DNA of 64,000 nucleotides from a virus. Shown here piece by piece: positions 1 to 64,000 of the stretch (within the stretch, counting starts at the first letter, position 1; each line of letters begins with the position of its first letter). The stretch covers positions 1 through 64,000 of the IMG/VR virus record IMGVR_UViG_3300044691_000113; one strand, written 5' to 3'. The notes below the pieces were generated by a model, which was given only the letters and a program-made list of their open reading frames with translations, searched no databases and was not told the origin of the DNA. Made by a program: the position numbers and the translations under genes.

Positions 1-3000
1 GGTCGTAGATGGAGCCGCCAAAGGGAACGTTGCTGATGGCCAGGTCGACCGAGTTGTCCGCGAGGATGAGGTCTTTGAAGTCCTTGTTGTAGAGCTGCGC
101 GTCGGGGTAGAGCTGCTTCGCGATGGCATAGGTCACAGGCTCCATCTCGTTGCCGATGGCAAAGGAGCCGTTGCGTAGCGCCTTGGGCATCATGCCGAGG
201 AAGTTGCCCGAACCCATCGACGGCTCGAGGATAGTGCCGGCGCGGAAGCCGACCCGCTTGGCGACGTCCCACATCCAGCGGACAACCTCCGGGGAGGTGT
301 AGTGCGCGTTCTGCGTGGAGCGCTCGGCCGCCTGCATCTCCTCCGGGGAGAGTAGGTCCTTCAGCTTGCGCGCCGCCTCCATGAAGCGCATCCGCTTGCT
401 GTGGTCATTGATCGAGTAGGGGCGGAAGACGTTCGGCAGGGAACCCCACCCAGCGAACTGCGCCATGGCCATCTTCTCTTCTGGGGTGGCGCGGCGGGGG
501 TTCTTCTCGAGGTCGCGCAGGATCTCCAGCGCGCGGATGTTGCCGTCGAGTTTGCCCATCTCGCCGGGTGGGACGGAAAAGTCGGCTGGATGGGTGAACC
601 AATTCTTGTTGAGGACGATAGGCTTGGTGAGAGCTTTGGTGGCCTTCTCGGTCTCGGCTAATCCTGGGGCACTATCAATTCCTGAATCAGCTCGCGACCC
701 TGATCCGGATTCATCCCCTTCTCCTGGCACTGATTCAATACGGTCAAGCACTGAAGGGCTGTCTGGTTTACCTGCTGCTTCAGTTGGTTCTCGCTCTGCA
801 GGAGTTGGTAATACTTCGGCCGGTCGCTCTGCCAGCGGCGCTCTATCTCCGCTTCGAGCGGTGCTAGTCTCGCGTCCTGCTCCGGACTGATCTGGTCCTG
901 GCTCATTGGGTTTATTGTCCTCTTTTGTCGAAACTTCGGCAACAGGTTTCACGCCGCCGCGGAACGTGGTGTACTCTTTGCCGTCGACCCTGACCCGGAC
1001 CATGCGGTCGCCTGCATGGGCGATGCTGCCCGTCTGCATCTTGCCGGTGCGGTCCTTGAAGGTGACGGTGTCGCCCTTGGCCAGCGGGGTTACTTCCTTT
1101 TTGGCTGCTTCCTTTGCGGCCTTACCCAGCATCTTGATTACGGTCAACTCGCCGTTGCGGTCAGAAATCTGAACGTGGTCGATGGGGAAGGTTTTACCCT
1201 CGGCTTCCGTCATCCCCGTATACTTCTCGGCCGCTTCTGGCTTTACATAAGCTACGGTCGCGTGGGGGATGTAGGAGTCGAAGTCTGATTTCTTGAATGT
1301 CGCATGGTCGCCAATCTCGGCGTTGATCTTGGATAGCTGCGGGGCTTCTACCGGAGCGTAGACGGCGGAGGCTCCGTCGCTATAGGTGCTTGGGGGGAAA
1401 GCCTTCGTCTTGCCCAGACTGGCATCGAACGGGGTCAGCCCTTCGATATATGCGCGCAGCTTCGGGCTGATCGTTTCGTCGGTGAGACCGTACCGCACGG
1501 TGACGTGATTGCCGTCTACATCCTTGCCGGGGCCTGCGAGGTCTTTGTCGGCAACCGAGTCCCGCATCTTCTCAAGAGACTTGCCGGCTGCGCTCGATTC
1601 CGAGATGTTCGTCTGAGTGCTGCCGTTGTCGTATTTGGGTTTAGGGGCCGTCCTCTCCGCGCTGGCTACTATCTCGCCGGGGAACTTCTCGCGCAGCAGG
1701 CTTTCAGCGTGTCTACGGTTTTCAGCGTCCACCTTCTCAATGCGGGACTTCGCGCCTGCGTACTTCTGGACCTCGGCTTGGTATGACTTAGTTTCAGGTG
1801 CCGCAGGTGCAACACCCCGTTGACTCCCTGCGGCCTCCGGCTCTTTTGCTTTTTCCGCTAGGTTCTCCTCCTTCGTTGATTTTGCAACCTCTTTGGCCGG
1901 TGCGGTCTCGGCTGGTTCGGGAATGACAGTGACCTTGCCTGTCTGGAGACTCTTCGAGATGAGCGGCCCATGCTTCTCAAGTGGTGTCAGCTCCCGCTCT
2001 GGCTTGGCGGCCTCGTCGAAGATGTCCGTCTTCGGCTCCTCCTGCTGTGCCTCGAGCCGGTCAATCAGAACCTCATGCGTCGGCTTCACCACGATCTTCG
2101 CGTCGGGGTGCCGCTCCTTCATCACTTCCTTCTGCTGCTCCACCCGCTCCGGGTGAACCTCGGAATCTTGTATCGGTGTGCCGGTCGCCTTGTCCTGCGC
2201 CTGGACGACAACCGTCTGCTTCTCCGGCGCCGCCGCAATCTCACTCTTCGGCTGGATGTGGCCCAGCAGGTCGCCGTGGGTTCCGGCCTTCGCCGCCTCC
2301 TTGATCGTGGCGGCGCGGATAGCCTTGGGGTTGTAGAGATATTTACCGGCACCCGGCGCATCTCCTGTGACGCTCATCATCTTCATGCCATCAGGAACCT
2401 TCGGCATGTACTTCGAGCCTTCGGGCAACATGACGACGTTCGTGTCGCCGCGCTTCATCGCCTCGAGCTGCGCGTCCACCGTCGCCCGCGACTCCTCGAC
2501 AACCTCGTGCCCTTTGCCGCCCACAGTAGGCAGCGCAGCTTCAGTCTGCTCCTTCTGGTACCGCTGCATCATCTCGTTCGCGGTGCCGGGTCCGACGCCG
2601 AGGTTCCGCTGGAGGACAGATTCAATTTTCTGACCGGGCTTGAGTGTCGTCGACCCGATGATCGTCTTCGCCCGCGCCCACTGCTGATCTGCCGGTGAGA
2701 GCGCCCCGTCCTCACCCGGCTTGTTCGCCTCCTTCGCCGCGGCTTCCTGCTCCTTGGCTACCTGCTCCTGCTGTTTTGCCGCATCCTCTTTTGCCGTCTG
2801 CTGACGGTCAACCTCATTGTTGATGATGTTCGCAGCCAGCTTTGCAGCCTGTTGGGGGGTCTCTGCAATCTGGAGTTTGCCATCGGGGTCAATGATGCGC
2901 CCTTGCTTCTGGATGTATTCTGCGAGCTTGCCATGCGCCTCCATGATGAGTTTGGGGTGTTGCTCGACCGGCGACAAGTGAATCATCGTGGCGATGTCCT

Positions 3001-4036
3001 GCACGGTCTGGGGGGAGACTACGCCATCCTGCATGGCTGCGGGCAGCTTCGGGCCTGGTGGAGGTGGTGGCGGCCCTCCTGCCACGACGGTAGCGGCCTG
3101 CTTCTGCTTCGTAGCCGCCCGGATGATGGCGCTGGTTCCAGCGTCGGTCTGCTGCGCTTGAAGTACCTGCGCGGGATCTGGCGGCGCACTACGCGGAATC
3201 CTCACGCCGACGCGGGTGTCGCCAACCTGCGCGCGAATGTCGAACGCCTCGGGAGTGCCCACGGCTCCGGCACGGAACCCGTCACCCTTGCTCGATACGC
3301 CAATGCCCGGATTTCCTTGCGCATCAACTCCGGCGCCGCCCTTGAACTTCATCGCGCCCGCCAGGGTCGGCAGGAAGAAGGCCGCCGTCTGGATGAGGTC
3401 TTTCGTCTCAGGCGACAAGTTGAGCTTGTCTGACGCAGCGCCGCCGACATCTGACGCAATGTTGCCCGCCTCGGCCGCCGCCAGAATCTTGATGATGGCA
3501 CCCTGCGCGCCGATGTTTCCAGCGTCAGCCGCCGCACCCAAGTCCATCAACTCCGGAGCAGAGAGCGCGATCGCCGCTTTGCTGCCGCCGCTGACAAGCT
3601 TGGTGATGCCCTGGACGGTCCGCTTGTTATTCGTGGGGTCGTAGGGGTTAGAGAGTGCCGGGGCAATGTCCTTCGCGCCGGTAACGATGTCTTTGCCAGC
3701 GCCGTAAGCCGTCTTTGCGACCTTGGCGACATTGCCGAAGCCTGCGCCCTCCCAGAGAGCGTCCTTTGCCACCTGGCCGACTGTGCGGTCTGGCTCGGGG
3801 TTCGACAGCATCGACGGCTTCATGCCCACGGCGGGGTGCGCGGCTGGCTGCGGGATTCCGGCTGGACCTGCGCCCGCTACGGTAGAGGCGTCGGGAACAT
3901 CTGTCTTGTCAGGAGGTGGGGCTACAGGTGCGGCAGTTGCCGGAGGAGCGGAAGGCTTTCCAACCTGGTCAAAGATGTCTCCGCCGCCGCTTGGCGCTGA
4001 GGGTGCGGCGACCTGATCGAAGATATCTTCCGGCAC
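1..4036 (-). CDS. Giant polyvalent phage protein, N-terminal part (2H-phosphoesterase-like and N6-adenine methylase domains), cut by window edge
   Basis: An open frame of about 1345 codons runs from a GTG at 4036 (GGAG six bases upstream) off the left edge without a stop. The N-terminus has two copies of a D-I-F-D-Q-V motif (near residues 4 and 20), and a related D-I-F-D-E-A occurs near residue 670. The middle is Ala/Pro/Gln/Lys-rich and probably disordered or coiled. Two H-x-T-V motifs (HVTV near residue 845, HATV near 925) look like a 2H phosphoesterase domain. A small beta-rich stretch follows, then a low-complexity linker, then a methylase domain with a helicase/methylase-type lead-in (QFAGWGS), HYTSPEV (about 1244), EPSMGSGNF (about 1270) and SNVPFGG (about 1337). 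This matches DarB-like antirestriction methylase-helicase polyproteins. Lying last in the late genes, where podoviruses keep ejection proteins, it is probably packaged and injected. The helicase part would lie outside the window. Confidence 0.85.
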   Translation of the reverse strand, partial: MPEDIFDQVAAPSAPSGGGDIFDQVGKPSAPPATAAPVAPPPDKTDVPDASTVAGAGPAGIPQPAAHPAVGMKPSMLSNPEPDRTVGQVAKDALWEGAGFGNVAKVAKTAYGAGKDIVTGAKDIAPALSNPYDPTNNKRTVQGITKLVSGGSKAAIALSAPELMDLGAAADAGNIGAQGAIIKILAAAEAGNIASDVGGAASDKLNLSPETKDLIQTAAFFLPTLAGAMKFKGGAGVDAQGNPGIGVSSKGDGFRAGAVGTPEAFDIRAQVGDTRVGVRIPRSAPPDPAQVLQAQQTDAGTSAIIRAATKQKQAATVVAGGPPPPPPGPKLPAAMQDGVVSPQTVQDIATMIHLSPVEQHPKLIMEAHGKLAEYIQKQGRIIDPDGKLQIAETPQQAAKLAANIINNEVDRQQTAKEDAAKQQEQVAKEQEAAAKEANKPGEDGALSPADQQWARAKTIIGSTTLKPGQKIESVLQRNLGVGPGTANEMMQRYQKEQTEAALPTVGGKGHEVVEESRATVDAQLEAMKRGDTNVVMLPEGSKYMPKVPDGMKMMSVTGDAPGAGKYLYNPKAIRAATIKEAAKAGTHGDLLGHIQPKSEIAAAPEKQTVVVQAQDKATGTPIQDSEVHPERVEQQKEVMKERHPDAKIVVKPTHEVLIDRLEAQQEEPKTDIFDEAAKPERELTPLEKHGPLISKSLQTGKVTVIPEPAETAPAKEVAKSTKEENLAEKAKEPEAAGSQRGVAPAAPETKSYQAEVQKYAGAKSRIEKVDAENRRHAESLLREKFPGEIVASAERTAPKPKYDNGSTQTNISESSAAGKSLEKMRDSVADKDLAGPGKDVDGNHVTVRYGLTDETISPKLRAYIEGLTPFDASLGKTKAFPPSTYSDGASAVYAPVEAPQLSKINAEIGDHATFKKSDFDSYIPHATVAYVKPEAAEKYTGMTEAEGKTFPIDHVQISDRNGELTVIKMLGKAAKEAAKKEVTPLAKGDTVTFKDRTGKMQTGSIAHAGDRMVRVRVDGKEYTTFRGGVKPVAEVSTKEDNKPNEPGPDQSGAGRETSTARSGDRAPLAERPAEVLPTPAEREPTEAAGKPDSPSVLDRIESVPGEGDESGSGSRADSGIDSAPGLAETEKATKALTKPIVLNKNWFTHPADFSVPPGEMGKLDGNIRALEILRDLEKNPRRATPEEKMAMAQFAGWGSLPNVFRPYSINDHSKRMRFMEAARKLKDLLSPEEMQAAERSTQNAHYTSPEVVRWMWDVAKRVGFRAGTILEPSMGSGNFLGMMPKALRNGSFAIGNEMEPVTYAIAKQLYPDAQLYNKDFKDLILADNSVDLAISNVPFGGSIYD
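658..906 (-). CDS. Overprinted 82-aa gene nested in the giant polyvalent gene
   Basis: This ORF lies wholly inside the giant gene, in another frame of the same strand. It starts ATG-AGC-CAG at 906 with AGAGGA about ten bases upstream, and encodes a hydrophilic, helix-prone protein (MSQDQISPEQDARLAPLEAE at its start) rich in Gln, Glu and Leu, ending in a TAG at 658. A manual count gives G or C at 61 of 82 third positions in this frame, as in neighbouring genes. The giant frame over the same bases has only 25 of 83 and encodes a Pro/Ser/Gly/Glu-rich linker. The third-base pattern therefore suggests that selection acts on the nested frame. I do not recognise the family. It could be a scaffold-like or regulatory peptide, or a relic of a separate gene that was fused through. 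Confidence 0.6.
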   Translation of the reverse strand: MSQDQISPEQDARLAPLEAEIERRWQSDRPKYYQLLQSENQLKQQVNQTALQCLTVLNQCQEKGMNPDQGRELIQELIVPQD

Positions 4037-4048
4037 ATACTCTCCTAG

Positions 4049-5422
4049 CTAAAACAGCCAACCAATTTGTTTTGCCGCCGCTCTCGCCTTGGCCGGGTCT
4101 CCGCCGTTCGCATCAAGGAACTTCCTCGCAATCGCCTTGTCAGTGAGCGGTGTACCGGGCTTCGGTGGCTTCGGCAGTGCGCCCGTAGCGGCTGGGGAGG
4201 TGGCTTCCGCTGCTGGAGAACCCTGTGTCGGAGTTGCGCCGCCCTGGTCCGGAGTTGCGCTACTTGTCGTCGCTCGTCCTTCTTTGTCGTAGGTTACCAC
4301 TGGAGTGGGGTTCCCGAGACGGTTCATATCCGCCGCGAAGGATTGCATCACCGAGTTCTTACGATCGGCGTTCTGCTGCTTCAACTCATCGAGGTATTGG
4401 GTCTTCTCCTCTGGACTCGCCCACGGCTTGTCCGTGTCCGGGTTGGTCGCGCTCGCCGACGCTTTGCGGTAGGTCGCCTTGAAGCCCTGTACCGCCTCTG
4501 GGGTCGCGCCCTTGGGGTCGCCGTCCTCGATCGACTGCACCATCCCTCGATACTTGTCCTGCGCAGCGTTCGCCGCCTTCTGCTGCTGGACCTCGGGAGC
4601 CGAGAGCTTATCGTCCGCTGTCTGCTTGTTCGACTCGCGGGATTCGCGCGAACGCGAGATAGAGGTGTTGGCCGCAGCGTTCGCTTCGTCAGCCTTGTTG
4701 TGCCGCGCGTTCTCATTCTGCGTCGCCAGTTTGAAGCCCTGCTCCCATGAGTCGTTCTTGGTCTCGCGCCCCTGGTTGAACTTATCGTTCGCCGTCTCGC
4801 GGTTGAAGTTGCGGTCAGCGTTCTGCTGTTGCTGCTGCTGGCCGGTTGCCTCGAGGTCAGTGCGGACTCCCTCTTGCTTGGTGCGGAAGGCTTCGTTCTG
4901 GTTCTGGAAGGTCTGTTGCTGCTGCTTCTGCCCGTCCTCCCACGCCTGTATCGCAGCCTGGTCAGAGCGCACGCGTCCCGCCCGCTGATCCTCGGCCGCG
5001 TTCTGGCCACGGTTCGTAACAGCTTGCCCAGCCTCGACAGCGCCAGGGACATGACCAAAGGCCATCGCGCCAGCCGTCAGGCCGCCCAGCGTCCGCTCCC
5101 ACCACTTCGGCTTTACATTGCTGGTCTGCTGGTCGGTCTGGAGACGCCCTTGCGCCTGGGTGAGCGCCGTCGTATCTGGAGGGTTGTACGTTGGCGCTTG
5201 GCTCGCCTGCGATGGCGGAGGTTGCGCCGGTACGACTGCGGAGACGTGCGCTGCGGAGGCGTTGGGTGCGGAGGCGTCAGACTTTACGTTGGGTGCGCTA
5301 TTGGGCTGGCCTACCGTCTCCTCGGTGGAGTCCGCGCCATAGGTCAGCAGGGCACTCAGAGAACTGGACTGAGGATCATCCGCGCCGCCCATCGCACTGC
5401 CAAAACTGTAATCACCCGCCAC
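4049..5422 (-). CDS. Gln/Asn-rich coiled-coil virion protein candidate (possible internal or ejection protein)
   Basis: This 457-aa protein starts MAGDYSFGSAMGG. Residues about 100-330 are rich in Gln, Asn, Arg and Glu with repeated N-x-N and Q-Q-Q runs, consistent with long helices or coiled coils. The C-terminal part is Pro/Ala/Thr-rich and ends IGWLF. There is no signal peptide or catalytic motif. It sits between another N/Q-rich protein and the giant polyvalent gene (12 bases before its start), the place of ejection proteins in podovirus maps. That role is inferred from position and composition only. I do not recognise a family. Confidence 0.7.
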   Translation of the reverse strand: MAGDYSFGSAMGGADDPQSSSLSALLTYGADSTEETVGQPNSAPNVKSDASAPNASAAHVSAVVPAQPPPSQASQAPTYNPPDTTALTQAQGRLQTDQQTSNVKPKWWERTLGGLTAGAMAFGHVPGAVEAGQAVTNRGQNAAEDQRAGRVRSDQAAIQAWEDGQKQQQQTFQNQNEAFRTKQEGVRTDLEATGQQQQQQNADRNFNRETANDKFNQGRETKNDSWEQGFKLATQNENARHNKADEANAAANTSISRSRESRESNKQTADDKLSAPEVQQQKAANAAQDKYRGMVQSIEDGDPKGATPEAVQGFKATYRKASASATNPDTDKPWASPEEKTQYLDELKQQNADRKNSVMQSFAADMNRLGNPTPVVTYDKEGRATTSSATPDQGGATPTQGSPAAEATSPAATGALPKPPKPGTPLTDKAIARKFLDANGGDPAKARAAAKQIGWLF

Positions 5423-5434
5423 GTTCGCCGCCTC

Positions 5435-5992
5435 CTAAACCTTTGTCGCCGCACCAGCGCCCGCCGCTCCCACCGCGCCGATGCCTGCCTGCCAGAGCGC
5501 GTTCTGTTGACCCTGAATGCTCGTGAGGTCGCTGAGAGAAGCGTCGCGTCCGCTGGTCGCTGTGCCGAACATGCCCGCCTCGGAGTTCGCGCCCTGGAGT
5601 TGTTCACTGCGAAGCTGCTGCTGCTCCTGCTCCCACTTTTCGGTATTGGCAGTGTCGCGTGTGGCGTTGTAGTCGGTGACCTGCCGCTGGCCGGCGCGAG
5701 CGTTCTCTGCCTGGGTCGCTGCTACCGCTGCGGTGTTGCTGCCCGTGCGGAGTGCGGTGTCGCGGACCTGCTGGTTCGCCTTCGTGTTCGCGGAGTTCAT
5801 CGCGCCCGAGGTCATCAGGTTCTGGTTTTGGAGGTATTGCTTGGACTGGTAGGGGTTGCCCTGGGCGATCTTGGAATTGACGTTCGAGTTGAAGTTGTTG
5901 ATGTCGCTCTGGTAGTTGTTCGCTGCGGTATTCTCCCAATTTGTATATTGGGAGTTCGCGTCCTGCACGGCACCTGTGGCTACGCTCGACAT
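5435..5992 (-). CDS. Gln/Asn/Ala-rich small virion protein candidate
   Basis: This 185-aa protein starts MSSVATGAVQ at 5992. A longer in-frame start at 6028 would read through the promoter-like repeat, so the downstream ATG was chosen. The body is rich in Asn, Gln, Ala and Thr and predicted mostly helical. The C-terminus carries a short hydrophobic Ala/Gly stretch (about 167-182) that could be membrane-active, as in podovirus internal proteins. It is the first gene after the element at 5999-6016 and precedes the 457-aa Q-rich protein by 12 bases. Its function is unknown; an ejection or core role is inferred from context. Confidence 0.7.
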   Translation of the reverse strand: MSSVATGAVQDANSQYTNWENTAANNYQSDINNFNSNVNSKIAQGNPYQSKQYLQNQNLMTSGAMNSANTKANQQVRDTALRTGSNTAAVAATQAENARAGQRQVTDYNATRDTANTEKWEQEQQQLRSEQLQGANSEAGMFGTATSGRDASLSDLTSIQGQQNALWQAGIGAVGAAGAGAATKV

Positions 5993-5998
5993 AACGAC

Positions 5999-6016
5999 GC
6001 GTACCCTACCATTTTT
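5999..6016 (-). promoter_or_regulatory. Late promoter-like 18-base repeat, copy 1
   Basis: On the minus strand this reads AAAAATGGTAGGGTACGC, six bases before the ATG at 5992. It follows directly after an intrinsic-terminator-like hairpin (6043-6063), so one unit appears to end and the next to begin here. Identical cores lie at 18016-18033, 21688-21705, 23324-23341 and 33153-33170. Confidence 0.6.
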
Positions 6017-6042
6017 AGGAGGCAGCACAAGAGCAAAGGAAA

Positions 6043-6063
6043 AGCCCCCATGAGTAGGGGGCT
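6043..6063 (-). terminator. Intrinsic terminator
   Basis: On the minus strand AGCCCCC, a seven-base loop and GGGGGCT form a perfect 7-bp stem, followed by TTTTCCTTT. It lies after the 6484-7292 gene pair and just before promoter-like copy 1. Confidence 0.7.
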
Positions 6064-6483
6064 CATCCTCGGAGATTCAGACCATCCACGCAATCAACTT
6101 CAACCAACCTCCGGTCACGTTACAGCGTGGCCGGAGCCGCAGCAAAGATAGAGTGTCACAACCCTTCGGAGGAGAGGTTTGTTTTCCTCTCCCCCTTCCG
6201 GTTTACTGCTCGTCGTTTTATGGGTGTTCCGTGTGGCGTCGATGTTCGGACTGCCGAATTTGAAGCCCCGATTTCACTAGCGCATTCGGGACAAGATACG
6301 CTGGGTGCCCATATCCCGTTTCGGCGTTTGATAGCTCGTGTGGCGGCATCGTCCCCGCCACTGGACCAGCACGCCAAAGCTACAAAGACGCGCCGCGTAG
6401 AATTTGGTAGTGCAAGGGCAGGTCGGATCAAGCTTCCTACGGCGTCGAATCGAACCCCGCCCCCCGGAACTGAAGACAGAGTA
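6064..6483. other. Stretch without a convincing gene
   Basis: Between the terminator and the GNAT-like gene I see no well-supported CDS. A 91-codon minus ORF (6156-6431) contains a C-P-E-C pair but has no clear ribosome site. A hairpin with a GGAGAGG/CCTCTCC stem lies at 6171-6192. Part of the stretch resembles a tRNA or tmRNA arm but does not fold as one. Confidence 0.4.
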
Positions 6484-6930
6484 TCACGGTCGGAGTTGTC
6501 GAACGAAGTGAATAAACTTCTCCGTCACATCGGTAAAGCCGCACCGCTCCACCGTGCCGCGCATAATCTTCGCAAGTCTCGACGGCACCGCTACCCGTGC
6601 AAGGCGTATCTTTCTCGATACTAGAAAGCTGCCCAGCGTCGGAACCAGCGCCTCGAGCGAGTTCATGCCCTGCTTATTCAGGCCGATCTTTCTCAGATAA
6701 GCTTCGAACTCGATGTAGAGTCCGTCGACGATAATCCCGTCGAGATTTTCAGCCACCAATGTCAGCACCACGGGGAAGGCGAAGAAGTCGGGACGTTCCT
6801 GCGGTCCCATCATTTGCCCCGCAGCGTCGAGCAGGAAGGTGAGCGCCGGCAAGTCCCTCTCCTCCGCGATCCGCCACGTCAGGCCGTTCGACTCCAGCGA
6901 CCAGTGGCGCCAGTTGTCTACTTCTCCCAC
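6484..6930 (-). CDS. GNAT-like acetyltransferase candidate
   Basis: This 148-aa protein starts at a GTG that overlaps the end of the upstream gene. It begins with a TWRIAEERDLPAL segment, like the first strand and helix of GNAT proteins, has a central hydrophobic beta region (about 50-75), and ends RCGFTDVTEKFIHFVRQL, like the last GNAT strands. The acetyl-CoA loop (Q/R-x-x-G-x-G/A) is not evident, so activity is uncertain. It lies among tail genes and its phage role is unknown. Confidence 0.55.
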   Translation of the reverse strand: MGEVDNWRHWSLESNGLTWRIAEERDLPALTFLLDAAGQMMGPQERPDFFAFPVVLTLVAENLDGIIVDGLYIEFEAYLRKIGLNKQGMNSLEALVPTLGSFLVSRKIRLARVAVPSRLAKIMRGTVERCGFTDVTEKFIHFVRQLRP

Positions 6931-7292
6931 TCGTCGCCCGCCGCGGCCTTCAATTGCTCAAGTCCGTCTTTCAGCGCATTCACCATGAGCAATCCGCTTG
7001 AGAAAGCTGTCGGGGAGAAGTGCATCGCAAACATGATCGTTCCGTCATCGAAACGGAAGATGCCTGGATTGTCGGGGAAATTTACTGCTGGGTTTTCGAA
7101 GAAGTCCGGTATCGCTCTGTCTTTTTTCCAGAAGATAAAGGCCGCGCTGCGCGCCATGATACTTCCATTGGCTCCTACCATTTGGAAGAAGATGCGACCT
7201 TCCGATCGATAAAGGTGAGCAGGAGAACCTTCCATTACATCTTCGAAACGAATCTGGACGAGTTGGCATTCGCGATCTGTTGGCATACGCAT
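6918..7292 (-). CDS. Conserved phage protein of unknown function
   Basis: This 124-aa protein starts MRMPTDRECQ. It is rich in Phe and Ile with alternating beta-like segments (RIFFQMVGANG, AFIFWKK, GTIMFAMHF) and no signal peptide. It overlaps the GNAT-like gene downstream (GTG inside its last codons), so the two are probably translated together. No family recognised; a small virion or tail accessory protein is possible from its place between tail genes. Confidence 0.65.
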   Translation of the reverse strand: MRMPTDRECQLVQIRFEDVMEGSPAHLYRSEGRIFFQMVGANGSIMARSAAFIFWKKDRAIPDFFENPAVNFPDNPGIFRFDDGTIMFAMHFSPTAFSSGLLMVNALKDGLEQLKAAAGDEWEK

Positions 7293-7333
7293 GAGTGCAT
7301 CTTACATCCACTCTGGCGACAATCGGCGACAAA

Positions 7334-8821
7334 TTACATCCAGCAGAATGCCATCCAGTTCACGTCGCCGGTGTTGAAGTTTCCTGTTGCGTCCACTACC
7401 TGCATGAACGGAGTCAAGCCAGTAATCTCGCATTTGTAAACGCCGCTCATCGGATGGCTCGACGCGTTGATGCTCGCCGGGGTGGGGATAGCGAACATCT
7501 TATCCGACGTGAATCCAGCGGGGAGGCCGAATGCCGTACCACTCGTCACCCTGCCAGCGCCAAGGGCTATCTTGGTGCCGCTGGGTAGCTCAATGACGAT
7601 GAACTTCCCGCCCGCCACGCTGGTTACGGTCAGGCCCGGGGTCCATGCGATCGCGAACCAGTTGCCGGTTGCGCCCCACACACCGGTTGTAGTGTCAGCG
7701 AAGGAGCAACGCATCACGCCGCCCGCGTCGATTGCCGAGGTGTTGATGCCTCGCGCCTGTCGCGTCGGGTCAACGCCAGAGTTCGGGCTGACGATACTGA
7801 GGAAGTTCGCCGGGTTCACCCATGGCATCGTCGACGGCAGCGCCACCGCAACGCCGTTGTTCGTCACGCCGGTGCCGATCGAGAGATGCGCCCCACCCGG
7901 AAGCACAAAGTCTACCCACACCCCGTCCGCCGTCGTCTCCTCCGTCACATTCGTCCCCAGCGGGTCGTAGCAGAAGGCGAAGATGTTGCAACTCCCCGAC
8001 CACTTGTTCGGGATGCCATCCTCGTAAACCATGCTCACAAGGGTAGGGAAGTCCGGAGGTCCGGTCGTTGCGCCGCCGCCCGATGCGATAGATATGCTCT
8101 CGTTGAGGATGCCGTGGGCGAGGTTGCTGGTCTGCACCTGGAACCCGTTGGGTCCGGAGATAGCCTGCATCGCGGAGGTGAAGAGTTCAGCCGGAACGCC
8201 GAAGGTTCCGCCATCTGACGCGAAGGCCGCACCGAAGGCGACGAGCTGCTGACCCGGCAGCGTGAAGAGACCGAACGCGCCGTTGGTGGTTGCCTCGACG
8301 GTTACGCCCTCTGGCTGGCTGGTGATCGTCTGGCCGCCGTTCGCGTTGCGCCAGAGGTTGAAGTTGATGCCGTCGTAGCTCGAGCGCACCTGAAAGAAGA
8401 AGCGCCCGCTCGGAAGGTTGGTCAGGGTCCAGTAGGTTTGCGTCGAGCCGGTTGTCCCGCCGAAGACGGTCACCGCAGAAGAGATGTTGAACTTAGGCGT
8501 CGTCGCGCACCTGATCTGGTGGTAGATGGGAGTGATGGATGCGCTGTTGGCCGCTACGGTCTGTCCGCTGGTCTGCTGGGCCTGCTGCACGGCGGAGGCG
8601 GGAGCGATGGCGCCGGGGTTCTGGATCTCGACGATGTAGGTTCCCTTGAGGAAGCTCACCGTCGCCTTTACCTGCTGCGGGACGTTCTTGCCCGAGGTGC
8701 TGGTTACCGTCTGCGAGAGGTTCGAGGTAGTGGCGAGCGCCTTCAGGATTTCGCGGAGCTGCTCGTTGCCGGCTGCCGCGTCCTGAATCTTCTGTGTGGG
8801 GATTACGTTATTTTGCGACAT
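7334..8821 (-). CDS. Tail or fibre-associated protein, beta-rich
   Basis: This 495-aa protein starts MSQNNVIPTQ. A Gln/Ser/Thr-rich N-terminus is followed by a fibronectin-III-like segment (about 115-170, with LPSGRFFFQVRSSYDG), then a long Gly/Thr/Val-rich beta region to the end. This composition is usual for phage tail, fibre or adsorption proteins. It sits after the 913-aa tail protein and two very small genes. No enzymatic motif is visible. Its exact role (hub, fibre adaptor or spike) cannot be set from sequence alone. Confidence 0.65.
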   Translation of the reverse strand: MSQNNVIPTQKIQDAAAGNEQLREILKALATTSNLSQTVTSTSGKNVPQQVKATVSFLKGTYIVEIQNPGAIAPASAVQQAQQTSGQTVAANSASITPIYHQIRCATTPKFNISSAVTVFGGTTGSTQTYWTLTNLPSGRFFFQVRSSYDGINFNLWRNANGGQTITSQPEGVTVEATTNGAFGLFTLPGQQLVAFGAAFASDGGTFGVPAELFTSAMQAISGPNGFQVQTSNLAHGILNESISIASGGGATTGPPDFPTLVSMVYEDGIPNKWSGSCNIFAFCYDPLGTNVTEETTADGVWVDFVLPGGAHLSIGTGVTNNGVAVALPSTMPWVNPANFLSIVSPNSGVDPTRQARGINTSAIDAGGVMRCSFADTTTGVWGATGNWFAIAWTPGLTVTSVAGGKFIVIELPSGTKIALGAGRVTSGTAFGLPAGFTSDKMFAIPTPASINASSHPMSGVYKCEITGLTPFMQVVDATGNFNTGDVNWMAFCWM

Positions 8822-8996
8822 CGCGCCCTCGGCATCTCTTTCGGAACTCGTAGCCCTTCTCTTCCATCCACTCGATCATCATGTAGTTCCGGCAGCGCCA
8901 GCTTTTGCGGGGATCATCATCGAAGGCATAGCGCAGTGTGATGGGGCCAGCCTTCGTAATGCGGAAGATGCCGATTACTTCGTCCTTTGCGAACAT
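8808..8996 (-). CDS. Small basic protein, unknown
   Basis: This 62-aa protein starts MFAKDEVIG with GGGAG ten bases upstream, and ends in a Lys/Arg-rich tail (FRKRCRGRDVAK) that overlaps the next gene by 14 bases. It immediately follows the DUF6527-like gene. Translational coupling is likely; no family recognised. Confidence 0.55.
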   Translation of the reverse strand: MFAKDEVIGIFRITKAGPITLRYAFDDDPRKSWRCRNYMMIEWMEEKGYEFRKRCRGRDVAK

Positions 8997-9290
8997 CTAG
9001 CTCTCCCAGTCAGGAATCTCAACGGTCTGGTTCGCCAGCGCGTGCGTGCAATCGCCAAGGAATTGAATGCGCCCATCAGCAACGTATGAGTGACACACTC
9101 CTACAAGATTCAACGAAGGGGATAGCGTTGGAGAATCAAGGCTGCCATTCCATTGCCAGAAAGGGTAGTCATCCCATTCGTGATGTGCCAAACCGTCTTC
9201 GTGGGGTCTAACCCTAAAGCGATGAGGAGAATCGCATCCAGGGCACATAAATATCGCCCATCCACTCGGACCTACCTTGAGCTTCGCCAT
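8997..9290 (-). CDS. DUF6527-like phage protein
   Basis: This 97-aa protein starts MAKLKVGPSG at 9290, sharing one base with the stop of the 913-aa gene (TAATG). It has C-P-G-C near residue 18, SPTLSPSLN near 57, then CHSYVADGRIQF and DCTHALANQTVEIP at the end. This Cys/His pattern matches the DUF6527 family, common beside phage structural genes. The Cys and His residues suggest a bound metal. Its function is unknown. Confidence 0.7.
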   Translation of the reverse strand: MAKLKVGPSGWAIFMCPGCDSPHRFRVRPHEDGLAHHEWDDYPFWQWNGSLDSPTLSPSLNLVGVCHSYVADGRIQFLGDCTHALANQTVEIPDWES

Positions 9291-12031
9291 TATCCAATCC
9301 TCGTCGAGAAGAACTTGCGCAGCCAGAGGATAGCGGTGTCGATCATGTAGCCCGCGCCCGCTACGCCTCCATTGTCGAACCCGATGCCCCACAAGACGCC
9401 CTGCGTCCCCACCACACCGAAGTCGCGTTGCTGGTTCGTCGAGGTCAGCACCATCGTCCGCAGGGATGTAGACAGTGGAACCGTGCGCCCCTTCTCATCC
9501 ACCGCGTAGACATTCAGCGCACCGTTGCCGGTCCCGCCAACCGTCCCACCCTGCAGTGAGAAGATGCCCCGCGTCGGGTTCGAGCCGAAGACGCTCAACC
9601 ACTGCGAGAAGTAGCCCATCGGCGCGCCGTCCCAGTTCTGGTCAGAGAGTTGCCCTTCGGTCAGGGTGTAGAGCGCTCCGTCAGGCGAACACAGCATCAT
9701 CTGATTGTTGAGGTCGACGCCGGCTTGCGTGGTGCTCGTCTGGTAGCGCTGCGGAACGTAGACGTAATCGAGCGCGTTCAGATCATCTACCGACCAGCGC
9801 CGCCCACTGATGTTCGGAACCTCGCGCCCCGTCCTTACGATGAAGATAACGGCATCGTCCCATCCCAGCGCGTAGCTGAGGGTGATCGTCGTATTCGGCT
9901 CCGTCTGGAAGTCGAGCGGCACGGCGAAGCGTACCTCGCGGCGGCTGGTGTCGATCTTCACCACGATCTTGTAGCCGACCGACCAGTTGATCCGCCTCCA
10001 CAGACCAAACGTGTCCGTGTTGACGATTGCCCCGATCTCTTTGCCAACCAACTGCGGAGCTCCACCGACGAAGCGCATGGGACCGTCGTGGTGCGCGTAG
10101 ATCATGAAGTCGGCCGAGTCCTCCGTCGCCACATCCCAAGCCTTCGCGCCGCATGGTCCGCTCCCGCTCCACAACCGGTGTACCGGCCAGGTGCTGGGGT
10201 CGCCGTCGTTCGGGACGACCGCATGTCCGGAGTTCTCTTTGAGCGCAATCTGGTTCTCGCGGATCTCGCCCCAGCCTACAGTGCGGTCGCCATCGGACTC
10301 CGCGCATTGCAGGTTCGAGCCCGGCACCCGTACCGCCTCCGGGTCGTCGAGGTCAGAGACGAGGAAGCCAGAAGGGAAGCCCTTGCAGCCGGTGTAGATA
10401 ACCTGCGCCAGCGTCTTCGAGAACGCGATTGCAGACGCAGGAGGAACCTCGATGCGGTTGAAGTAGTCGGTGACCTCGGAGGCTCCGGGCAGATACGTGT
10501 CGGTGAAGTTGAATTGGACCTGCGTGGTCGTATTGTCGTTGATCGTCGTCTTGGTGATGGGGACGTCGGCCTGGTTGAAGCCGGGACTCTCGACGTCGTC
10601 TCGATCGACATAGAAGTAGGGTCCAGCCGCACTCGCTCCCGCCACCGTGAAGGCGGCAATCCGGCGAACGCAGTTGTAAGGTCCGAGGGGTACGCGGTCA
10701 TTCAACAACTTGAATCCTGCCTGAGTAACATTCACCCGGATAGGAGCCGATGCGCTGAACCCGGTGATGTACTCGGTGCGGGTCTCGAACATCCACACCA
10801 ACCAGCGAACGCCGGTGTCAACGTTGCCGGTGCCTGCCACGGTCGCACTGTTGACGGTGGGGAGCGGTGGTCCGATGGGGAAGGCGCTTATGGTGAATGG
10901 GGTAGAAGAGAGGAACGGGCCACCCGGGATCTGCGCGTAGAAGGTCGGGTCGGTGTACTTGGTGACGTCGGGCGGTCCTTGCGAGATGAAGGCGTAAGCC
11001 TGATACGACGTCGCGCCATTGGCTCCCAGCGGTCCGCCAACGGCAAACTCCGCGGGGATGCCCGGGTTGATGGCCGTCAGGTCAACGGGACCGCCTGTAG
11101 TGTTCTTGAACTGCAATACCCGGGAGGGGTCGAGCACCCCATCTGGAGTTACCAGTTCGTTGATGCTCTCGCCGTTGGCGTTGAGGTAGGTCAGCGCGAC
11201 AAACACCGTCGCCTGGTCAATGATGGGCGACGCCAGGTCTACCGTGGTCGTCGGCGTAATCGCCGCGTCAGGGTCGGGCAGGCCGGAGACCGCTACCGGG
11301 GTGTGTTCCTCCCATGTCACGGTGTTGTCAGTGACAGCGTTGCCGAACCCGGTGGGGAAGGTCGGCGGCGCGGTGCCGGAGGTGCCCGCCACTATACATC
11401 TGTATAGGTGTCCGGTCTGTGTCGGTATCCACGTACCCTGCTGCGCAGGCAGTCCATCCGTCTGGAACGTCGACGGGCTGATCACATGGCCGATTCTGTA
11501 ACGTTTTGAGGGGTTCCACGGTGCAGCGAAAGGGACATCCGATACCTGATCAAGAGTGCCGGCGTTCGGGTCGTAGATCATGTTCGGCGCGACGCCGGTG
11601 GTCAGGTCTCCCATGGCGATCATGCCCTTGTTGAAGGCCTGGGTAATCACCGGTCTCAGGCCGGGGACAAGCGGCAGGTTCGCCTGATTGATGAAGGAGG
11701 TCGTCGTCAGGACGGTGACGGAGCTTTGAATAAAGGGGGTGGCGCCGTAGATGTTGCCGTCTGTCGCGGTGTAGGCCGACAAGCCGATGACCTCGCGTCC
11801 GCTGTTGTCGTTGGCGAGGTAGCGGATGACGCCGAGCGCAGCCAACTCCGAGTTGCGCGCGCCGAACTTCAGCCGGTTGGTGAAGCCCCAGCGGGTTGCG
11901 ACGGACTGCGGGGTGTAGCGGTTGTTGCGGGATATCTGCGCAGAGCCAAGGGGGAGTTGCACGGTCGAGTCGCTTTGTACGAGCGACCCGAACCGTGGAA
12001 TGGCCTGCGGTATGCAATCAGTGAATTGCAA
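9290..12031 (-). CDS. Large tail protein candidate
   Basis: This 913-aa protein starts MQFTDCIPQA and is almost wholly beta-predicted, rich in Thr, Val, Pro and Asn, with few charged helices. It follows the capsid and connector genes and is the largest protein between head genes and ejection candidates. That is the position of a tail-tube, stabilisation or hub protein in podovirus maps. The LDYVYVPQRYQTSTT segment (about 755-770) and the C-terminal YAVDEKGRTVPLSTSLRT region look like structural beta-sandwich parts. No homologous family is named with confidence. Confidence 0.65.
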   Translation of the reverse strand: MQFTDCIPQAIPRFGSLVQSDSTVQLPLGSAQISRNNRYTPQSVATRWGFTNRLKFGARNSELAALGVIRYLANDNSGREVIGLSAYTATDGNIYGATPFIQSSVTVLTTTSFINQANLPLVPGLRPVITQAFNKGMIAMGDLTTGVAPNMIYDPNAGTLDQVSDVPFAAPWNPSKRYRIGHVISPSTFQTDGLPAQQGTWIPTQTGHLYRCIVAGTSGTAPPTFPTGFGNAVTDNTVTWEEHTPVAVSGLPDPDAAITPTTTVDLASPIIDQATVFVALTYLNANGESINELVTPDGVLDPSRVLQFKNTTGGPVDLTAINPGIPAEFAVGGPLGANGATSYQAYAFISQGPPDVTKYTDPTFYAQIPGGPFLSSTPFTISAFPIGPPLPTVNSATVAGTGNVDTGVRWLVWMFETRTEYITGFSASAPIRVNVTQAGFKLLNDRVPLGPYNCVRRIAAFTVAGASAAGPYFYVDRDDVESPGFNQADVPITKTTINDNTTTQVQFNFTDTYLPGASEVTDYFNRIEVPPASAIAFSKTLAQVIYTGCKGFPSGFLVSDLDDPEAVRVPGSNLQCAESDGDRTVGWGEIRENQIALKENSGHAVVPNDGDPSTWPVHRLWSGSGPCGAKAWDVATEDSADFMIYAHHDGPMRFVGGAPQLVGKEIGAIVNTDTFGLWRRINWSVGYKIVVKIDTSRREVRFAVPLDFQTEPNTTITLSYALGWDDAVIFIVRTGREVPNISGRRWSVDDLNALDYVYVPQRYQTSTTQAGVDLNNQMMLCSPDGALYTLTEGQLSDQNWDGAPMGYFSQWLSVFGSNPTRGIFSLQGGTVGGTGNGALNVYAVDEKGRTVPLSTSLRTMVLTSTNQQRDFGVVGTQGVLWGIGFDNGGVAGAGYMIDTAILWLRKFFSTRIG

Positions 12032-12403
12032 TTAGAAGCCCCAGTTAGGTCCAACCAGAGCGAGGAGGAACGAATCAGCAACGAGCGCGGCAGGGACGGT
12101 AATCGCTGTCATCTCGGTGCCAGGGGCGGTGAAGAACTTCAGGTTGAAGGCCGTCGCCAGCGTGGTTCCACTTCCAGCAACAATCTCAGCGGAGTATCCA
12201 GCGGGTGAGTTCTCGACCTGAATGTAGTCGGGAACCTTGCCGGGGAAGCAACTGCCCTGAAACGTGGGGTCCGTGATGGTGGTCAGGTCCAGCGGAAGAC
12301 CGCCAGGGATGTAGGTGATGGAGGTTGGGGCTGCCTTGACCTTGATGGTTTTGCTGCGGCGGGTGTTCGAGGAACCAACTGCGGAGATGTTGAAGTTAGG
12401 CAT
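12032..12403 (-). CDS. Small beta-rich structural protein (decoration or tail candidate)
   Basis: This 123-aa protein starts MPNFNISAVG. It is Thr/Ala/Pro-rich, with almost no charged residues after residue 30 and no signal or membrane segment. It is adjacent to the large tail protein start (12031). Size, composition and place fit a head-decoration or minor tail protein. This is inference. Confidence 0.65.
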   Translation of the reverse strand: MPNFNISAVGSSNTRRSKTIKVKAAPTSITYIPGGLPLDLTTITDPTFQGSCFPGKVPDYIQVENSPAGYSAEIVAGSGTTLATAFNLKFFTAPGTEMTAITVPAALVADSFLLALVGPNWGF

Positions 12404-12464
12404 TGTGTTGTCCTTCCTGCGGTCCTTTGGGGATCGGGTTCAGGGTTGTCGTTGATCTACACGC

Positions 12465-13163
12465 CTAAGCGTAGGAACTACCTCCGGCTGTCGGAGAGGT
12501 GCGGCCAGTCCGCCCATGGAGCCGCGGATTCTGAATCTTGGTCTGCTGCTTCACCTTCGACAGCACCACAAGGAACTTGTTCCACGCCTTGTGCGCCTTC
12601 TTGTCGAGCCACGCCCCACGCTTCACTTGGTCGCCAGCAATGGCGCAGATGGAACATGCCACGCGCAGCGAGAGAATGTGAGCCGTCCCCCGGATGACGT
12701 TTTGGGCCGGGTCGAAGATGTTGGTGGAAACCGTGTCGAAGTAGACCTTGACCGTGATAGGGATGTTGCTCGGCGTGATCTGGATGGAGCCGTTGGCGAA
12801 TCGACACTGCCATGCGCCGATGTTCGAGATGTTTACCTCGTCCAACTCCTCGACAAGGGCGCACAACTGGTAGAACTCGTCGGTCTGGCTGGTCAACTTC
12901 CACTTCACGTACTTCGGGGACTTCATTGTCGCCAGCGGCTGTCCGGCGCTGAGGAAGGCGTTGAGGTCGCCGGTCAGAGGAGCCAGAGGGATAACCGCAA
13001 TCGACTCGATGTACTGCATCCCCACCGCCTCGAGTTCGACGTCCATCTCGTCGTACTCCTGGTCGATGAGCGGCATGACGTAGGCCGAAGTGAACGTGGC
13101 ATTGCTGGGGTCGTCCAGAAGGACGCCAACGCGAATTACGATGTCTGCTACATCCTGCAGCAT
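12465..13163 (-). CDS. Head-tail connector or adaptor candidate
   Basis: This 232-aa protein starts MLQDVADIVI. The N-terminal half is helical with several Asp/Glu runs (IDQEYDEMDVELEAVG), followed by mixed strands and a basic C-terminal tail (about 185-232, rich in Lys, Arg and Gln). It lies between capsid-side genes and the tail genes, where podovirus connector or adaptor proteins are coded. A GAGGGG site lies upstream of the ATG. Confidence 0.55.
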   Translation of the reverse strand: MLQDVADIVIRVGVLLDDPSNATFTSAYVMPLIDQEYDEMDVELEAVGMQYIESIAVIPLAPLTGDLNAFLSAGQPLATMKSPKYVKWKLTSQTDEFYQLCALVEELDEVNISNIGAWQCRFANGSIQITPSNIPITVKVYFDTVSTNIFDPAQNVIRGTAHILSLRVACSICAIAGDQVKRGAWLDKKAHKAWNKFLVVLSKVKQQTKIQNPRLHGRTGRTSPTAGGSSYA

Positions 13164-13178
13164 TGGCGTCCCCTCTGG

Positions 13179-14291
13179 TTACTCGGTTCGGTTCTTCGCG
13201 TTCTCGGCGCGGGTTCGGGCACCTCTCTGTGCCGGGTTGAGTTCGGAGTCGGGCAGCGGCGAGCGGGCGACGGCGGCGGCAGCAATCTCATCTGCCTCTT
13301 CCTGTTCAGCGCGCCTCTGTGCGATAGACTTCGGCTTCCTGCGACCTTCAGCCAACCGCGCCGGCTTCTCGTCCGAGGTCTCCGCCACGAATGCCGAGAT
13401 GCCGAGGTCTCCAACTTCAGCGCGGGTCAGGCGCTCAAGCGAAGCGTGCTCCTCGGTGATCTTTCCGTTGAGGAAGGCTGCGACAGGGTCGAGGACTTCG
13501 TTGCAGGTGACGCAGATGACGGCACCCACGGCGGGGATGATGCCGCAGAACGGGCAACGTGCCTCGATCGCGCTCTGCTCGGTGACCGGCTGGATCCACT
13601 CGGGAAGTTGCGGAATCTTGCCGATATCGAACATCCGCGTCGCACAGACCCGGTGAACCTCGACGATGGCAGCGGCGGCCATGTGGTTGGGCGAGTTCCA
13701 GAAGCCATTCGCCTCGATGATCTTGCTCATCATCCACACGTACATGCGCTCGAGGCAGGCGTTGATCTTCTCGGCGTTCTCCGGCTTCTCCAAATTCTCC
13801 GGAGTCGCGTCGCCAGTGATGGCGATAACCCCACCCATGGCGTAATACTCGTTCTCAAACGCCTGGGCGAGGTCGATGGGCAAGTGCTCCCATGGGGTGT
13901 TGACGCCGTCGCCAAGGTACTTCACCTGAATCGCGCAGTGGTCCCAGGTGTGCGCGGTGTAGTCGAGGTCGCGACCGACGCAGGCATCAATCCTCACCCG
14001 AAGCTCATCCATCGGTGAGTTGACCACCAGCGGAAGCGGCAGGAAGTTGATGACGGTAGCGTGCTGGATGCCCGTCCTCGCATGGCGCATCAGCATGGAT
14101 TCCAGAACGGACTCGAACTGCAAATCCCGGGCGCGGCCCTTGGCTTTGCCGGGGTCGTACTCCCCGAAGATTACGGTTTGGCCCTGGTGGGTGACGGTGT
14201 GACGTCCGCTGATGCCAGACGCCATAGCGGTCTGGCTGCTGCTCGACTCCCGCTGATCCTCGATGCTGAACTCCGGTGCTTTCACTGGCAT
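13179..14291 (-). CDS. Head-region protein with an internal zinc ribbon
   Basis: This 370-aa protein starts MPVKAPEFSI at 14291, with AAGGAG ahead of the ATG; a longer in-frame ORF reaching 14954 is a shadow extension. Residues about 90-230 appear globular. A C-x2-C...C-x2-C zinc-ribbon pattern (CPFCG, CVTCN) lies near 240-262. The C-terminal third is Lys/Arg/Glu/Ala-rich and probably disordered. It lies between the capsid and connector genes. The role is unknown; a head-completion or internal head protein is possible. Confidence 0.65.
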   Translation of the reverse strand: MPVKAPEFSIEDQRESSSSQTAMASGISGRHTVTHQGQTVIFGEYDPGKAKGRARDLQFESVLESMLMRHARTGIQHATVINFLPLPLVVNSPMDELRVRIDACVGRDLDYTAHTWDHCAIQVKYLGDGVNTPWEHLPIDLAQAFENEYYAMGGVIAITGDATPENLEKPENAEKINACLERMYVWMMSKIIEANGFWNSPNHMAAAAIVEVHRVCATRMFDIGKIPQLPEWIQPVTEQSAIEARCPFCGIIPAVGAVICVTCNEVLDPVAAFLNGKITEEHASLERLTRAEVGDLGISAFVAETSDEKPARLAEGRRKPKSIAQRRAEQEEADEIAAAAVARSPLPDSELNPAQRGARTRAENAKNRTE

Positions 14292-14304
14292 GGTGTTGCT
14301 CCTT

Positions 14305-15027
14305 TTAGTTCCCCATGTGGGAACGAATACCCATTGCTTCTGCTGCCTTGTTGCGTAATCTTCCCGCGGCGAGGGAGGTGCCGAAGAGGATTCCGTTCGT
14401 CGCATCCGTGATCCGCAGGAAGTTCTCTTCGATGGCCTTCTTGCGCCTCTTCTCGTCAGCCTTCTCCGCGTCGTACACGCGCTGCTTGACGTAGTGGGTG
14501 ATGTCCTGGTCGAGGATGGCTTCGGCCCGCTGTTGGTGCGCCGAGATGAAGTCTTGAAGGAAGTCGATCGAGGGTTCTTGCAGGAAGGGTCCGGTGAGCA
14601 TGACGTACTTGCCGCGCTCGGGGTACGGTCCCAACTGTGGAATCGCGGTTCCCGGGACAACCCGCGAATAGTGCTCCTCGGGAGAGCCGAACTTGTGCGC
14701 CGGAAACCAACGCTCAAGCACCCAGCCCTGTACCTCGAGGTGGCAATAGGTAGGGATGGTGCGTATCTCCGTGGTGACCCGGATAGGAGTCGAGGATGCC
14801 GTGGGGTTGCCGTCCTTATCCAGCACGTTCGAGATGGCGCCGCGGTCGGCATATGCGATGCCATCGTCCCAGTCGTTCCAAACTCCGCCGATGCGCTCGA
14901 AGACGAACTCGGAATGGACCAGGCGGAAGACAGGGAAGCCGCCCGGGGCATCAAGGCTGCGCCGCTTGAGCACGTCGCGGATGATTCTCGAAGGTTCCGG
15001 CCCGATGTACCCGTCCAAGTGATTCAA
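14305..15027 (-). CDS. Conserved head-region protein, unknown
   Basis: This 240-aa protein starts MNHLDGYIGP. It is globular to about residue 150, including a Trp-rich LERWFPAHKFGSP segment. A long charged helix (about 175-215, KADEKRRKKAIEENF) follows. It is directly downstream of the capsid gene and upstream of the zinc-ribbon protein. No family recognised. Possible roles are head completion or capsid assembly; these are guesses from position. Confidence 0.65.
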   Translation of the reverse strand: MNHLDGYIGPEPSRIIRDVLKRRSLDAPGGFPVFRLVHSEFVFERIGGVWNDWDDGIAYADRGAISNVLDKDGNPTASSTPIRVTTEIRTIPTYCHLEVQGWVLERWFPAHKFGSPEEHYSRVVPGTAIPQLGPYPERGKYVMLTGPFLQEPSIDFLQDFISAHQQRAEAILDQDITHYVKQRVYDAEKADEKRRKKAIEENFLRITDATNGILFGTSLAAGRLRNKAAEAMGIRSHMGN

Positions 15028-15045
15028 ATTTCTCTCCTGTGAGTT

Positions 15046-15069
15046 GAGGGGTGACCGAAGCCACCCCTC
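15046..15069 (-). terminator. Hairpin after the capsid gene
   Basis: GAGGGGTG and CACCCCTC form a perfect 8-bp stem with an eight-base loop, ten bases after the capsid stop. No T-run follows on the minus strand, so it may act as an attenuator or mRNA-stabilising hairpin rather than a full terminator. Confidence 0.5.
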
Positions 15070-15078
15070 TCTCGCGCC

Positions 15079-16353
15079 TTAGTATCCAGCAGGCTGTTTA
15101 CACCCAAAGACTGAAGACTGACTCTTCGGATTCGAGTTGTAGTAATTCACAGTGTCCACCATAAAACTGGCGGCACCGCTGGTGATCTGCCCGTTGGTTC
15201 CGACCTGCTGGAAAACCTTGCGGCCTTCCGAGGTGAACCAGAACGGCGGAGCGCCCCACTTGATCTTTCCCCACGTCTCAGTGTTGAGATAATCCCAGCG
15301 CTGCATGTGCGCGTGGATGTTCTCGACGACCGTGCAGCCGTTGACGGTGGGATCGCCCTGGAACAGGAGATCGTAACCGTTCGGTGCCTTACCATCGGGG
15401 CGGGTGATGGTCATCATCTGACCGGCAATCGCCTCGTAAGCAGCCTTCTGCCCGGTGTGGGTGTGGATCTTCAGCTTGCCGTTCTTGATGGCCGACAGAC
15501 CGAGCGCCTGCTTGATCTGGTCCATGGGGAGCCGGAGCAAGGGAGGAGTTACGGAACTGTTAGCCGCATTCACGGCATTGCTGATGATGAAGTTGTTGGT
15601 GGCAACCGATCGGTCCAGACCGATGGTGAGACCGGTCGTTGCATTCGAGAGCCAGTAGGGGATGCCGTACACGAAGCTGGGTGCGCCGGAGGCAAGGCCG
15701 GGTACACGCAGGATCGCGCCGGCAGCACCGAACACCGCATCGCAGTTCACGGTCTGTGCTCCGCCGAGGGACTGGGATACGGAAAGGATGTTCGAGGTGC
15801 CGATCAACGTAGTGCCGGTGTAGACATCCACGGGCATGTTCTTCGAGAGCAGCCGCGCTCCGAAGTCGTTGTTGTTGAGGGTGTAGATTTTGTTGGTGGT
15901 GTCGACAGCGGTGACGTTGCCGAGGAAGCCAGTGCCGTCTCCACCGCAGAGGAAGATGTCGCGATAGCGGGCGACCGCATCGATCGAATCGGCCATCTGC
16001 TTCATGACGACGTTGACAGCGGTCTGCTGCGGCTTACCGGCAATCTCCGCCAACTTGGTCCAGCCTACGGGCAGCGCCCATGCGACCGGAGCCATCGTTC
16101 CCTGCTGCCAGGTCGCGGAACCCGGGGTGGGGAAGTTGACTGCGGGATTGTCCAGTGAGATCGCGGAGATAGCTGCCGGGATGCTGTCCTGGAACGTTAC
16201 GCGGTACGTGTGAGCCGACACCATTTCGGCGCGGCCGTTGTCGGCGATCAGAGAGTCGAGAACGGAATCCCGCTCGACGAGAACCTCTGGATTCGCCATA
16301 ACCTGTTCGAGTGCTACTGCGATTGCTCCTACCCCTGCCTGAAGATCGGCCAT
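15079..16353 (-). CDS. Major capsid protein
   Basis: This 424-aa protein starts MADLQAGVGA with GGAGG just upstream. The length, the position after a scaffold-like gene, and the mixed alpha/beta composition fit an HK97-fold capsid protein. Segments consistent with this are an N-terminal helix, a VVMKQMADSIDAVARYRDIF spine-helix-like stretch (near 115-135) and a hydrophobic Gly/Ala/Ser/Thr-rich middle. No protease gene or propeptide site is evident, so assembly on a separate scaffold is likely. A stable hairpin lies just after the stop. Confidence 0.8.
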   Translation of the reverse strand: MADLQAGVGAIAVALEQVMANPEVLVERDSVLDSLIADNGRAEMVSAHTYRVTFQDSIPAAISAISLDNPAVNFPTPGSATWQQGTMAPVAWALPVGWTKLAEIAGKPQQTAVNVVMKQMADSIDAVARYRDIFLCGGDGTGFLGNVTAVDTTNKIYTLNNNDFGARLLSKNMPVDVYTGTTLIGTSNILSVSQSLGGAQTVNCDAVFGAAGAILRVPGLASGAPSFVYGIPYWLSNATTGLTIGLDRSVATNNFIISNAVNAANSSVTPPLLRLPMDQIKQALGLSAIKNGKLKIHTHTGQKAAYEAIAGQMMTITRPDGKAPNGYDLLFQGDPTVNGCTVVENIHAHMQRWDYLNTETWGKIKWGAPPFWFTSEGRKVFQQVGTNGQITSGAASFMVDTVNYYNSNPKSQSSVFGCKQPAGY

Positions 16354-16408
16354 TTCGATTCCTCCTTGGAATCAGTTCGTTGTGGGGGGTTAGGGTTCGC
16401 TATCGGAC

Positions 16409-18004
16409 TTAGGCGGCGGCGGCGGAGTTGCGCTTGAAGTTTTCCTGCATCACCTCGAGATTTGTCGGGGATCGGCCAAGATTCTTCGTGAGATCAGCAA
16501 TCACCGAACTAACCTGTTCCGGTCCAGTCAGGGCCGGGGCTTGCTTGGTGGGGGTCTGAGCTCCGCGTACTTCGCTGCGTGCTGCTTCAGTGCGAGCGGC
16601 TGACTTGTCGGCTTGCGCCTTCTGTTTGGCAGTGATGGTGACGCCAGCCTCTTCAAAGCAAGCTTTGACGGCTTGGCTGTTCATGCCCTGATTGAAGTAT
16701 TTGGAAGCGACCTTCATGTGCTGCTTCTGTCGGTCGGGACCATAGGGGAGAGCGTCAAGCGCTTCCATTTCCTGCTTGAAGAACTTGTTGCCCTTGACCT
16801 GCTTCACCAGTGCTGCGTGGACGTCGCCCTTTAGTGCTCTCTTCGCGAAGGGGGTAAGCCCATCAGCGTGAGAAAGAACGGACTCGATCCCCGTCTCCAT
16901 CATTGCGTCGATACGAGTGTTGACAGTGGTGTTGTAGGTCTTCGCTGCTTCCGCAACTCCGGCCTGCTTCTCCGTCGCGAGCGCTGCCCGCTGTGCCTTC
17001 ACTTCGTCCAACTGGGCCTTTACCTCGGCTGACATGGTCTCTTCATTCGCACTGGAGGGGGTGCGCAGTCCTGCTCGCTCCATGAGGATGTCAATCGCTG
17101 CTTGGCCTTCTTCGTCTCCCTTGGCTGTGAAATCTGCCTGCAGGAGAGTCAACTTCTGCTCAAACGAGTTGCGCAGAAACTTTCCAACCATGCCGTTGGT
17201 TTTGAGGGCTCCATTCGCTTCGAACTGGAGGTTCCCATCGGCGTCACGGATGGCGGATGCTTCGAGCATCGCGCCCATCACGGGTTGTAAGGTCGTCATG
17301 TCGCCATCGGTGATGCTCTGCATGGCAGACGTAATATCGGTGAACGTCGCGTGTGCAGCGACAGCGCGGGCCGCATCCTCGGGCGAGGCGACCACGGCTT
17401 TGAAAGCGGCGGTCTCGGCGGCGAGGCGGGCGTTAGCGAAGAGTTCGCTCTTGAGGTCGGCGTTGCCTTCGAGTGCGGCCTTCAGCGCTGGATCCGCGTC
17501 AAGCTTCGCGGCAAGCTCCTTGGGCGCCAGGGCAATGGGGTCGAGTTCGAAGCCCGGGAGGTCTTCGTCGTCGCCCGCGGCATCCTTCTCGGCTTTGGCG
17601 GCAGCGGCAGCCTCTTCCGCAGCGGCGGTCTCGGCGGCGATGTCCTCCGGAGTCTTCGTTCCAGCGGCGGCAGCTTCGGCCGCAATCTCTTCGGGCGTCT
17701 TGGCCGGAGTACCTTCAGCAGCGGCAACAGCAACGGCGGCCTCGGCATCCTTGGTGGCCTGCGCCTCCTGCATCACCTGAAGCGTGGACTTGCCGGCGTC
17801 GGATGGGACGGCAGCGGCTGGTTCGGCGGCTGGAGTGGTCGCGGCGGCTGCCGGAGCCGCACCCTCCGTGCTGGCCGGAGCCGCTACCGTAGTCGCCGCA
17901 GCAGGAGCGGAAGTCGCTGCGGGCGTTGCCGTGGGCGCCGCAGAAGCGGCTGGTGCGCTGGAGGTTGAAGCGGGGGCGGCGGGTGTGATGGTGACTTCGC
18001 TCAT
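16409..18004 (-). CDS. Scaffolding protein (Ala/Glu-rich)
   Basis: This 531-aa protein starts MSEVTITPAAP. The first 170 residues are an Ala/Pro/Thr then Ala/Glu low-complexity, disordered region. The rest is predicted alpha-helical (long Ala/Lys/Glu/Gln stretches) with a basic, Gln/Thr-rich C-terminus. This architecture, placed immediately before the capsid gene, is typical of phage scaffolds. It is the first gene after promoter-like copy 2 (11 bases upstream of its ATG). Confidence 0.75.
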   Translation of the reverse strand: MSEVTITPAAPASTSSAPAASAAPTATPAATSAPAAATTVAAPASTEGAAPAAAATTPAAEPAAAVPSDAGKSTLQVMQEAQATKDAEAAVAVAAAEGTPAKTPEEIAAEAAAAGTKTPEDIAAETAAAEEAAAAAKAEKDAAGDDEDLPGFELDPIALAPKELAAKLDADPALKAALEGNADLKSELFANARLAAETAAFKAVVASPEDAARAVAAHATFTDITSAMQSITDGDMTTLQPVMGAMLEASAIRDADGNLQFEANGALKTNGMVGKFLRNSFEQKLTLLQADFTAKGDEEGQAAIDILMERAGLRTPSSANEETMSAEVKAQLDEVKAQRAALATEKQAGVAEAAKTYNTTVNTRIDAMMETGIESVLSHADGLTPFAKRALKGDVHAALVKQVKGNKFFKQEMEALDALPYGPDRQKQHMKVASKYFNQGMNSQAVKACFEEAGVTITAKQKAQADKSAARTEAARSEVRGAQTPTKQAPALTGPEQVSSVIADLTKNLGRSPTNLEVMQENFKRNSAAAA

Positions 18005-18015
18005 GTTTGACCGGG

Positions 18016-18033
18016 GCGTACCCTACCATTTTT
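18016..18033 (-). promoter_or_regulatory. Late promoter-like 18-base repeat, copy 2
   Basis: The core matches copy 1 exactly. It lies 11 bases before the scaffold ATG, after the nucleotidyltransferase-like gene stop at 18076. The upstream flank on the minus strand is GAATCTCCG. No good Shine-Dalgarno lies between element and start, so GGTAGGG in the element could also serve ribosome binding. Confidence 0.6.
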
Positions 18034-18075
18034 CGGAGATTCGTCAATCGTCTTTTTTTGTCGCCGCCTGTCGAA

Positions 18076-18438
18076 CTACTGCGCAACCGGTTCTATTTGC
18101 AGTCGTGGAATTACCGAGAGGTCGATGTATGTCCCATTGAAATGGATCGTCCAGCACATCCGACCGTGAGGCTTCAGCCGCGGGAACGGACCATCGTGAC
18201 CGTAGATGGCGAAGCCGATGATCTCTTCTGTCTTCTCACGCAAAGCATCGGCGAGTTCCTGCGGCGGCGCTGCCTCGTCAATCCACGGAATCGCCACAAG
18301 ATCGATGTCGCGCTTGATACTTCCATGCACGGTGAGCGCATAGCCTAGCTCGCGGGCACGCTCGCGCAGAGGGGTGATCGTCTTCGCGTAGGCTTTCGCG
18401 ACTCGAATCTGGCCGTGACGATCGAGGGGGATTTTCAC
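18076..18438 (-). CDS. MNT-type nucleotidyltransferase-like phage protein
   Basis: This 120-aa protein starts at a GTG that overlaps the portal stop (GTGA). It has HGSIKRDIDLVAIPW near residue 33, a G-S-x3-D-x-D pattern that matches the nucleotidyltransferase-fold active site, and a later WTIHFNGTYIDLSV stretch that supplies the third strand. This small family is often found in phage late gene sets. Its substrate is unknown. It sits between portal and scaffold and is probably coupled to portal translation. Confidence 0.7.
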   Translation of the reverse strand: MKIPLDRHGQIRVAKAYAKTITPLRERARELGYALTVHGSIKRDIDLVAIPWIDEAAPPQELADALREKTEEIIGFAIYGHDGPFPRLKPHGRMCWTIHFNGTYIDLSVIPRLQIEPVAQ

Positions 18439-20831
18439 TGCGCTACGGGCTGTGGACCGCTCGGCTGACCTGGCTGCGCGGCCGCCTGCTGCATCTGGAT
18501 AGCCTGCGCCGCCTGCGCCTCCTCGACCATCTGCGTAGCCTGAGTCAGCAACGCCAGCACATTGGCGAATCCGAGCGGATTGGTCGCCTCGGTCTGCCAG
18601 TTCTCCTGCAGCCAACCCTTCGCGATGGTCTGCGCCATGGCCATGTCGTCGTACTTCGGGTTGAGCATGATGCTCGGAAGCACGATCGGCTGTCCGTCCG
18701 GATCCTCGACGAGGCGGGGTTCCTGCTTCGCGAGCTGCTGGCAGATCATCTTGATTCGCGCCCGCTCGCGCTCGCCGGGGAGCCTGATCTGGTCGGGCAG
18801 GATGTAACGCGAGATAACCTTCTGCGTATCCGGGTCTGAGAGTACCCCGAGCAGGAAGTCGTTCTTGGCCGCCATCTCGAGCAGTTGCATGATGCGCGCC
18901 TGAACCTCTTCGTAGCTCGCCGGGAAGCCTTCGTCGGACTCCGCATAGGCAAGAAACTCGCCGGTAAGCTGGCTGGCCAGCAGAGTCTCCTGCTTGTAGT
19001 CGCCGTCGACGTCGCCCTGGATGACGATCTTGATCTCGTCGTCCATGTTGGCGACAGAGCACTTGACCGAGTTCTGGGCGCGGGCGGCGTGCTCCTCGCG
19101 TATCTGGTCCCAGAAAAGCATCATGCGTCCGAGTGCCGTCTTCAACGCTTGCTGCTGGCCGCCCATCGTCTTCACGTTCGGATCGGAACCGCCGAAGGTC
19201 TGCGGCTGAACGCCAACCAGTACCTGCGCCAACTGGATAAGCTGGGGACCATACTCGAAGATGTGCGAGTCGATGTGGAACTCGGGCTGGTACATCAACT
19301 CCGAAAGCGGAGTGCTCTTCCCCTCCATGTCGCCGGTGCGCTTGACGCCGGTCATGTTGCCCGGGGAGAGTGTCTTCTTCTCGAAGCTGGCGCCGTCGAT
19401 GATGTCCTCGTCGTAGAGGATGGTGCCGAAGGCCAGCCGGTCCATGTAGGCGTGAACATCGTTGGCGGCATCGTTGATGCGGACCTGAACGTCGAGCGCC
19501 ACGTCGCCCACGCCGAACGGGTACATGCCGAGACCTTTGATGGTCGCGCACCATGTCCACTTGTCCATCATCCGTTCGGGAACGGCTTGCAGGAAGAGGT
19601 CGTTGGAGAAGGTGACCAGTTTGACGCCATCAGGGAACAAGGCGAGGAGCTGGGCCGCCATGGTCTCGTCTTCGAGGATGTTGAACGCCTCGGGCTGCAA
19701 CCAGCAGCGGGAGTAGGTGCCGACGTTGGCGGTGGTCATCGCGACGCCACCATTCGCGCCGGGGGTTGTCAGGCTCTGCCGCGCCATCTTCGCGGTATCG
19801 TCTCCGCTGGATCCGCTGTTCGCTTCGCCCTGCTGGATGGTGCGGTAGAGCTTCGGATACTGCGCGCGCACCCACGCGATGTTGGTCTCGGCTTCGAGGT
19901 CGAGGTAGAGCGAGTCGTAAAGCTCCTTCGCGTCGGGGTCGACATCGACGTTCAGACCGGAGTAGACGTCCATCGCGGTCATGCCGGCCGCAGTCTCGTT
20001 GACGCCTACCTTCGTCGGTACAGGCATCGTCTGGCCTTCGTACCAGTCCTTGTCGCCCATCGGCGCGTTGCAGCCCGGGCAAGGAGGATTGGAGCCGCCC
20101 GCCATGCCGGTCTGATCTTCCGGCGTCACCTGCGAGCACTCCGGGCAGATGTAGCGGTTCGGCATTACCTGGGTGGGAACCATCGCGATGATCGGCTGGC
20201 GGTTGATCCCCGCGCGGTTCTTGTCGATGATGTGGCGGGTGTAGCAGAAGTAAGAGCCAGCGCACCACAGATACAGCAACTCGAGCTTTTGCAGCGCCTT
20301 GATACCGTTGCGCCGCTCGTTGTACGCCTGGATCGTTGAGGCCTTCTGCGCGATGACGATGTCTTCCTCGTTGTCCGCATCCCCGGGCTGGTAGCGCGTC
20401 TTCGGAACATCGGGCGAGAGCGCGGCGATGAACGCCAGACAAAGCATCTGGTAGACGTTGTCGTTGGACTGGTAGAGATCGACGTCCTTGCCGTCCGTTA
20501 CGCCCTGCATGATGGTGTCGAGGGTGTCGAACTCCTGGGTCGCGTCGTTGAAGGTGATGTAGGGGTTGTTCTTGAGGACTTCGAAGGCGCGTTTGACGCG
20601 GCGGAGGAAGATGAGCCGCTTGGAAACGTTCGCCTCTTTGAGGGTCTTACGGACCAGGATGAGCGCGGCCTGCTGGTCTGGAGTGACCTGAACCGGTGCG
20701 TTGCCCTGTGCGGTGTCGTCTGCGCCTGCGCTTGTGACTGGGGATGAAGAGGTTGGGTCTGCCGATTGCGGGGCCGGTGGCGGCTGTTGCTGCCCTTGAA
20801 GCGTGTCGGTCGGCATGGTCATTGTCGCCAT
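18435..20831 (-). CDS. Portal protein with an internal zinc ribbon
   Basis: This 798-aa protein starts MATMTMPTDT and has a Pro/Gln/Ser-rich N-terminus. Its length, long helical C-terminal half with an Ala/Gln-rich tail, and place before scaffold and capsid mark it as a large podovirus-type portal, which forms the dodecamer at the capsid vertex. Unusually, residues about 235-265 hold a C-P-E-C ... C-P-G-C zinc-ribbon insertion. The C-terminal ERERARIKMICQQLAK helix (about 685-700) could be part of the barrel. The stop overlaps the next gene's GTG. Confidence 0.8.
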   Translation of the reverse strand: MATMTMPTDTLQGQQQPPPAPQSADPTSSSPVTSAGADDTAQGNAPVQVTPDQQAALILVRKTLKEANVSKRLIFLRRVKRAFEVLKNNPYITFNDATQEFDTLDTIMQGVTDGKDVDLYQSNDNVYQMLCLAFIAALSPDVPKTRYQPGDADNEEDIVIAQKASTIQAYNERRNGIKALQKLELLYLWCAGSYFCYTRHIIDKNRAGINRQPIIAMVPTQVMPNRYICPECSQVTPEDQTGMAGGSNPPCPGCNAPMGDKDWYEGQTMPVPTKVGVNETAAGMTAMDVYSGLNVDVDPDAKELYDSLYLDLEAETNIAWVRAQYPKLYRTIQQGEANSGSSGDDTAKMARQSLTTPGANGGVAMTTANVGTYSRCWLQPEAFNILEDETMAAQLLALFPDGVKLVTFSNDLFLQAVPERMMDKWTWCATIKGLGMYPFGVGDVALDVQVRINDAANDVHAYMDRLAFGTILYDEDIIDGASFEKKTLSPGNMTGVKRTGDMEGKSTPLSELMYQPEFHIDSHIFEYGPQLIQLAQVLVGVQPQTFGGSDPNVKTMGGQQQALKTALGRMMLFWDQIREEHAARAQNSVKCSVANMDDEIKIVIQGDVDGDYKQETLLASQLTGEFLAYAESDEGFPASYEEVQARIMQLLEMAAKNDFLLGVLSDPDTQKVISRYILPDQIRLPGERERARIKMICQQLAKQEPRLVEDPDGQPIVLPSIMLNPKYDDMAMAQTIAKGWLQENWQTEATNPLGFANVLALLTQATQMVEEAQAAQAIQMQQAAAQPGQPSGPQPVAQ

Positions 20832-20834
20832 CGG

Positions 20835-21326
20835 CTACTGGACCCTCGCCTGTTCTCTGCCTGCTTGCTCGGCCGCCTCAATCTTCGCCATCACCGATTC
20901 CGGCGCCGAGAGGACGCCTGGTTCCATCGCCCGCTGACGCTTGGCGGCCTGGGCGATGATGGCCTGAGCCCGGATGCTCTCCATCTTCTGCAGGACGTGA
21001 CTCGCGCTATTCTTTCCGGTTGGCATCTCTCGCAGTGCGAGGTTACGGATGGCTATCTTGTCGTTCGGGTCGACCTCAGCAAGGTCCAGCGTCGGGGGTT
21101 CGCTGTGTGGCTCCGCCTGGTCGCGGCGAATGAACCGCGGCGTCGGTAACGGCTTCGGCGTCATCGCCTCGATCAGATTCTCTATGGCAGCCTCGCGGGA
21201 GGCATCCGCCTGGAGGCGATCAGCGCGGGCGGCAGCCAACTCTTCGCGCAGACTCTGAATCTGCTCGTCCTTCACGGCGACGATAGCGGTGTGAAGCGCC
21301 TTCCAGATGAAGATGTCTCTCCACAC
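20835..21326 (-). CDS. Helical protein upstream of portal, unknown
   Basis: This 163-aa protein is read from a GTG at 21326, four bases after the stop of the preceding gene. A longer in-frame ORF to 21440 would overlap that gene and looks non-coding at its N-terminus. It has a coiled-coil-like segment (about 20-60), a Pro-rich middle and an Ala/Glu/Gln C-terminus, with no Cys and no membrane segment. It directly precedes the portal gene; a head-assembly accessory role is possible. The start is uncertain. Confidence 0.5.
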   Translation of the reverse strand: MWRDIFIWKALHTAIVAVKDEQIQSLREELAAARADRLQADASREAAIENLIEAMTPKPLPTPRFIRRDQAEPHSEPPTLDLAEVDPNDKIAIRNLALREMPTGKNSASHVLQKMESIRAQAIIAQAAKRQRAMEPGVLSAPESVMAKIEAAEQAGREQARVQ

Positions 21327-21330
21327 GGGC

Positions 21331-21666
21331 TTAGTCGGTCTCCGTGACTCGCAGTTGGGTGGTGCCGGTGATGCACGAAGCCATGACGTAGACATCGGCG
21401 GCGCGGACATTGAGTCCGGTCTGCGCCGGCATCCCCACAAAGGAGCCCTTGTTGTCGTCCTTGGCTACCTTATTGCCGAGGAGTACCGGCTGGGCAGCGG
21501 CTTTGTAGGCGAAGGAGGCGGTAAAGTTGTCCTCGGGAAATTTGAGGACGAGACCGACAGAGGCGACGCTGTCATCCTCCTGCAACTCGACCATGCGGGC
21601 GAACTGAAGCGCAGGAATCGCGGTGAAGCTTCCGGCCGTGAGTGCAACTAATGGTCTGCGTAGCAA
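21331..21666 (-). CDS. Conserved small protein, unknown (virion candidate)
   Basis: This 111-aa protein starts at a TTG with GAGGAGG seven bases upstream. It is a compact mixed beta protein (LQEDDSVASVGLVLKFPEDN, VYVMASCITG) without a clear signal peptide. It is the first gene after promoter-like copy 3. Size and position fit a small head decoration or structural protein, but no family is recognised. Confidence 0.65.
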   Translation of the reverse strand: MLRRPLVALTAGSFTAIPALQFARMVELQEDDSVASVGLVLKFPEDNFTASFAYKAAAQPVLLGNKVAKDDNKGSFVGMPAQTGLNVRAADVYVMASCITGTTQLRVTETD

Positions 21667-21687
21667 GCGTCTACCTCCTCAACCGAC

Positions 21688-21705
21688 GCGTACCCTACCA
21701 TTTTT
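21688..21705 (-). promoter_or_regulatory. Late promoter-like 18-base repeat, copy 3
   Basis: Identical core to the other copies. It lies 21 bases before the TTG start at 21666, which has its own Shine-Dalgarno, so the element here is separate from ribosome binding. The minus-strand upstream flank is TGAATCCT, shared in part with copy 5. Confidence 0.6.
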
Positions 21706-21725
21706 AGGATTCAGCGCAAGCGGGA

Positions 21726-21953
21726 TTAGAAACTGACCTTCGCTTGTACCGCCTGAACGTTGCCTTCGAGGAATATCCGGGCAGCCTCAAGGCCCAACTC
21801 GAAGCCGGCAATCGTGTCCTCGGACGCATCCGGCAGAGCGTCGTGTAATTCCTTCTTCTGTGCTGGCCACACCCATGCGTGCGCCTTGCGGTATTCGTCG
21901 CTGGCGAGCCGTTCCTTTGCCTGCTCGATCATCATTGCCGAGGGAGCTACCAT
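21726..21953 (-). CDS. Small helical protein, unknown
   Basis: This 75-aa protein starts MVAPSAMMIE at 21953 with AGGAGG five bases upstream; a longer ORF to 22034 lacks support. It is hydrophilic and helical (ASEDTIAGFELGLEAARIF) with no Cys. It lies between a hairpin (21972-21991) and promoter-like copy 3, in the block between lysis and head genes. Function unknown. Confidence 0.6.
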   Translation of the reverse strand: MVAPSAMMIEQAKERLASDEYRKAHAWVWPAQKKELHDALPDASEDTIAGFELGLEAARIFLEGNVQAVQAKVSF

Positions 21954-21971
21954 CGTTCCTCCTGAAGTAAA

Positions 21972-21991
21972 GCGGCCCCGTGAGGAGCCGC
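21972..21991 (-). terminator. Terminator-like hairpin
   Basis: On the minus strand GCGGCTCC, a four-base loop and GGGGCCGC pair over 8 bp (one wobble), followed by TTTACTT. It lies after the 22012 stop. Confidence 0.5.
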
Positions 21992-22011
21992 CTGGTTGAC
22001 TACGGATTGCG

Positions 22012-22674
22012 TTAGAAGCCCTGCGAGGTCTCAAAAGCGACAGCGCGATCGAAGGAATAGCCGGTAGCCGTCTCGATCCCCTGCTTGTCGAGGTACTGAC
22101 GGTACTCGCTGATCTTCGTCGATGCGTTCGCGGCAGCCGCTTTCAGCTTCAGGCTAGTCACGGCATCCTTGACTCGCTGGATGATCGAGAGCAGCAACAG
22201 TAGTCCGCTCTGGATGCCTCCGAGAACAAGCAGCGCCTTCGCCCTACTGTCCGGATTGACGATATGAGCCGCGGACAGGAGATTGGTCGCGTTCGTATTG
22301 ACGATCGTAGTGACCGCATCAACGATGGACTGCCATGCCGAAGTCGAGGGACTGGCAGCATAGGCATTCAGAAGAACCTGCAGCTCAGTCAGCGAGGTCT
22401 GCACGATGCCAACCGCAGCATCCACGATGGGAGCCGCAGCCGGGTCGAGGCTGTCGATGATTGCCTGCGCGGTCGTAATGTAGGGCTGGACCTGCGGGAT
22501 GGCGTTGGCGATGTCCTGAACCGCCGTCTTCACGTCGGCCTGGGTGCAGCCAACAGTGACGTAGAGCATGACGCAACAGAGCATCAGCGCAAAGATGCGC
22601 TTGAGGTTGATCCGGAGCTCGGGGAGCGTCGGAAGCTTGAAATCGAGGAAGTCGGAGACGGTAGCGGTGTGCAT
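22012..22674 (-). CDS. Membrane-anchored or lipoprotein-like protein of the lysis block
   Basis: This 220-aa protein starts MHTATVSDFL at 22674 with GAAGGAG upstream; a longer in-frame ORF to 22848 is not supported. A hydrophobic segment (about 26-42) ends with T-V-G-C, a weak lipobox. The following region is long and helical with a second hydrophobic stretch (about 150-166, VLGGIQSGLLLLLSII). A role as holin, spanin or pinholin partner is possible because of its place beside a small two-segment protein and a transpeptidase-like enzyme. This is inference. Confidence 0.55.
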   Translation of the reverse strand: MHTATVSDFLDFKLPTLPELRINLKRIFALMLCCVMLYVTVGCTQADVKTAVQDIANAIPQVQPYITTAQAIIDSLDPAAAPIVDAAVGIVQTSLTELQVLLNAYAASPSTSAWQSIVDAVTTIVNTNATNLLSAAHIVNPDSRAKALLVLGGIQSGLLLLLSIIQRVKDAVTSLKLKAAAANASTKISEYRQYLDKQGIETATGYSFDRAVAFETSQGF

Positions 22675-22705
22675 CGGTGGTTCTCCTTCGGAGTGGGATA
22701 GGTGG

Positions 22706-22939
22706 TTACTGCGTGGGTGGAACCGGGTGGCTGACGTCGAGCTGTTTTGCGCCGACGTAGAGCTTCGCGGCCGTGAGAATCGCGAGTGCGATAGCAGCGG
22801 GTTTGCCGTGGATGCACTGGCAGGCCAGAAGGGAAGGGATGCCGACAAGAGCGACAGTGAGGATTGCGCTCAGGGTGCTCTTGGGGTTCTTGGTGGCCGA
22901 CTCGATGAGACCGCCGAGAGCTTCGTTGACTGTGGTCAT
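22706..22939 (-). CDS. Holin candidate
   Basis: This 77-aa protein has two hydrophobic segments (about 23-40 and 47-60) and short hydrophilic ends, a usual size and topology for a phage holin. It lies between the transpeptidase-like lysis enzyme and the lipoprotein-like gene, with eight bases to the former. No sequence family recognised, so the assignment rests on topology and position. Confidence 0.55.
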   Translation of the reverse strand: MTTVNEALGGLIESATKNPKSTLSAILTVALVGIPSLLACQCIHGKPAAIALAILTAAKLYVGAKQLDVSHPVPPTQ

Positions 22940-22946
22940 GGGTGTT

Positions 22947-23318
22947 TTACTCCGTAACGTGAAGTGTGTTGTCGCCTTGATGCACCGCTGCTGCGATGCC
23001 GTCGCGCAGGCCGCGCTCGAGGATGATGCAGCCCTCAGAGGCCGTATGGTTGAGGTTGGGATTGTCGCCGTGGATGAAGAAGCCAGAGCGCCTGAACATC
23101 TCGTTGTTAGCTGCCGGCTGCAACCGCATTGCTACCGGGCCGAGATGAGGGTCCGTCGCCGCGTTACCGATTGTGTAGATCCCCTGCGGGCACGGACCTA
23201 CCATCGGGACGTTCTGCATCGCGGGGTTATTCACACCCTCGCCGCGGCCGGAGTAGCCCTTGCCGATGGCAACGCCATTGTGGGTGAAGACGCCCGTCGA
23301 TTGTGAGAATGTCCACAT
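22947..23318 (-). CDS. L,D-transpeptidase/Tlde1-like (DUF2778) enzyme, probable lysis enzyme
   Basis: This 123-aa protein starts MWTFSQSTGV. It holds FFIHGDN near residue 80 and TASEGCI near 94, the His and Cys motifs of the Tlde1/DUF2778 branch of L,D-transpeptidase-like proteins, which act on peptidoglycan stem peptides. It lacks a signal peptide and lies next to holin-like genes, so it probably reaches the wall through the holin as an endolysin-like enzyme. It is the first gene after promoter-like copy 4 (five bases before its ATG), with no normal ribosome site. Confidence 0.7.
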   Translation of the reverse strand: MWTFSQSTGVFTHNGVAIGKGYSGRGEGVNNPAMQNVPMVGPCPQGIYTIGNAATDPHLGPVAMRLQPAANNEMFRRSGFFIHGDNPNLNHTASEGCIILERGLRDGIAAAVHQGDNTLHVTE

Positions 23319-23323
23319 GCGGG

Positions 23324-23341
23324 GCGTACCCTACCATTTTT
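23324..23341 (-). promoter_or_regulatory. Late promoter-like 18-base repeat, copy 4
   Basis: Identical core, only five bases before the ATG at 23318. If transcription starts at the GGG triplet, the mRNA leader would be about 13 bases. It separates the 23353-23706 gene from the lysis genes. Confidence 0.6.
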
Positions 23342-23352
23342 CGGGAGGAAGT

Positions 23353-23706
23353 CTACTCGGGAGTGATGAAGTGGGTTTTGCCGGGAGGTTCACTTCGGCT
23401 CGGAGTCCTGATGAAGCCGAGCAGGTTGAGAACGCCAAGCCCGGTAACGATCGTGGCGCCGACACCGCATATCAGCGAGACCTTCTCCGCGACCCCGCTC
23501 AGGCGAGCATCCGTCGCCGTCAGGTGGTCGTTGATCTCCCGTTCCTTCTCGTCATGCCGGTCCCAGTCCCGACGCTCATACTGCTGCTGCGCCTGAGACT
23601 GGCCCTGCGCGAAGACCACGAAGCCGCGGTCGATGTTGTGCAGCATCCCCGCGCCCGCGAAGGCCACCAGGCTGTAGACGAGTCGAAGTAGTCTGTCTCT
23701 CTGCAT
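23353..23706 (-). CDS. Small membrane protein (lysis candidate)
   Basis: This 117-aa protein starts MQRDRLLRLV. A first hydrophobic segment lies at about 8-22, a charged helical stretch (about 40-70) follows, and a second hydrophobic segment lies at about 77-99. A two-segment membrane protein beside a lysis enzyme suggests a holin or spanin-type role. No family recognised. It follows the secreted 1043-aa protein by three bases. Confidence 0.55.
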   Translation of the reverse strand: MQRDRLLRLVYSLVAFAGAGMLHNIDRGFVVFAQGQSQAQQQYERRDWDRHDEKEREINDHLTATDARLSGVAEKVSLICGVGATIVTGLGVLNLLGFIRTPSRSEPPGKTHFITPE

Positions 23707-23709
23707 TAT

Positions 23710-26700
23710 TTAGTGTCCGAACTGGGTTTGGTGGCCGAGGAAGTTGATGGTTCCGAACGTCTGAGGATGAGTGAGGGCAGGAGTTGCAAATATCAGTGCG
23801 CCGATGGTGCATGGAGAGGTCTGCGCATTGTTCGCAAAGTCCACCGTCGCGCACGGCGTTGTTCCCGCGCGGACGGCGTTGCTCCCGCTGGTGAGGTTGA
23901 AGTTGAAGTTATCGAGGAACGTCTCGGTAGTGGGGAGTGGAGTCTGCGGAGGCTGGCTCACCAGGGTAGGGGTAGCGCAAAGGTTCCCGTTGGTTCCGCA
24001 CGGAAGTCCCGTACCCGCCTTCTCTCCGATAGAGATGTTGTTGTGGTAGACCGGATTTGCGACCGACCCAGCGTCCGTCCCGAAAACCGCGGGCCCGTTG
24101 GGCTGTCCGTTCATCTGGTAGCCGATGAAGATGTTGTTGGTGTCGTTGATTACCGCGGTGCCGCACCCGCCTGGGGGGTTGGGCGTGTTGTACGCGCTGC
24201 CGCAACTGATGAAGGAGTGATAGCCGCCGTCGCTGTTGCTGATGAACGTGTTGTTGTATCGCGTCCAAACGGCTCCCGACTGCAAGTTTGCGGCAAAGCC
24301 ATTTCCTCCAGCACGGCAGAAATCTCCCGCTGTACTAAGGTACGAACCGCCAAGCCCGGTACTCTGGTTGAAGTTCTGCGCCGCCCCAGGTAGAGCCTCC
24401 GACATCCTGTTGCAATTGAGTATGCTTTGATTGTCGTGGAAGTCGAGCGTGCCGTTCACGTCCGAAATGAACTTCCAAGCCGAACCCATATTGCCAACGA
24501 CTTTGGAGTTGGTGATGATGATGTGCGCCGCAATGGGATGCGGGCCAATCGTGGCGTCCTTGGTGTTGTACTCCATGTCTGCGTGGTCCAGGCTGAACGT
24601 GTCGAGAAGGGTGTCCTGACCGCTCAACGCATCACCGAAGCCGCCATTGACGGTAGCCCAACAGGACAGCGCCGAGAACACGGTGTTGACGATGGGATAC
24701 TGCTCGATGCAGCCGTTGCCGATCATGGTCGGATAGCTCGCAATCATGGTCGCCCCCACCCCGTCAGGGGTAGAGCCGCCGTCGTCCATGTTCCATGCTG
24801 CGAAGCCATTGAAGCCTATGAACACTCTCGTGGGCGCGATGCCAGCCCCGAACGGACCCTGCACTCCGGCGTGATCCAGTCCGTGGATGTAGAGATCGGT
24901 CATCACGATATCCGAGGTCTGGTTGTCCTCAAGGATTCCATTCCCGGCGTAGTCGTCCACTGGAATGTTTCTGCTGCAGCCTCTCGGATAGTTTGGTGTA
25001 CCAAAGGTGGAGCAGACCCCGTTGTGTGAAGTTATCTCAAGACAGCTAATGGCGACGTGTTGAGTGCTTGCGATGTTGAAGATGTTGGTCAGACCCATCC
25101 CGCCAAAGATTTGCGTAAGCTGGCCGGCAGTGTAGTTCCGGGGGTTCGTGCTTCCGCCAGTCGCGCACGCGGCAAAGTTCTTGCCTAGGAACTGTGTCCT
25201 TTGCGTGGCAGATCCAGCTGGAATCCACGGATTAGTGCAGCCCTGATTTCCAACCGAATTGCACCAGTTGTTGCTCACGCCGCCGCCGTTGTTGACATCC
25301 CAACCGATGCGGCAGTTTGGGTTGGAAGGATTCGACTGGGTGCCAAGCGCGGTGCAGCCTTTGATGATGACGATATCTCCACCAGCGATGACCCATTGGC
25401 CCTGGCCGATGATTCCGCTGTCGTCGTCCCACAAGTAGCGAATATCGTTGAACGGGCATGGCTGATTGGTTCCGCTGACGTAGTGCGTGGTGGAAAGCCC
25501 GTTGCACTGGCCCGAGGTCATGTTGGACGAAAACCTTGTGCCGCCGCCGTTGGCCGTGGTGTCAACAATCCACGTTCTTTGCGCCTGCTGCGTGTAGGTG
25601 CCGGTCTGTGGTGAACTAGAAACGCCACCGACGCACGTAATGAATTTGACCGGAGTGGTCGCGCTGTTGGGAAGGGTCACCTGCACACCGTTCGCCGCCG
25701 CCGTGCCGTTCGTGGCCGCGCAGCTTCCGTTGGCCGTGGGCGTGGTGCCGTTGGTGGTCCAGATCACGTTGGAGCCGAACGCTCCGTTGATGGTGGCCAC
25801 CAGGGGCGAGTAGGAGTACGCCCCGTTGGTGACGCCAGAAATTACCGGGTAAGGATAGAGCGGCGTTATGGCGAGGTTGATCGTTACTATACCGCTGTTG
25901 GTGAATCCGGTGGCCGTAGATAACAGCTTGATGGTCGCGGACCCGTCGAAATTTATCAGGCCACTAGGCCCGGCATTGAAGGTATAGAGGGTGCCATGCG
26001 TGCAGGTGCCGTCAGGCGTGGCCGGGGTAGTCGGGGTTGATCCATCCGTCGTGTAGCAGATCGCAATTGGGGCCGCCGCCGAGCGGTAGACGGCATTGAT
26101 GTTCGAGGGGATAAAGCGGAGCTTCGTCGCCTGCTGGTATGCGGGATTGAAGCCGATAAAGGGGTAGGTATTAGCACCACCGTCAGAGTTTTGGAACACA
26201 GCGGTGGATAGGGCCGCAGTGGGGTTCAGGAGGGGCACGGGAGGCGAAACGCCAACTTGGAAGGAGCCGAAACTGTCTGTCGATGTGCTTCTGCGATCCA
26301 CCAGCAATCCGGCGTTGCCTGTGGCGTAGGTAGAGTCAGTGCCGTTGCAGATCGGGACGCCGTTGTCGTAGGCGGTGAGGGTCGTGCCGTTAGCCGCAAG
26401 CATGATGGTGTGACCGGGAGCAACCGAAGGGCAGGAGGCGATAGCGGAGCCCCCAAGGGCCGTCAGTTTGTAAATACCAGTTATTCCCGGCGCGAACAGA
26501 TATCCGTTTCCGGCCGTAGTGCCTCGGACTATTACGCCCGTAGCTGCGCTAAATGGGGCGGTGAGCACTGCCTGAGAGAAGTGATCGTTGCCGGGAGAGC
26601 ATGAAGAACCAACCCAAATCGCCATGCCCTCCGTCGAGGCGGTCGTGGGAAAAGTGGTGCTCGAACCTTCTATGAGAGCGGAGGTCGCGCTTACTGTGGT

Positions 26701-26841
26701 CTGCGTCCAATCGACGGGGTTGAGGGCGCCGGAGCCGGGGAAGGTGTAGGTTGCGGGGCACTGAGACCATGCGTATCCGGCAGCAGACCAGAGGGCTAAC
26801 AGAGCAACGACCCGCTTCATCGATAGAATTCTCTTTAGCAT
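23710..26841 (-). CDS. Secreted beta-helix protein with chitobiase-like repeats (fibre or spike candidate)
   Basis: This 1043-aa protein starts MLKRILSMKRV, and residues about 8-26 form a Sec signal peptide ending A-W-S. An N-terminal concanavalin-like region is followed by two segments resembling chitobiase C-terminal repeats (CYTTDGSTPTT near 260, IWTTNGTTPTAN near 363). Then comes a long Asn/Gly/Thr/Ser-rich region with short repeating strands that fits a right-handed parallel beta-helix. Cys pairs are frequent, consistent with export. The signal peptide is unusual for a phage fibre. It may be a displayed adhesin, an exported moron or a spike. Confidence 0.7.
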   Translation of the reverse strand: MLKRILSMKRVVALLALWSAAGYAWSQCPATYTFPGSGALNPVDWTQTTVSATSALIEGSSTTFPTTASTEGMAIWVGSSCSPGNDHFSQAVLTAPFSAATGVIVRGTTAGNGYLFAPGITGIYKLTALGGSAIASCPSVAPGHTIMLAANGTTLTAYDNGVPICNGTDSTYATGNAGLLVDRRSTSTDSFGSFQVGVSPPVPLLNPTAALSTAVFQNSDGGANTYPFIGFNPAYQQATKLRFIPSNINAVYRSAAAPIAICYTTDGSTPTTPATPDGTCTHGTLYTFNAGPSGLINFDGSATIKLLSTATGFTNSGIVTINLAITPLYPYPVISGVTNGAYSYSPLVATINGAFGSNVIWTTNGTTPTANGSCAATNGTAAANGVQVTLPNSATTPVKFITCVGGVSSSPQTGTYTQQAQRTWIVDTTANGGGTRFSSNMTSGQCNGLSTTHYVSGTNQPCPFNDIRYLWDDDSGIIGQGQWVIAGGDIVIIKGCTALGTQSNPSNPNCRIGWDVNNGGGVSNNWCNSVGNQGCTNPWIPAGSATQRTQFLGKNFAACATGGSTNPRNYTAGQLTQIFGGMGLTNIFNIASTQHVAISCLEITSHNGVCSTFGTPNYPRGCSRNIPVDDYAGNGILEDNQTSDIVMTDLYIHGLDHAGVQGPFGAGIAPTRVFIGFNGFAAWNMDDGGSTPDGVGATMIASYPTMIGNGCIEQYPIVNTVFSALSCWATVNGGFGDALSGQDTLLDTFSLDHADMEYNTKDATIGPHPIAAHIIITNSKVVGNMGSAWKFISDVNGTLDFHDNQSILNCNRMSEALPGAAQNFNQSTGLGGSYLSTAGDFCRAGGNGFAANLQSGAVWTRYNNTFISNSDGGYHSFISCGSAYNTPNPPGGCGTAVINDTNNIFIGYQMNGQPNGPAVFGTDAGSVANPVYHNNISIGEKAGTGLPCGTNGNLCATPTLVSQPPQTPLPTTETFLDNFNFNLTSGSNAVRAGTTPCATVDFANNAQTSPCTIGALIFATPALTHPQTFGTINFLGHQTQFGH

Positions 26842-26981
26842 CTAAGTCCTTGGTGGTACTATTCTTAGCTATGCGACACTTGACGTTTTTACTATCTGCC
26901 TGCCGAACCTACTGGTCTCTAATCACTGAAAAGACAACGAAAGAAGAGAGGGATGAGTGGCGTCCATTCTCGATGTGATTC

Positions 26982-27779
26982 CTAGACTCCTGCATTGCAA
27001 TTGCTCCACGCCGCGATAGCGTTCAGCGCTGTGCTGTTCCAGATGCCGTTGAAATATCCGGCGTCGAGGATGTTTCCCTGGAAGGCATCCGCCAGTCCGT
27101 TGGCCACTCCGAAAGTAGTGATGGGCGCACCGAAGGAAATGGCGCCGGCTGTTCCGCTGCCATCAGCAGTCACCACGCCGCCAGCCATCGTATACAAGGC
27201 CCATGCGCCAGTGGTGGCGTTCACGGTCACTGCAACCGTGTACTTGCTACCGCTGGTAAACGTGGCAGACCCGGAACCTATAGAGGAGACGCTTGAGACA
27301 AGGATCTCCTGGACACCGCCTCCGCTAATTCTCCATTCAAAAGCTGTAGATGGTCCCCCGATGATGCCGCGAAAAGCGCCAGACGGTTGTAGTGTCGCCC
27401 AGAAAGAGGTTGAGGTTACGCTGGTTGGAATTCCACTGCCTAGCTGCAAAGCGTTCGGAGCCCCTGAATAAGTTGCGGCAGTTAGAGTGCCGAAGGAGCT
27501 AGGTGTATAGGTGGGTTCAGCATAAGAACCCGTATTCCCTACGAGGCTCAAGCTTCCAACCGTGTCGGGAATCAAATTGATGGACGCTCCTAAGCTACAG
27601 GCACCTCCTACGCAGGTCACACCAGCGCCGTAGGCAGGCCATTGCGAGGTTTCAAAGGCTGTAGGTGCGGCACAACCGCCGCTCGACGGTCCACCACCAA
27701 CACCTCCTTTGCCGCCGATGCCGCCCTTACCGCCAATCTGAAGCAGCAGGAGAGCCAAAACTATTCCGTGTCGAATCAT
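26982..27779 (-). CDS. Secreted LamG-like (concanavalin fold) protein
   Basis: This 265-aa protein starts MIRHGIVLALL, five bases after the preceding stop. A hydrophobic N-terminus (about 5-13) is followed by a Gly-rich repeat (GGKGGIGGKGGVGGG) and then by a domain of strands with Trp and Phe typical of a LamG/concanavalin sandwich (about 110-240, including GSKYTVAVTVNATTGAWALY). It lies between two large signal-bearing fibre-like proteins and is probably expressed with them. A carbohydrate-binding role is likely but unproven. Confidence 0.65.
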   Translation of the reverse strand: MIRHGIVLALLLLQIGGKGGIGGKGGVGGGPSSGGCAAPTAFETSQWPAYGAGVTCVGGACSLGASINLIPDTVGSLSLVGNTGSYAEPTYTPSSFGTLTAATYSGAPNALQLGSGIPTSVTSTSFWATLQPSGAFRGIIGGPSTAFEWRISGGGVQEILVSSVSSIGSGSATFTSGSKYTVAVTVNATTGAWALYTMAGGVVTADGSGTAGAISFGAPITTFGVANGLADAFQGNILDAGYFNGIWNSTALNAIAAWSNCNAGV

Positions 27780-27784
27780 CGTCG

Positions 27785-30700
27785 TTATATCCCCGGGCAG
27801 GTATAGGTAATGGTGTAGCCGGTCGAAGCGGTGGGTGCCGTACCGACATTGAGGGTCCACACCGAGGTGGTGTAGCTCCACGAGTAGGGCAGAGCAGTGA
27901 AGGGGCTGGCAGTGAGGACGACGCTTGCCGTGCAGTCCGGCAGATTGGTGTGTGCCGTACCCGCCGTCACGGTGAGCAGTGCGCCCGTCGTGGTCGCCGT
28001 TCCTGCGGTGAGGGTGACGGTCCCGTTCGTGGGCCCGCAGAGATGGCTTGCGGTGCAGGCGATCGTCGGTGACGTTCCAGCAGCAGCGCCCGCCGCGATG
28101 GTTGCCGCCGTGAAGGAGCCGATTGCATTGCCCTTGAGGGTCGGTGCCTGCTCTGCCCCGGTGTACGTGCCGCCCGTTCCAGTGGCTCCGTTGATGACTG
28201 GCGAGGTCAGCGTCTTGCCGGTGAGCGTCTGGGTCGCCCCGATGCCTGCCAGCGTGTCGCTCGCCCCTGGCAGGGTAAAGGTTGCGTTGGCGGACCCGGT
28301 GAACTGCGTGTTGAAGGCACCGTTGAGGGTGAGGGTTGAGCCAGTGATCAGAGTGAGTGTCGCCGAGGTCGTCGGCGCCGTGATGGTCACCTTGTTGATA
28401 GAGGTGGCAGTCGCCGCGCCAAGGGTCGGTGTCACCATCGTGCAGCTCGTCACCAGGCAGACGTTGCCGCTTCCGCTCGTCCCCACGATGGTCTCGATGA
28501 TCGCGCTCGAAGAGTTTGTGTAGAACGGGAATCCGGTAGCGGCCGCGCCTGCCAGCGTGACACTGTAGGACGTGACTGCGGCCGGAGCCTGGATGCAGAT
28601 AGTCGTCGTCGTGCAATTGGCATCACCTGTACTTGTCGTTCCCTGTGGCAGGAAGAGAAAGCCTGCTGTGGTGCCGGTGCCGACGAAATACTTGCCTGCG
28701 AAGCCAGCCGTGCCGGTGTAGGTGAAGGCCGTTCCGCTGTCGGTCGCCAGGGAGTTCTTAGGGGCTCCGCCTGCACCGCCGCCGAGCATCACTACGTTAT
28801 TGGTCAGCAGCGCCGAGGTTGCGGCTGCCGAGGTGCTGGAGGCGTAGAAGACACCGCCAGAGGTGAAGCCTGCACTCGCCGGGAACGTGTTGCCGTTGAC
28901 CGAGGTCGCATTGATCGTTCCGCTGCCGGATACGCCAAGGCTGGCACCAGTGCCGACCACCATAGCCGCCGTGGAGTTCGTGCTGCCGGTGAGCGCAGAG
29001 AAGGCAGTTGAGCCGCCTGAGCCGCACGCAGCACCAGCGTCAACCAGGTCGATGCCGTTGGCTGCCAGCTTGACACAATCTGCCGCGGTGCCGGCTGTCG
29101 CAATACCCGGAATCATCAGCGCACCGATGTTGTTCGGGTTCTGCATCCAGCGGTGCAAGGTGGAGTCAGGGTAGAGCGCCGCAGAGGAGGCTACGCCGGT
29201 GATTGCCGTTCCTTCCGGAATCAACCAGCCGTTAGCCGTTCCTGAGCCCGTGTAGGTGAGCTTCGTTCCGTCATCCGTAAGTCCGGAGTTGATGATGGAA
29301 TTCGCACCGTTGGCTTTGGGGATAGTGTTCGTAACCAGCGAGGTCGAGGTCGTGTTGCCGGTGCCAGCAGCAGGACAACCAGACCCACCCGTCTGACAGA
29401 GGCCAGCGAGCGCCACACCGCCTACCGCGCTGGAGTTTGTGGCCAGTGTCGCTGTCGCCGCGTTGCCAGTAGTGCTCTGGTTGAGTGTGGGAAAGTCGGC
29501 AGCTACGGCCGCAGAGAGCGTGCCTGCCGTGTCCTTCAGTATCCCGGTGAGACCTGATGGCCCTTGAGTTGTTCCCAGATTCCCGGAGAGAAGCGAAAAG
29601 CTGTAGTCGCCGCTCACGGGCACAACCGCTCCGGCTCTCGTGTTGAAGCTCGACACACCAGTCCCGGAGCCGCTGAACGTATAGGCGTTGCCTGTATGAG
29701 ATACGCCCGGTCCGCTGAAGGTGAAGGCCCCAGTCAGCGTATCAATACTGATTACGCCACCACCACCGCCCCCGCCGCAGCCAGAGCAGCTTGGCACGGT
29801 GATCGGCACGTCGCTAGACCATCCGGAAACTGTCTGAATCACGTGGGAATCGCCCGAGACGCCGTGGATTGTCGTCGTTGTTGCAGAGCTGGTCTGGTCG
29901 ATAGTGGAGAATGTCCCGCCAGCACCGCCCACTACGCTATTGGCGTCTGAAGTAGTGATGGTTTGGATGTACCCAGAACCGGTAGTCTGAAGAATTATTA
30001 TGTGGTCTGCGGGTTCCTCGCGTACCGTCAAGGTGTTAGTGCTGTTTCCGGTCACCCTCTCCATTTTGCCGGTGTCCTGGTGGATCGTCTCGGTGTACGT
30101 CCCGTTTTGGGTTGGGACCCGAAAAAGAAGAAAATTGGAGCGTGCATCCGCACAACCAAACGAGCAACCCTGAAATGTGACGAACGCGGTGTCGGGCGTG
30201 GGAATATTCTGGAAAATGGTGAGGAACGGGGCTTCGTTATTGGTCATGTCGAGCATGACGTTCGCAACTGGCTTAGTTCCCCCGTGGCCGAGATAGTTAT
30301 TTGGGGTGTCCTGGAACGCAACGCGATACCACGTCGTTCCTTCGGGGATCTGGCCGCCGAGTTGATCAAAGTGAATAACGTCAGGGGTAGCCGGAGAGAC
30401 CTGTGATTGGAAGTTGATAAGGTTGTGGTCAAGCCCCTGGAAAACTTCGCTATAGACCTGATCTTCTAAGTGGTCTCCGGCAGTTACCTGAAAGTTGGTA
30501 TTCGGCTCGACGGTCAGATTGAAGTTGTTGGCGAAGGTGACGGGGTCTACCGTATTCACGATTTCTACGGCGGGAAACAGTTGAGCTTCGCGAACTGAAA
30601 GTCCATTGAGCTGAGACTGAATCTCGACAGCATTAGTGCAGGTTGTCGTAGCTGCTGGGCCGGCAGTGTTCCATGTGACCGTAGAGCCGTTATCGGAGGT

Positions 30701-33130
30701 AATAGCTGCAAGGATATTGAACGACGTATCTGCACAGCCAGAGACGATGATGAAATCTTTCGACAGGACTAAGAACGGATCAGTCACCGGGGCGCTGACG
30801 ACGTTCGAGCTGTTTCTGGTAAGCGTGACGCCAGCAGGGGCAACTATTCTCGTTGTGGCGTAGCCCGAAAGAGCCTGTAGCCAACGACCCGCACCGATCC
30901 TTGAATACAAGAGGTGCGTGGCGTCCAGTGCCCCAACGATACGGATAATCTGCCGCCCAGGGAACGTTCCAGTGTACTGATTGGCCCTGATGTCAATCGC
31001 GGTGCAGGAGTGCGAACCCTGTACGACATAGGCCTGGGCTTGGTGGTTGTAGCGTAGGGCTACCGTTATGGTCTGAGTCCCGCTAGAAAATCCACCGACC
31101 GAGACTACCCTTGCACTCTCCATATAATCGCGGTCGGCATAGCAGACGGTGCTGGCCGTGGTGATTGCGGAGGTGAGACCGGTGACCACAACGGTCGCGT
31201 TCGTCGTCGCGCCATAGTACTGGGTAGGAACGGTTACAGGCGAAGCTACCCGTCCGATGTTGTCGGGAGTCAGGGTAAGCGTGTCGATTGTCAGTTGGCC
31301 CGCATCGGCAACCCCCGGATCACCTGAGAAAACTATCTTGAATAGGGCGCTTCCCTTGCTGGCATCGACGAGGGGCGTTCCATCTCCCGGAAAGGGCACG
31401 TTACTAATCAGCGTCCCTTGTATCAGCGTGGCTCCCGCCGCAAGAGTGGAGTTAGCCGAGATGGTCATCGGGGTAAGGTTCTGGCCGATCTGATTCCTTA
31501 CCGTATTGAAGCCTTCAGCACCGCCGTCCGGGTTTCCCCTGTTGTTGGTGACAACGTTCTGCCAGATGTGGCTGTCGCCAACCCCCATTCCTTGATGCTG
31601 AATGGTGAATTCGTTGACAATGCCGCGCCGCATGAATTCGAAGGCCCACTGAAAGGCTACGTAGCTGTCAGGTCCGCCGCCGTCAAATCCGTTCTTCCCC
31701 GACCCGGTCATTTCAAAATCGCGTAGGTAGGTGAAGACGTTATTTCCCGCACCCGAAGCCTGCGCCTGCTGATTCGATACCCAGCGGTCGTCGCTAACAA
31801 TGCCGCTCGGCGATCCTACATTGGTGTTATAAGCGTAGCTGCCAATACCATTCTGCCGGTAGTCATAGAACTTAGTATTGTTGGCAAATGGTGCTGGGCA
31901 GCCGATGGCATCACGCCAGTTGGGGCCGACGCAGGTACTATTCCCGCTGAGGATGCCTTCAACTTGGGCGTAATCCGGGCCAGCCACAACGATGCTTCCC
32001 GCTACCGCCAAAGCATTCGCTATGCCATCGTTCGAGGTTGGTGTGGTCTGATTGAGGAAGGCATTCTTGAGGCCGTCGTTACTCAGAGATTTGAAGTTGC
32101 CCACGCTGTCGAAGGTGGCGTTAGAGGCTGATCCCGCTCCACCTCCGGCGCTGAAGATTGCCTGGTTGACCGTGCCGGGTATCGTGCTTCCACCTCCGCC
32201 CGGTCCGCATTGCCCGTTGACCTGCAACACGTTGGTTCCAACTGTGCAAGGGGTTCCACTCCATATCGTCCCAGCGAGCGAGACGTAGTCACCCAAGACT
32301 GCCGCGCGAGAGGTGAGCGGCGTGATGCCGAAGACAGGAGCATTGCTTGGCAGGGTTGCGCCAGCTCCGCATCCGCCCGTCGAGCAGAGCGTAGTCAGTG
32401 GAACAAGACCGATCTGCGTAGGAGGGTTGCCGGGTACGGGTCCAGCCCATACGAAGCCAGGGGTGATGTACGCCTGATTCGCGTCGATGCAGAAGGTTGT
32501 CCCGTTGATCGCGGAGGCTATCGCCTGGTCGTTTCCACGCTGGCAGCTCGGGTTGAGCGAGGGATTCTGTGTCCAGTAGACAGCGGCGTCGCCCTGCAGC
32601 CTCGAGCACACCCATGGGTAAGGATCGGAGGCGAGGGTGTTGTTATACATCGCACTCGGATTGCAGTTGAGCGTGGGGATACCGGCGCCAGAGATGGTGA
32701 TGCCAGCGGGAGCGATGTAGCCGTCGTAGGAGAAGGACGCCGTGGTGATGTTGGTCAGCGGGAAGGTGAAGTAGGTTGTGCCGCCGCCCGTGCTCTGTGT
32801 CTGGATCCGGTAGCGTGTGTTCGCCGGAGCCATCGTCAAAGGGTTGGCGATCGTCGGGGGAAAGCCGCCGATGTTCTGCACTGCTCCCTTGACGACTGGG
32901 AGAGTGAAGGGCGCACTCGTCGGAGATCCACCCTGGGGCGTGTAGGTAACCGGGGTGTTTGACGTGTCGGTGACGGTGAAGATGAGTTGGCCGGTGAGCG
33001 GTTGCCGGTTGTTATCGACGACCTTGTTGCCGCTGACGGGGATGGTCGCCTGCGCATGGAGCGCAGGGGGGATGGCGAGGAGGACGGCCGCGAGCAGTCC
33101 GAAGGTAAGCCAAAAGTTGATCCTGCGCAA
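27785..33130 (-). CDS. Giant secreted tail-fibre-like protein
   Basis: This 1781-aa protein is read from a TTG at 33130 with GGAGG six bases upstream. An ATG at 33166 lies inside the promoter-like repeat and is less likely. A Sec signal peptide (LTFGLLAAVLLAIPPALHAQ) opens the protein. An N-terminal domain (ATIPVSGNKVVDNNRQPLTG), a long Thr/Ser/Gly/Asn-rich beta body and fibre-type repeats (TGNAATATLATNSS near 1345) follow. The repeats are typical of tail fibres, and the signal peptide is not. It is the first gene after promoter-like copy 5. Confidence 0.7.
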   Translation of the reverse strand: MRRINFWLTFGLLAAVLLAIPPALHAQATIPVSGNKVVDNNRQPLTGQLIFTVTDTSNTPVTYTPQGGSPTSAPFTLPVVKGAVQNIGGFPPTIANPLTMAPANTRYRIQTQSTGGGTTYFTFPLTNITTASFSYDGYIAPAGITISGAGIPTLNCNPSAMYNNTLASDPYPWVCSRLQGDAAVYWTQNPSLNPSCQRGNDQAIASAINGTTFCIDANQAYITPGFVWAGPVPGNPPTQIGLVPLTTLCSTGGCGAGATLPSNAPVFGITPLTSRAAVLGDYVSLAGTIWSGTPCTVGTNVLQVNGQCGPGGGGSTIPGTVNQAIFSAGGGAGSASNATFDSVGNFKSLSNDGLKNAFLNQTTPTSNDGIANALAVAGSIVVAGPDYAQVEGILSGNSTCVGPNWRDAIGCPAPFANNTKFYDYRQNGIGSYAYNTNVGSPSGIVSDDRWVSNQQAQASGAGNNVFTYLRDFEMTGSGKNGFDGGGPDSYVAFQWAFEFMRRGIVNEFTIQHQGMGVGDSHIWQNVVTNNRGNPDGGAEGFNTVRNQIGQNLTPMTISANSTLAAGATLIQGTLISNVPFPGDGTPLVDASKGSALFKIVFSGDPGVADAGQLTIDTLTLTPDNIGRVASPVTVPTQYYGATTNATVVVTGLTSAITTASTVCYADRDYMESARVVSVGGFSSGTQTITVALRYNHQAQAYVVQGSHSCTAIDIRANQYTGTFPGRQIIRIVGALDATHLLYSRIGAGRWLQALSGYATTRIVAPAGVTLTRNSSNVVSAPVTDPFLVLSKDFIIVSGCADTSFNILAAITSDNGSTVTWNTAGPAATTTCTNAVEIQSQLNGLSVREAQLFPAVEIVNTVDPVTFANNFNLTVEPNTNFQVTAGDHLEDQVYSEVFQGLDHNLINFQSQVSPATPDVIHFDQLGGQIPEGTTWYRVAFQDTPNNYLGHGGTKPVANVMLDMTNNEAPFLTIFQNIPTPDTAFVTFQGCSFGCADARSNFLLFRVPTQNGTYTETIHQDTGKMERVTGNSTNTLTVREEPADHIIILQTTGSGYIQTITTSDANSVVGGAGGTFSTIDQTSSATTTTIHGVSGDSHVIQTVSGWSSDVPITVPSCSGCGGGGGGGVISIDTLTGAFTFSGPGVSHTGNAYTFSGSGTGVSSFNTRAGAVVPVSGDYSFSLLSGNLGTTQGPSGLTGILKDTAGTLSAAVAADFPTLNQSTTGNAATATLATNSSAVGGVALAGLCQTGGSGCPAAGTGNTTSTSLVTNTIPKANGANSIINSGLTDDGTKLTYTGSGTANGWLIPEGTAITGVASSAALYPDSTLHRWMQNPNNIGALMIPGIATAGTAADCVKLAANGIDLVDAGAACGSGGSTAFSALTGSTNSTAAMVVGTGASLGVSGSGTINATSVNGNTFPASAGFTSGGVFYASSTSAAATSALLTNNVVMLGGGAGGAPKNSLATDSGTAFTYTGTAGFAGKYFVGTGTTAGFLFLPQGTTSTGDANCTTTTICIQAPAAVTSYSVTLAGAAATGFPFYTNSSSAIIETIVGTSGSGNVCLVTSCTMVTPTLGAATATSINKVTITAPTTSATLTLITGSTLTLNGAFNTQFTGSANATFTLPGASDTLAGIGATQTLTGKTLTSPVINGATGTGGTYTGAEQAPTLKGNAIGSFTAATIAAGAAAGTSPTIACTASHLCGPTNGTVTLTAGTATTTGALLTVTAGTAHTNLPDCTASVVLTASPFTALPYSWSYTTSVWTLNVGTAPTASTGYTITYTCPGI

Positions 33131-33152
33131 AGTACGCCTCCGCTGTAACGCG

Positions 33153-33170
33153 GCGTACCCTACCATTTTT
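33153..33170 (-). promoter_or_regulatory. Late promoter-like 18-base repeat, copy 5
   Basis: Identical core, 22 bases before the TTG start at 33130. It also contains part of the TAA stop of the upstream gene (33169-33171). The minus-strand upstream flank GAATCCT matches copy 3. Confidence 0.6.
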
Positions 33171-33492
33171 AGGATTCTTGGCTAGTGTCCTCGAGGAGCT
33201 TGTTCATCATCATGTGGCCGAACGCTTTCGTGCTGGCAGCGAGGATGGAGTCGAACTTGCGTCCTTCGTTGATACGTTGCTCCATCATCCTGTGGAGGAC
33301 ATGGCGGGCGAGTCCATCGACACCTTCTTTGAAGAGAACCATTCGGCCATTGGCATAGTACAGGCATGGTTGGGACGTATCGTTGTCGTCAGGGAGTCCG
33401 AGCTGCTCGCGGATGCGGACCTTCAGCCGCATCTCGAACATCATCATCAGGTACGGCGGGAGACCCTCAAGGTGCTTGAACTCAGATTGCAA
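33169..33492 (-). CDS. Small helical protein, unknown
   Basis: This 107-aa protein starts at a TTG at 33492 with GGAGG six bases upstream, inside the end of the preceding gene (11-base overlap). It is mostly helical (LMMMFEMRLKVRIREQLGLP, then VLHRMMEQRINEGRKFD). The stop lies within promoter-like copy 5. No family recognised. Confidence 0.6.
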   Translation of the reverse strand: MQSEFKHLEGLPPYLMMMFEMRLKVRIREQLGLPDDNDTSQPCLYYANGRMVLFKEGVDGLARHVLHRMMEQRINEGRKFDSILAASTKAFGHMMMNKLLEDTSQES

Positions 33493-33862
33493 GTGCTGCC
33501 TCCGTTCCCGGGAAAGGCTTCAGGATCATGCCGCCGCGGTCCCTTGGTGGCCAGAGGCGTCCGTCTGGGACGTCATGGTGCAGCACGACTGGCATCCCTT
33601 CGAACTCCACAGCCGCCCCAGCGAGCATCTCCTGGCGCATGACCTCCTCGCGCGCGTGAAGCCGTTCCTCTGTCCAATAGTCGCCCTTGGGCATCTGGTT
33701 GGTAATGAGGACAAGGCTGATGATGAAGTCGAAGACGATTGGACCGCACTCCACCTTGTCGGGCCAGAAGCCAGCGAAGCGCATGAGGGAGATGTCATTC
33801 CGCAGGTCCATCACTCGTATCTGCGGATCCTCGGCCATTCTGTTTTCGCTGTTTTCGCTCAT
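33482..33862 (-). CDS. Conserved protein, unknown
   Basis: This 126-aa protein starts MSENSENRMA at 33862; the alternative ATG at 33838 gives MAEDPQIRV. It has a hydrophobic middle (GPIVFDFIISLVLI near 52-66) and a C-terminal acidic/hydrophobic part ending PGTEAALAI. It overlaps the zinc-ribbon gene upstream by 68 bases and the next gene by 11. Function unknown. Confidence 0.6.
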   Translation of the reverse strand: MSENSENRMAEDPQIRVMDLRNDISLMRFAGFWPDKVECGPIVFDFIISLVLITNQMPKGDYWTEERLHAREEVMRQEMLAGAAVEFEGMPVVLHHDVPDGRLWPPRDRGGMILKPFPGTEAALAI

Positions 33863-34271
33863 GGTTTTGCTCGGCCTTCTTCCTATCGATCTTCTGTAAC
33901 CGCTCCTGCTCCCGTCGCTCCACGTAGCGCCGGTCAACATCCAGAGGATCGTCCGGTCCCCGATACACCGTGCTGCGAGTCGTGCCCTTGGGACGCCCTG
34001 TCGACTTGCCGTTCGCATTGTTGCGCTTCCGCTTCTCGCGGGTGTGTTCGTTGATGGTGTCTACGCTGGTATCGCCGATAGGTGCCTCGGCGCGCGGGTC
34101 CGAGGTGAAGGGTAGCGGCCGACTGGTCATCCCTCTACACTGAGCGGTGGTGACGAGGTCCTCATCGCACCATGGACACTTTGCTGCGAGGTCGGGACGA
34201 TCTGGCGTTCCTGTCTCGAAGGTTCCACAGGACGGGCAATCGAACCGCGTCAGGTAGTAGGGGTTGAGCAT
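33795..34271 (-). CDS. Zinc-ribbon protein with basic C-terminus
   Basis: This 158-aa protein starts MLNPYYLTRF. C-P-S-C (near 12) and C-P-W-C (near 33) form a zinc ribbon. The C-terminal half is strongly basic (EKRKRNNANGKSTGRPKG, then repeated K/R/E/Q), which suggests nucleic-acid binding. The overlap with the next gene suggests coupled translation. No family recognised. Confidence 0.6.
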   Translation of the reverse strand: MLNPYYLTRFDCPSCGTFETGTPDRPDLAAKCPWCDEDLVTTAQCRGMTSRPLPFTSDPRAEAPIGDTSVDTINEHTREKRKRNNANGKSTGRPKGTTRSTVYRGPDDPLDVDRRYVERREQERLQKIDRKKAEQNHERKQRKQNGRGSADTSDGPAE

Positions 34272-34547
34272 CTAGTCGGTTTGGTTGTCCCAGAAGAGTT
34301 GAACGGCCAGGGCCTTCTCCTCGATCGGCAGCTTCGCCCAGAACGCATCAAGTTGGTTCTCGTCGACCATGAGGGGCACGAGGAAGCGGGTAACGTCTTC
34401 GTTGACGGAGGCATCCGGGGCTTGCTTCTTGGGCTTCTTTGGGCCTTTGGGCTTCTTGACTCCGGCGTGGAGGTCGCAGAACTTGCGCGCACCCTTCGCC
34501 TCAAACGTCTCTTCGCAGTGCTCGGACGCACATTTCTTAGTAGCCAT
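34272..34547 (-). CDS. Small Cys- and Lys-rich protein
   Basis: This 91-aa protein starts MATKKCASEH. Cys and His at C6-x4-C and F-C-x2-H (near 23-27) suggest a zinc site. A Lys/Pro-rich linker (KKPKGPKKPKKQ) follows, then a helical C-terminus. The TAG abuts the next ATG. Unknown role; similar small DNA- or protein-binding adaptors are common in phages. Confidence 0.6.
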   Translation of the reverse strand: MATKKCASEHCEETFEAKGARKFCDLHAGVKKPKGPKKPKKQAPDASVNEDVTRFLVPLMVDENQLDAFWAKLPIEEKALAVQLFWDNQTD

Positions 34548-34806
34548 GGGGCTCCTTCATTTGGGAGAAGTAAGATGAGCGTTCTATGCCCAGGTAGGTT
34601 CCGGTGGTGCCACTCGCGTGCCAATACAGGACACCCCACGGCTCCGGGCTGATGTACTCGGTGGTGTACTCGGCGACGGGAACTAGGCTGCCGAACGGCT
34701 CAATGGGGATGATTTCCGTCTGGGCGAGGAAGATTTTGGGAGCAATGCCGACGCCTACAACCGCCGTGGCCAGTGATCGCAGGAATGATCGTCTACCGAG
34801 CACCAT
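34537..34806 (-). CDS. Small Tat-signal protein
   Basis: This 89-aa protein starts MVLGRRSFLRSLATAVVG. The R-R-S-F-L-R motif followed by a hydrophobic segment (LATAVVGVGIAPKIFLA) is a twin-arginine export signal. The mature part (from about 29) is short, with no enzymatic motif. It overlaps the next gene by 11 bases. Exported small proteins are unusual for a phage and may modify the host envelope. Unknown function. Confidence 0.55.
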   Translation of the reverse strand: MVLGRRSFLRSLATAVVGVGIAPKIFLAQTEIIPIEPFGSLVPVAEYTTEYISPEPWGVLYWHASGTTGTYLGIERSSYFSQMKEPHGY

Positions 34807-34871
34807 CGCAGGAGTCCCTCAATGCTTCAGGCTCGCCCGCGCTATCTCGGGGAATGGTTGGTTGCGGAGGG

Positions 34872-35225
34872 TTAGGCTTTCGGCCCAGTCCCCACGTTGG
34901 TCATCACAACTGACGCCTTAGCTGTCGCTTCCACGTCTAACTCGCCGGTTGGCTTGTAACGCGGACTCACAAAGGCGATGGTGTCTTTCGGCATTGCCTC
35001 GGAGACGGCGAGGTCACCGTAGAAGCGTTGGCCATCGAATCCGCCCTCGGATAGTGTTCTCCGTTGTGTAGGCCATTCGACCTTCTCGAACTCCCATGGC
35101 GGCTTGGCGAACGATTCAGCAAGGTGTTGAACGGTCGTCTGGCTTAGGGGCGTTCCGGTGCCGTACTTCTCCCACGCCGCCAGGATGCGCTCTCGCCAAA
35201 CGTCTTCACCTGGCCATTCCATCAT
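34872..35225 (-). CDS. Small protein near attP, unknown
   Basis: This 117-aa protein starts MMEWPGEDVW at 35225 (second Met three bases on). The N-terminus is Trp- and Glu-rich (WRERILAAWEKYGTG) and the C-terminus is polar. No Cys or membrane segment. It is the first minus-strand gene past attP and so may mark the phage end in the integrated state. Unknown function. Confidence 0.55.
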   Translation of the reverse strand: MMEWPGEDVWRERILAAWEKYGTGTPLSQTTVQHLAESFAKPPWEFEKVEWPTQRRTLSEGGFDGQRFYGDLAVSEAMPKDTIAFVSPRYKPTGELDVEATAKASVVMTNVGTGPKA

Positions 35226-35281
35226 TTCGCCCTCGTTTCTCGCAGGGTAGCACGGTTGCACCGTATCCAGTGCAACATTAT

Positions 35282-35320
35282 TTGTCGTAACTCTGACGAC
35301 AAGTTGCGACAGCCAAACGG
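35282..35320. repeat. TTGTCGTAACTC / ACAGCCAAACGG element, attP copy
   Basis: TTGTCGTAACTC at 35282-35293 and ACAGCCAAACGG at 35309-35320 recur in the same order at 46375-46423 with ten bases more between. TTGTCGT and ACGACAA also form a 7-bp inverted repeat (35282-35302) here. Confidence 0.45.
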
Positions 35321-35370
35321 GGGAGAGTTTGAGGGAGAATTAGCAAAGCCACATACGCCAAACCCTGATA

Positions 35371-35390
35371 AATGCTGGAAAATGCTGGAA
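35371..35390 (+). repeat. Tandem 10-bp direct repeat beside attP
   Basis: AATGCTGGAA is repeated twice with no gap, 41 bases before the tRNA fragment. It may be a directionality-factor or integrase site. Confidence 0.4.
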
Positions 35391-35431
35391 CGTCGTAACA
35401 CTCTATGTCATTGAAAACACAAAATACAGAA

Positions 35432-35479
35432 TGGCTACGAACCAGTAGGTCGGGCGTTCGAATCGCTCCGGGCGCACCA
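35432..35479 (+). other. attP-like core: 3' half of tRNA-Arg(ACG)
   Basis: The fragment has the 3' part of an anticodon arm (TGG, loop CTACGAA with anticodon ACG, CCA), a T arm (GGGCG-TTCGAAT-CGCTC), the acceptor 3' strand CGGGCGC, discriminator A and CCA. No 5' half precedes it, so it is not a functional tRNA. Beside the integrase, this is the usual signature of an attP core that restores the 3' end of a host tRNA gene on integration. Confidence 0.75.
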
Positions 35480-35499
35480 TTTAGGATCAATAGCTTACC

Positions 35500-36132
35500 T
35501 CATGTATGCAGAATTATCGAGGGAGGATTTGAGGGAGGACTAATTTCTAAAGCACAATGTGGGAACTCCCTCTTCTTCGCCCTACGCACGCTCTCTGCCG
35601 CTTCCTGGGCGAGATCCTTGGATGGATACTTCTGTTCGTCTCCCAGAGTGATGGATCTGTACGTATTGCCGTCTTTATATCGAAAAACCCACACATCTGG
35701 TCCTTTTTTCCTCTCCTTCAATGTCACGCTTCCGCATTGACGGCGGCGGTTACGGGGGCGCTTTTTGGTGTGTGGTGTGGGAATGAAGCCGAAGTAGCCG
35801 AAACGCTCTCCGAGAGTCTTCACTTCTCCAAGATCGATCATCCCTGAGTCGGCTTCCCGGTGATGGTTGGGGCAAAGCGGTATCAGGTTATTCAAGTCAT
35901 TGATTTCATCGATCATCGCTGTTCCAGGGAAGGCCATGACTCCACGCTTGTGTGCAATGTCAACGTGGCGGTCGTAACCACAGAAGAAGCAGCAGAGTGG
36001 CAGGCCCGAGGTCTCGAACTTGTTGCGCGCACCTTTTTGAATCATTGTGCGTGCCCGCTGGTATCCCATGCGAGTGAAGACTGCCGCTCGGGTTTCTCCG
36101 AGACCGTGGGTTGCTGTACGCTTGAGATGCAT
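35500..36132 (-). CDS. HNH endonuclease fused to an integrase-like arm-binding domain
   Basis: This 210-aa protein starts MHLKRTATHG at 36132 with GGAG nine bases upstream. The N-terminal part is an HNH nuclease (CCFFCG, DIAHKRG, NLIPLCPNHHREAD). The C-terminal part (about 125-190) carries GSVTLKERKKGPDVWVFRY, which matches the N-terminus of this phage's own integrase (GTVTRKPRAKGPDLWVLRF). The gene ends 21 bases from the tRNA fragment. It might cut or regulate attachment-site DNA, or be a relic of an older integrase. Confidence 0.7.
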   Translation of the reverse strand: MHLKRTATHGLGETRAAVFTRMGYQRARTMIQKGARNKFETSGLPLCCFFCGYDRHVDIAHKRGVMAFPGTAMIDEINDLNNLIPLCPNHHREADSGMIDLGEVKTLGERFGYFGFIPTPHTKKRPRNRRRQCGSVTLKERKKGPDVWVFRYKDGNTYRSITLGDEQKYPSKDLAQEAAESVRRAKKREFPHCALEISPPSNPPSIILHT

Positions 36133-36220
36133 GGGTGTTCTCCGTTGACGCGGATGAGCTTTGTGCGGAAGTCTCTGAACAGACGACCGCAACCATGCTT
36201 TCATTCTACACTTCGGCCTT

Positions 36221-36388
36221 CTATCTCTGATTGCTCAGGCAGAAATTATTGCGTTCCTCTTCGTTGCAGAACCAACCGTAGGCGCCATCTTTGACCATGC
36301 GAGTCTTCGAGACGATCGAGCCACACTTCACGCACCGCGCAACCTCGGAATAGTAAGCAGGAAATAGCCAGCGAAGAAATCTCTTCAT
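36221..36388 (-). CDS. Small zinc-ribbon-like protein
   Basis: This 55-aa protein starts MKRFLRWLFP at 36388; its ATG overlaps the integrase stop (ATGA). C-V-K-C near 19-22 and two later Cys (near 41 and 50) suggest a zinc ribbon. Coupled to integrase translation. Function unknown. Confidence 0.55.
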   Translation of the reverse strand: MKRFLRWLFPAYYSEVARCVKCGSIVSKTRMVKDGAYGWFCNEEERNNFCLSNQR

Positions 36389-37626
36389 GCTCTTTTCCTC
36401 AGCATCTCCACAACCCTGGCGTTGGCACCGCGCACCGTCTCCGCCTTCGAACTGCCGCCGTACTTCAGGGTTTGCCGGATGTCTTCATGGCGCATGAGCG
36501 CCCGTTGCTCCTCGAGGGTGAGCTTCTCCTGGTCCATCATCGCCCGGTAGGTGTGGCGGAAGTCGTGCCAACCAAGGTTGGGGATGCCGATCAGCTTGCC
36601 CGCAGGGACGAGATGGTCCTGCTGCAACGTTCCACCCCAGAACGGACGGCCGGTAACGATGTTACAGAAAAGCCAGCCATTGACTGGGGTGGGGATGCCG
36701 TCTCGGGTCTCACCTTCGATAGTCTGCTCCTCGCGCCATAGCTCGAGGATGGCGTAGAGGTCTTCGTGGATTGGCAACTCCTCCTCAGATCCTTCGGTTT
36801 TCGTGTCGCCGGTGTTCTGACCCACTTGGGAGCGGTGGATGCTCATGACGCGTCGTACCATATTGAAGTCTTCCCAGCGAAGGCCGAGTATCTCACTGAC
36901 GCGCAGGCCCAACAGCATGGCGATGAAGATCATGGTGCGAACGTGGGGAGCCAGTTCTACCACCGTGGTCAGGGCAATCCACTGGTCATGGGTGATGATG
37001 TTCGCTGGGCGAACCTTCTTCCTGCGCCCCTTCACCTTGACCGCGGTGACTGGATTGCGTTGCATGGGGATAAGTTGGTGCTTCATCGCGTACTCGAAGA
37101 CAAGGTGTACGAACGCCTTGATGTGGAGCTTCGTCTTCTTGCTGGCTGGACGGGCAGGTTTGCCAGGGATCGTCTTGCCGGGGATGAGCTTGCCCTTTGC
37201 CATGCGGTCTGGGATAACCCTGTCGGGCTTGGCCAGGACTTCGTAGCCGTTGACCCAGTTCTCGATCGCGAGGATGTCCTTGACCATGTCGTCGACGCGC
37301 CACTCGCCCCAGTCTGCCCGTAACCGCTTCATGAACCCGAGGTATGTCTTGGCTGTCTTCGGGCGTATGTCCTTCGGCTTGTCCCACTCCAGTTTGAGGC
37401 GATCGCAGAGGCCGGAGACGTTGATGCCGGCGATGCGCTCGTTGATCTCGAGGAGTTGGCGGTCGGCTTCCTTGCGCGCGGCGCCCTTGGTTCGGAACTT
37501 GTCGACGGTGCCAATCTCTTTGGAGCGGTATCTACCGTTCTCTTCGAAGCGGAGAACCCACAGGTCAGGGCCCTTGGCGCGGGGTTTGCGGGTGACAGTG
37601 CCTTGCTGGTAGCTGCTGCGCTTCAT
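36385..37626 (-). CDS. int: Tyrosine integrase
   Basis: This 413-aa protein starts MKRSSYQQGT. It has an N-terminal arm-type domain (GTVTRKPRAKGPDLWVLRF), a central core-binding SAM-like region, and the catalytic domain with Arg near 242 (GLRVSEILGL), H-x-x-R near 354-357 (WHDFRHTYR) and the nucleophile Tyr near 389 (TLKYGG). All key residues appear intact. It should catalyse integration and excision at the nearby tRNA-Arg(ACG)-derived attP, and a small zinc-ribbon gene overlaps its stop. Confidence 0.9.
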   Translation of the reverse strand: MKRSSYQQGTVTRKPRAKGPDLWVLRFEENGRYRSKEIGTVDKFRTKGAARKEADRQLLEINERIAGINVSGLCDRLKLEWDKPKDIRPKTAKTYLGFMKRLRADWGEWRVDDMVKDILAIENWVNGYEVLAKPDRVIPDRMAKGKLIPGKTIPGKPARPASKKTKLHIKAFVHLVFEYAMKHQLIPMQRNPVTAVKVKGRRKKVRPANIITHDQWIALTTVVELAPHVRTMIFIAMLLGLRVSEILGLRWEDFNMVRRVMSIHRSQVGQNTGDTKTEGSEEELPIHEDLYAILELWREEQTIEGETRDGIPTPVNGWLFCNIVTGRPFWGGTLQQDHLVPAGKLIGIPNLGWHDFRHTYRAMMDQEKLTLEEQRALMRHEDIRQTLKYGGSSKAETVRGANARVVEMLRKRA

Positions 37627-37665
37627 CTACGTCCTCGATGTCTAAGGCTCGGAAGCAAGTCTACC

Positions 37666-37833
37666 TCAGCAGTACCCACTCTCGCGCATCGTTACATCGT
37701 CGGGGTCTTCCCAACCCATAAAGTCGAGGTCGTCGCAGTCGTCTGGCATCTGGCAGTCGCAGTAGCAACCAGGTCCAGTGCAGGCGCTACACATCCCGAG
37801 GGCGCAGGCGGGGCAGACGACATCCCGACTCAC
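37666..37833 (-). CDS. Tiny Cys-rich protein
   Basis: This 55-aa protein starts at a GTG that overlaps the excisionase-like gene stop (GTGA). It has nine Cys in the first 40 residues (CPACALGMCSACTGPGCYCD) and an acidic C-terminus. It could bind zinc. It lies between int and the excisionase-like gene and is probably translated by coupling. Confidence 0.5.
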   Translation of the reverse strand: MSRDVVCPACALGMCSACTGPGCYCDCQMPDDCDDLDFMGWEDPDDVTMRESGYC

Positions 37834-38054
37834 TGTGCCCGTCCGCTCTTGATGAACTCGTCGACATCGGACAGCCGGCAGCGCCAGTAGGTTTTCTTGC
37901 CGAACTTGTAGGCTTTTGCCGGTATCTTGCCCGCGATGGCGAGGCGCCGGGTGGTCTGGTAGCCGAAGCCGATGTGCTTGGCGACGACGCGCAGGTCCAC
38001 CCACTTCTCAGCCTCGGCGGTGGCGACTTGGGGTTCGACGAGTTGCAGGCTCAT
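37830..38054 (-). CDS. Excisionase-like helix-turn-helix protein
   Basis: This 74-aa protein starts MSLQLVEPQV at 38054. It has a MerR/AlpA-like HTH and wing (LRVVAKHIGFGYQTTRRLAI, then GKKTYWRCRLSDVDEF). Size, fold and position near int fit a recombination directionality factor. Start and stop overlap the neighbours by four bases each. Confidence 0.65.
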   Translation of the reverse strand: MSLQLVEPQVATAEAEKWVDLRVVAKHIGFGYQTTRRLAIAGKIPAKAYKFGKKTYWRCRLSDVDEFIKSGRAQ

Positions 38055-38287
38055 GGTTTGCTCCTCTTCATCGGGCCGAAGCACTCTTCGTAGCCCTTTA
38101 TCAACTTGGGGTCCGTCTTCATAATCTCGTCCCGCTTGCATCGGTTGGTGTCTTCCTTCCCGTGGCAGACTCCGAAGGGACACTTGCAGAGTGGCAATAG
38201 GTCCATCAGGCCGCCGTCCGCGAGGCGCTTCAGCTCGGCGTCGGGCTGGGGGTTGCGCTTTAGGAACTCTTCGAACTCCTTGCTCAT
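38051..38287 (-). CDS. Small Cys-containing protein
   Basis: This 78-aa protein starts MSKEFEEFLK. Cys residues at 34, 36, 41, 50 and 69 (KCPFGVCHGKED) could form a zinc site. It overlaps both neighbours by four bases. Unknown function; an early phage accessory protein. Confidence 0.5.
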   Translation of the reverse strand: MSKEFEEFLKRNPQPDAELKRLADGGLMDLLPLCKCPFGVCHGKEDTNRCKRDEIMKTDPKLIKGYEECFGPMKRSKP

Positions 38288-38484
38288 CGTTCGCTCCTGT
38301 GCCTGGTGCCGGTGGTGACCTTGACGGCTTCCGCTTTGTGGTCGCTGCAGTAGCCAATGTTGTGCTGGGTGGGGTGACGGTAGAGCGCAGGCTTACCACA
38401 GTGGCAGGTCTCCGGATCCTGGCGGCGTACCAGTGGCTGATCCCCGCGGTCGTTCCATGGGACAATCGGCGCTATCGTTCTCAT
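38284..38484 (-). CDS. Small Cys/His protein
   Basis: This 66-aa protein starts MRTIAPIVPW at 38484 and has C-H-C-G-K, then H-P-T-Q-H and Y-C-S-D-H, a likely zinc knuckle. ATGA overlaps lie at both ends. Unknown function. Confidence 0.5.
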   Translation of the reverse strand: MRTIAPIVPWNDRGDQPLVRRQDPETCHCGKPALYRHPTQHNIGYCSDHKAEAVKVTTGTRHRSER

Positions 38485-38813
38485 GGCCGCGCCTCCGTGA
38501 TCGACAGCAGCTTGTCGACATCCTGGTGCGGGTTGTAGATCGGCTTGTCCTCGTACAGAAACCACTCCCGCGTCTTGTGCTCCATCGACGTCAGGATGCA
38601 CTTGAAGCAGGTGGAGACGACTTGGCTCTTGGTGGTGGTGGCCATGACCAGCGTCCACTCGCGGGTTACCTGCATCTCCTCGAGGCCGGTGATGGTGTCG
38701 GCTTCGACGTAGGAGGCGTAGATGTAGGCGTTGATGCCGTCAATGCTGACCGCGAGGGTGTAGCCGGGGAAGAAGCAGGAGGATACGGCGTCGATGATCT
38801 CTTGCGGCGTCAT
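38481..38813 (-). CDS. Small conserved protein, unknown
   Basis: This 110-aa protein starts MTPQEIIDAV. It is mixed alpha/beta with a C-F-K-C pair near 69-72. It overlaps the DUF3307-like membrane gene upstream by four bases. No family recognised. Confidence 0.5.
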   Translation of the reverse strand: MTPQEIIDAVSSCFFPGYTLAVSIDGINAYIYASYVEADTITGLEEMQVTREWTLVMATTTKSQVVSTCFKCILTSMEHKTREWFLYEDKPIYNPHQDVDKLLSITEARP

Positions 38814-39154
38814 TTACTCACCGCCATGGTTGCGACTGCCCAGCCGAGTTTCATCAGGTAATGTATGGATTGGTCGTACTCGAAGCTGAACGCGCCCTCA
38901 CACTTCCAGTAGTCGATGAAGAAGTGGATGACTAACTCCGCGATGCCACACCACACATTGCCAGTGATAAGCGCGACCGTGCCGCCGTGGATGAGGCAAT
39001 GCGCCAACATGAGTTGCCACCATGGGAAGCGTGGCGAGCCGTAGCCCTTATGACGATTCTTGCCGAGAGCGAGGATGTCAGATTGGAGCGGGAAGTCGCA
39101 TAGTGCGTGGCCAGCGCAGAGCATGAGCAGCAGCCAGAGGAAGGAGTGTGTCAT
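38810..39154 (-). CDS. DUF3307-like membrane protein
   Basis: This 114-aa protein starts MTHSFLWLLL at 39154. It has hydrophobic segments near 4-18, 45-64 and 69-80, and the motifs GHALCDFPLQ, LAHCLIHGG and FFIDYWK, then DQSIHYLMK. This pattern of His, Asp and Gln residues matches the DUF3307 membrane family. Function is unknown. The chain of four-base overlaps with both neighbours suggests one polycistron. Confidence 0.65.
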   Translation of the reverse strand: MTHSFLWLLLMLCAGHALCDFPLQSDILALGKNRHKGYGSPRFPWWQLMLAHCLIHGGTVALITGNVWCGIAELVIHFFIDYWKCEGAFSFEYDQSIHYLMKLGWAVATMAVSK

Positions 39155-39342
39155 CTGAGCCTCGCTTGCACTGTGCATACCGTTTTGCAGATGGGGCACT
39201 CTATCGAGAGGTAGTCGCCGTCTCTCTGGTCGGAGTTGTATTTGGCTTCTTTTGCTTCAATCTCAAATTCGGTGTGGCAATGGTTGCAGTCGAGGCGATA
39301 CACCTCGTTACCTGGAACTTGCCCGCGCTTGATGATCTTCAT
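39151..39342 (-). CDS. Small zinc-ribbon protein
   Basis: This 63-aa protein starts MKIIKRGQVP at 39342. Two C-x2-C pairs (CNHC, CPIC) spaced about 30 residues apart form a zinc ribbon. It overlaps both neighbours by four bases. Unknown function. Confidence 0.55.
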   Translation of the reverse strand: MKIIKRGQVPGNEVYRLDCNHCHTEFEIEAKEAKYNSDQRDGDYLSIECPICKTVCTVQARLR

Positions 39343-39644
39343 TTGGTCTTTGCCTTTCTGAATCGGTTGGGGTCGGTGCAGGTCGACCAGTGGGCAATCG
39401 CGGGCGTCTCTGGCGTCGGCATCGGGTTCATGGGCAGCGCGCGGCCGGTTGGGGTCTGCCACCATTCCAGTGGCGCTCCACAAGCTCTACAGACCGCCAC
39501 AGCGCCGCTGCCACTGGGCTCGTAGCCGCGCATCAGCATCTCGCCGTTGGTCTTCGGGAACCAGCCGGGGGAGCGTGGCGCCTTCTTCGGCTTCTCGGGC
39601 ACGGTCCGTGGCAGGTCCATCTCGAACAGGGTTGGCTCAGTCAT
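39339..39644 (-). CDS. Small Cys-rich protein, unknown
   Basis: This 101-aa protein starts MTEPTLFEMD. A Pro/Lys-rich first half precedes C-R-A-C-G near 52 and a further Cys near 88, a possible zinc site. Unknown role; overlapped at both ends. Confidence 0.5.
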   Translation of the reverse strand: MTEPTLFEMDLPRTVPEKPKKAPRSPGWFPKTNGEMLMRGYEPSGSGAVAVCRACGAPLEWWQTPTGRALPMNPMPTPETPAIAHWSTCTDPNRFRKAKTK

Positions 39645-39883
39645 GGGCGCACCGTCGCCTTTCTAGCCTCGATCAGTTTGTCGATGTCCTCGATGGTGGC
39701 ATCGTTGATGTTGAACTCAATGCCGTCCGCCTCAGACGTTGGCGGCGGTACCTTGAGGAAGATCAGCGTTTTGCCGTTGAGGTTGCCATCCGTTCCCATC
39801 AGCGGAAAGATGGCGCGTCCGTCCTTGTTCCAGATGTCTCCGCGCATCTCCAGGTGAATTGCGAGGCGTAGTAGCTCAGTCAT
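39641..39883 (-). CDS. Small protein, unknown
   Basis: This 80-aa protein starts MTELLRLAIH and overlaps the next upstream gene by eight bases. It is a short alpha/beta protein with an acidic C-terminal half. No family recognised. Confidence 0.5.
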   Translation of the reverse strand: MTELLRLAIHLEMRGDIWNKDGRAIFPLMGTDGNLNGKTLIFLKVPPPTSEADGIEFNINDATIEDIDKLIEARKATVRP

Positions 39884-40814
39884 GGCTGGCCTTCGGGTCG
39901 AGCATCTGGATCGGGCACACGTCGATGTCGGCGGGCATCACGCAGGATGGCGCTGGCGCTGGCTTGGGGTCGGTAGTTCCCCATGCTTCGTACAAACAAT
40001 GCCAATTAGCTTTTTCGTTGCGTGTATTACATTTGCCGTCGCTCGCGCACTGCAACTCCCTATACCGTTCACGGTCGGTGCATTCACCACTGGGGACAAA
40101 CAGGCTGTCATAGAAGTCCTGGTCGTGATCGAGAACCAACTGGTCGTACTCCGCAGCCTTCTCAGCCTCACAGGGTCCGCTAGTCAACGTTCCATCAGGG
40201 CAGCGGCCTACTGTCGGCGCGAGCTTGGGAGCCGTATGAGGCTGGAGAAGCCAGTTGCCATCGTTACCCAGACTCAGCTTCGGCGTCATTGGCTTGTACT
40301 GATCAATCTCTGCTGGCGTCAGCGGGCGCGACTCGCAACCCCAAGCGTGGTCGCTGGATAGTTTGTCGCAACTAATTTTCGCCGGGATCGTATTTATGAA
40401 CACCCAGCGATCCCGCCAAGGACTAGTAACGGCGAATGTGGGGAGACCATCCTTCCGCTTGTGCTTGCGCGGCCGAGTCACCCGGAAGGCGTTCGACGTC
40501 CGATAGGGCACCTTGCCGCATTCACCGGGATTAGGTGTTGGGTAACACCAGTCGTCGTTAGTTGTATTCCAGGCCTTCACTGAAGGATCAAGGCATAAAT
40601 ACCCGCCACCCTCCACGGGCGAGCAATTTGGTGGTTCGGCCGCCAGTTTCGTGTACGGGACGACGAACGGCTCGGCCGCTGCGGGCTTCGGTCTCGGCTT
40701 CGCGCTCTTGTAGCCGCGGTAGCCTGCCCAACCCATCAGGGCCAGCAGTAGGGCCACGAGGAAGAACGGCAGTGCGCGCAGGAGGTTGTGCTCGGGAGTT
40801 CTGGGATACGCCAT
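39876..40814 (-). CDS. Membrane-anchored Cys-rich protein
   Basis: This 312-aa protein starts MAYPRTPEHN. One hydrophobic segment lies near residues 15-31, followed by a Lys/Pro-rich stretch. The rest is probably exported and holds many Cys (SPVEGGGYLCLD, CYPTPNPGECG and later pairs). A single-pass envelope protein is likely. No family recognised. Its size stands out among the small neighbouring ORFs. Confidence 0.6.
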   Translation of the reverse strand: MAYPRTPEHNLLRALPFFLVALLLALMGWAGYRGYKSAKPRPKPAAAEPFVVPYTKLAAEPPNCSPVEGGGYLCLDPSVKAWNTTNDDWCYPTPNPGECGKVPYRTSNAFRVTRPRKHKRKDGLPTFAVTSPWRDRWVFINTIPAKISCDKLSSDHAWGCESRPLTPAEIDQYKPMTPKLSLGNDGNWLLQPHTAPKLAPTVGRCPDGTLTSGPCEAEKAAEYDQLVLDHDQDFYDSLFVPSGECTDRERYRELQCASDGKCNTRNEKANWHCLYEAWGTTDPKPAPAPSCVMPADIDVCPIQMLDPKASHD

Positions 40815-40846
40815 CGTGTTGCTCCTTTCGCTTCAGCTAGGGCGCG

Positions 40847-40996
40847 CTATCTCGCCGGGGGTTGTGGTGTGTTGACGCAGAGCGGAGCGTGAGGCGTAAA
40901 CACTTGCGTGCTCGACCACGTATCCGGACCAATGGGGCACTGGACTCCGTCGTAGTGGCTGTCTTCAGCGGCTCCGCAAAGTTGGCAAGTGTCCAT
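40847..40996 (-). CDS. Tiny Cys-containing protein (49 aa)
   Basis: This ORF starts MDTCQLCGAA at 40996 with GGGAGG seven bases upstream and encodes 49 residues. C-x2-C and two later Cys suggest a zinc site. The start lies two bases after the stop of the loader candidate. Confidence 0.5.
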   Translation of the reverse strand: MDTCQLCGAAEDSHYDGVQCPIGPDTWSSTQVFTPHAPLCVNTPQPPAR

Positions 40997-40998
40997 GG

Positions 40999-41667
40999 CT
41001 ACACCTCCCTGTAGGCGTCAACGAACCGCTTGAGGATCTCGTCGCCGGCCCGGAGCTGGTTCTGCCGGTACTGGTCCGTCGTGGTGTCCTCGCTCGTCAT
41101 GACTCGCCTGACAGCCGGGTGCTGCGCGATCAGGGCGATTCCTGCCGTGCTATCCCCCCAACCGATTCGCGCCAACGCCGCCTGCGTCCTCCTGGCGATG
41201 GGAAATACCGTGCTTTCACCCCGGATCGGCGCATGGGTGCGATTTCCCTCCGCGTCCTTCGGGTCGGCATCAGTGCCGTATAGGATCGGCCCAGGGATGG
41301 GTTTGAGCATCGGCCCGTGAGGTCCACGCATCCCCGCGATGAGGTACAAGAGCTGTTCCTTGGCGGCACACTCGACAGGATCACCCGTTACGGCGCGGCC
41401 ACTGTACTCGCGGAGGATAGCTGGGCTTGGGAAGTATTTGCAGCACTCCAGCGCTCGGCTGAACCCCAGGATGATCTCCTCCTCCGTGCAGTCCTCCAGC
41501 GCCGCGATGTAGAGCCTCACCGTCCTCGGAGTCGCTGTCTTGTCGAAGACCTCCGCCAGTGCTTCCAGCGACAGGACTATCCCCTCGATCGGTTGCCCTG
41601 GCCCTTGCTTCTGCCAAAATTCCTTGAAAAACTTCTGAGTTGCCGATAGCGCCTTTTCGTCTGCCAT
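40999..41667 (-). CDS. Helicase-loader or replication accessory protein candidate
   Basis: This 222-aa protein starts MADEKALSAT at 41667 with GGAGG nine bases upstream; the longer ORF to 41907 lacks support. The first half is alpha-helical (FFKEFWQKQG, EEEIILGFSRALECCKYF), a pattern seen in phage lambda-P-like or DnaD-type accessory proteins. It follows the initiator gene with a 287-base overlap. The assignment is from position and helical pattern only. Confidence 0.55.
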   Translation of the reverse strand: MADEKALSATQKFFKEFWQKQGPGQPIEGIVLSLEALAEVFDKTATPRTVRLYIAALEDCTEEEIILGFSRALECCKYFPSPAILREYSGRAVTGDPVECAAKEQLLYLIAGMRGPHGPMLKPIPGPILYGTDADPKDAEGNRTHAPIRGESTVFPIARRTQAALARIGWGDSTAGIALIAQHPAVRRVMTSEDTTTDQYRQNQLRAGDEILKRFVDAYREV

Positions 41668-42712
41668 TGCTTGCGCCCTCCTTGGCGCTGGTGATCCCTG
41701 GTAAGTCTTTGGGTTGTAGGCGGTAGTCGCCCGAGTTGTAGAACTTTGGAATCGCGGCCACGAACTGCCAACGGTCTTGCGGAACCTCATCCCATGCGTC
41801 GAGATGCAGCAGCATCGCCCGCCCCACGTCAGCCATCGGCTCTTTGCGCCGTTGCGCGTCATCGGCCATGGCGTCGAGAATCGCCTGCCGGTCAGCCAGC
41901 CCCACATTGCGCTCCGTCCACTGCCGCATCCGGCTCCGAGGATGGCGAAGGGCTATCTTCACTGCCAACCCCTCAAGGTCTTCTTCCACCAAGCCCATGA
42001 GGGAAGAACCTTCAGCCTTCGCCTGCGCGCGCGCCTTTTGTGTCTGCTCTGCTTCTGGTTTTGAATCTGAATATGCTTCTGAATCTGAATCTTGGGCAGT
42101 TACACCCCCCACCATGTCACCGTTACTGTAACCGTTACGATCCGTGACCATCTTGTAACGTGCTGCCGCGTCAGGGTTTTTGAATATGTATCCCGCTTCC
42201 TCTGGCGTGCGCCCTGATTTACCGCTGTTACAGCCCTTGCAAGCAGTGGCTAGATTGTCCTCTTCGTCGGTGCCACCTTTTTGGAGGGGAATCACATGGT
42301 CAATGCAGAGGTGTAACGGTGACAGGCAGTACACACACTTTTTGCCGTCGCGTTTGAAGATTACGTTGGAGTCGATAGCGCCAGAGCTACGCTTTAGACC
42401 TAAAGCCTCGCGCCGATCCCGGTACCGCTTGACGCGCTCCTTACTACTGTCAGAGAGAAACTGTCTATCGTCCCAATGCCGCAGGTTCCAATTCGCGTCA
42501 ATGAAACCGTAGTTGATGAACACCCGCTTAGTCGTCTCTAGTTCTTCTGGGCTGATTCGCCAATAAAAGGCCCGTTGATCATCGGTAAGAACTTCTTCTT
42601 TGCAGCGGGAACACATGAGCATCACGAGCCGGCGCTGCATCGCCTCAGACATGATCTGGACTTTGGGGTCATCTGCGAACTCGGCGTAGAGGCGGAACCA
42701 TGGGTTAGCCAT
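41381..42712 (-). CDS. Replication initiator-like protein with embedded HNH domain
   Basis: This 443-aa frame starts MANPWFRLYAEF. The N-terminal 110 residues resemble winged-helix phage replication organisers (DPKVQIMSEAMQRRLVML). Next comes an HNH nuclease domain (RDGKKCVYCLSP, CIDHVIPLQKGG, CKGCNSGKSG), then a helical domain. The last 95 codons overlap the next gene and are probably non-functional read-through, because no stop occurs earlier. It lies near the switch and so is likely an early gene. The fused HNH could nick origin DNA or be a captured homing domain. Confidence 0.7.
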   Translation of the reverse strand: MANPWFRLYAEFADDPKVQIMSEAMQRRLVMLMCSRCKEEVLTDDQRAFYWRISPEELETTKRVFINYGFIDANWNLRHWDDRQFLSDSSKERVKRYRDRREALGLKRSSGAIDSNVIFKRDGKKCVYCLSPLHLCIDHVIPLQKGGTDEEDNLATACKGCNSGKSGRTPEEAGYIFKNPDAAARYKMVTDRNGYSNGDMVGGVTAQDSDSEAYSDSKPEAEQTQKARAQAKAEGSSLMGLVEEDLEGLAVKIALRHPRSRMRQWTERNVGLADRQAILDAMADDAQRRKEPMADVGRAMLLHLDAWDEVPQDRWQFVAAIPKFYNSGDYRLQPKDLPGITSAKEGASNGRRKGAIGNSEVFQGILAEARARATDRGDSPVAGSTGGGLRQDSDSEDGEALHRGAGGLHGGGDHPGVQPSAGVLQILPKPSYPPRVQWPRRNG

Positions 42713-42995
42713 TGGTCCCCTCCGGCATCGTCTCTGTCCACACCGGGAGAACTATCCAGTCCACTTCGATCAGCTTGGGGCTGTTGTGCGCTTTGTCGAG
42801 CCAGCCGATAACGAACAGGGCTTTGCCCCCAACCTGTCGCGAATCGTTCATGTGCTTCGCCTGCCGTGCGGCAGAGCGCTTTCTGGCGTAGATATACATC
42901 CGCTGTGTGCCCACACCCTCCCAAACGAACCGGGGCTTACTCCAGCCCTCGCGCATCGCCATCACCGCGTAATTCTTGAGGCCTCGACTATCCAA
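42705..42995 (-). CDS. Small protein, unknown
   Basis: This 96-aa protein starts MDSRGLKNYA. It is basic, with aromatic residues (GVGTQRMYIYARKR) and a hydrophobic C-terminal half. It overlaps both neighbours by eight bases. No family recognised. Confidence 0.55.
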   Translation of the reverse strand: MDSRGLKNYAVMAMREGWSKPRFVWEGVGTQRMYIYARKRSAARQAKHMNDSRQVGGKALFVIGWLDKAHNSPKLIEVDWIVLPVWTETMPEGTNG

Positions 42996-43308
42996 CGGTT
43001 GCCTCCGGCGCCCGCCTGGGTGGAATCATTGGCATGGGGCGTTCCTTACCGTTGGCGGTGAAGACTGCCTCGGGGATCATGCGGCCCACAGCCAGCAACT
43101 CGGCATAGCGGATCAGGAGGCCGAGGCTTACTTCGAGCGCCGCGGCAAATTTCTCGAGCTGCGCGACGGTGGGCACGATGTAGCCGCACTCGATCTTAGT
43201 CATGTACTGGCGCGGGCAATTCATCCGCGTGGCGAGCTGCGACTGGTAAAGGTGCCGGTCGTGCCTCACGTTGCGGATGGCTTGGCCGATAGAAGCATCA
43301 ACTCTCAT
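42988..43308 (-). CDS. XRE-family helix-turn-helix regulator
   Basis: This 106-aa protein starts MRVDASIGQA. Residues about 8-70 form a Cro/CI-type HTH (IRNVRHDRHLYQSQLATRM, QYMTKIECGYIVPTVAQL). A short Pro/Arg-rich tail follows. It is the second repressor-like gene on this side of the switch and may control early replication genes. It overlaps the zinc protein upstream by four bases. Confidence 0.65.
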   Translation of the reverse strand: MRVDASIGQAIRNVRHDRHLYQSQLATRMNCPRQYMTKIECGYIVPTVAQLEKFAAALEVSLGLLIRYAELLAVGRMIPEAVFTANGKERPMPMIPPRRAPEATVG

Positions 43309-43541
43309 CCGTGCTTCTCCTTCATCTCAGCCACGCGCCTTGCGTCCTTGAGCCGGTGGGCGTGGGCTACCTCTACGCCGGATTGGTTGGTCTTGGGGAC
43401 TGCGACGGCCTTGGTGCGCCCTATCCAGCGGACAGAATGGCAGGCGATGCCAGGAGGGGCGTTGCAGGTAGGACAGTGGGCTGTGCGTGCGAATTGCTCA
43501 TCTGCGGGGGTGTGGCGCTGGGCCGGGACGATCTCAGGCAT
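43305..43541 (-). CDS. Small zinc-binding protein
   Basis: This 78-aa protein starts MPEIVPAQRH. The pattern C-P-T-C-x-A-x2-G-x2-C-H and a His/Arg-rich tail (AHAHRLKDARR) match a small phage zinc-finger family often found near regulators. Function unknown. Confidence 0.6.
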   Translation of the reverse strand: MPEIVPAQRHTPADEQFARTAHCPTCNAPPGIACHSVRWIGRTKAVAVPKTNQSGVEVAHAHRLKDARRVAEMKEKHG

Positions 43542-43580
43542 GGGTGGGAGTGCTCCTTGCGTGCGCTGGTGGGGCGGGGA

Positions 43581-43835
43581 CTAGCTGGCCTGAGAGAGAT
43601 TCTCGGAGGGTGTTTCGGTGAAGCGTTCGGGGAACATGAAATGGATCTCGTCGTAAGGCGTCCCAAAGAACCGAGCCAGCACCTTTGCCGACTTGAGGCG
43701 CATGGGACCGCCACACTCCGCACGGGAGATGGTGGATTGGTTGAGGTTCGTCTGTTTGGCGAGGTCGATCTGGCTCAAGCCCCGAGCTCTACGAGCTTTT
43801 TCTAGGGGGGTGAGGCATCTTTCAACTGGCTCCAT
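43581..43835 (-). CDS. Cro-like XRE repressor
   Basis: This 84-aa protein starts MEPVERCLTP at 43835 with AGGAG nine bases upstream; the longer ORF to 43868 extends into the operator region. It has an HTH (RRARGLSQIDLAKQT, QSTISRAECGGP). It is divergent from the S24 repressor and across the operator region from it, which is the classic Cro position. Its -35 region (TTGACA at 43888-43893, minus strand) lies inside a palindrome. Confidence 0.7.
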   Translation of the reverse strand: MEPVERCLTPLEKARRARGLSQIDLAKQTNLNQSTISRAECGGPMRLKSAKVLARFFGTPYDEIHFMFPERFTETPSENLSQAS

Positions 43836-43935
43836 GCATCTTGCTCCTGTAATATGCGTATGAAGCATGACACCAAATTAGCCGATATGTCAATATCGCA
43901 TGGAGTGACAAAGGCTGTTCACGCATAATGAAAGG
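43836..43935. promoter_or_regulatory. Divergent promoter and operator region of the immunity switch
   Basis: The palindrome CGATAT-GTCA-ATATCG (43883-43898) contains a minus-strand TTGACA (43888-43893) for the Cro-like gene. On the plus strand CATAAT (43924-43929) lies seven bases before the repressor ATG, so its mRNA may start at or near the AUG (leaderless), as for lambda PRM. This is inferred from position. Confidence 0.55.
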
Positions 43936-44571
43936 ATGAATGATATGGGAGCACGACTGAAACAGCTTCGTACATCAGTGCATATGAGTCAGGGCGAACT
44001 CGCTCTGGCAACAGGACTCGAGCAGTCCACCATCTCGCGTATTGAGCGGGGTGAAATTGAACTTGTCTCCCCGGCCGCAAAAAAAATATCGGCGGCTCTG
44101 GGAATTTCCTTGGTGGGACTGCTCGGTGTGGCTCATAATGTATCCCCTGCCCCTCTTGGAACAAGACGACTCCCCGTGCTTGATTACGTCCAGGCTGCGA
44201 AGCGTGCAAGAGGTCAGGTAGGCCCGCAGGATTTGACAATGAAGCGATTCGCTGTGACCGATTTATCGCAATCTGCCAATAGTTATGCTCTAAACATCGA
44301 GGGTGACTCCATGGAGCCGGAGTTCGACGCCGGCGATCTGGTGGTCATCGACCCCGATGTTCCGTACCAGCCAGGAGACTACGTTGTAGCTGTTGGAACG
44401 GAAGGCAAGGCCACCTTCGGAAAATATAAGGCGACCGGCGTCAACAGTGAGGGTGCGGACACGTTCGAAATCGTCCCACTCAATCCCTATTACGCACCGC
44501 TGAGGTCCGGCCTTCTCAGCCTGACGATCGGTGGCGTGATGGTGGAGCACCGCAAGTTCCGCCGCAGGTAA
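43936..44571 (+). CDS. S24-type phage repressor (CI/LexA-like)
   Basis: This 211-aa protein starts MNDMGARLKQ; the next ATG at 43945 has AAAGG nine bases ahead and is a possible start. Residues about 5-60 are an HTH (VHMSQGELALATGLEQSTIS). The C-terminal half is an S24/LexA-type autoprotease with catalytic Ser near 125 (EGDSMEPEFD) and Lys near 163 (TFGKYK). It should hold lysogeny and be lost on RecA-stimulated self-cleavage after damage. It diverges from the Cro-like gene and probably binds the operators on either side. Confidence 0.85.
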   Translation: MNDMGARLKQLRTSVHMSQGELALATGLEQSTISRIERGEIELVSPAAKKISAALGISLVGLLGVAHNVSPAPLGTRRLPVLDYVQAAKRARGQVGPQDLTMKRFAVTDLSQSANSYALNIEGDSMEPEFDAGDLVVIDPDVPYQPGDYVVAVGTEGKATFGKYKATGVNSEGADTFEIVPLNPYYAPLRSGLLSLTIGGVMVEHRKFRRR

Positions 44572-44588
44572 AAGACTCTTCCATCTAA

Positions 44589-44620
44589 GCCCCACGCGAA
44601 CAGAGATATCCGCGTGGGGC
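44589..44620 (+). terminator. Hairpin after the repressor gene
   Basis: GCCCCACGCG and CGCGTGGGGC form a perfect 10-bp stem with a 12-base loop, 17 bases after the repressor stop. It has no T-run, so it may be a weak or Rho-assisted terminator. Confidence 0.5.
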
Positions 44621-44621
44621 A

Positions 44622-44681
44622 TTGACAGGTCTCGCGATATGCATTAGGGTCATATCCAAAGTAATACGCCCAATGCATATC
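44622..44681 (+). promoter_or_regulatory. Early promoter with paired operators
   Basis: TTGACA (44622-44627) is followed after 17 bases by a weak -10-like TAGGGT (44645-44650). GATATGCATT (44636-44645) and AATGCATATC (44672-44681) are perfect inverted copies spaced 26 bases apart, one overlapping the promoter spacer. They are likely repressor or Cro sites controlling the early plus-strand genes. Confidence 0.55.
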
Positions 44682-44691
44682 AAGGCCAGCA

Positions 44692-44895
44692 ATGTCACCT
44701 AACACACAGACTTTCGAGAGCTTAGGGCACGGAAAAGGCCCCACTCCGCCAAGTTGGATCCAGTCGCCCCCAATGACGAAGGGCGGTGGCAAGGCAGTGT
44801 GGGGCTCAAGAGGAATCCTAGCACGCGGCAACGCTGGTGCACCTCATAAAATAATTCTGTTTATCTCTGTAGACAAATTACGACAAGACGTGTAA
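44692..44895 (+). CDS. Short ORF in the early leader, doubtful
   Basis: The 67-codon ORF starts MSPNTQTFES with AAGG eight bases upstream. It is Gly/Pro-rich with no recognisable fold. The DNA also contains inverted GGCCCCACT/AGTGTGGGGC arms, so this may be a leader with RNA structure rather than a gene. Confidence 0.25.
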   Translation: MSPNTQTFESLGHGKGPTPPSWIQSPPMTKGGGKAVWGSRGILARGNAGAPHKIILFISVDKLRQDV

Positions 44896-44928
44896 CTTCG
44901 ACGCATCGGGTATTGGAGCCCGCGAACA

Positions 44929-45138
44929 ATGACAACCCTCGGCACACATCCTTTTGTACCCGGAGCCTCGAAGCTAGGCGCTCCGATCCCTTGTCAGCGC
45001 TGCACTCACGATGCCGCGCACCCCGTTCACGACTGGCTCTCGCACACCGCTTCATGGTGGACGGTTGTCCTCGCGCCGATCACGCCCGAGGAGATGGTGC
45101 AGCTTCCCAACCTTCTCACCGCAGACGGAGGCCGCTAA
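44929..45138 (+). CDS. Small zinc-binding protein
   Basis: This 69-aa protein starts MTTLGTHPFV with GGAG ten bases upstream. It has CQRCTHDAAHPVHDW, a Cys/His zinc pattern. It is the first well-supported plus-strand gene of the early block, and its stop shares bases with the next start (TAATG). Function unknown. Confidence 0.55.
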   Translation: MTTLGTHPFVPGASKLGAPIPCQRCTHDAAHPVHDWLSHTASWWTVVLAPITPEEMVQLPNLLTADGGR

Positions 45139-45344
45139 TGCCGATGACTCTCCCATGGGCTGATCCCAACAAGTGCGAAGCGTGCGGCGGCTGCGGCAAG
45201 GTCGTCAGGCAGTTCTCCAGCGCTCGGTATACCTGCGGATTTGAGACCAAGGCTGTCACATGCGATGCGTGCCAGGGCAGCGGTCGCAAGATGCCGGTGT
45301 CCCTCGTCCACGACGGCAAGGCTGCTGCGGCGGGTGAGCGATGA
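45138..45344 (+). CDS. DnaJ-type zinc-finger protein
   Basis: This 68-aa protein starts MPMTLPWADP at 45138 with GGAGG ahead. CEACGGCG and CDACQGSG are the C-x2-C-x-G-x-G motifs of the DnaJ central zinc domain, here alone. It probably binds or unfolds a partner; the target is unknown. Confidence 0.6.
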   Translation: MPMTLPWADPNKCEACGGCGKVVRQFSSARYTCGFETKAVTCDACQGSGRKMPVSLVHDGKAAAAGER

Positions 45345-45583
45345 GCAACCTCGAGACCCGCAAGACCAAGCTGCAGTTCACCACCGCCAGCACGTTCCGT
45401 GACGGTCGCAAGCCCCGGCGCATCGTTGCCGAGGTTGAACCCACCTTCATGTATATGCGGCTGGCCGGTACGCGCACTCGCTACGCCATCCCGTTCGACG
45501 CCATCATGTCGGCGGCGGTGAAACTCCACGTTGCAGCAGAGCGGCGCGAGAAGGATGCCGCGAAGAAGAAGGGAGGCCGCTAG
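45341..45583 (+). CDS. Small basic protein, unknown
   Basis: This 80-aa protein starts MSNLETRKTK; its ATG overlaps the previous stop (ATGA). It is strongly basic at the C-terminus (REKDAAKKKGGR) with a beta-rich middle. Unknown; possible nucleic-acid binding. Confidence 0.5.
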   Translation: MSNLETRKTKLQFTTASTFRDGRKPRRIVAEVEPTFMYMRLAGTRTRYAIPFDAIMSAAVKLHVAAERREKDAAKKKGGR

Positions 45584-46101
45584 TGGCCTACATGTTCGGA
45601 CTCGAATACACGCTCCTCACCTGCGCCACCTGCTCCCGCGACTGCAACGCCGACGACGAGACCATGACCAGGCTCGACGATGACTACCAGTGCGAGGAGT
45701 GCCGCGAAAGCTGCCCCTGCTGCGGTGAGTGGATCACCGACGAGACCATCAAGATGTACGGCAAGGTCGTCCACTGGCGCGACTACGTGCTGGACGGCAA
45801 GCTGGTGACCATGCACTGCGACTGTGCCGCCTCTACCTTCCTCACCTACCTCAACCCAAACTTCGACGACGACTACACCACCCGTGGCGAGATTGCCGCC
45901 GCCGTCGAACCGCACTACGCCGAGGCGCTGGTCCAGGCCAAGTACCGGGATGCGGTCTGCATCGGGCGCAACGGCTGGTTCTACATCTTCAAGCGGATGG
46001 CCGTGACTCCCCACTTCACCGCCAGCAACATCGTTGACTTTGGCCGCAGTGAGCGCGAGGCGTGGATCAACGCCGGCAAGGAGGTCCGCAATGCTGCATA
46101 G
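45583..46101 (+). CDS. Zinc-ribbon protein of the early operon
   Basis: This 172-aa protein starts at a GTG overlapping the previous stop. The N-terminal 60 residues hold several C-x2-C pairs (CATCSRDC, CEECRESCPCC), one or two zinc ribbons, followed by an alpha/beta region without a clear active site. A host-takeover role is possible but unproven. Confidence 0.6.
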   Translation: MAYMFGLEYTLLTCATCSRDCNADDETMTRLDDDYQCEECRESCPCCGEWITDETIKMYGKVVHWRDYVLDGKLVTMHCDCAASTFLTYLNPNFDDDYTTRGEIAAAVEPHYAEALVQAKYRDAVCIGRNGWFYIFKRMAVTPHFTASNIVDFGRSEREAWINAGKEVRNAA

Positions 46102-46270
46102 CAATAGCAACTGGGGCGGCATCTGCGGTGCCTGCTTCCTCCTCCTGCTCTGCGTGGCCATCCTTGCGCTCTCCGAGTACGAGGATGAGGTCAGGGACTT
46201 CGTCTGCCGCTGCCTTGGCCACATCGCGGCACCCAGCCCCGAGGAGGCAAGCGACTATGAGTATCGCTGA
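46091..46270 (+). CDS. Small membrane protein (59 aa)
   Basis: The 59-residue ORF starts MLHSNSNWGG with GGAGG upstream. Residues about 9-27 form one hydrophobic segment (GICGACFLLLLCVAILALS), then an acidic tail follows. It overlaps the previous gene by 11 bases and the next by 14. Unknown function. Confidence 0.5.
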   Translation: MLHSNSNWGGICGACFLLLLCVAILALSEYEDEVRDFVCRCLGHIAAPSPEEASDYEYR

Positions 46271-46367
46271 CATCCTCCAGTGCATCGTCCTCTTCGTCGG
46301 CTCTGCCTACATGCTCTGCGCCCTTGGCGTGGCTACCCTCCGCTGGAAGCGTCGGAGGCGCTGGTAA
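46257..46367 (+). CDS. Tiny membrane protein (36 aa)
   Basis: The ORF starts MSIADILQCI with GAGGAGG ten bases upstream and encodes one hydrophobic segment followed by a basic tail (LRWKRRRRW). It overlaps the preceding gene; the two may form a membrane pair. Confidence 0.4.
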   Translation: MSIADILQCIVLFVGSAYMLCALGVATLRWKRRRRW

Positions 46368-46374
46368 GCGTAAC

Positions 46375-46423
46375 TTGTCGTAACTCGTCGTCTCCCTGAT
46401 ACAACTTAGACACAGCCAAACGG
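46375..46423. repeat. TTGTCGTAACTC / ACAGCCAAACGG element, early-region copy
   Basis: Both 12-base words found by attP recur here in the same order, 22 bases before the RHH-like gene's GTG. The related word TTACGACAA is at 44878-44886. Confidence 0.45.
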
Positions 46424-46444
46424 CTGAAAAGGGAGATATCACCT

Positions 46445-46666
46445 GTGAAGAAGACAACCGTAAAGAAAGCAGCCAAGCGAGTGACCGAAGCCAAGCGCAA
46501 ACGGGGACCAAAGCCAGATCCGGCGTCCGAGCGCATGGCCTTCCGCCTCACGTTAGACGAGAAAGGCCACCTGCACACCCTGGCCGTCAATGACCGCCGC
46601 ACCGATTCGAACTATATCCGCGAGATTGTTCTAAAGCACCTGAAGGAAAATCCACCACCCGAGTGA
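46445..46666 (+). CDS. Ribbon-helix-helix-like protein
   Basis: This 73-aa protein starts at a GTG with GGGAG nearby. A basic N-terminal tail is followed by MAFRLTLDEKGHLHTLAVND and a helix (YIREIVLKHLKE), the strand-helix-helix pattern of Arc/MetJ-like regulators. It could bind the repeated element just upstream. Confidence 0.55.
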   Translation: MKKTTVKKAAKRVTEAKRKRGPKPDPASERMAFRLTLDEKGHLHTLAVNDRRTDSNYIREIVLKHLKENPPPE

Positions 46667-46675
46667 GGTAACACC

Positions 46676-47803
46676 ATGGCAGCACAGCCCCAAGTAATGA
46701 GCCCCAGCGAATTTGAAGAGGAGACTGGAGAAGCGGTTCCAATCTCAGGGACCGCCCTCTCCGTCCTCAACCGTAGCGAGATCGAGCAGCAGATCGCCGC
46801 TGCCGAGAAGCGACCACGCTCCATTGATAAATTCCGTATGGAGTTGGAGAAATACTCCACCCTCACCCCCGAAGTCGCGCTGACGATGTTCTATTCGCTC
46901 AAGCGCGCTGATAAGCCCATCGTTGGCCCCTCGGTTCGATTTGCCGAGGTCATGGCGATATGCTGGCGCAACCTGCGCGCGGGTAGCCGTCCCCTCGGCG
47001 CTGACTCCACCACCGTATCCGCTCAGGGTCTTTACTACGACTGTGAGACCAACGTTGGGTTCACTGTCGAGGCGCAGCGCAGCATCATGGGCAACCGTGG
47101 CCGCTTCTCTAACGACATGATTACTGTCACAGGGAACGCCGCCGCATCTATCGCTTACCGCAATGCCATCTTCAAGGGCGTCCCGCGTGGGCTCTGGCTG
47201 GACATCTACGAGAAGACTAAGGCTTGCGCCGTAGGCAAGGTGGAGAGTTTCGCAGCAACCACCATGAGCGCCATGGAATACTTCGCCAAGTCCGGCGCCA
47301 CCGAACTGATGGTCCTCAACACCCTCGGCGTAAAGTCCGTCCGCGACATCACCGCCGATCACATCCTCGTGATGCGCGTCTGGGCGCATGAGCTCAAAGA
47401 GGGGGAGAAGTCGATCGAGGACATCTTCGGCTCTCAGGCCGACGCCGAGATTGAAGACATCATGGACGAACTCGACTGGTCGGGAGCGCAGAAGACTATG
47501 GCGAGGAACAACCATAAGGGACGCCGTGACGAGTTGCTCGAGTTCCTCCGCACCAAGAAGAAGGAAGCGGACGCCGCCACCGGCAAGACGCCTGCGGCAG
47601 CCAAGACGACCGCGAAACCGAAGGAGTCGGTAGCACCGGACCCTACGCCTACGCCTGCCACTGCGGAGCAATCTACTACGTCCGCGCCGGAGACGAAGAC
47701 CCAGGAGAGTGCTCCCGCTGCATCTGGGAAAGCCCAGACGACAACGGCGGCGGCTTCGACGTCGCAGGCAAGTAAGCCAGCAGCCAGCAAAGAAGAGTGG
47801 TAG
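46676..47803 (+). CDS. Recombination-associated protein (annealing-protein candidate)
   Basis: This 375-aa protein starts MAAQPQVMSP. Its conserved core (about 60-190, with YSLKRADKPIVGPSVRFAEV, YYDCETNVGF and TGNAAASIAYRNAI) is a widespread phage family usually found beside recombination nucleases. The C-terminal 90 residues are Ala/Thr/Pro/Ser-rich and disordered, as in single-strand annealing proteins and SSB-like tails. A Cas4-like nuclease and an SbcC-like ATPase follow. The annealing role is inferred from context, not proven. Confidence 0.6.
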   Translation: MAAQPQVMSPSEFEEETGEAVPISGTALSVLNRSEIEQQIAAAEKRPRSIDKFRMELEKYSTLTPEVALTMFYSLKRADKPIVGPSVRFAEVMAICWRNLRAGSRPLGADSTTVSAQGLYYDCETNVGFTVEAQRSIMGNRGRFSNDMITVTGNAAASIAYRNAIFKGVPRGLWLDIYEKTKACAVGKVESFAATTMSAMEYFAKSGATELMVLNTLGVKSVRDITADHILVMRVWAHELKEGEKSIEDIFGSQADAEIEDIMDELDWSGAQKTMARNNHKGRRDELLEFLRTKKKEADAATGKTPAAAKTTAKPKESVAPDPTPTPATAEQSTTSAPETKTQESAPAASGKAQTTTAAASTSQASKPAASKEEW

Positions 47804-47816
47804 CACTCCAACCCTC

Positions 47817-47845
47817 GGCGGGTGACGAACTCACCCGCCCCTTTT
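47817..47845 (+). terminator. Intrinsic terminator after the annealing-protein gene
   Basis: GGCGGGTGA, a five-base loop and TCACCCGCC make a perfect 9-bp stem, followed by CCTTTT. It starts 13 bases after the stop at 47803. Confidence 0.7.
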
Positions 47846-47859
47846 GAAAGGCACGTCCC

Positions 47860-48189
47860 ATGCGCCAATACCGTGAAGATTTCGCCAAAGAGAAGGCCCA
47901 CCTGACCGCGTGCTGCGTGGCCAATGGCTTCGAGATTACCTTCCTGAACCCCGGCCATCCCGTCTACCAACTCGCTAAAATAACCGGCCCCGACTTCTGC
48001 ATCATCGCCTATCCCCACAAGACATCAGCGGGGAACCGGCACATCCGCCTTCGACAGCAGGGGTCCAAGAATGTCGCCAGAGCCTATGAGGTCATTGCCG
48101 CGCTTGATGTGGAAGCTGGCTACAACTGCACCTTCCAGACGAAACATTCATCCTCTCGGACGCCAAGAAAGTACACACCATGCGCGTAA
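47860..48189 (+). CDS. Small protein, unknown
   Basis: This 109-aa protein starts MRQYREDFAK. A helical N-terminus is followed by a mixed region with three Cys, and it overlaps the nuclease start by ten bases. It probably serves the recombination block. No family recognised. Confidence 0.5.
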   Translation: MRQYREDFAKEKAHLTACCVANGFEITFLNPGHPVYQLAKITGPDFCIIAYPHKTSAGNRHIRLRQQGSKNVARAYEVIAALDVEAGYNCTFQTKHSSSRTPRKYTPCA

Positions 48190-49409
48190 TCCCACCACTC
48201 TCTCAGTCTCTCGTCGAACTCGGCTCCTGCCCGGAGTCCTACGTTCATCAGATCATCGAAGGGAACAAACAGGCCGACTCCATCCAGTCCGAGCGCGGTA
48301 CCGAGGTACATCACGTCGCTGCCGAGTACACCAGGCACTGCGTCAAGCATCGCGTCCCCGTCGACTTCGCCTACTTCGACAAGCTCTCCGCCGCCGCTGG
48401 CCCGGTCGCCGGTCCCATCCTCGACAACCTGCGCGATACCTTCGTGGTCGACTTCGAGCACGTCCTGGCCTGCGAGGTTCGCTTGCGACTGGACGACGAC
48501 CTCAATCCAACCCTCCTTGAGCGCACCTCTGGTGTCGGTGGCATCATGCACAACGAGGATGAGATGGTTGGCGTTGCGTACAGTTCCGGCACCGCCGCCC
48601 ACGCCGGCACACTCGACGTTCTTATGATCAACGACGACCTCAGCGAAGCTCGTGTGCTCGATTACAAGAGCCACATGCGCCCGTTCGAGCCTGACACCTA
48701 CCAGTCGGAGTTGTATCCATTCATGGTCCTAAAGCACATACCCACTGTTCAGAAGGTCACCTTCAAACTCATCTTCGTGCGATACGGGTTCAACGTCATC
48801 CGCGAAGTGGTCTGGCTGCGCGAGGACATGCCGGAGATGGCGGTCCACATCAAACGGGCCCGGGAACGCCAGCTTGCGCTCGAGGCAGCGGGCGAAGGAC
48901 CGGCGCTCCCCGGCTCCCACTGCCAGTACTGCCCGAAGATCACGAAGCCGACGCTCTGCTCGATCGCGGAGTTCAATCCACAATCGAACACTCCGATGGA
49001 TGAGCGGTTGCGCTTCACCATTTGGGCAGCGGAACAGGCGAAGGTCAGTAAGGCCGTGATGAAGGATTACGTGGACGCCAGGGGCAAGCCGATTACCTGC
49101 TTCGACGCCAACGGCAGGGCTACGGAGTTCGGCATTCAGGACACCGAGGAGACCATCTACCCGCTTGATAAGACCTCGTTCGCCCTGCTTGACCGGCACA
49201 TGAGCGTGTCGCCCAAGGATTCGTTCGAGACGATGAAGCTGCGCATCAGTTCCACGTCGATCAAGCCGAAGCTGAAGGCTAAGTTTCGCGCTGGTCTGGC
49301 GGAGGCGTTCGAGAACTCGGTCATCATGCGCGAGAGCAAGCCGAAGTTCGGCATCCGTAAGCCTGATGGGGATATCGACACCGGGTACGCACAAGGGGAG
49401 GACTTTTAG
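48180..49409 (+). CDS. Cas4-like PD-(D/E)XK exonuclease
   Basis: This 409-aa protein starts MRVIPPLSQS. It has RGTEVHHVA (His-type motif near 40), then a GTLDVLMIND...VLDYKSH block (D and D-x-K near 150-165), QSELYPFMV (Gln motif), and a C-terminal cysteine group (HCQYCPKITKPTLC near 245-258). These match the PD-(D/E)XK nuclease of the Cas4/RecB family, probably with an iron-sulfur or zinc cluster. It sits between the annealing-protein candidate and the SbcC-like ATPase, so it probably resects DNA for phage recombination. Confidence 0.75.
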   Translation: MRVIPPLSQSLVELGSCPESYVHQIIEGNKQADSIQSERGTEVHHVAAEYTRHCVKHRVPVDFAYFDKLSAAAGPVAGPILDNLRDTFVVDFEHVLACEVRLRLDDDLNPTLLERTSGVGGIMHNEDEMVGVAYSSGTAAHAGTLDVLMINDDLSEARVLDYKSHMRPFEPDTYQSELYPFMVLKHIPTVQKVTFKLIFVRYGFNVIREVVWLREDMPEMAVHIKRARERQLALEAAGEGPALPGSHCQYCPKITKPTLCSIAEFNPQSNTPMDERLRFTIWAAEQAKVSKAVMKDYVDARGKPITCFDANGRATEFGIQDTEETIYPLDKTSFALLDRHMSVSPKDSFETMKLRISSTSIKPKLKAKFRAGLAEAFENSVIMRESKPKFGIRKPDGDIDTGYAQGEDF

Positions 49410-49411
49410 CC

Positions 49412-49714
49412 ATGGTTGAGTTCACAACAGCAGACGGCAAGGTTCGCATCAACCCAGCGCTGGTGGCGGCCCTCTATCAGGTGGAGGGTGTCGAGCACAC
49501 AAACGTAGTTCTCTCTGATGGTCTGAACTACTACGTACCTGGCACGCTTGCCGAGGTCGACGACAAACTCACCAATTCCTACACCGACATCCGCTACGTG
49601 GCCTTCGTCCTCGAGGCGCTATGCGCGCACCTCAAGGTAGAGATCGTTCCGCCCTCGCAGCTAAAGGTCGAGGTCATCACACCAACTGAACCGAAGGAAG
49701 AGAACCCCACATGA
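49412..49714 (+). CDS. Small protein of the recombination block
   Basis: This 100-aa protein starts MVEFTTADGK, two bases after the nuclease stop. It is acidic with beta-rich segments and ends in a Pro/Glu tail. It overlaps the ATPase start by four bases. Unknown function; its position suggests a partner of the nuclease or ATPase. Confidence 0.55.
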   Translation: MVEFTTADGKVRINPALVAALYQVEGVEHTNVVLSDGLNYYVPGTLAEVDDKLTNSYTDIRYVAFVLEALCAHLKVEIVPPSQLKVEVITPTEPKEENPT

Positions 49715-51642
49715 AAATCACGAGCCTCAAACTAGAGAACTTCCGTTGCTTTACTGCCCTCGACGTAACTCTGTCCAACCGCATCTCCGTGCTGCGCGGT
49801 CCCAACCACGTCGGCAAGTCCACATGGGAGCAGGCTATCCAGTACGCGCTCACCGCCCGCAGCGAAGGCACTAACGCGGCAGGCGCCGGAGCCGACGAGA
49901 CCCTGATCCGCAACGGTGCGGACATCGCCCGCGTCACCCTCGGTCTGGAGGTCGACGGTGAGCAGAAGAAGCTGCGCGCAACCCTCTCCCGTAAGAGCGG
50001 ACGCGCCATCGCCACCAAGGACGCGGACGGCGTAGACACCACGCACATCATGAACCCGTGGCTCCGCGACCAGGCGGAGGTTATCTCCTGCCTGACGAAC
50101 TCGCGCTACTTCGTGGATCTCGATCCGGCCAAGCAGAAGGACATCCTCTCCGGCATCGTGCTGCCAGCCAAGTGGGACGGCTGGGATAAGGAAATCATCG
50201 CCGCATCGGAGAAAGTCGGTCTCGAAAGCGCTGCCTTCTTCGCCAACGAGCATCCCTTCCATGTCATCAGTTGGAGCTACGACGCAGCGTTTGAAGCCCG
50301 GAAGAACGTCAACCGCGACCTCAAGAACTTCATTGTCCCGAACGCCGATGTAGCCGACGCAGGCGACACGCTGGAGATCAAGGCGAAGCTTGTTCAGCGC
50401 CGCGAACAACTCACCGAGGCTCAGAACAAGCGGGCGAAGATGGTTGCTGGCATCGTCTCCCCGGAGGTCCACGCAACCCGGAAGGCAGCGGTACAGGCCC
50501 GCATCGACAAGGCGGAGACCAAGCTGGCAGACGAGAACCGTAGCCTCACCGAGCACCAGGGCAAGATCCTCGACAGGAAGCAACTCAAGGCGAACAAGGA
50601 TGCAGCCGCGCAGAAGTCCCACGCTGCCGAACTCGACACCAAGATCGCCACGCTCGAAATTGAGATCAAGACCGGCGCTGCCGCCATCGCCAAGGTGGAC
50701 TCGCTCGAGGACAAGTGCCACACCTGCGAGCAGGCCATCACTGAGGAGACGAAGGCCATCATCATCCGGCCGCTGTTCGAATATCAGGAGAAAGCGAAGG
50801 CCGTTCTAAAGAAGACAAAGGAGGATCGTGCTGCTGTCGGAGACTTCACTTTCGCTGCCCAGGCGCTGCTCGACCATGCCGCGGCAGAGAAGGAGGTCAC
50901 TCGCACTACGGAACGGCTACAGGAGGCTAGCCAAGACCTGAAGGCGGGCTACATGGACCTCGAAGCCATCGGCGAGGCTACTGTCGTCGACACCACGGAC
51001 GTTGACGCGGAGATTGCCGGCCTTCAAGAGCGCATCACCAAGGGTACGGAAGTCCTCACCCGCACCACGGCAGCCAACGAGCGCAAGATCGCCTACGATG
51101 CCGCCGTCGTGAAGCTGGCTGCGCTCAAGGAGAAGTCGGCGCTGCTGGAGAAGCTGGTCGCCTACTTCGGACCCTCGGGCGTGCAGGCAACGCTGCTGCA
51201 GGAGTACGTGGGCGCGTTCAAGGAGTCGATGAACAAGGTGCTGGAGTCGTGGGGCTACCGTTGCCTGCTGACCTTCGACCCCAAGTTCTTCTTCGGCATC
51301 GTCACCGAGGGACCAACCGGCGCGATCGTGTGGGACTTGAAGACGCTCTCGAAGTCCGAGCGCTACCGCTTCGCCATCGCCTTCCAGGTTGCCCTCGCCA
51401 TGCACACAGGCTTCCGCTTCGTGGTCATCGACGAGACCGACATGCTCGACAAGGAAGGAAAGGGCGGCCTGATGCAGCAGATCATCGACTCCGACCTCGA
51501 CCAGGCCATCCTCGTAGGCACCGACGAGCGTGACACCATCTCCCCCGGCATGGCGGCCGCCGCAGACTTCTTCATGGTGTCGTCATCGCTGGTCGACGGC
51601 ATCCCCACCAGCTCCGTCGCACGGCTGCAAGCGGCGATCTAA
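49711..51642 (+). CDS. SbcC/Rad50-like SMC-family ATPase with zinc hook
   Basis: This 643-aa protein starts MKITSLKLEN. It has Walker A near 30 (GPNHVGKST), two long coiled-coil arms (about 190-470) with a central C-H-T-C zinc hook near 336, a signature-like LSKSERYRFA near 550 and Walker B near 570 (FVVIDETDMLD). This is the order of Rad50/SbcC/RecN-type ATPases, which hold DNA ends or drive a partner nuclease. No SbcD (Mre11) gene is present; the Cas4-like nuclease upstream may be the partner. Confidence 0.8.
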   Translation: MKITSLKLENFRCFTALDVTLSNRISVLRGPNHVGKSTWEQAIQYALTARSEGTNAAGAGADETLIRNGADIARVTLGLEVDGEQKKLRATLSRKSGRAIATKDADGVDTTHIMNPWLRDQAEVISCLTNSRYFVDLDPAKQKDILSGIVLPAKWDGWDKEIIAASEKVGLESAAFFANEHPFHVISWSYDAAFEARKNVNRDLKNFIVPNADVADAGDTLEIKAKLVQRREQLTEAQNKRAKMVAGIVSPEVHATRKAAVQARIDKAETKLADENRSLTEHQGKILDRKQLKANKDAAAQKSHAAELDTKIATLEIEIKTGAAAIAKVDSLEDKCHTCEQAITEETKAIIIRPLFEYQEKAKAVLKKTKEDRAAVGDFTFAAQALLDHAAAEKEVTRTTERLQEASQDLKAGYMDLEAIGEATVVDTTDVDAEIAGLQERITKGTEVLTRTTAANERKIAYDAAVVKLAALKEKSALLEKLVAYFGPSGVQATLLQEYVGAFKESMNKVLESWGYRCLLTFDPKFFFGIVTEGPTGAIVWDLKTLSKSERYRFAIAFQVALAMHTGFRFVVIDETDMLDKEGKGGLMQQIIDSDLDQAILVGTDERDTISPGMAAAADFFMVSSSLVDGIPTSSVARLQAAI

Positions 51643-51706
51643 AGGCTCTGGCAACCTCAACCCCTCGCGGAGATTGCGCCGCCCAAACTGGAACAAGGAG
51701 AGCATC

Positions 51707-52501
51707 ATGGACGGTTTGTACCCAGCATCAAACGCAGCAATGGGGAAGGCTCCACATTTCGACGGTCAGTGCCGCCCCTCAGATCGCGACATGCTCCTGA
51801 AGCAGTCGCAGAGCAATCAGGTGACGTCTGCGCCTCACCCTCCGCCTCCGACGACCATACGACTCGTCACAATGGTAGTGGAGGCAGCGAGGGGCGTGTA
51901 TCGGGAGTCCCTCGAGTTGCTGGGAGCGACGGTCGGGGAAGTTCCCGAATCGGAAGCTAACCGCGACGGGCTCGACGGACTGAAAGGTGAACTCGCCTTA
52001 GCGATACGGCTTATCCACGAAGCCTGTGGCAACCTGTCGAACCTGCGCAAGATCACCGGCGTCTTCCTCCTCTGCCTCTTCCTCGGAGGCGTGGCGTTCG
52101 CACAGAAGCCAGCGGCACCCGCACCAGCCGACGACAACATTGCCTGCAGCAACAAGGTCCAGCCCACCACCGGCTTTACCGAGTGCGAGATGCTACGCCT
52201 GAGCAACTACATAAGCCAGATCAACTCCATCCAGACGCAAGCGGACGCGCAGAAAGGCCCGGTCGCTACGGACGCCAATGAGTTCATCGGCAAGGTAGTC
52301 GCCGTGGATCGGAACAAGGGCAAACAGTACGAGTCGCCCAGCAAGCAGTTCCCGCTCGGACGTCTGGTTCCGATTCCTCCGCCACCCGCAGCACCGGCAG
52401 CAGCGACACCGGCACCGCCGATCGGTCCGCACACCGGGCCACTCCCGACGCCAGAGGCCACGCCACCAGCAGCAGCAGCGCCAGCACAACCAAAGAAGTA
52501 G
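51707..52501 (+). CDS. Single-pass membrane protein with a Pro-rich C-terminus
   Basis: This 264-aa protein starts MDGLYPASNA at 51707 with AAGGAG upstream; the longer frame to 51530 overlaps the ATPase gene. Residues about 1-115 are cytoplasmic-like with an AHPHPPPP-style Pro run. A hydrophobic segment (ITGVFLLCLFLGGVAFAQ near 116-132) follows, then an exported Ala/Pro-rich part with Cys (ACSNKV, TECEM). It resembles a type II membrane protein. Unknown role. Confidence 0.6.
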   Translation: MDGLYPASNAAMGKAPHFDGQCRPSDRDMLLKQSQSNQVTSAPHPPPPTTIRLVTMVVEAARGVYRESLELLGATVGEVPESEANRDGLDGLKGELALAIRLIHEACGNLSNLRKITGVFLLCLFLGGVAFAQKPAAPAPADDNIACSNKVQPTTGFTECEMLRLSNYISQINSIQTQADAQKGPVATDANEFIGKVVAVDRNKGKQYESPSKQFPLGRLVPIPPPPAAPAAATPAPPIGPHTGPLPTPEATPPAAAAPAQPKK

Positions 52502-52553
52502 CACCCCAGGTGGGGCCTCGGCCCCGCCAACCCTTTCGAAAGCGAGTACCACC

Positions 52554-53126
52554 ATGAGCGTCGAGGCATATCCGCTTTATTGGCCCGAAGGCTGGAAGCG
52601 CAGCCGCTGGACAGAACAATCGAAGTTCAAGACAGGATTCGGCGCCGCCCGCGTCTTCCTGTCGGCAGAGATCGCCCGCATGGGTGGCTCGAAGGTCATC
52701 ATCTCCACCAACGTCCCTCTCCGTAACGATGGGATGCCGCGCTCTGGCTGCCCCGAGCCGAAGGACGCTGGCATCGCCGTCTATTTCCGCTACAAGGACA
52801 AAGACATGGTGTTCGCGTGCGATAAGTTCAAGTACACGCGAGACAACATCTACGCCATCGGCAAGACGATCGAGGCGCTACGTGGGATAGAACGTTGGGG
52901 AGCCTCCGACATGATGGAGCGTGCCTTCGCTGGCTTCAAGGCGCTGGCGTCCACGTCCGAGGAGAACTGGTGGGATGTACTCGGGTGCCTGCCAGACGCC
53001 ACGCATGAGGCTATTCAGACTCAGTTCAAGGCCCGTGTACGTGCGGCACACCCTGACTCTGGCGGCTCCGTCGAAGCCATGCAACGCCTCAACGTCGCCC
53101 GCGACCGGGCACTGGCACCGAGATAG
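52554..53126 (+). CDS. J-domain (DnaJ-like) phage protein
   Basis: This 190-aa protein starts MSVEAYPLYWPEGWKRS, a start shared by a known phage J-protein family. The N-terminal domain is unassigned. The C-terminal J domain has NWWDVLGCLPDATHEAIQTQ and the H-P-D triad near 165 (RAAHPDSGG). It probably recruits host DnaK, perhaps for replication or head assembly. Confidence 0.75.
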   Translation: MSVEAYPLYWPEGWKRSRWTEQSKFKTGFGAARVFLSAEIARMGGSKVIISTNVPLRNDGMPRSGCPEPKDAGIAVYFRYKDKDMVFACDKFKYTRDNIYAIGKTIEALRGIERWGASDMMERAFAGFKALASTSEENWWDVLGCLPDATHEAIQTQFKARVRAAHPDSGGSVEAMQRLNVARDRALAPR

Positions 53127-53128
53127 CC

Positions 53129-53422
53129 ATGGACCAGCGTCCCCCACTCCGGTTCCCCGCACAAAGGAAAGCCCGCGCACCCCGCAAACTGAAGCCTGCG
53201 ACGAAGGACTGCCAGCGTTGTGACAATCTTCTGAACCGGAGGATGTTCGTAGAGTTCGGCGACGGGAAGCGACACTACGAAGCCACGCTACCGGAGCGGT
53301 GCGAGCACAAGGGGCGCCTCTATACGCTCAACGGCCTGCTGACGATGACCCTCTGTATCTGCTGCATTTCCGCTCTACGCAAGAAGGCCACCGTCACGGT
53401 GCGCCAAGTGAGAACCAAGTAG
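53129..53422 (+). CDS. Small Cys-containing protein
   Basis: This 97-aa protein starts MDQRPPLRFP, three bases after the J-protein stop. It is basic at the N-terminus and has C-Q-R-C near 28-31 and C-I-C-C-I near 76. A zinc-binding role is possible. Unknown. Confidence 0.5.
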   Translation: MDQRPPLRFPAQRKARAPRKLKPATKDCQRCDNLLNRRMFVEFGDGKRHYEATLPERCEHKGRLYTLNGLLTMTLCICCISALRKKATVTVRQVRTK

Positions 53423-53451
53423 CACCCCTAGAGACACAGGAGATGAGAGCT

Positions 53452-53652
53452 ATGAGCGAAGTTAGAACGGTTAGCTTTCAGCAGCGTCAAGTGAGAAAAA
53501 TATGCGATTGCGCCTGCACCAAGTTCGGCTATCGGATTTACATCGTGAAAATCAACAGGGGCGCGATTATCGGCAAAGGTAATTCACTATATGGCGCTTA
53601 CGTCCGCGCATATCAATTTCTGACCCGGAGGCCCAATGACACCCAATCCTGA
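53452..53652 (+). CDS. Small protein, A/T-richer codon use
   Basis: This 66-aa protein starts MSEVRTVSFQ at 53452 (ATG at 53443 is an alternative). It contains CDCACTKFG and a beta-rich end. The third bases are clearly less GC-rich than in the neighbours upstream, the first of three such genes. Unknown function; possibly newly acquired. Confidence 0.45.
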   Translation: MSEVRTVSFQQRQVRKICDCACTKFGYRIYIVKINRGAIIGKGNSLYGAYVRAYQFLTRRPNDTQS

Positions 53653-53986
53653 CCCACAACCGAGCGATTTGAAGATTGGAAGCACGATTTATCGCAGGAA
53701 TGGCACCCCAGTAGAAATCACTGCCGAGACAAAAGTTAGCTGGATCGTCGGAGGACCGCACACGTGGGACCAACACAAAATAAAGAAATCAGCCATGCGA
53801 AAAGGTAACAGCGGGGAGCGTTGGGTCCAGTTCTTTGTGAATCGACAGGATGCGCTAGATTGCGCCTTTGCTGGCGCGAATAGATACCGGATCGGGTCGC
53901 TGGTGCAGGGTTGTGATGATGGCAAGCTACTGCGAAAGATAGCCGAGATGGTTGGCTATGAACCGGAGGCACCGCATGAAAACTAA
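53636..53986 (+). CDS. Small protein, unknown
   Basis: This 116-aa protein starts MTPNPDPQPS and overlaps the gene before by 17 bases and the gene after by 11. It has a short SH3-like or TIGR-like start (IGSTIYRRNGTPVEITAET) and a mixed C-terminus. Lower GC at third positions. Unknown. Confidence 0.5.
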   Translation: MTPNPDPQPSDLKIGSTIYRRNGTPVEITAETKVSWIVGGPHTWDQHKIKKSAMRKGNSGERWVQFFVNRQDALDCAFAGANRYRIGSLVQGCDDGKLLRKIAEMVGYEPEAPHEN

Positions 53987-54998
53987 CTTACCCGAGGGAG
54001 CTACCACCCAACCTACCCCAGCCGTAATTTGTGTTGATCCAAACTGCGCTACGTGTGCGGAGGGACGGAGAATTGATGCCGAGCACGAAGCGCATTACGG
54101 AGCCAAACCCCAACCTATCCAAAATACCCCAGCCAGCGACGAGTTGAGAGATTCACTAAGCCGCGAGTTCGAGTGTGGCTATGCTCAATTGAATCCTACA
54201 CAGAAAGTTCTGGTTGACCGGAGGGTTGAGCAACTGTCCGCACCCCTCCCGAGCGCAGGGAGTAAGCCAGCGCCACCTGACGATACGCCGAGTGCCCAGA
54301 ATCGCAATGGGCTGTGCTGGTTTGGAGATGGAAGCTGCAATAATCCTCAGACCAGTAGAACTTTTTACTGCGCCGAACACGAATTCAAACCCGTCCAAGA
54401 GGTAAAGTCACGCAAAACATATTCTAAAAATGGCTATTGGATTTGTCGCTGCGGAGTAGTGGCTATGCCCCTGACTGATGACACAAGTTGCGATTGCGGA
54501 GATATTTATGAGCAGGAGTGGAACTTTGTCGAGATATCAAAGCCCGCCTCGCAGCCTGTAGCGGATGGAGGGGGATTGCCACCAACCGACGCCGAGTTCC
54601 TTTCGCGTGCGGAGAAGTTCATGGCCGATGCCGCCAAACTTGATAACGCCCCCATTGGCTACATGGTCGCAGCAGCCTTCAAGAATGAGGATCGCGCCCA
54701 ACGTGCCGAGCGCCAACTGGCATCCTCTCAGGAAGCTCTAAGAGTCGCAAGGGAGGAGAATGAGCGGCTAAAGGCTGAGGTAAAAGCCGCCGACGACTGC
54801 ACGCTGACAAATTATCGACTCTATGTGAATAGCGAGAACGCCATTTCTCCATTAAATGCCGAGTTGGAGGCGTTGCGCGAAAGGATGCAGCAGGCCGTGG
54901 AGAAACTGAGTACCGTAGGAATAAAAGCTGGATCATTGAACAGGGTACATTTCAACGAAGCCCTATCCTTACTCTCTCCAGAGGGGAGCAGCACCTAG
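53976..54998 (+). CDS. Cys-rich protein with C-terminal coiled coil
   Basis: This 340-aa protein starts MKTNLPEGAT at 53976 with GGAGG six bases ahead, inside the preceding gene's end. Cys pairs occur in three places (CATC, CWFGDGSCN, CRCG...CDCG), suggesting several zinc sites. The last 110 residues form a charged coiled coil (LASSQEALRVAREENERLKA). Base composition is poorer in GC than the rest of the block. Unknown role; a recently acquired accessory gene is likely. Confidence 0.5.
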   Translation: MKTNLPEGATTQPTPAVICVDPNCATCAEGRRIDAEHEAHYGAKPQPIQNTPASDELRDSLSREFECGYAQLNPTQKVLVDRRVEQLSAPLPSAGSKPAPPDDTPSAQNRNGLCWFGDGSCNNPQTSRTFYCAEHEFKPVQEVKSRKTYSKNGYWICRCGVVAMPLTDDTSCDCGDIYEQEWNFVEISKPASQPVADGGGLPPTDAEFLSRAEKFMADAAKLDNAPIGYMVAAAFKNEDRAQRAERQLASSQEALRVAREENERLKAEVKAADDCTLTNYRLYVNSENAISPLNAELEALRERMQQAVEKLSTVGIKAGSLNRVHFNEALSLLSPEGSST

Positions 54999-55085
54999 TA
55001 GTAGCATCTAACCACCACCCATCTAAAAGTTGTGGCCGCGGGATTTCACGCAAAGGTCGTTCAGTCAATCGACAGGACCCTTTGC

Positions 55086-55649
55086 ATGAGCCTCGAAGCC
55101 CTCTTCAAAAAGCGTTGCAGCCAGCAGTACCGCGATATGTCGAAGCGGTGCCAGCCGAAGCTCTGGTCCAAGGGCAAGAAGAAGGGCAAGGTCCGCGTCG
55201 CCGGCCTCAAGTCTCTCCCGTTCTGGCGGGACGAGCTCTGGGACCATGTCACCGCCCAGGTGCCGGCAGGTGGCGCAGACTGCCCCTACTGCGTCGCGCT
55301 CGGCCGCCGCACCATCATCTTCCTCGACACCTTCGTCCTCGACCACCACGAGCCGCTGAAGTGGATAGAGACCGGCGCCGACCCCGCGTGGATATGGCGT
55401 CTGGAAAATCTCGTCTGCGTGTGCAAGGACTGCAACAACATCAAGGGCTCGATGAGCTACCCCGCGTTCATCGTCATCTTGCGCGACTTCATCCCCGACT
55501 TTGACCCCAGAGACCAGAAGTACCTCACCGCCTGCCTGAGAACCCACGGCCAGGTGATGCGGGGCTATGGGAAGAAAGATGAGCCCCCCCTGGAGTTGCC
55601 GAAGTTGGCAGCCCCACCACAACAACGCACCCTCGACGACGACTTCTAA
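55086..55649 (+). CDS. HNH endonuclease-like protein
   Basis: This 187-aa protein starts MSLEALFKKR at 55086; a longer frame from 55032 lacks a ribosome site. It has CPYC near 71 and a DHHEPLKW stretch, then LENLVCVCKDCNNIKG, matching an HNH nuclease with two Cys pairs. A free-standing homing-type or packaging nuclease is possible. It follows the low-GC cargo and precedes the beta-rich protein. Confidence 0.65.
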   Translation: MSLEALFKKRCSQQYRDMSKRCQPKLWSKGKKKGKVRVAGLKSLPFWRDELWDHVTAQVPAGGADCPYCVALGRRTIIFLDTFVLDHHEPLKWIETGADPAWIWRLENLVCVCKDCNNIKGSMSYPAFIVILRDFIPDFDPRDQKYLTACLRTHGQVMRGYGKKDEPPLELPKLAAPPQQRTLDDDF

Positions 55650-55660
55650 GGAGCATCCGC

Positions 55661-56275
55661 ATGGCTACCTTCCTCCCGAAAGGGAAACGCATTCACCTCA
55701 AACTCCGCAAGGCTACGCTCAACCGCGGCGGCTCGACGCGCCAGCACAACTTCAAGCTCGAACTCGACCTGACCGAAGGCGACGACGTCCTCACTGGCTT
55801 GCCGGAGTGGATGCAGAACGCCTTTACCAACCTCGCGCAAATCGGCAATTGCGCCGAGGAACAGAAGTTCGACGTCGTCTTCAACGACCATACCCTCGAG
55901 TTCTTCGGCTCCGGCAAGGCGAAGCAGAAGCTGTTCCCCGTGGTGCTCAAGGCGAAGCTCTCAAAGTTCGTGATGACGCGCACCGGCACCGAGGACGAGG
56001 ACGTCGAGGTAAAGCTCGTTTTCACCGCACTCTTCGACACCACCAAGCAGATCCACGAGTGGGTGTTCGACGACGAGGACTCGGAACTCTGGATGACGGC
56101 CGAGTCGCCGCAGCTTGACCTCAACCTCAACGGGGTTCAGGAGAAGAAGGAAGACAAGGAAGAAGAGGACGAGATCGACGCGCAGCAACGCCGTAAAGAG
56201 GAGGCAGGAGCACGCACCACTCCCCTGATTCCGCTTGTCCCTCGCCGCACCCCTGCCAGCAGCCCGCACAACTAA
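55661..56275 (+). CDS. Beta-rich protein with acidic tail, unknown
   Basis: This 204-aa protein starts MATFLPKGKR. Residues about 20-150 are a run of strands (LKLRKATLNRGG, VFNDHTLEFFG, EVKLVFTALFDTT). The C-terminal 50 residues are Glu/Asp/Lys-rich then Pro/Arg-rich. An OB-fold-like or DNA-binding role is possible but unproven. It lies upstream of the Tad2-like gene. Confidence 0.5.
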   Translation: MATFLPKGKRIHLKLRKATLNRGGSTRQHNFKLELDLTEGDDVLTGLPEWMQNAFTNLAQIGNCAEEQKFDVVFNDHTLEFFGSGKAKQKLFPVVLKAKLSKFVMTRTGTEDEDVEVKLVFTALFDTTKQIHEWVFDDEDSELWMTAESPQLDLNLNGVQEKKEDKEEEDEIDAQQRRKEEAGARTTPLIPLVPRRTPASSPHN

Positions 56276-56343
56276 CCCGCACGGGGTCGACGTCTGGCCC
56301 CTGCCGCACCCGCTGTAGAGAAGCACTCAGGAGAACACCGGAA

Positions 56344-56619
56344 ATGGAAGAACAAGGAATTGGATGGGCAGTCAAGCAGATGCACAACGGAAGTCTCGTG
56401 CGCCGCGCCGGTTGGAACGGTAAGGGGATGTTTATCTTCCTCGTGAACGGTAGCAAGTTCACCGTCAACCGCGCACCGCTCAATGTGATCTTCCCTGAAG
56501 GCACGGAGATCAGCTATCGCCCCCACGTCGATATCAGGACGCCAGACGGAAGCATTTTCCCTTGGAACGCAAGCCAGGGCGATTTGCTGGCCACCGATTG
56601 GGAACTCGCCACTACGTAG
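56344..56619 (+). CDS. Tad2-like (DUF2829) protein, candidate anti-Thoeris factor
   Basis: This 91-aa protein starts MEEQGIGWAVKQMHNGS. VRRAGWNGKGMFIFLVNG near 19-36, PHVDIRTPDG near 60 and FPWNASQGDLLATDWEL near 72-88 match the DUF2829 family. Members of that family (Tad2) sequester the Thoeris signal molecule, a cyclic ADP-ribose isomer. It lies between the beta-rich gene and the helicase in the early block, so it would be made soon after infection. Ligand specificity cannot be read from sequence. Confidence 0.75.
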   Translation: MEEQGIGWAVKQMHNGSLVRRAGWNGKGMFIFLVNGSKFTVNRAPLNVIFPEGTEISYRPHVDIRTPDGSIFPWNASQGDLLATDWELATT

Positions 56620-56670
56620 CAACCAAGGCGGTCGCCAACCAGCGGCCGCCGCACCACCTGAAAGAGCACG

Positions 56671-58062
56671 ATGCCCGAGCCCGTCAACGTCGAACTATCG
56701 CTCCCCGTCAACCAGCACGCAGAGATGACCATTCTCGGCGGCTGCCTGGTCGACGCTGCAGCTCTGGCAGACTCCTTAGACCTTCTCTCTCCCGACGCCT
56801 TCGCGCTCGACTCTCACCGCGAAATATTCTCCGCCATCCAAGCCATCAACAAAACTGGCGCGAGTGTAGACATCGTCACTGTCACCGACTACCTGCAAAA
56901 GAATAAGCGGCTGGCTGCGGTCGGTGGACTGCCTTACATCGCATCGCTCTCCGAAGGTCTCCCCCGCAAACTGTCCGTCGAGAGCTACGTCCGCATCGTC
57001 CACGACGCTTACCTTCAGCGCCAGCTCTACACCTTCGGAACGAGCGTCGCGGAGGGCGTCCTGGCCAAAGAGGACGAAGCCATGATCCTCATCGGAAAGG
57101 CGAAGCGCTGGCTCGCGTCGATAGAGGACGAGACCGGCGCCGACACGCCGATGGAGTCGGTCGGCCAGTACCTCGCGGATACCTATGCCGACCCCGAAGA
57201 CGTGTTCATCCTCGATCCGCAGGAGCAGGGAACTCCATCGGGCTTCGCATGGCAGGACGACAAGACAGGCGGCTACGTGCCGGGTCGCCTCTACATCCTC
57301 GCCGCACGCCCGAGCATGGGCAAGACGGCCAAGGTCGTCAACGAGATATCGAACGTTGCCCTCAAAGCCAAGGTTCCCACCGCCGTCTTCACCTTCGAGC
57401 AGGACCGCAAGGAACTCCTGCAGCGCCTCCTCTGCGGACGCGCCACCGCCAACCTGACCGACTTCATCAAGGGCAGGAGCGACCACGGCGACAAGGCCGC
57501 CATCCTCAAGGCGTATCAGGACTATCAGCAAGCGCCTCTCTACTGGGACCATAGCCCCGGCCTGACGGTGACGCAGATCCGCGCCAAGCTCATCCGCCTG
57601 CAAAAGAGCCTGACCGAGAAGCTGAAGGTTGTCTTCATCGACCAACTCAGCTTCATGAAGTGGGACGACGTTTACGAGAAGGGGCAGCGCACCGACCAAC
57701 TCATCGGCAGCATGACGCGCGGACTCAAGCGCATGGGGCAGGAGCTAGGGGTTGCCGTCGTCCTCGTGTGCCAGTTGGGACGCAGCGCCACCAAGAACAA
57801 GGACGCCCGCCCGACGCTGGCCGACCTCAAGGAATCTGGCTCGATCGAAGAGAACGCCGATGTCGTGGCCTTCCTCCATCGCGCCGAATACTACGACCGC
57901 ACCGATCCATCGTTACGCGGGAAAGGAGAGTACATCATCGCCAAGCAGCGCCAGGGGCCCGTAGGCTCGCACGTCCTGAAGTACATGGCCCAGTCCGTCA
58001 AGTGGCTGGACGAGTGGACACCGAAGGACGGCGACGACGACGGAGAACAAATCCCGTGGTAG
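56671..58062 (+). CDS. DnaB-type replicative helicase
   Basis: This 463-aa protein starts MPEPVNVELS. The N-terminal 120 residues resemble the DnaB N-domain (QHAEMTILGGCLVDAAALAD, ...). Walker A lies near 211 (ARPSMGKTA), followed by an EQDRKELLQRLLCGRA segment, Walker B (VVFIDQLSFMKW near 325) and a late motif (VVLVCQLGRSATKN). It should be the phage's replicative hexameric helicase. It lies directly after the Tad2-like gene. Confidence 0.85.
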   Translation: MPEPVNVELSLPVNQHAEMTILGGCLVDAAALADSLDLLSPDAFALDSHREIFSAIQAINKTGASVDIVTVTDYLQKNKRLAAVGGLPYIASLSEGLPRKLSVESYVRIVHDAYLQRQLYTFGTSVAEGVLAKEDEAMILIGKAKRWLASIEDETGADTPMESVGQYLADTYADPEDVFILDPQEQGTPSGFAWQDDKTGGYVPGRLYILAARPSMGKTAKVVNEISNVALKAKVPTAVFTFEQDRKELLQRLLCGRATANLTDFIKGRSDHGDKAAILKAYQDYQQAPLYWDHSPGLTVTQIRAKLIRLQKSLTEKLKVVFIDQLSFMKWDDVYEKGQRTDQLIGSMTRGLKRMGQELGVAVVLVCQLGRSATKNKDARPTLADLKESGSIEENADVVAFLHRAEYYDRTDPSLRGKGEYIIAKQRQGPVGSHVLKYMAQSVKWLDEWTPKDGDDDGEQIPW

Positions 58063-58093
58063 ATACCAGCGCAGCACAACCGAGAGGAGCACT

Positions 58094-58303
58094 ATGCACG
58101 ATCCCGTAAACAACAGGCTTGTAGCCGTCACGCCCGCGTTGGCTGGCAAGTTCGCAGGACCGGAGTCGGAGCTTACCCCGACCGAGCGAGTTCAACGCGA
58201 CTGGACCCGCTTCAACGAAGGCGAACTGATCTCCATCAAGGGCGTGATGTTCTACGTCCACGAGATTGGCGAATCCCGCATGGTTCTGAAGCTCAAGAAG
58301 TAG
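58094..58303 (+). CDS. Small protein, unknown
   Basis: This 69-aa protein starts MHDPVNNRLV with GAGGAG upstream. A helical first half is followed by strands (GVMFYVHEIG, RMVLKLKK). It follows the helicase. No family recognised. Confidence 0.5.
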   Translation: MHDPVNNRLVAVTPALAGKFAGPESELTPTERVQRDWTRFNEGELISIKGVMFYVHEIGESRMVLKLKK

Positions 58304-58351
58304 CCCGCACCCAACCATCCACGCAGCACTCACCGCACAAGGAGCGCACCA

Positions 58352-59398
58352 ATGCAGGTTACCGACACCGTCCGCGCAGTCCACACAGCAGGCGCCATCC
58401 GCCGCGCCTTCTTCGCCACCGTCCTCAGCGTTCAGCCATCCCTACCCGACGACATCGGGACCAACGGCGAACCCACCATCACCATCGGCTTCCTCGACCC
58501 CGCCATGCTCCACATGGTCGGCGGCGTCGGGTTCGGCAATGCATTCCGGCGCATCACCACCGTGCGCCACGTCAGCCACGACGAGGTACAGACCAGCGCG
58601 GCAGAGTATTGCTGGACCGACCTGCTCCCGAACGACGGCGGCATCATCGTCATCGCAAGCCTCAACATGGACGACCTCAACGAGCCGGCCGCGCAACCAT
58701 CGGAGCCAGAGGACACCATCGGCACCATCGTCTACATCAACCACAACAACGATCTGGAGGTGTTCCACGGCGGAGAAAATATGTTCCGGGTTCACTTTGA
58801 GGGAGAGGACTTCGACTTCAGCGACCTCTTCTCAGCAAAAGTCTTCGTGGACGCCAAGCCAGCAGCCAGCATCGAAGGCTCGCCGCGGGACTTGCTCGGG
58901 CACCAGATGTTCGGCGAGGACTCGGAAGAGGTCGCGAAGGCCCGGTACGAGATCCACAAGAAGCAGTTGCAGGCAGCGGAACCGCTCTTTACCGGAGTCT
59001 TCGATCGTGGGGAAGCGTTGGGACCGGAACGATTCGCTGCCGTCTCGAATGGCGTGACGATCTGGAACTACGCTACCCGCGATGAGGCCCAGTCCTACCT
59101 TGAGAAGTATCAAGCGGGAAACGCCCCACCGCAGCCCAGCGCCGCCGACCTCGACGCGCACGCAGCCGAGGACCAAGCGAAGGAAGCTACCGAAACACCG
59201 GGGTTCCAGAAAGTAGCAGACGACGCGGCAGCACTTCACGCGGCTCCGGAGGTTCCCACGGAACTGGCGATCGAGACGAAGGTGTACACGGACGGCACGA
59301 CTGCGACCGGAGTAGCCCCGCTTCCCGAACAGTCACCGGCACAGCAGGACGCAGAGCAACTCCCACCTGACTCTCCTGACCCACTGGCAGCACTGTAA
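58352..59398 (+). CDS. Conserved phage protein, unknown
   Basis: This 348-aa protein starts MQVTDTVRAV. The first 170 residues appear globular (RITTVRHVSHDE, FEGEDFDFSDLF). The middle is helical, and the last 90 residues are Ala/Pro/Gln-rich and disordered, ending PDPLAAL. No motif recognised. A strong UUCG-looped hairpin follows the stop, suggesting the end of an early transcription unit. Confidence 0.55.
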   Translation: MQVTDTVRAVHTAGAIRRAFFATVLSVQPSLPDDIGTNGEPTITIGFLDPAMLHMVGGVGFGNAFRRITTVRHVSHDEVQTSAAEYCWTDLLPNDGGIIVIASLNMDDLNEPAAQPSEPEDTIGTIVYINHNNDLEVFHGGENMFRVHFEGEDFDFSDLFSAKVFVDAKPAASIEGSPRDLLGHQMFGEDSEEVAKARYEIHKKQLQAAEPLFTGVFDRGEALGPERFAAVSNGVTIWNYATRDEAQSYLEKYQAGNAPPQPSAADLDAHAAEDQAKEATETPGFQKVADDAAALHAAPEVPTELAIETKVYTDGTTATGVAPLPEQSPAQQDAEQLPPDSPDPLAAL

Positions 59399-59406
59399 CC
59401 ACCACG

Positions 59407-59428
59407 GCGGGTCTCTTCGGAGGCCCGC
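59407..59428 (+). terminator. UUCG tetraloop hairpin, terminator-like
   Basis: GCGGGTCTC and GAGGCCCGC pair over 9 bp (one wobble) around a TTCG loop, followed by TCTTA. It lies nine bases after the 59398 stop. Confidence 0.55.
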
Positions 59429-59435
59429 TCTTACT

Positions 59436-59870
59436 ATGCCAATGAATGAACCCCTTTGGTGGCTTACGAAAGACGGCGACAGAGACTGCCTCGAACTCTA
59501 CGAGCGGCATTACTCTGCGTATCGGTACAAGGACGGCCGGAAGCGAACGCAGTTTGTGGGACCAGGGGAAAAGGTCGTTTTACGGACGAGGGATGCAGAT
59601 GCGTTGTTTGTTTGGCGAAACTTCATCGACGACAGCGGGCAAGTCGGTATCAACTGCGCCATCTTTAGGAATGAAGGAGCGCATCGCAGCTCGGACCTCA
59701 TTCGCCAAGCGGACGCAATTGCTGATGCGCTCTGGCCTGATAGCAGGCATTACACCTACGTCGCACCGGAAAAGGTCGCGTCAAGGAATCCTGGCTATTG
59801 CTTTATCAAGGCCGGATGGCAGCGATGCGGGCGAACCAATACCGGGCTACTAATTCTTGAAAGACTCTAA
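59436..59870 (+). CDS. GNAT-like conserved phage protein
   Basis: This 144-aa protein starts MPMNEPLWWL. VGPGEKVVLRTRDADALFVW near 41, GVNCAIFRNE-like INCAIFRNEG near 71 and AGWQRCGRTNTGLLILE near 126 match a common phage family whose C-terminal end resembles an acetyltransferase. The catalytic loop is not clear. It ends convergently on the terminase genes with four bases of overlap. Confidence 0.65.
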   Translation: MPMNEPLWWLTKDGDRDCLELYERHYSAYRYKDGRKRTQFVGPGEKVVLRTRDADALFVWRNFIDDSGQVGINCAIFRNEGAHRSSDLIRQADAIADALWPDSRHYTYVAPEKVASRNPGYCFIKAGWQRCGRTNTGLLILERL

Positions 59871-60994
59871 CGCCCCATCCGCTTCTTATTCCGGATGTCG
59901 AACCGCCCCACCTTCGAACTCTTCCCCAGCCGCGAGATGAACCGCTCCGCCGCAATCTGCGCGCTGGTAGCGTTCAGTCCTTCAATCAACTTCTCCAACT
60001 GCTTCGCCGGAGGTATCGGCTCCGACTTGGGGAACTGCATGACGACATACTTGAATGCAGCGTCAAAAGCATGGTTGTCTTTATCGACTACCTTCTCCGT
60101 TTGGTTCTGGGTCATCAGTTGCCGCGCAGTGAGTTCGGCTCTCCGAATACGCTTGACCTCCCACAACAGGTTAGGCGAGTCGTAGGGGTGTAGCCCAGGC
60201 TGGCGCGCATCGCTCTCATTCCGGCACACAATGTACATCTTCGGTTTCTGGCTGTGGAGTTGTCCCCAGAGGTCGTCCTGAATCCGCTGAACGACGGCCA
60301 GGTCACTGCGTTCCCCCTCATACTTACGCAGTGACAAGCCAAGGTTCCTATATATAGATGCCGCGGCGACTAGCTGGCCTTCCTTGGTCGGCTCCTGGTC
60401 CCAGAAGATCGATGGGTCTGCATTGATCCATCGCATACGCTTCAGGTCGGGCATCCCCTTACCTGTGGGTTCTCCCGCTTCGTTCAGACCAAGAATCTCG
60501 CGGGTGTTGCTGGCAATGGTGTTGTCCCAGTCTTTCGTCTTGTAGCGGTAAAACTCGCCCGCGAAGTACTTGTTGCCCTCATGGTCGATGTAGCACTTCT
60601 CCAGCGTGGTCGGGTTGGTACTCCCGTGATCGAAGCCTCCCACCACGCCCCACTCCGGATTAGGTGCCCACGCTGGGTCTCGGATGACGATGACCGAACC
60701 GTAGCGGGTCAGGATGTCAGCAAAGACACGCTCACCGCCGCCCGCTTCGTCGACGATCTCGTACTCCCGCTCCCAGCCAGACTTGTTGCTGTCGTACTCC
60801 AGCCGCTTCATGTCGTACCAAGCTTTGCCTGCGGGTGTGGCTGGATCTCGGTCAGGGTCCGCAGAGTAGTGGATGCGTCCCACGGGGATGCCATTCGCCT
60901 TGCGCTTCACAGAGAAGCCGCGCACCACTTCGACGAGGGTCTGCTTCGGCACCCGGCTCAACTCCTCCAGCGCTCTGGCAAGTTCCGGGGTCAT
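59867..60994 (-). CDS. Large terminase, C-terminal (nuclease) gene
   Basis: This 375-aa protein starts MTPELARALE at 60994; its ATG overlaps the stop of the ATPase gene (ATGA). GGFDHGSTNP near 120 carries a first acidic residue of the RNase-H-type nuclease, INADPSIF near 190 a second candidate, and DNHAFDAAFKYVV near 325 a third. This is the nuclease half that cuts concatemers during packaging. Being a separate ORF from the ATPase is unusual. It is probably co-translated with the upstream gene. Confidence 0.75.
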   Translation of the reverse strand: MTPELARALEELSRVPKQTLVEVVRGFSVKRKANGIPVGRIHYSADPDRDPATPAGKAWYDMKRLEYDSNKSGWEREYEIVDEAGGGERVFADILTRYGSVIVIRDPAWAPNPEWGVVGGFDHGSTNPTTLEKCYIDHEGNKYFAGEFYRYKTKDWDNTIASNTREILGLNEAGEPTGKGMPDLKRMRWINADPSIFWDQEPTKEGQLVAAASIYRNLGLSLRKYEGERSDLAVVQRIQDDLWGQLHSQKPKMYIVCRNESDARQPGLHPYDSPNLLWEVKRIRRAELTARQLMTQNQTEKVVDKDNHAFDAAFKYVVMQFPKSEPIPPAKQLEKLIEGLNATSAQIAAERFISRLGKSSKVGRFDIRNKKRMGR

Positions 60995-61743
60995 ACGGCA
61001 TCCACGTCGCGCCGGAGATCGGAATAAGGGCCGATGCCAGCGGAAGAGTTGAAGACGATCTTCTGTGCGCCCGTGCCCAGAGCGTTCGAGAGGCACTGAA
61101 CGGCGTCAGGCTGGAACGAACTTTCATCATTGAAATACGACCACGGGTGATACGAACGGATAGCCTCCGCGCCTCCGGGTAGACCGATGATCTTGCCGCC
61201 ATGCGCGAACTCGAGAACGTCCGACGCCTGCTGCTTGCTCGGCTTTACCAATGGGAACGCCTCGCGCAACCACATCGGCTGACAGTCGTAGAGGCACTTC
61301 GCGTAGTCGACCATCTCCTCCATCTTCGTTTTGACGAGAGTCTGAAAGATACACTCACGCGCCGGAACCATCATCGCCTGCCAGGTGAAGTACCCGACGA
61401 TGCCCCAGGTCACCATCATGTCGCGGGACTTCTCCCAGAAGGTGATCTTCTCCGCGTGGATGAGGTCGAGCATCGGTTCAAAGTACGGCTTGTTCGGGAA
61501 CGGCTCGAACGGGCTGTTGCAGCCTTCCTCCTGCCAATGCGGGTTGAAGGTCTTCGTGCTGGTACTCAACCAGCGCCAGGGCGTAGCTGTAGCCTCCCGC
61601 ACCCGCCGCTGCGTCTCCTCGTCAGAAGTAGCGGACGCCTTCTGCTGTGACCTTGCCCGCTCCTCCTCAATCTGGTTGACACGATGCCGCGCCACAGCCC
61701 GCAGGTACACCTCGTGCGGCGTCAGCTCGAGCAGGGCAGACAA
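60991..61743 (-). CDS. Large terminase, N-terminal (ATPase) gene
   Basis: This 250-aa protein starts MSALLELTPH. It has a terminase-type Walker A (FWEKSRDMMVTWG near 103-114), a Walker B with catalytic acid (WSYFNDESSF near 201-210) and coupling motif III (VFNSSAG near 230), then ends DVDAV with a stop overlapping the nuclease ATG. The split falls just after motif III in the normal interdomain linker. Complete ATPase and nuclease motifs on the two sides argue for a functional split pair rather than decay. Confidence 0.75.
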   Translation of the reverse strand: MSALLELTPHEVYLRAVARHRVNQIEEERARSQQKASATSDEETQRRVREATATPWRWLSTSTKTFNPHWQEEGCNSPFEPFPNKPYFEPMLDLIHAEKITFWEKSRDMMVTWGIVGYFTWQAMMVPARECIFQTLVKTKMEEMVDYAKCLYDCQPMWLREAFPLVKPSKQQASDVLEFAHGGKIIGLPGGAEAIRSYHPWSYFNDESSFQPDAVQCLSNALGTGAQKIVFNSSAGIGPYSDLRRDVDAV

Positions 61744-61744
61744 G

Positions 61745-62278
61745 CTAGTTTACCCGTGGTGGCGCGAAGGCCCCATGCTCGGCGTAATAGCGCATCTCTT
61801 CGATCGTGCGGCCCTCGAAGAACTTGTCCGGATTCTTCAGCGGTTGGTCCAGACCGAGGATCCTGCCCATGGCTTCAGCCGCCGCGACCTGCCCGCTGAT
61901 TGAGCCGCGTGTCTTTTCGACGGGGATCTGCGACAACTCATCCAGCCTCGAGAGAACGTAGTCACGGGTGTAGCCCTTGCTGTGCAGGAGCCGCACTTCA
62001 GACTTCACCATCTCGACCATCATTCGTTCGCGGTAGACCTCGATGTACTTCTGGACCGGCTTGCGATGGTAGACCCGACTCGACTCCTCCGCCGTGTAGC
62101 CACACTTCTTGCCAGCATCGACGATGCGCTTCGTCTGGTTGGTGTTCGTGGTGCCGTCGCCCTTCATGACGAGGTGACAGAACAGGGTCTCCACTTGGCC
62201 GAGCGGAGGTTCTTTGCGTGGTGCTCGCGGCTTCGCTGGCTTCTTCGGGGTTGCGGCCTTCTTCTTAGGGGTTGGCAT
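61745..62278 (-). CDS. Small terminase candidate
   Basis: This 177-aa protein starts MPTPKKKAAT. A Lys/Pro/Ala-rich N-terminus is followed by an HTH-like region (NQTKRIVDAGKKCGYTAEES) and a long helical segment (ERMMVEMVKSEVRLLHSKG). This matches the DNA-recognition and oligomerisation layout of terminase small subunits, and it directly precedes the ATPase gene. It overlaps the giant gene's end by 14 bases. Confidence 0.65.
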   Translation of the reverse strand: MPTPKKKAATPKKPAKPRAPRKEPPLGQVETLFCHLVMKGDGTTNTNQTKRIVDAGKKCGYTAEESSRVYHRKPVQKYIEVYRERMMVEMVKSEVRLLHSKGYTRDYVLSRLDELSQIPVEKTRGSISGQVAAAEAMGRILGLDQPLKNPDKFFEGRTIEEMRYYAEHGAFAPPRVN

Positions 62279-64000
62279 CTGCTCTCCGTACTGCTTCCGG
62301 ATTCCTTCGTAACAGGTTCATCCGTTTCTTGTCCATCTCAGGCTTCAGGATACGACGCTCTGCCGGCGTTGCGAGATTGTTATAAACCTCGCGTGCATCG
62401 GCGTAGCTCATATTCTTGAACTCTTTCTGGAGGTACTCTGTGTGACCCGCCTTCAGCGCCATGTGCATGGAGCGCACCGTAGGCGCCTTCACGATCGCAT
62501 CCTGGTCCTGCCGGTCCTTCACCTGCTGCGGGGTCAGCGGTGTGCGGCGTGCGCGGAGTATCTCCTGCATCCTTGCCTCTGCCGGGGTCAGGTCGCGCTC
62601 TCTCGATGTGGGACTCAGGCCCGCAGTCTTCAGCACCTTCGTCATGGTGGACTGGCCGCCGTGCTTGTCGGTGAAGCCCTGCGCCGCAATCGGCTTCGGC
62701 AGCCCGTACTTTACCGCCTCCGCCACCTGCTGATACAGCGGTGCGTTCGGGTCGTAGACGTAGTTGTTGAAGAAGTCGCGGTTTTCGAGGAGGTCCACGA
62801 AGTTACCCGCTGTGCCAGACATGGATCCACGGACGTACTCGCGGGGATGCAGATAAGCGTGCTCGAAGTCCTTGAAGCCAGTCGGCAGCGAGATACGCTC
62901 CGGCTTGCCCGTGCGCGCATCCACCTGGCCGGTGCGCGGGTGAGTCATCTCTAGGAGCAGATGCCCGTCGTCACCTTCCGCGAACTCCCACGGGTACTTC
63001 TCCGTCCACAACTTCGTTAGGATCGTGCCGAGGACCACCGTCGCCGCCGCCATGCCGAGGAGCCAAGCCTGATTCATCCCAATCTTCGGGACATACTCGC
63101 CGGCTGGCCGCTGCTTCTTGCCTGCCTTCGCGTCTTCGATCATCGCCTGAATAGGGTCAGCAAACGCATGGTAGGCTTCCGGACCCGCCGCGGAACCAGC
63201 CCCGCGCCAGTTGCCCAGCTTCCACGTAACCGAGCGGAAGTTGAATTGCGCCACACTCTTGAACGTGTTGTTCCACAGGATGTTCGAGAAGTTCATCTCA
63301 CCGAAGCGGTTCTCAGCGGTGTCGATGACCTTGCGCGCTATCGCCGCCCGGGTGGTGTCACCGTTCGCGAGCGCCGTCCGGTTCTCGACGAGCTGCTGTG
63401 AATACTGCGCCAGCGCGAAGCCTAATTTGAGACGTGGAATGTAGTGTTCGAACAGAGGCGACATGATGACCTCGTTCGCCCAAGGCATCAGCCGGAGCAT
63501 TGCACCGCCGTAGTTCTTGTCGGTGATGGCCTGCCGCACCGACTTCATCATGGACACCTTGTAATCGGGGTTCATGCCCCACTGGTAGCCGCCCGTGAAT
63601 AGATCGTCCATCATCGCCGGAGCGTCCGGGTGCTGCTGTAGGAAGGAAGCCCCACGCTTTGTCTTGGCGAAGTTCTGCAGGTTGTCTACCATCTTGAGCA
63701 GGCTGCCGCCCGTGCGCGCCATCAGGACCGGCGCCGCCATCGACGTCGCAATCTCCTTGACGCCCTTCATCGCCTCCGTACCCTCACCCAGGCGGATACC
63801 GTTGTTCCACAGCCGTTGCACGCCGAGGCCGAACTGCGAACCCATCGCCTCCACCGTCTCAAAGCCGAAGTGGAACGGCGACAGGCCAAGCTCGATCATC
63901 GTCGAGATGTTCTTCGCCGCCATCAGAACCTTGCCGATCGCGTTCTCGCGGATGAGGTCGCGGGAGAGGTAGTTATTCAGCGTGCGCCCGGCAGACGGTT
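62265..64000 (-). CDS. C-terminal part of a giant polyvalent protein, cut by window edge
   Basis: The frame is open from the right edge; codons before the ATG at 63923 also lack a stop (reading PSAGRTLNNYLSRDLIREN). It ends with a stop at 62265, within the small terminase start. The visible 578 residues are mostly helical, with one hydrophobic segment (LLGMAAATVVLGTILTKL) and a basic, Ala/Arg/Asn-rich C-terminus. This resembles the C-terminal ends of phage large polyvalent proteins. Because the left edge of the window carries the N-terminal end of such a protein on the same strand, both are probably parts of one gene. Confidence 0.7.
   Translation of the reverse strand, partial: PSAGRTLNNYLSRDLIRENAIGKVLMAAKNISTMIELGLSPFHFGFETVEAMGSQFGLGVQRLWNNGIRLGEGTEAMKGVKEIATSMAAPVLMARTGGSLLKMVDNLQNFAKTKRGASFLQQHPDAPAMMDDLFTGGYQWGMNPDYKVSMMKSVRQAITDKNYGGAMLRLMPWANEVIMSPLFEHYIPRLKLGFALAQYSQQLVENRTALANGDTTRAAIARKVIDTAENRFGEMNFSNILWNNTFKSVAQFNFRSVTWKLGNWRGAGSAAGPEAYHAFADPIQAMIEDAKAGKKQRPAGEYVPKIGMNQAWLLGMAAATVVLGTILTKLWTEKYPWEFAEGDDGHLLLEMTHPRTGQVDARTGKPERISLPTGFKDFEHAYLHPREYVRGSMSGTAGNFVDLLENRDFFNNYVYDPNAPLYQQVAEAVKYGLPKPIAAQGFTDKHGGQSTMTKVLKTAGLSPTSRERDLTPAEARMQEILRARRTPLTPQQVKDRQDQDAIVKAPTVRSMHMALKAGHTEYLQKEFKNMSYADAREVYNNLATPAERRILKPEMDKKRMNLLRRNPEAVRRADANP

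Follow-up and report, generated by a model that had tools for sequence, protein, structure and literature searches.

Five identical copies of an 18-mer, AAAAATGGTAGGGTACGC, are likely to be late promoters in a temperate phage, at which host sigma70 would act through an extended -10 element and a weak -35 box and a phage factor would provide the switch. The host's RNA polymerase, carrying the housekeeping sigma factor, would recognise the TGGTAGGGT part of the element, aided by the weak -35 box 16 nt upstream, and a pre-late phage factor, most plausibly a zinc-ribbon protein encoded at 33795-34271, would activate the promoters and explain why some letters of the element are specific to each genome. 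We infer sigma70 as the reader, the late timing, the exact transcript starts and the role of the zinc-ribbon protein. The elements precede the leading genes of successive minus-strand units with virion, lysis-type and packaging genes, and it is from this gene content that we call the units late.

An exact search of the window (the whole 64,000-nt stretch of DNA that was analysed) returned the 18-mer five times, always on the minus strand and each time 5' of the gene that opens a late unit, in agreement with a preliminary description of this DNA (Table 1). Dinucleotide shuffles (n = 100) contained the 18-mer 0.02 times on average and never five times. The distance from its 3' end to the start codon is 6, 11, 21, 5, and 22 nt for copies 1 to 5, respectively, which reproduces the 5 to 22 bases given previously, and the intrinsic terminator reported ahead of copy 1 was also recovered. 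Scattering of the element inside coding regions elsewhere had been named as an outcome that would tell against it; we found no further exact copy in the window, none with one to three mismatches, and no extra 18-mer in the 5.3 kb by which the record exceeds the window. Two other exact matches in the viral collection (L007 and L008) were single copies that look like chance, one lying in an AT-rich coding-like stretch and the other antisense inside an ORF. No plausible gene begins at the ATG within the element; at copy 5 an ORF does formally start there (33166), but the TTG at 33130, which has a Shine-Dalgarno sequence, is the likelier start. The gene that copy 4 precedes encodes an L,D-transpeptidase-like protein (Tlde1_dom/YkuD), which may act on peptidoglycan in lysis or as part of the virion.

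Table 1. Positions of the element copies, the associated signals and the candidate regulator (window coordinates).
Feature	Position	Strand	Remarks
Copy 1	5999..6016	-	Extended -10 element; gene 5435-5992 (ATG 5992) comes first; predicted transcript start ~5996
-35-like box of copy 1, TTGTGC	6025..6030	-	
Intrinsic terminator upstream of copy 1	6042..6064	-	Folded stretch -23.2 kcal/mol, z -4.6
Copy 2	18016..18033	-	Precedes gene 16409-18004 (531 aa) and putative capsid gene 15079-16353
-35-like box of copy 2, TTGACG	18042..18047	-	
Copy 3	21688..21705	-	Precedes 21331-21666, then 20835-21440, then portal-sized 18435-20831 (798 aa)
-35-like box of copy 3, TTGCGC	21714..21719	-	
Copy 4	23324..23341	-	Precedes 22947-23318 (L,D-transpeptidase-like)
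-35-like box of copy 4, TAGACT	23350..23355	-	
Copy 5	33153..33170	-	Precedes 1.8-kilo-residue ORF 27785-33166, likely start TTG 33130
-35-like box of copy 5, TAGCCA	33179..33184	-	
Candidate late activator	33795..34271	-	Cys4 zinc-ribbon protein of 158 aa, tail KSTGRPK; gene 0.6 kb upstream of copy 5; putative role

The record is 69,299 bp long and has 127 bp common to both ends, so that it amounts to a 69,172-bp circle. Such identical ends (127 bp here, 127 in G006, 123 in G010) suggest overlaps left by the assembler on circular molecules and not biological terminal repeats; in G004 (L024, L027) a tandem 57-bp unit is present at both contig ends (1-120 and 67050-67318) in at least six copies. 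Because an integrase and an excisionase/repressor-like protein are encoded, the phage is probably temperate. An ORF of 3647 residues crosses the joined ends (4036 down to 1, then 69172 down to 62265 of the record) and combines SNF2/helicase and 2'-5' RNA ligase domains with an NVPFG methylase-like motif, as a giant polyvalent protein that reaches 4177 residues in G004. The large terminase is apparently split across the family into two adjacent ORFs, here 60991-61743 (phrog_2 terminase, weak) and 59867-61096. The pair overlaps in this phage, G001 and G006, overlaps by 4 nt in G003 and lies 1 nt apart in G004, an arrangement that suggests two genes and not a sequencing error.

No resembling phage was found in public phage records, whereas profile searches of IMG/VR gave relatives (G001 and G003-G014) whose capsid-protein identities span 33% to 84%. 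They appear to form a family of roughly 60-80 kb uncharacterised soil phages, known here from environmental contigs alone; a related capsid gene was not found in the GTDB genome set that could have pointed to a host. In related phages, where the preliminary description had proposed to look for it, the element recurs at orthologous genes, mostly in a genome-specific spelling. The element of copy 1 has orthologues in G001, G003, G004, G006, and G007, and the G001 site (GAAAATGGTAGAGTCTGC) has precisely the same spacing to the ATG. Most related genomes hold a private spelling in 4–7 copies (TAGTCT, TAATCT, TATTCT, TACTCT, TATGAG): AAATGGTAGTCT five times in G006, ATGGTAATCT seven times in G004, GGAAATGCTAATCT five times in G005, TCTGCTACTCT five times in G012 and TTTTGGTATGAGT four times in G008. 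G003 carries TG[GC]TATTCT four times with TGG and TGC mixed, and G007 is not uniform, with AA, TG or AC between TGGTA and AGT. The dispersed TTTCATTAGGGTGT repeats of G018, a distant terminase relative (L150, L151; 50489-50614 and 68549-68599), are apparently unrelated to the element.

Alignment of the sites on TGnTA separated constant from variable letters. The TGGTAGGGT part of the 18-mer, TGnTAnnnT, is the extended -10 part of a sigma70-type promoter, and these letters are the ones that sigma70 reads most in extended -10 promoters. T-15, G-14, T-12, A-11, and T-7 were invariant at 31 of 31 sites from six tabulated genomes, so that every one of these sites has TGn directly 5' of a hexamer with T1, A2, and T6. 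In G007, G008, and G014 the last T is displaced by one base (TGGTANNAGT), with TGnTA retained. Positions -10, -9, and -8 are constant inside each of the six tabulated genomes and differ between them, all four bases occurring at position -10. In this phage a diverged TTGACA-like hexamer lies 16 nt 5' of the -10, matching 19 of 30 letters where 7 were expected (P 2e-5), whereas no other spacing gave more than 7 matching letters. With the spacing preset to 16 nt, G001, G003, and G006 jointly matched 36 letters against 14 expected (0 of 200,000 simulations); the box was not detectable in G004, G005, G008, or G012. A -35 box at 16-18 nt, which is optional in the extended -10 class, is thus present at 16 nt in G000, G001, G003, and G006. 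A consensus promoter scan gave fewer matches than in shuffles. The earlier idea of a phage-specific promoter gains support from the sequence evidence, and judged by sequence the element is a real class of late promoter, kin to the known extended -10 promoters described in PMC7403470.

The spelling appears to change in concert within each genome. Taking the genes 5435-5992 (u1) and 16409-18004 (u2) of this phage as landmarks, whose orthologues have the repeated elements at their starts in the relatives, we found the same spelling at u1 and u2 within each of G000, G003, G004, G006, and G012, with five spellings that are all different; only 1 of 120 possible pairings matches in every genome. Most other sites were found as repeated strings, and uniformity within genomes is therefore partly by construction. 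Recognition by sigma70 alone does not account for the fixation, within a genome, of letters to which sigma70 is nearly indifferent, and a private spelling at the same genes in each relative points to an undiscovered viral reader protein. The simplest explanation for the concerted change would be a common trans-acting reader whose specificity has shifted.

Such a reader could be a phage RNA polymerase or sigma factor that has diverged beyond detection, in which case the likeness to extended -10 promoters would be incidental or inherited. Many proteins of this phage are without a known family, and phage polymerases and their promoters co-diverge, a pattern known in general that the private spellings parallel. 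However, PF00940 (T7-type RNA polymerase) had no match in this phage and ten relatives while the T7 control gave E ~1e-109, Sigma70_r2 and Sigma70_r4 were not found in G000-G006, and no credible double-psi-barrel polymerase motif was found in any frame, a single DLDGD sitting in the giant polyvalent ORF. One sub-threshold Sigma70_r2 match was seen in the distant G018. The family-constant letters, moreover, are TGnTAnnnT, and a TTGACA-like box stands at the right spacing in four genomes. We therefore regard an undetected polymerase or sigma factor as improbable. The preliminary description had noted no polymerase gene in the window, and none was detected in the complete 69,299-bp record; the segment missing from the window, where it had proposed to search for an RNA polymerase or sigma factor, yielded neither. 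The resemblance it saw to promoters of single-subunit phage RNA polymerases was not borne out, and we rejected such a promoter because the polymerase was not found in 11 family members and the site is bipartite, as we rejected a phage sigma factor regulon because no recognisable sigma gene was found in G000-G006.

It is likewise improbable that the elements are ordinary host promoters that reached five places through duplication or short-tract recombination and have no phage-specific reader. Two adjacent sites in G005 look duplicate-like by eye, and TCCT stands beside copies 1, 3, and 5 and CCG beside copies 2 and 4. Flank identity, on the other hand, was at background in every genome compared (mean 24-29%); since the flanks are unrelated, long duplications are excluded, recent duplication is unlikely and we set aside a recently duplicated promoter cassette. 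The sites occur at orthologous genes across the family and are therefore old, yet their spellings differ between genomes.

Starts of transcription just 3' of the element are consistent with the leaders and terminators around it. We placed the predicted transcript start about 7 nt past the last T, so that three of the five first genes in this phage (those of copies 1, 2, and 4) would be read from nearly leaderless mRNA, whereas the first genes after copies 3 and 5 would be read from short leaders with Shine-Dalgarno sequences. Leader classes were sorted by hand from the site table and a few intermediate or unclear sites were omitted, so the following counts carry some judgement: a Shine-Dalgarno sequence was absent in all 18 tested first genes with predicted leaders of 2-9 nt (two more in the table agree) and present in 10 of 12 with leaders of at least 18 nt (short versus long, Fisher 2e-6). 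Intrinsic terminators lie upstream of 5 of 37 element sites compared with 12 of 789 other ORF starts (P 6e-4). A translational role, akin to the start-associated sequences of cluster K mycobacteriophages, which are short, repeated, near start codons and in one orientation, with extended forms that differ between subclusters (PMC3203893), would suit the nearby start codons and the repetition but is very improbable: the relatives' versions TGCTATTCT, TGCTAATCT, and TGCTACTCT have no letters resembling a Shine-Dalgarno sequence, the start codon lies anywhere from 8 to >70 nt away, with a separate Shine-Dalgarno sequence in most long cases, and the -35 box and upstream terminators indicate a transcription start. 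For the first of these reasons we also discarded the hybrid of promoter and ribosome-binding element that had been suggested earlier.

A phage activator may act at the promoter, as had also been suggested earlier. We searched for the phage factor of the promoter model by all-against-all protein comparison, which gave one regulator-like family with a matching distribution, the zinc-ribbon family. It was found in each of the seven large genomes that carry the element (G000, G003, G004, G006, G007, G008, and G012) and absent from the large genomes G010 and G011, where the repeated element was not seen, and an HMM search agrees. This association consists of presence or absence in nine related genomes together with gene position. 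Two further families are distributed likewise among the large genomes but were also present in partial genomes in which no element was visible. Members of the zinc-ribbon family have 105-158 residues (the annotated frame in G003 is longer) and four cysteines (Cys4), and five of seven end in a (K/R)STGRP(R/K) tail. The gene lies on the same strand as the elements, 0.2-2 kb upstream of the first one and just before the late block. The protein weakly matches generic zinc ribbons only; the Ogr/Delta domain PF04606 gave no match above the cut-off, with only weak matches elsewhere in G010 and G012, and the predicted structure has a confident N-terminal ribbon and no informative structural neighbour. 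That this protein is the late activator of the element promoters is a tentative proposal, and somewhat doubtful. Less likely still is the more specific idea that it gives the sigma70 holoenzyme specificity for letters inside and around the -10, so that promoter set and factor would co-evolve within each phage, much like pairs of polymerase and promoter but without a phage polymerase or sigma factor. Two other proteins were set aside as regulators, a 302-aa protein (40999-41907) that occurs in 6 of 7 genomes and is helicase-loader-like by eye only, and a 348-aa acidic protein (58352-59398) that also occurs in G013, where the repeated element was not seen.

The element would define a class of late promoters across an uncharacterised family, from which late transcription units and late mRNAs almost without leaders are predicted, and it comes with one testable candidate regulator, the zinc-ribbon protein. 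If a phage factor does read the genome-specific letters in addition to host sigma70, promoter specificity could be altered with no new polymerase or sigma factor, and the family would offer at least six diverged pairs of promoter and factor.

Several known systems share single features with this arrangement. T7-like promoter sets consist of near-identical copies through one genome that have co-diverged between relatives; the repetition and co-divergence are alike, but here a phage polymerase was not found and the anatomy is bipartite and sigma70-like. Ogr of phage P2 is a small Cys4 activator of several late operons, and as with Ogr and the B protein of phage 186 the candidate activator here is a small Cys4 protein; the conserved letters, however, lie in and around the -10 and not in a distal activator site, and Ogr_Delta matches stayed below the cut-off. 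By the tests run, the element set thus belongs neither to the T7-like promoters nor to the P2/186 type. MotA of T4 reads a box that replaces the -35, whereas the genome-specific letters here sit in the -10 region. In T4, the phage factors AsiA and MotA steer the host holoenzyme to the middle promoters, a class of phage promoters with a -10 (PMC7403470). The cluster K start-associated sequence GGGATAGGAGCCC, which its authors link with translation start sites (PMC3203893), differs from the element, which is promoter-like and stands at unit starts only. Closest in function are the middle and late promoters of Thermus phage P23-45, which belong to the extended -10 class and are used under phage gp39 (PMC7403470). 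Both systems would combine phage gene units, extended -10 promoters and host RNA polymerase, a combination read from sequence here, where very short leaders are also predicted, but in the present family each genome has uniform -10 letters that differ from those of its relatives, four genomes retain a -35-like box, and the candidate factor is a zinc-ribbon protein.

Follow-up and report, generated by a model that had tools for sequence, protein, structure and literature searches.

Putative exported, disulphide-bonded spike and fibre proteins in a tailed phage of Acidobacteriota and its relatives

Assembly of tailed phages, fibres included, is taken to be a cytoplasmic process. In the stretch of DNA analysed here (the window, positions 1 to 64,000 of IMG/VR record IMGVR_UViG_3300044691_000113), we find three tandem open reading frames on the minus strand whose products of 1781, 265 and 1043 residues (p1781, p265 and p1043) are best explained, with a probability of about 0.5 for the explanation as a whole, as exported, disulphide-bonded late spikes or fibres that dock on virions at lysis. 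Under this proposal, the three would be late spike and fibre proteins of a tailed phage of soil Acidobacteriota, and each precursor would be exported by the host Sec system. Judged from the sequences, it is very probable that the signal peptides are cleaved and that the mature chains fold outside the cytoplasm, where host disulphide machinery would oxidise essentially all of their cysteines. For the next step, in which the spikes would be stored in the periplasm or envelope until the adjacent lysis genes release them to dock on finished virions, we see even odds. The broader proposition that a large group of Acidobacteriota tailed phages completes its virions outside the cytoplasm, with receptor-binding parts meeting capsids only at cell opening, falls a little short of an even chance.

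The virus record comprises 69,299 bases, and its ends repeat 127 bases as a direct terminal repeat, from which we conclude that the contig, of which the window is a part, is a complete tailed-phage genome of ~69.2 kb. The record has weak matches to terminase subunits, and a search of the phage collection found no DNA-level neighbours. A very long gene for a DarB-like polyvalent protein spans the contig ends (window 1-4036 and record 62265-69128); the 2287-aa open reading frame at the right end of the record, which is part of this gene, contains no cysteine at all. The three reading frames described in an earlier note on this DNA are present, and behind them, on the same strand, lie a putative holin and a Tlde1/YkuD-domain protein that probably form a lysis module (Table 1). 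A search for a sigma-70-like promoter ahead of the three-gene block on its own strand, which is a weak test, found none. At window 34537-34806, an 89-aa open reading frame (MVLGRRSFLRSLATAVVGVG...) has a start that resembles a Tat-type signal (RRSFLR).

Table 1. Features of the exported-protein block and its surroundings, in window coordinates.
Feature	Position	Strand	Basis and remarks
Tlde1/YkuD-domain protein, probable lysis-module cell-wall enzyme	22947..23318	-	Pfam PF10908, E 1e-15
Putative holin, 117 aa with hydrophobic segment	23353..23706	-	Inferred from sequence and position
p1043, putative exported right-handed beta-helix protein	23710..26841	-	ORF, family, signal, model; 28 Cys in mature chain
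p1043 C-terminal tail, residues 1021-1043	23713..23781	-	Place of the phage-only tail of relatives
p1043 predicted beta-helix domain, residues 420-1020, with conserved Cys/Asp/His	23782..25584	-	Family alignment and AlphaFold model
p1043 predicted signal peptide	26764..26841	-	Own scorer and inspection
p265, putative LamG-type protein with Gly-rich linker	26982..27779	-	ORF and positional equivalent in L003; 4 Cys in mature chain
p265 probable signal peptide, 17 aa, cleavage site weak	27729..27779	-	Own scorer and inspection
p1781, putative exported fibre-like protein	27785..33130	-	ORF, start, signal peptide, similarity to L009; 30 Cys in mature chain
p1781 predicted signal peptide, 26 aa, ...PPALHA/QA	33053..33130	-	Own scorer and inspection
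Integrase	36385..37626	-	PHROG integrase, E 7e-50

Signal peptides were judged with our own crude scorer together with inspection by eye. The traits of a Sec signal (positive start, hydrophobic core and small residues at -3/-1) are clear in p1781 and p1043 and weak in p265, and the claim that all three proteins carry such signals is accordingly strong for the first two and weaker for the third. The p1781 protein begins with MRRINFWLTFGLLAAVLLAIPPALHA, with cleavage predicted ahead of QATIPV; its favoured start is the TTG at 33130, which has GGAGG upstream, and a longer 1793-aa reading from an ATG at 33166 also exists. We find no convincing family for it in Pfam or PHROG, no homologue in IMG/VR and no match among solved-structure sequences, while in 299 Terriglobia genomes its C-terminal parts alone recur, in two genomes. 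The fibre character ascribed to it earlier is backed by its C-terminal half, which resembles an exported fibre-like protein of one relative (L009, E 5e-31), and not by any protein family. An iterated profile detects no head-binding domain in p1781 at E 0.1, profile comparison of the N-terminus reaches a probability of 17%, and a single-sequence AlphaFold run could not predict the fold of this region (mean pLDDT 33.5). It is possible that a diverged head-binding domain is present, and we infer that p1781 acts as the long fibre of the phage.

The start codon of p265 (ATG at 27779) lies just behind the p1781 stop codon. Its N-terminus, MIRHGIVLALLLLQIGG followed by KGGIGG, lacks a clear A-x-A site and is the weakest signal of the three. 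Homologues are found neither in IMG/VR nor in the 299 Terriglobia genomes; comparison with solved-structure sequences gives nothing beyond two weak matches to designed proteins, and the iterated profile detects no head-binding domain. The LamG-like region that had been read into this protein has no Pfam match in p265 itself, but the equivalent gene of a relative (L003) is a Laminin_G_3 protein (E 1e-18), and p265 probably contributes a binding domain of the LamG type to the block.

The third protein, p1043, starts at an ATG (26841) with AAGGA upstream and begins with MLKRILSMKRVVALLALWSAAGYAWS, with cleavage predicted ahead of QCPATY. Its AlphaFold model has a mean pLDDT of 58, with residues 420-1020 mostly well predicted as a right-handed beta-helix, which bears out the beta-helix proposed from the sequence. 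The top Foldseek match of the model is the GH136 lacto-N-biosidase LnbX (PDB 5gqc, E 1e-7), with which it aligns structurally over 410 residues at 17% identity. In VIA-align, alginate epimerases, the polysaccharide lyase RbmB and the Sf6 tailspike score Z 20-23 (20.5 for Sf6). On the strength of this predicted fold, p1043 is probably a tailspike-like beta-helix that acts on polysaccharide, with the caveat that a shared fold is no proof of activity. The family has no match among solved-structure sequences. Its profile retrieves 12 viral loci and 12 genome loci, and all 12 of the latter are assigned to Acidobacteria or its families and genera, which places the host in Acidobacteriota. Across 23 family sequences with a mean column identity of 19%, five cysteines are invariant and seven nearly so, as are, without exception, Asp 686, Asp 737, Asp 762 and His 768.

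Phage and chromosomal members of the p1043 family differ in their C-termini and in their surroundings. The C-terminus of many phage members is a tail of the form G-x-V-x-F-x-G-x-V-x-(I/L)-Q, which chromosomal homologues lack; among exported phage proteins it is carried by L003, L008, L011, L016, L036, Tunturi_1 gp14 and gp17, and Tunturi_4 gp114, while the C-terminus of p1043 itself fails the strict pattern. This phage-only tail may serve in trimerisation or docking. The chromosomal homologues L023, L026, L027 and L028 lie in Wzx/Wzy-type exopolysaccharide loci of Acidobacteria, next to genes for glycosyltransferases, Wzx-type flippases, Wzy-type polymerases and UDP-glucose/GDP-mannose dehydrogenase, and are often exported or lipoprotein-type. 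From these loci, it is a fair guess that p1043 acts on acidobacterial exopolysaccharide.

The signal peptides recur well beyond this genome. Members of the p1043 family, phage and chromosomal alike, start with Sec- or lipoprotein-type signals, the exception being one partial chromosomal frame in L027. These signals sit on unrelated N-terminal sequences and ahead of differing N-terminal domains, as in p1043, L003 and Tunturi_1 gp17, which share the beta-helix, differ in their N-terminal domains and each retain a signal peptide; they are therefore not chance hydrophobic starts. Many of these phages also have adjacent genes for signal-bearing, cysteine-rich proteins, whereas the other late proteins are neither. 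In total, 14 acidobacterial phages encode signal-bearing spike or fibre proteins, among them the plaque-forming isolates Tunturi_1 and Tunturi_4, and by these sequence criteria the class is not confined to one phage. Tunturi_1 has six consecutive genes (gp12-gp17) with hydrophobic, signal-like starts (the one on gp15 did not pass our scorer), and Tunturi_4 has signal-like starts on gp111, gp113 and gp114. The start deposited for Tunturi_4 gp111 (L005:14501-17596, PP885687) lies too far downstream, and an in-frame upstream start adds the signal peptide MNRISKAIGLCALALSVGSSYG, with Q as the next residue. The fibres of Tunturi_3 and Tunturi_5 have no signal peptide and few cysteines, and the Tunturi_4 genome has both kinds, which makes export a trait of the protein class rather than of acidobacterial phages; given the ordinary fibres of Tunturi_3 and Tunturi_5, the host does not require fibre export. 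The main text of the paper on the Tunturi isolates does not contain the words "signal peptide" and reports no virion proteomics, which it names as future work (PMC11924767); we found no published proteomics of these virions.

Cysteine content gives a separate view of what becomes of the signals. We catalogued 44 proteins with signal peptides in 13 phages (five of the proteins received no score from the scorer and were included by eye) and compared them with 63 structural or late proteins without signal peptides from the same and sister phages, 47 of which have any cysteine; parity played no part in choosing the catalogue. Of the 44 mature chains, 42 have an even number of cysteines (p 1e-10, counting homologues that are not independent), as against 17 of the 47 cysteine-containing proteins without signals; excluding the p1043 family leaves 29/31 even (p 2e-7). 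Adding five L036 proteins gives 46/49, or 47/49 once one start is corrected, whereas the precursors are even in just 33/49. An odd number of cysteines lies within the signal peptide itself in 17 proteins, and 15 of these 17 mature chains become even upon its removal (p 0.001), which points, if indirectly, to real cleavage. In addition, the residue at +1 of the predicted cleavage site is glutamine in 34 of the 44 proteins, and the median cysteine content is 2.2% in signal-peptide proteins versus 0.45% in those without (p 1e-16). The three proteins of the window all have even mature counts (Table 1). The simplest reading of the parity, as far as sequence can tell, is that the signal is removed and that almost every cysteine left in the chain is disulphide-paired. 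The pattern is weaker in an independent chromosomal set, with 16/21 even by hand count and 14/18 among proteins that pass the scorer; four of the five odd cases come from one related subfamily. Odd counts of 11-15 mark a subfamily in which QGVRYDN follows the signal peptide (L082, L086, L092 and L107), perhaps because chains are disulphide-linked to one another or because the start is misplaced.

The link to virions comes from relatives in which a signal peptide is joined to the head-binding domain of podovirus tailspikes. In L003, a 389-aa protein encoded upstream in the block has a signal peptide followed by a head-binding domain at residues 31-105, with matches to PDB 9vyg (E 2e-5) and PDB 7eeq (E 5e-4). 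A profile built from six such proteins of five phages, L008 among them, strengthens these matches to E 6e-10 and 1e-8, respectively, and one iterated profile groups Tunturi_1 gp12 and proteins of L003, L011 (two), L014 and L036 with proteobacterial tailspikes that lack signal peptides. In all, the combination occurs in the blocks of Tunturi_1, L003, L008, L011, L014 and L036. As controls, none of ten tailspikes from other, mostly proteobacterial, phages has a signal, with the domain match beginning at residue 3-17, and neither do any of 31 distinct IMG/VR tailspikes, drawn from the 80 loci nearest to the query, which do not form a random sample. Within Terriglobia, the domain is held by 55 of 299 genomes, and a signal peptide precedes it in 29 of the best 30 loci. 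At three Terriglobia loci that we inspected, the domain gene lies amid cysteine-poor genes that by eye appear capsid- or tail-like. One Terriglobia head-binding-domain protein without a signal peptide (L081, from genome hit L051) has 799 aa and 9 cysteines.

Together, the retained signals, the parity that is even only after signal removal and the signals prefixed to the head-binding domains of relatives support the earlier suggestion that these proteins are exported. A precedent that makes extracytoplasmic docking plausible comes from P22, whose heads and baseplate parts can be joined in vitro into complete virions (Israel, Anderson and Levine 1967, as cited in PMC3741392). Since no head-binding domain is detected in p1781 or p265, attachment to the virion of this particular phage is argued from its relatives. 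The main rival, which may cover some or all of the block, is that export and disulphide bonding do occur but the proteins work away from the virion, as late depolymerases, epimerases or receptor blockers that act on host exopolysaccharide or surface such that progeny can leave the cell and matrix without being trapped on debris. The model of p1043, with its resemblance to polysaccharide lyases, alginate epimerases and the GH136 enzyme, fits such a role, as do the exopolysaccharide clusters around its chromosomal homologues, the adjoining lysis-type genes and the undetected head-binding domain in p1781 and p265. On the other hand, a head-binding domain joined to a signal in six relatives has no obvious use away from the virion, and it is phage members of the p1043 family, not chromosomal ones, that often have the extra C-terminal tail. 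We consider this rival a serious but doubtful one.

Other accounts fare worse. The earlier note envisaged display on the lysogen as adhesins, receptor blockers or biofilm proteins, a form of lysogenic conversion for which one could cite the integrase of this phage and the surface-displayed, exported tail-fibre-like MAT proteins of Bdellovibrio (PMC10769870). The block, however, runs in line with lysis-type genes, with no promoter-like site of its own by the weak test above, and a block of this kind is also present in Tunturi_1 and Tunturi_2, neither of which has a predicted integrase (PMC11924767); we regard lysogen display as improbable. Its further suggestion that virions may mature at the membrane comes near the model favoured here, although docking at lysis is simpler. 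A shade less credible than lysogen display is that the hydrophobic N-termini stay uncleaved on cytoplasmic proteins and serve as helix anchors in the tail or membrane. Cytoplasmic assembly of fibres is indeed established for well-studied tailed phages, and p265 has no good cleavage site, but the recurrent glutamine at +1 and the dependence of parity on signal removal speak against an uncleaved anchor, as do the cysteine enrichment and the lack of any such stretch in the ordinary Tunturi_3 and Tunturi_5 fibres. Finally, the starts might have been placed too far upstream, with the real proteins beginning after the hydrophobic stretch. That p1781 has more than one candidate start and that a Shine-Dalgarno-like motif precedes just 23 of the 44 signal-peptide starts would agree with this artefact, yet we can hardly credit it: the first 30 mature codons of all 44 proteins hold a single in-frame ATG with a Shine-Dalgarno-like motif, the sequences diverge yet keep their hydrophobic core, positive N-terminus and cleavage site, and the deposited start of Tunturi_4 gp111 errs late, not early. 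We also considered dual cytoplasmic and exported forms made from an internal start and rejected them, as there are no systematic internal starts among the 44 proteins.

Were exported, disulphide-bonded spikes indeed added at lysis, this would be a new assembly route for tailed phages and would explain the use of cysteine-stabilised spikes by viruses in harsh soil. It would also alter the way in which soil-phage receptor-binding proteins are identified, as deposited starts can miss the signal (Tunturi_4 gp111), and would call for their expression in the periplasm. Direct testing is possible, since both phages and hosts are in culture, among them Tunturi_1 and its laboratory host Tunturiibacter psychrotolerans X5P2.

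Several known systems share parts of this picture. The streptococcal proteins PblA and PblB are phage fibre-type proteins that serve as adhesins outside the virion and reach the surface by other means; they are not known to carry Sec signal peptides. Exported fibre-like or tailspike-like proteins encoded by bacteria are already known from Bdellovibrio and Pantoea. The mosaic adhesive trimer (MAT) proteins of Bdellovibrio are exported, phage-tail-fibre-like surface proteins in which a signal peptide is followed by a conserved, beta-rich MAT domain of ~130 aa (PMC10769870); by comparison of descriptions, they are bacterium-encoded and used for predation, whereas p1781, p265 and p1043 lie in a phage late operon. 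Pantoea WceF is a chromosomal, Tat-exported enzyme with a tailspike-like beta-helix that acts on exopolysaccharide (PMC7949094). Its beta-helix is common to p1043, whose chromosomal homologues likewise lie in exopolysaccharide loci, while p1043 itself is phage-borne, Sec-type and cysteine-rich. The likeness of the p1043 model to LnbX is one of fold, and many other beta-helix enzymes score equally in structural alignment. Among phage proteins, a survey of phage-encoded hypervariable proteins took their lack of signal peptides as support for phage origin (PMC6199706), and a limited literature search, mostly of titles and abstracts, found no reports of signal peptides on tailed-phage spikes. Also close are the podovirus tailspikes (P22 gp9, Sf6 and cyanophage Pam1; PDB 7eeq and 9vyg), which share the head-binding domain with the related acidobacterial proteins, the late-gene position and, going by the model of p1043, a tailspike-like beta-helix. 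What sets the acidobacterial proteins apart is the signal ahead of the domain, present in 0/41 control tailspikes, and their many, mostly even, cysteines, as where the ordinary tailspike motif PLAGGKL reads PCAGCKL in L003.

What the first reader, a model, noticed from the sequence alone, without database searches (positions are those of the whole stretch)
56344..56619. Tad2-like (DUF2829) anti-Thoeris candidate next to the helicase
The motifs GWNGKGMF, a P-x-x-D-I-R-T-P-D-G region and W-N-A-S-Q-G-D-L-L-A-T-D-W match the DUF2829/Tad2 family. Its place in the early operon fits rapid expression after entry. Together with the polyvalent protein it suggests this phage invests in counter-defence.
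Basis: partly seen in the sequence, partly recalled or inferred. Interest (0 to 1): 0.7.

Follow-up and report, generated by a model that had tools for sequence, protein, structure and literature searches.

The report
Phage Tad2-family signal-sponge gene
A temperate soil-type phage carries a small gene of the known Tad2 family, proteins that soak up the alarm molecule of the bacterial Thoeris immune system; the call is solid, the family is already known, and which alarm molecule this copy binds is untested.

Summary
The ORF at 56344-56619 (+), 91 aa, is a genuine member of the Tad2 family (Pfam PF11195, formerly DUF2829): 79.4 bits against a cut-off of 25, E 3e-22. AlphaFold2 gives a confident model (pLDDT 94). 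In the PDB every strong structural match is a solved Tad2; Foldseek's best is ModTad2 bound to His-ADPR. All 11 ligand-pocket-segment columns that are invariant in the four solved Tad2 proteins are kept. The four other deviations are in helix alpha1, a tetramer contact, and are shared by its closest relatives. Synonymous changes are saturated while dN is about 0.3, so the gene is under purifying selection. It lies 51 bases upstream of dnaB in the rightward early/replication block of a temperate phage that also encodes a DarB-like antirestriction protein. Most likely it is a tetrameric sponge that sequesters a TIR-made NAD-derived signal and so blocks Thoeris. Which signal (gcADPR, His-ADPR or another) cannot be told: it belongs to a large environmental 'NRxPL' subfamily without a solved member. 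It lacks the long insertion linked to cyclic-dinucleotide binding. Ordinary: a new member of a known kind.

The parts
56344..56619 (+). Tad2-family (PF11195, ex-DUF2829) gene, 91 aa
   Evidence: Pfam E 3e-22; PDB sequence hits are all Tad2; model pLDDT 94.3; fold matches all Tad2
56329..56334 (+). Shine-Dalgarno-like AGGAGA upstream of the ATG (inferred)
   Evidence: read from sequence
56359..56385 (+). helix alpha1 (residues 6-14): holds the only four departures (F6I, E11K, L13M, K14H) from columns invariant in the four solved Tad2 proteins; shared with L002, L003, L005 and, in part, L004 and L006
56407..56430 (+). residues 22-29, beta1-beta2 loop with GWNGKGM: first half of the ligand pocket by homology
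56467..56481 (+). residues 42-46, NRAPL: signature of the subfamily (NRxPL), in the short 43-residue spacer
56539..56595 (+). residues 66-84, TPDGSIFPWNASQGDLLAT: beta3-beta4 loop, beta4, beta4-alpha3 loop and alpha3, second half of the ligand pocket by homology
56671..58062 (+). DnaB-type replicative helicase, neighbour
   Evidence: g556-Tad2-DnaB-g583 order kept in related virus L010
55661..56275 (+). uncharacterised 204 aa gene directly upstream, also upstream of Tad2 in L010
44913..59870 (+). rightward early/replication gene block (nuclease, SbcC-like, DnaJ-like, HNH, Tad2, DnaB)
62265..64000 (-). C-terminal part of a DarB-like antirestriction polyvalent protein that continues past the window; second counter-defence gene

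Best explanation
The gene encodes a Tad2-family sponge. Inferred mechanism: four copies assemble (two V-shaped dimers); two pockets built from the GWNGK loop of one protomer and the TPDG/W-x-x-S-Q-x-D segments of another bind and hold the NAD-derived second messenger made by an infection-sensing TIR protein (ThsB), so the Thoeris effector ThsA is not activated and the infected cell does not abort the infection. Shown here: family membership, fold, conserved pocket segments, purifying selection, position in the early/replication block. Inferred: tetramer, ligand binding, anti-Thoeris effect, early expression. Left open: which messenger (gcADPR of type I, His-ADPR of type II, or another).
For: PF11195 79.4 bits, cut-off 25. 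PDB by sequence: ModTad2 (8v3e/9eib) E 4.5e-15, then AcrIIA7/HgmTad2, SPO1 Tad2 and SptTad2, nothing else (profile E 2.6e-31). Model pLDDT 94.3; the 24 PDB chains with E<=0.001 are all Tad2, best 9eib with His-ADPR; VIA-align Z 11.8-12.9 for Tad2, next unrelated 5.9. 19 of 23 columns invariant in four solved Tad2 proteins kept, all 11 in the pocket segments, using the pocket description in PMC12043709. Purifying selection. 348 phage records hold relatives. A canonical Thoeris operon (ThsA E 1.5e-183 plus ThsB genes) exists in a genome of the likely host phylum.
Against: No binding or protection data. Only 31-40% structural-alignment identity to any tested Tad2, and the tree puts it in an untested subfamily. 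Helix alpha1, described as the dimer-dimer contact, carries four substitutions at otherwise invariant columns. Positions 67, 72, 75 and 79 in the pocket segments are unusual for the family (P, F, N, G). Host unknown, so the Thoeris type met in nature is unknown.
Confidence: 0.8

Rival explanations
1. It is mainly an anti-CBASS sponge for cyclic dinucleotides, like the second site of HgmTad2 and SptTad2.
For: HgmTad2 (8kbk) and SptTad2 (8wjd) bind cGG and share the fold.
Against: The cyclic-dinucleotide site is ascribed to a long insertion (PMC12043709). Between GWNGKxMF and the conserved W this protein has 43 residues, like SPO1 Tad2 and ModTad2 (41 each), not 53-59 as in SptTad2/HgmTad2. SPO1 Tad2, of the short kind, does not bind 3'3'-cGAMP (PMC11722364).
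Confidence: 0.07
2. It is an anti-CRISPR of the AcrIIA7 kind that blocks type II-A Cas9.
For: AcrIIA7 is itself a Tad2-family protein (8kbi is titled AcrIIA7, 8kbj with the same sequence HgmTad2) and aligns at 35% identity.
Against: The signal-binding structures of the same protein offer a different activity; no cas9 context was seen; the long insertion of AcrIIA7 is missing here.
Confidence: 0.03
3. A Tad2 fold repurposed for phage replication or nucleotide housekeeping rather than defence: relatives often sit by helicase, polymerase or exonuclease genes.
For: Neighbours here are HNH and DnaB; the two nearest named-phage relatives lie among DNA polymerase, helicase, SSB and exonuclease genes; the g556-Tad2-DnaB order is kept in L010.
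Against: Only one of the 80 viral relatives fetched has this DnaB and g556 beside it, so the gene moves independently of the replication module; pocket segments fully kept. Early genes of any function share such positions.
Confidence: 0.06

Closest known systems
ModTad2 (Myroides odoratus prophage Tad2; PDB 8v3e, 9eib; gene is in L119)
   Same: Closest solved relative by sequence (E 4.5e-15) and by Foldseek (E 2.1e-8); short spacer (41 against 43); same GWNGKGMF and W-x-x-S-x-x-D...DW segments
   Different: 35-40% identity in structural alignments; lacks the NRxPL motif; has V where this protein and the other three have Q78; binds His-ADPR (type II Thoeris), which is not shown for this protein
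SPO1 Tad2 (gp34.65; PDB 8sme/8smf/8smg)
   Same: Same fold (Z 11.8-12.9), pocket segments, short spacer; founding anti-Thoeris Tad2, binds gcADPR
   Different: 31-36% identity; different spacer sequence; four alpha1 substitutions here
HgmTad2 / AcrIIA7 (8kbi-8kbk) and SptTad2 (8wjd)
   Same: Same fold and pocket segments; ASQ-x-D motif shared
   Different: 10-16 residues more in the spacer, tied to cGG binding; extra G before the conserved W
Tad2-like P015 of Sinorhizobium phage AP-20-A (PMC13299392)
   Same: PF11195 protein in a soil phage, nearest to ModTad2, function predicted only
   Different: AP-20-A is a lytic podovirus; its sequence was not compared here

Membership tests
Tad2 family (PF11195) | Match to the family profile above the curated cut-off | tested here: met
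   79.4 bits, cut-off 25, profile positions 3-72 of 73
Tad2 family (PF11195) | Tad2 fold | tested here: met
   pLDDT 94.3; 24 of 24 PDB chains with E<=0.001 are Tad2; Z 11.8-12.9
Tad2 family (PF11195) | Conserved ligand-pocket segments (beta1-beta2 loop, beta3-beta4 loop, beta4, beta4-alpha3 loop, alpha3) | tested here: met
   11 of 11 pocket-segment columns invariant in four solved Tad2 proteins identical; assignment by segment, individual contact residues could not be read from coordinates
Tad2 family (PF11195) | Homotetramer of two V-shaped dimers interlocked along helix alpha1 | not testable with these tools
   only single chains can be folded; four alpha1 substitutions noted
Functional anti-Thoeris protein | Binds gcADPR, His-ADPR or another TIR product and restores phage growth against Thoeris | not testable with these tools
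   needs binding and plaque assays
HgmTad2-type cyclic-dinucleotide sponge | Long insertion that builds the second, cGG-binding site | tested here: not met
   spacer 43 residues against 53 (SptTad2) and 59 (HgmTad2)
AcrIIA7 anti-CRISPR | Inhibition of type II-A Cas9 | not testable with these tools
   homology only

The most novel reading that the evidence does not exclude
The NRxPL subfamily, common in environmental viruses and without a solved member, has tuned the Tad2 pocket to a TIR-derived messenger different from gcADPR and His-ADPR, and so marks a Thoeris-like branch in soil bacteria whose signal is not yet known.
Probability: 0.12. Interest if true: 0.6.

Novelty: new member of a known kind. 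Interest (0 to 1): 0.3.

Why it matters
It adds a well-supported Tad2 homologue, paired with a DarB-like antirestriction protein, in an uncultivated temperate phage. It also points to a large environmental subfamily whose ligand has not been determined; testing one member against gcADPR and His-ADPR would assign many viral genes at once. By itself the gene is an expected find: hundreds of phages carry a relative.

Tried and rejected
Megablast of 50-64 kb against phages: no match. Protein searches of the DarB-like C-terminus and the terminase ATPase against named phages: none. Search for viruses with the same DnaB or upstream gene to test whether the slot varies: only L010/L163 is a true relative, too few to tell. 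Host: a late-block protein (18435-20831) in 396 genomes of the phylum of L090 (titled Acidobacteria) gave one weak hit; the integrase has relatives (E<=1e-20) in 23 of 297 genomes there and 0 of 99 of the phylum of Myroides: a hint of an Acidobacteriota host, not proof. ThsA_Macro (type II effector): no hit above the cut-off in 297 genomes of that phylum, and the control genomes were silent too, so nothing can be concluded; the ModTad2 and L090 genomes likewise. PADLOC has no model for the protein, as expected for a counter-defence gene. NCBIfam: no match. Conservation measured on loci is biased because they were found with patterns that include GWNGKGMF; I therefore used four solved proteins plus 16 tblastn phage hits for the pocket test. 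The primary SPO1 Tad2 paper that I looked up is not in the library, so single contact residues were not checked. No sigma-70-like promoter or terminator excess in the operon.

Full report
Observation. The window holds, exactly at 56344-56619 (+), an ORF of 91 codons with a plausible ribosome-binding site (AGGAGA at 56329-56334). It is the only PF11195 match in the whole 69,299-base virus record.

Identity. Pfam-A gives a single family, PF11195 'Tad2-like, Thoeris anti-defense 2-like domain', 79.4 bits against a cut-off of 25, covering residues 6-88. PHROGs families 1048, 872 and 30130 match too but carry no function. Among all PDB sequences only Tad2 proteins match: ModTad2 (8v3e, 9eib) best at E 4.5e-15, then AcrIIA7/HgmTad2, SPO1 Tad2 and SptTad2. 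A profile of 114 homologues raises ModTad2 to E 2.6e-31 and still finds nothing else.

Structure. AlphaFold2 with that alignment gives pLDDT 94.3, pTM 0.80. Foldseek against the PDB: 24 chains with E<=0.001, all Tad2, best 9eib, titled ModTad2 in complex with hisADPR; the next match has E 1.1. VIA-align: Tad2 entries Z 11.8-12.9, next unrelated chain 5.9.

Pocket. A review of the SPO1 work places the ligand between loop beta1-beta2, loop beta3-beta4 and strand beta4 of one protomer and loop beta1-beta2, loop beta4-alpha3 and helix alpha3 of another (PMC12043709). On the model I take these to be residues 22-29 and 66-84; this mapping is mine. To avoid the bias of the pattern-based homologue search I aligned the four solved Tad2 proteins and 16 tblastn hits from named phages. 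Of 23 columns invariant in the four solved proteins the window protein keeps 19, including all 11 in the pocket segments (G23 W24 N25 G26 K27 M29 I71 W74 S77 D80 A83). The four changes (F6I, E11K, L13M, K14H) all lie in helix alpha1, described as the dimer-dimer contact. The closest relatives L002, L003 and L005 share all four, L004 and L006 most of them, so this is a lineage trait and not decay. dN of about 0.3 with synonymous sites at or near saturation shows purifying selection.

Which signal? ModTad2 binds His-ADPR (type II Thoeris) and SPO1 Tad2 gcADPR (type I), as summarised in PMC13299392; entry titles agree. The window protein falls with neither: it belongs to a subfamily marked by NRxPL and a 43-residue spacer, which makes up 107 of the 161 loci examined (a set chosen by similarity to it), and in the tree ModTad2 and SPO1 Tad2 both fall outside its clade of 98 sequences (support values are modest). 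The long insertion linked to cyclic-dinucleotide binding in HgmTad2/SptTad2 is missing, and the short-spacer SPO1 Tad2 does not bind 3'3'-cGAMP (PMC11722364). So a TIR product is the likelier ligand, but which one cannot be said.

Setting. The record is a temperate phage: integrase 36385-37626 (-) and a CI-like repressor with HTH and S24 domains 43936-44571 (+). Genes from about 44.9 to 59.9 kb run rightward: PD-(D/E)XK nuclease, SbcC-like, DnaJ-like, HNH, a 204-aa unknown, Tad2, DnaB. The order 204-aa gene, Tad2, DnaB is kept in one related virus, L010; the other close Tad2 relatives lack these neighbours in the DNA held, so Tad2 travels on its own.

Host and Thoeris. No close relative of the phage was found in named phages. 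Integrase similarity hints at Acidobacteriota. In that phylum 43 of 297 genomes have a ThsB_TIR match, many of them in long proteins that need not be Thoeris; one inspected locus is a canonical Thoeris operon with ThsA (E 1.5e-183) and two ThsB genes, next to ORFs that look like restriction-modification genes. So a matching immune system exists in the likely host phylum; a direct link to this phage is not shown.

Verdict. Membership in the Tad2 family is as good as certain (about 0.99); an anti-Thoeris sponge is the most likely function (0.8). It is a new member of a known kind. The only open question of some interest is the ligand of its untested subfamily.

Noticed in passing
59867-61743 (-): The terminase large subunit appears split into two genes, an ATPase part (60991-61743) and a nuclease part whose ATG overlaps the stop of the first (ATGA); the same split at the same place is seen in related virus L010. 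PHROGs gives only a weak terminase match for the first part and none for the second.
   Followed up: partly
62265-64000 (-) and on to the end of the record (L212): DarB-like antirestriction polyvalent protein of at least 2100 aa with methyltransferase-like and SNF2/helicase parts, open at the record's end.
   Followed up: partly
L195 (G199:C16:1-11000): Canonical Thoeris operon (ThsA plus two ThsB) beside restriction-modification-like ORFs in a genome from the phylum of L090.
   Followed up: partly
23710-26841 and 27785-33166 (-): Two very long proteins, 1043 and 1793 aa, with signal-peptide-like N-termini in the late gene block; only the first has domain matches (chitobiase C-terminal/Fn3-associated).
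   Followed up: no
35278-35490 (-): ORF reading GAPGAIRTPDLLVRS, a string I recall as typical of spurious ORFs over tRNA genes, 0.9 kb from the integrase gene; ARAGORN finds no tRNA, so it may be a tRNA remnant at an attachment site.
   Followed up: no
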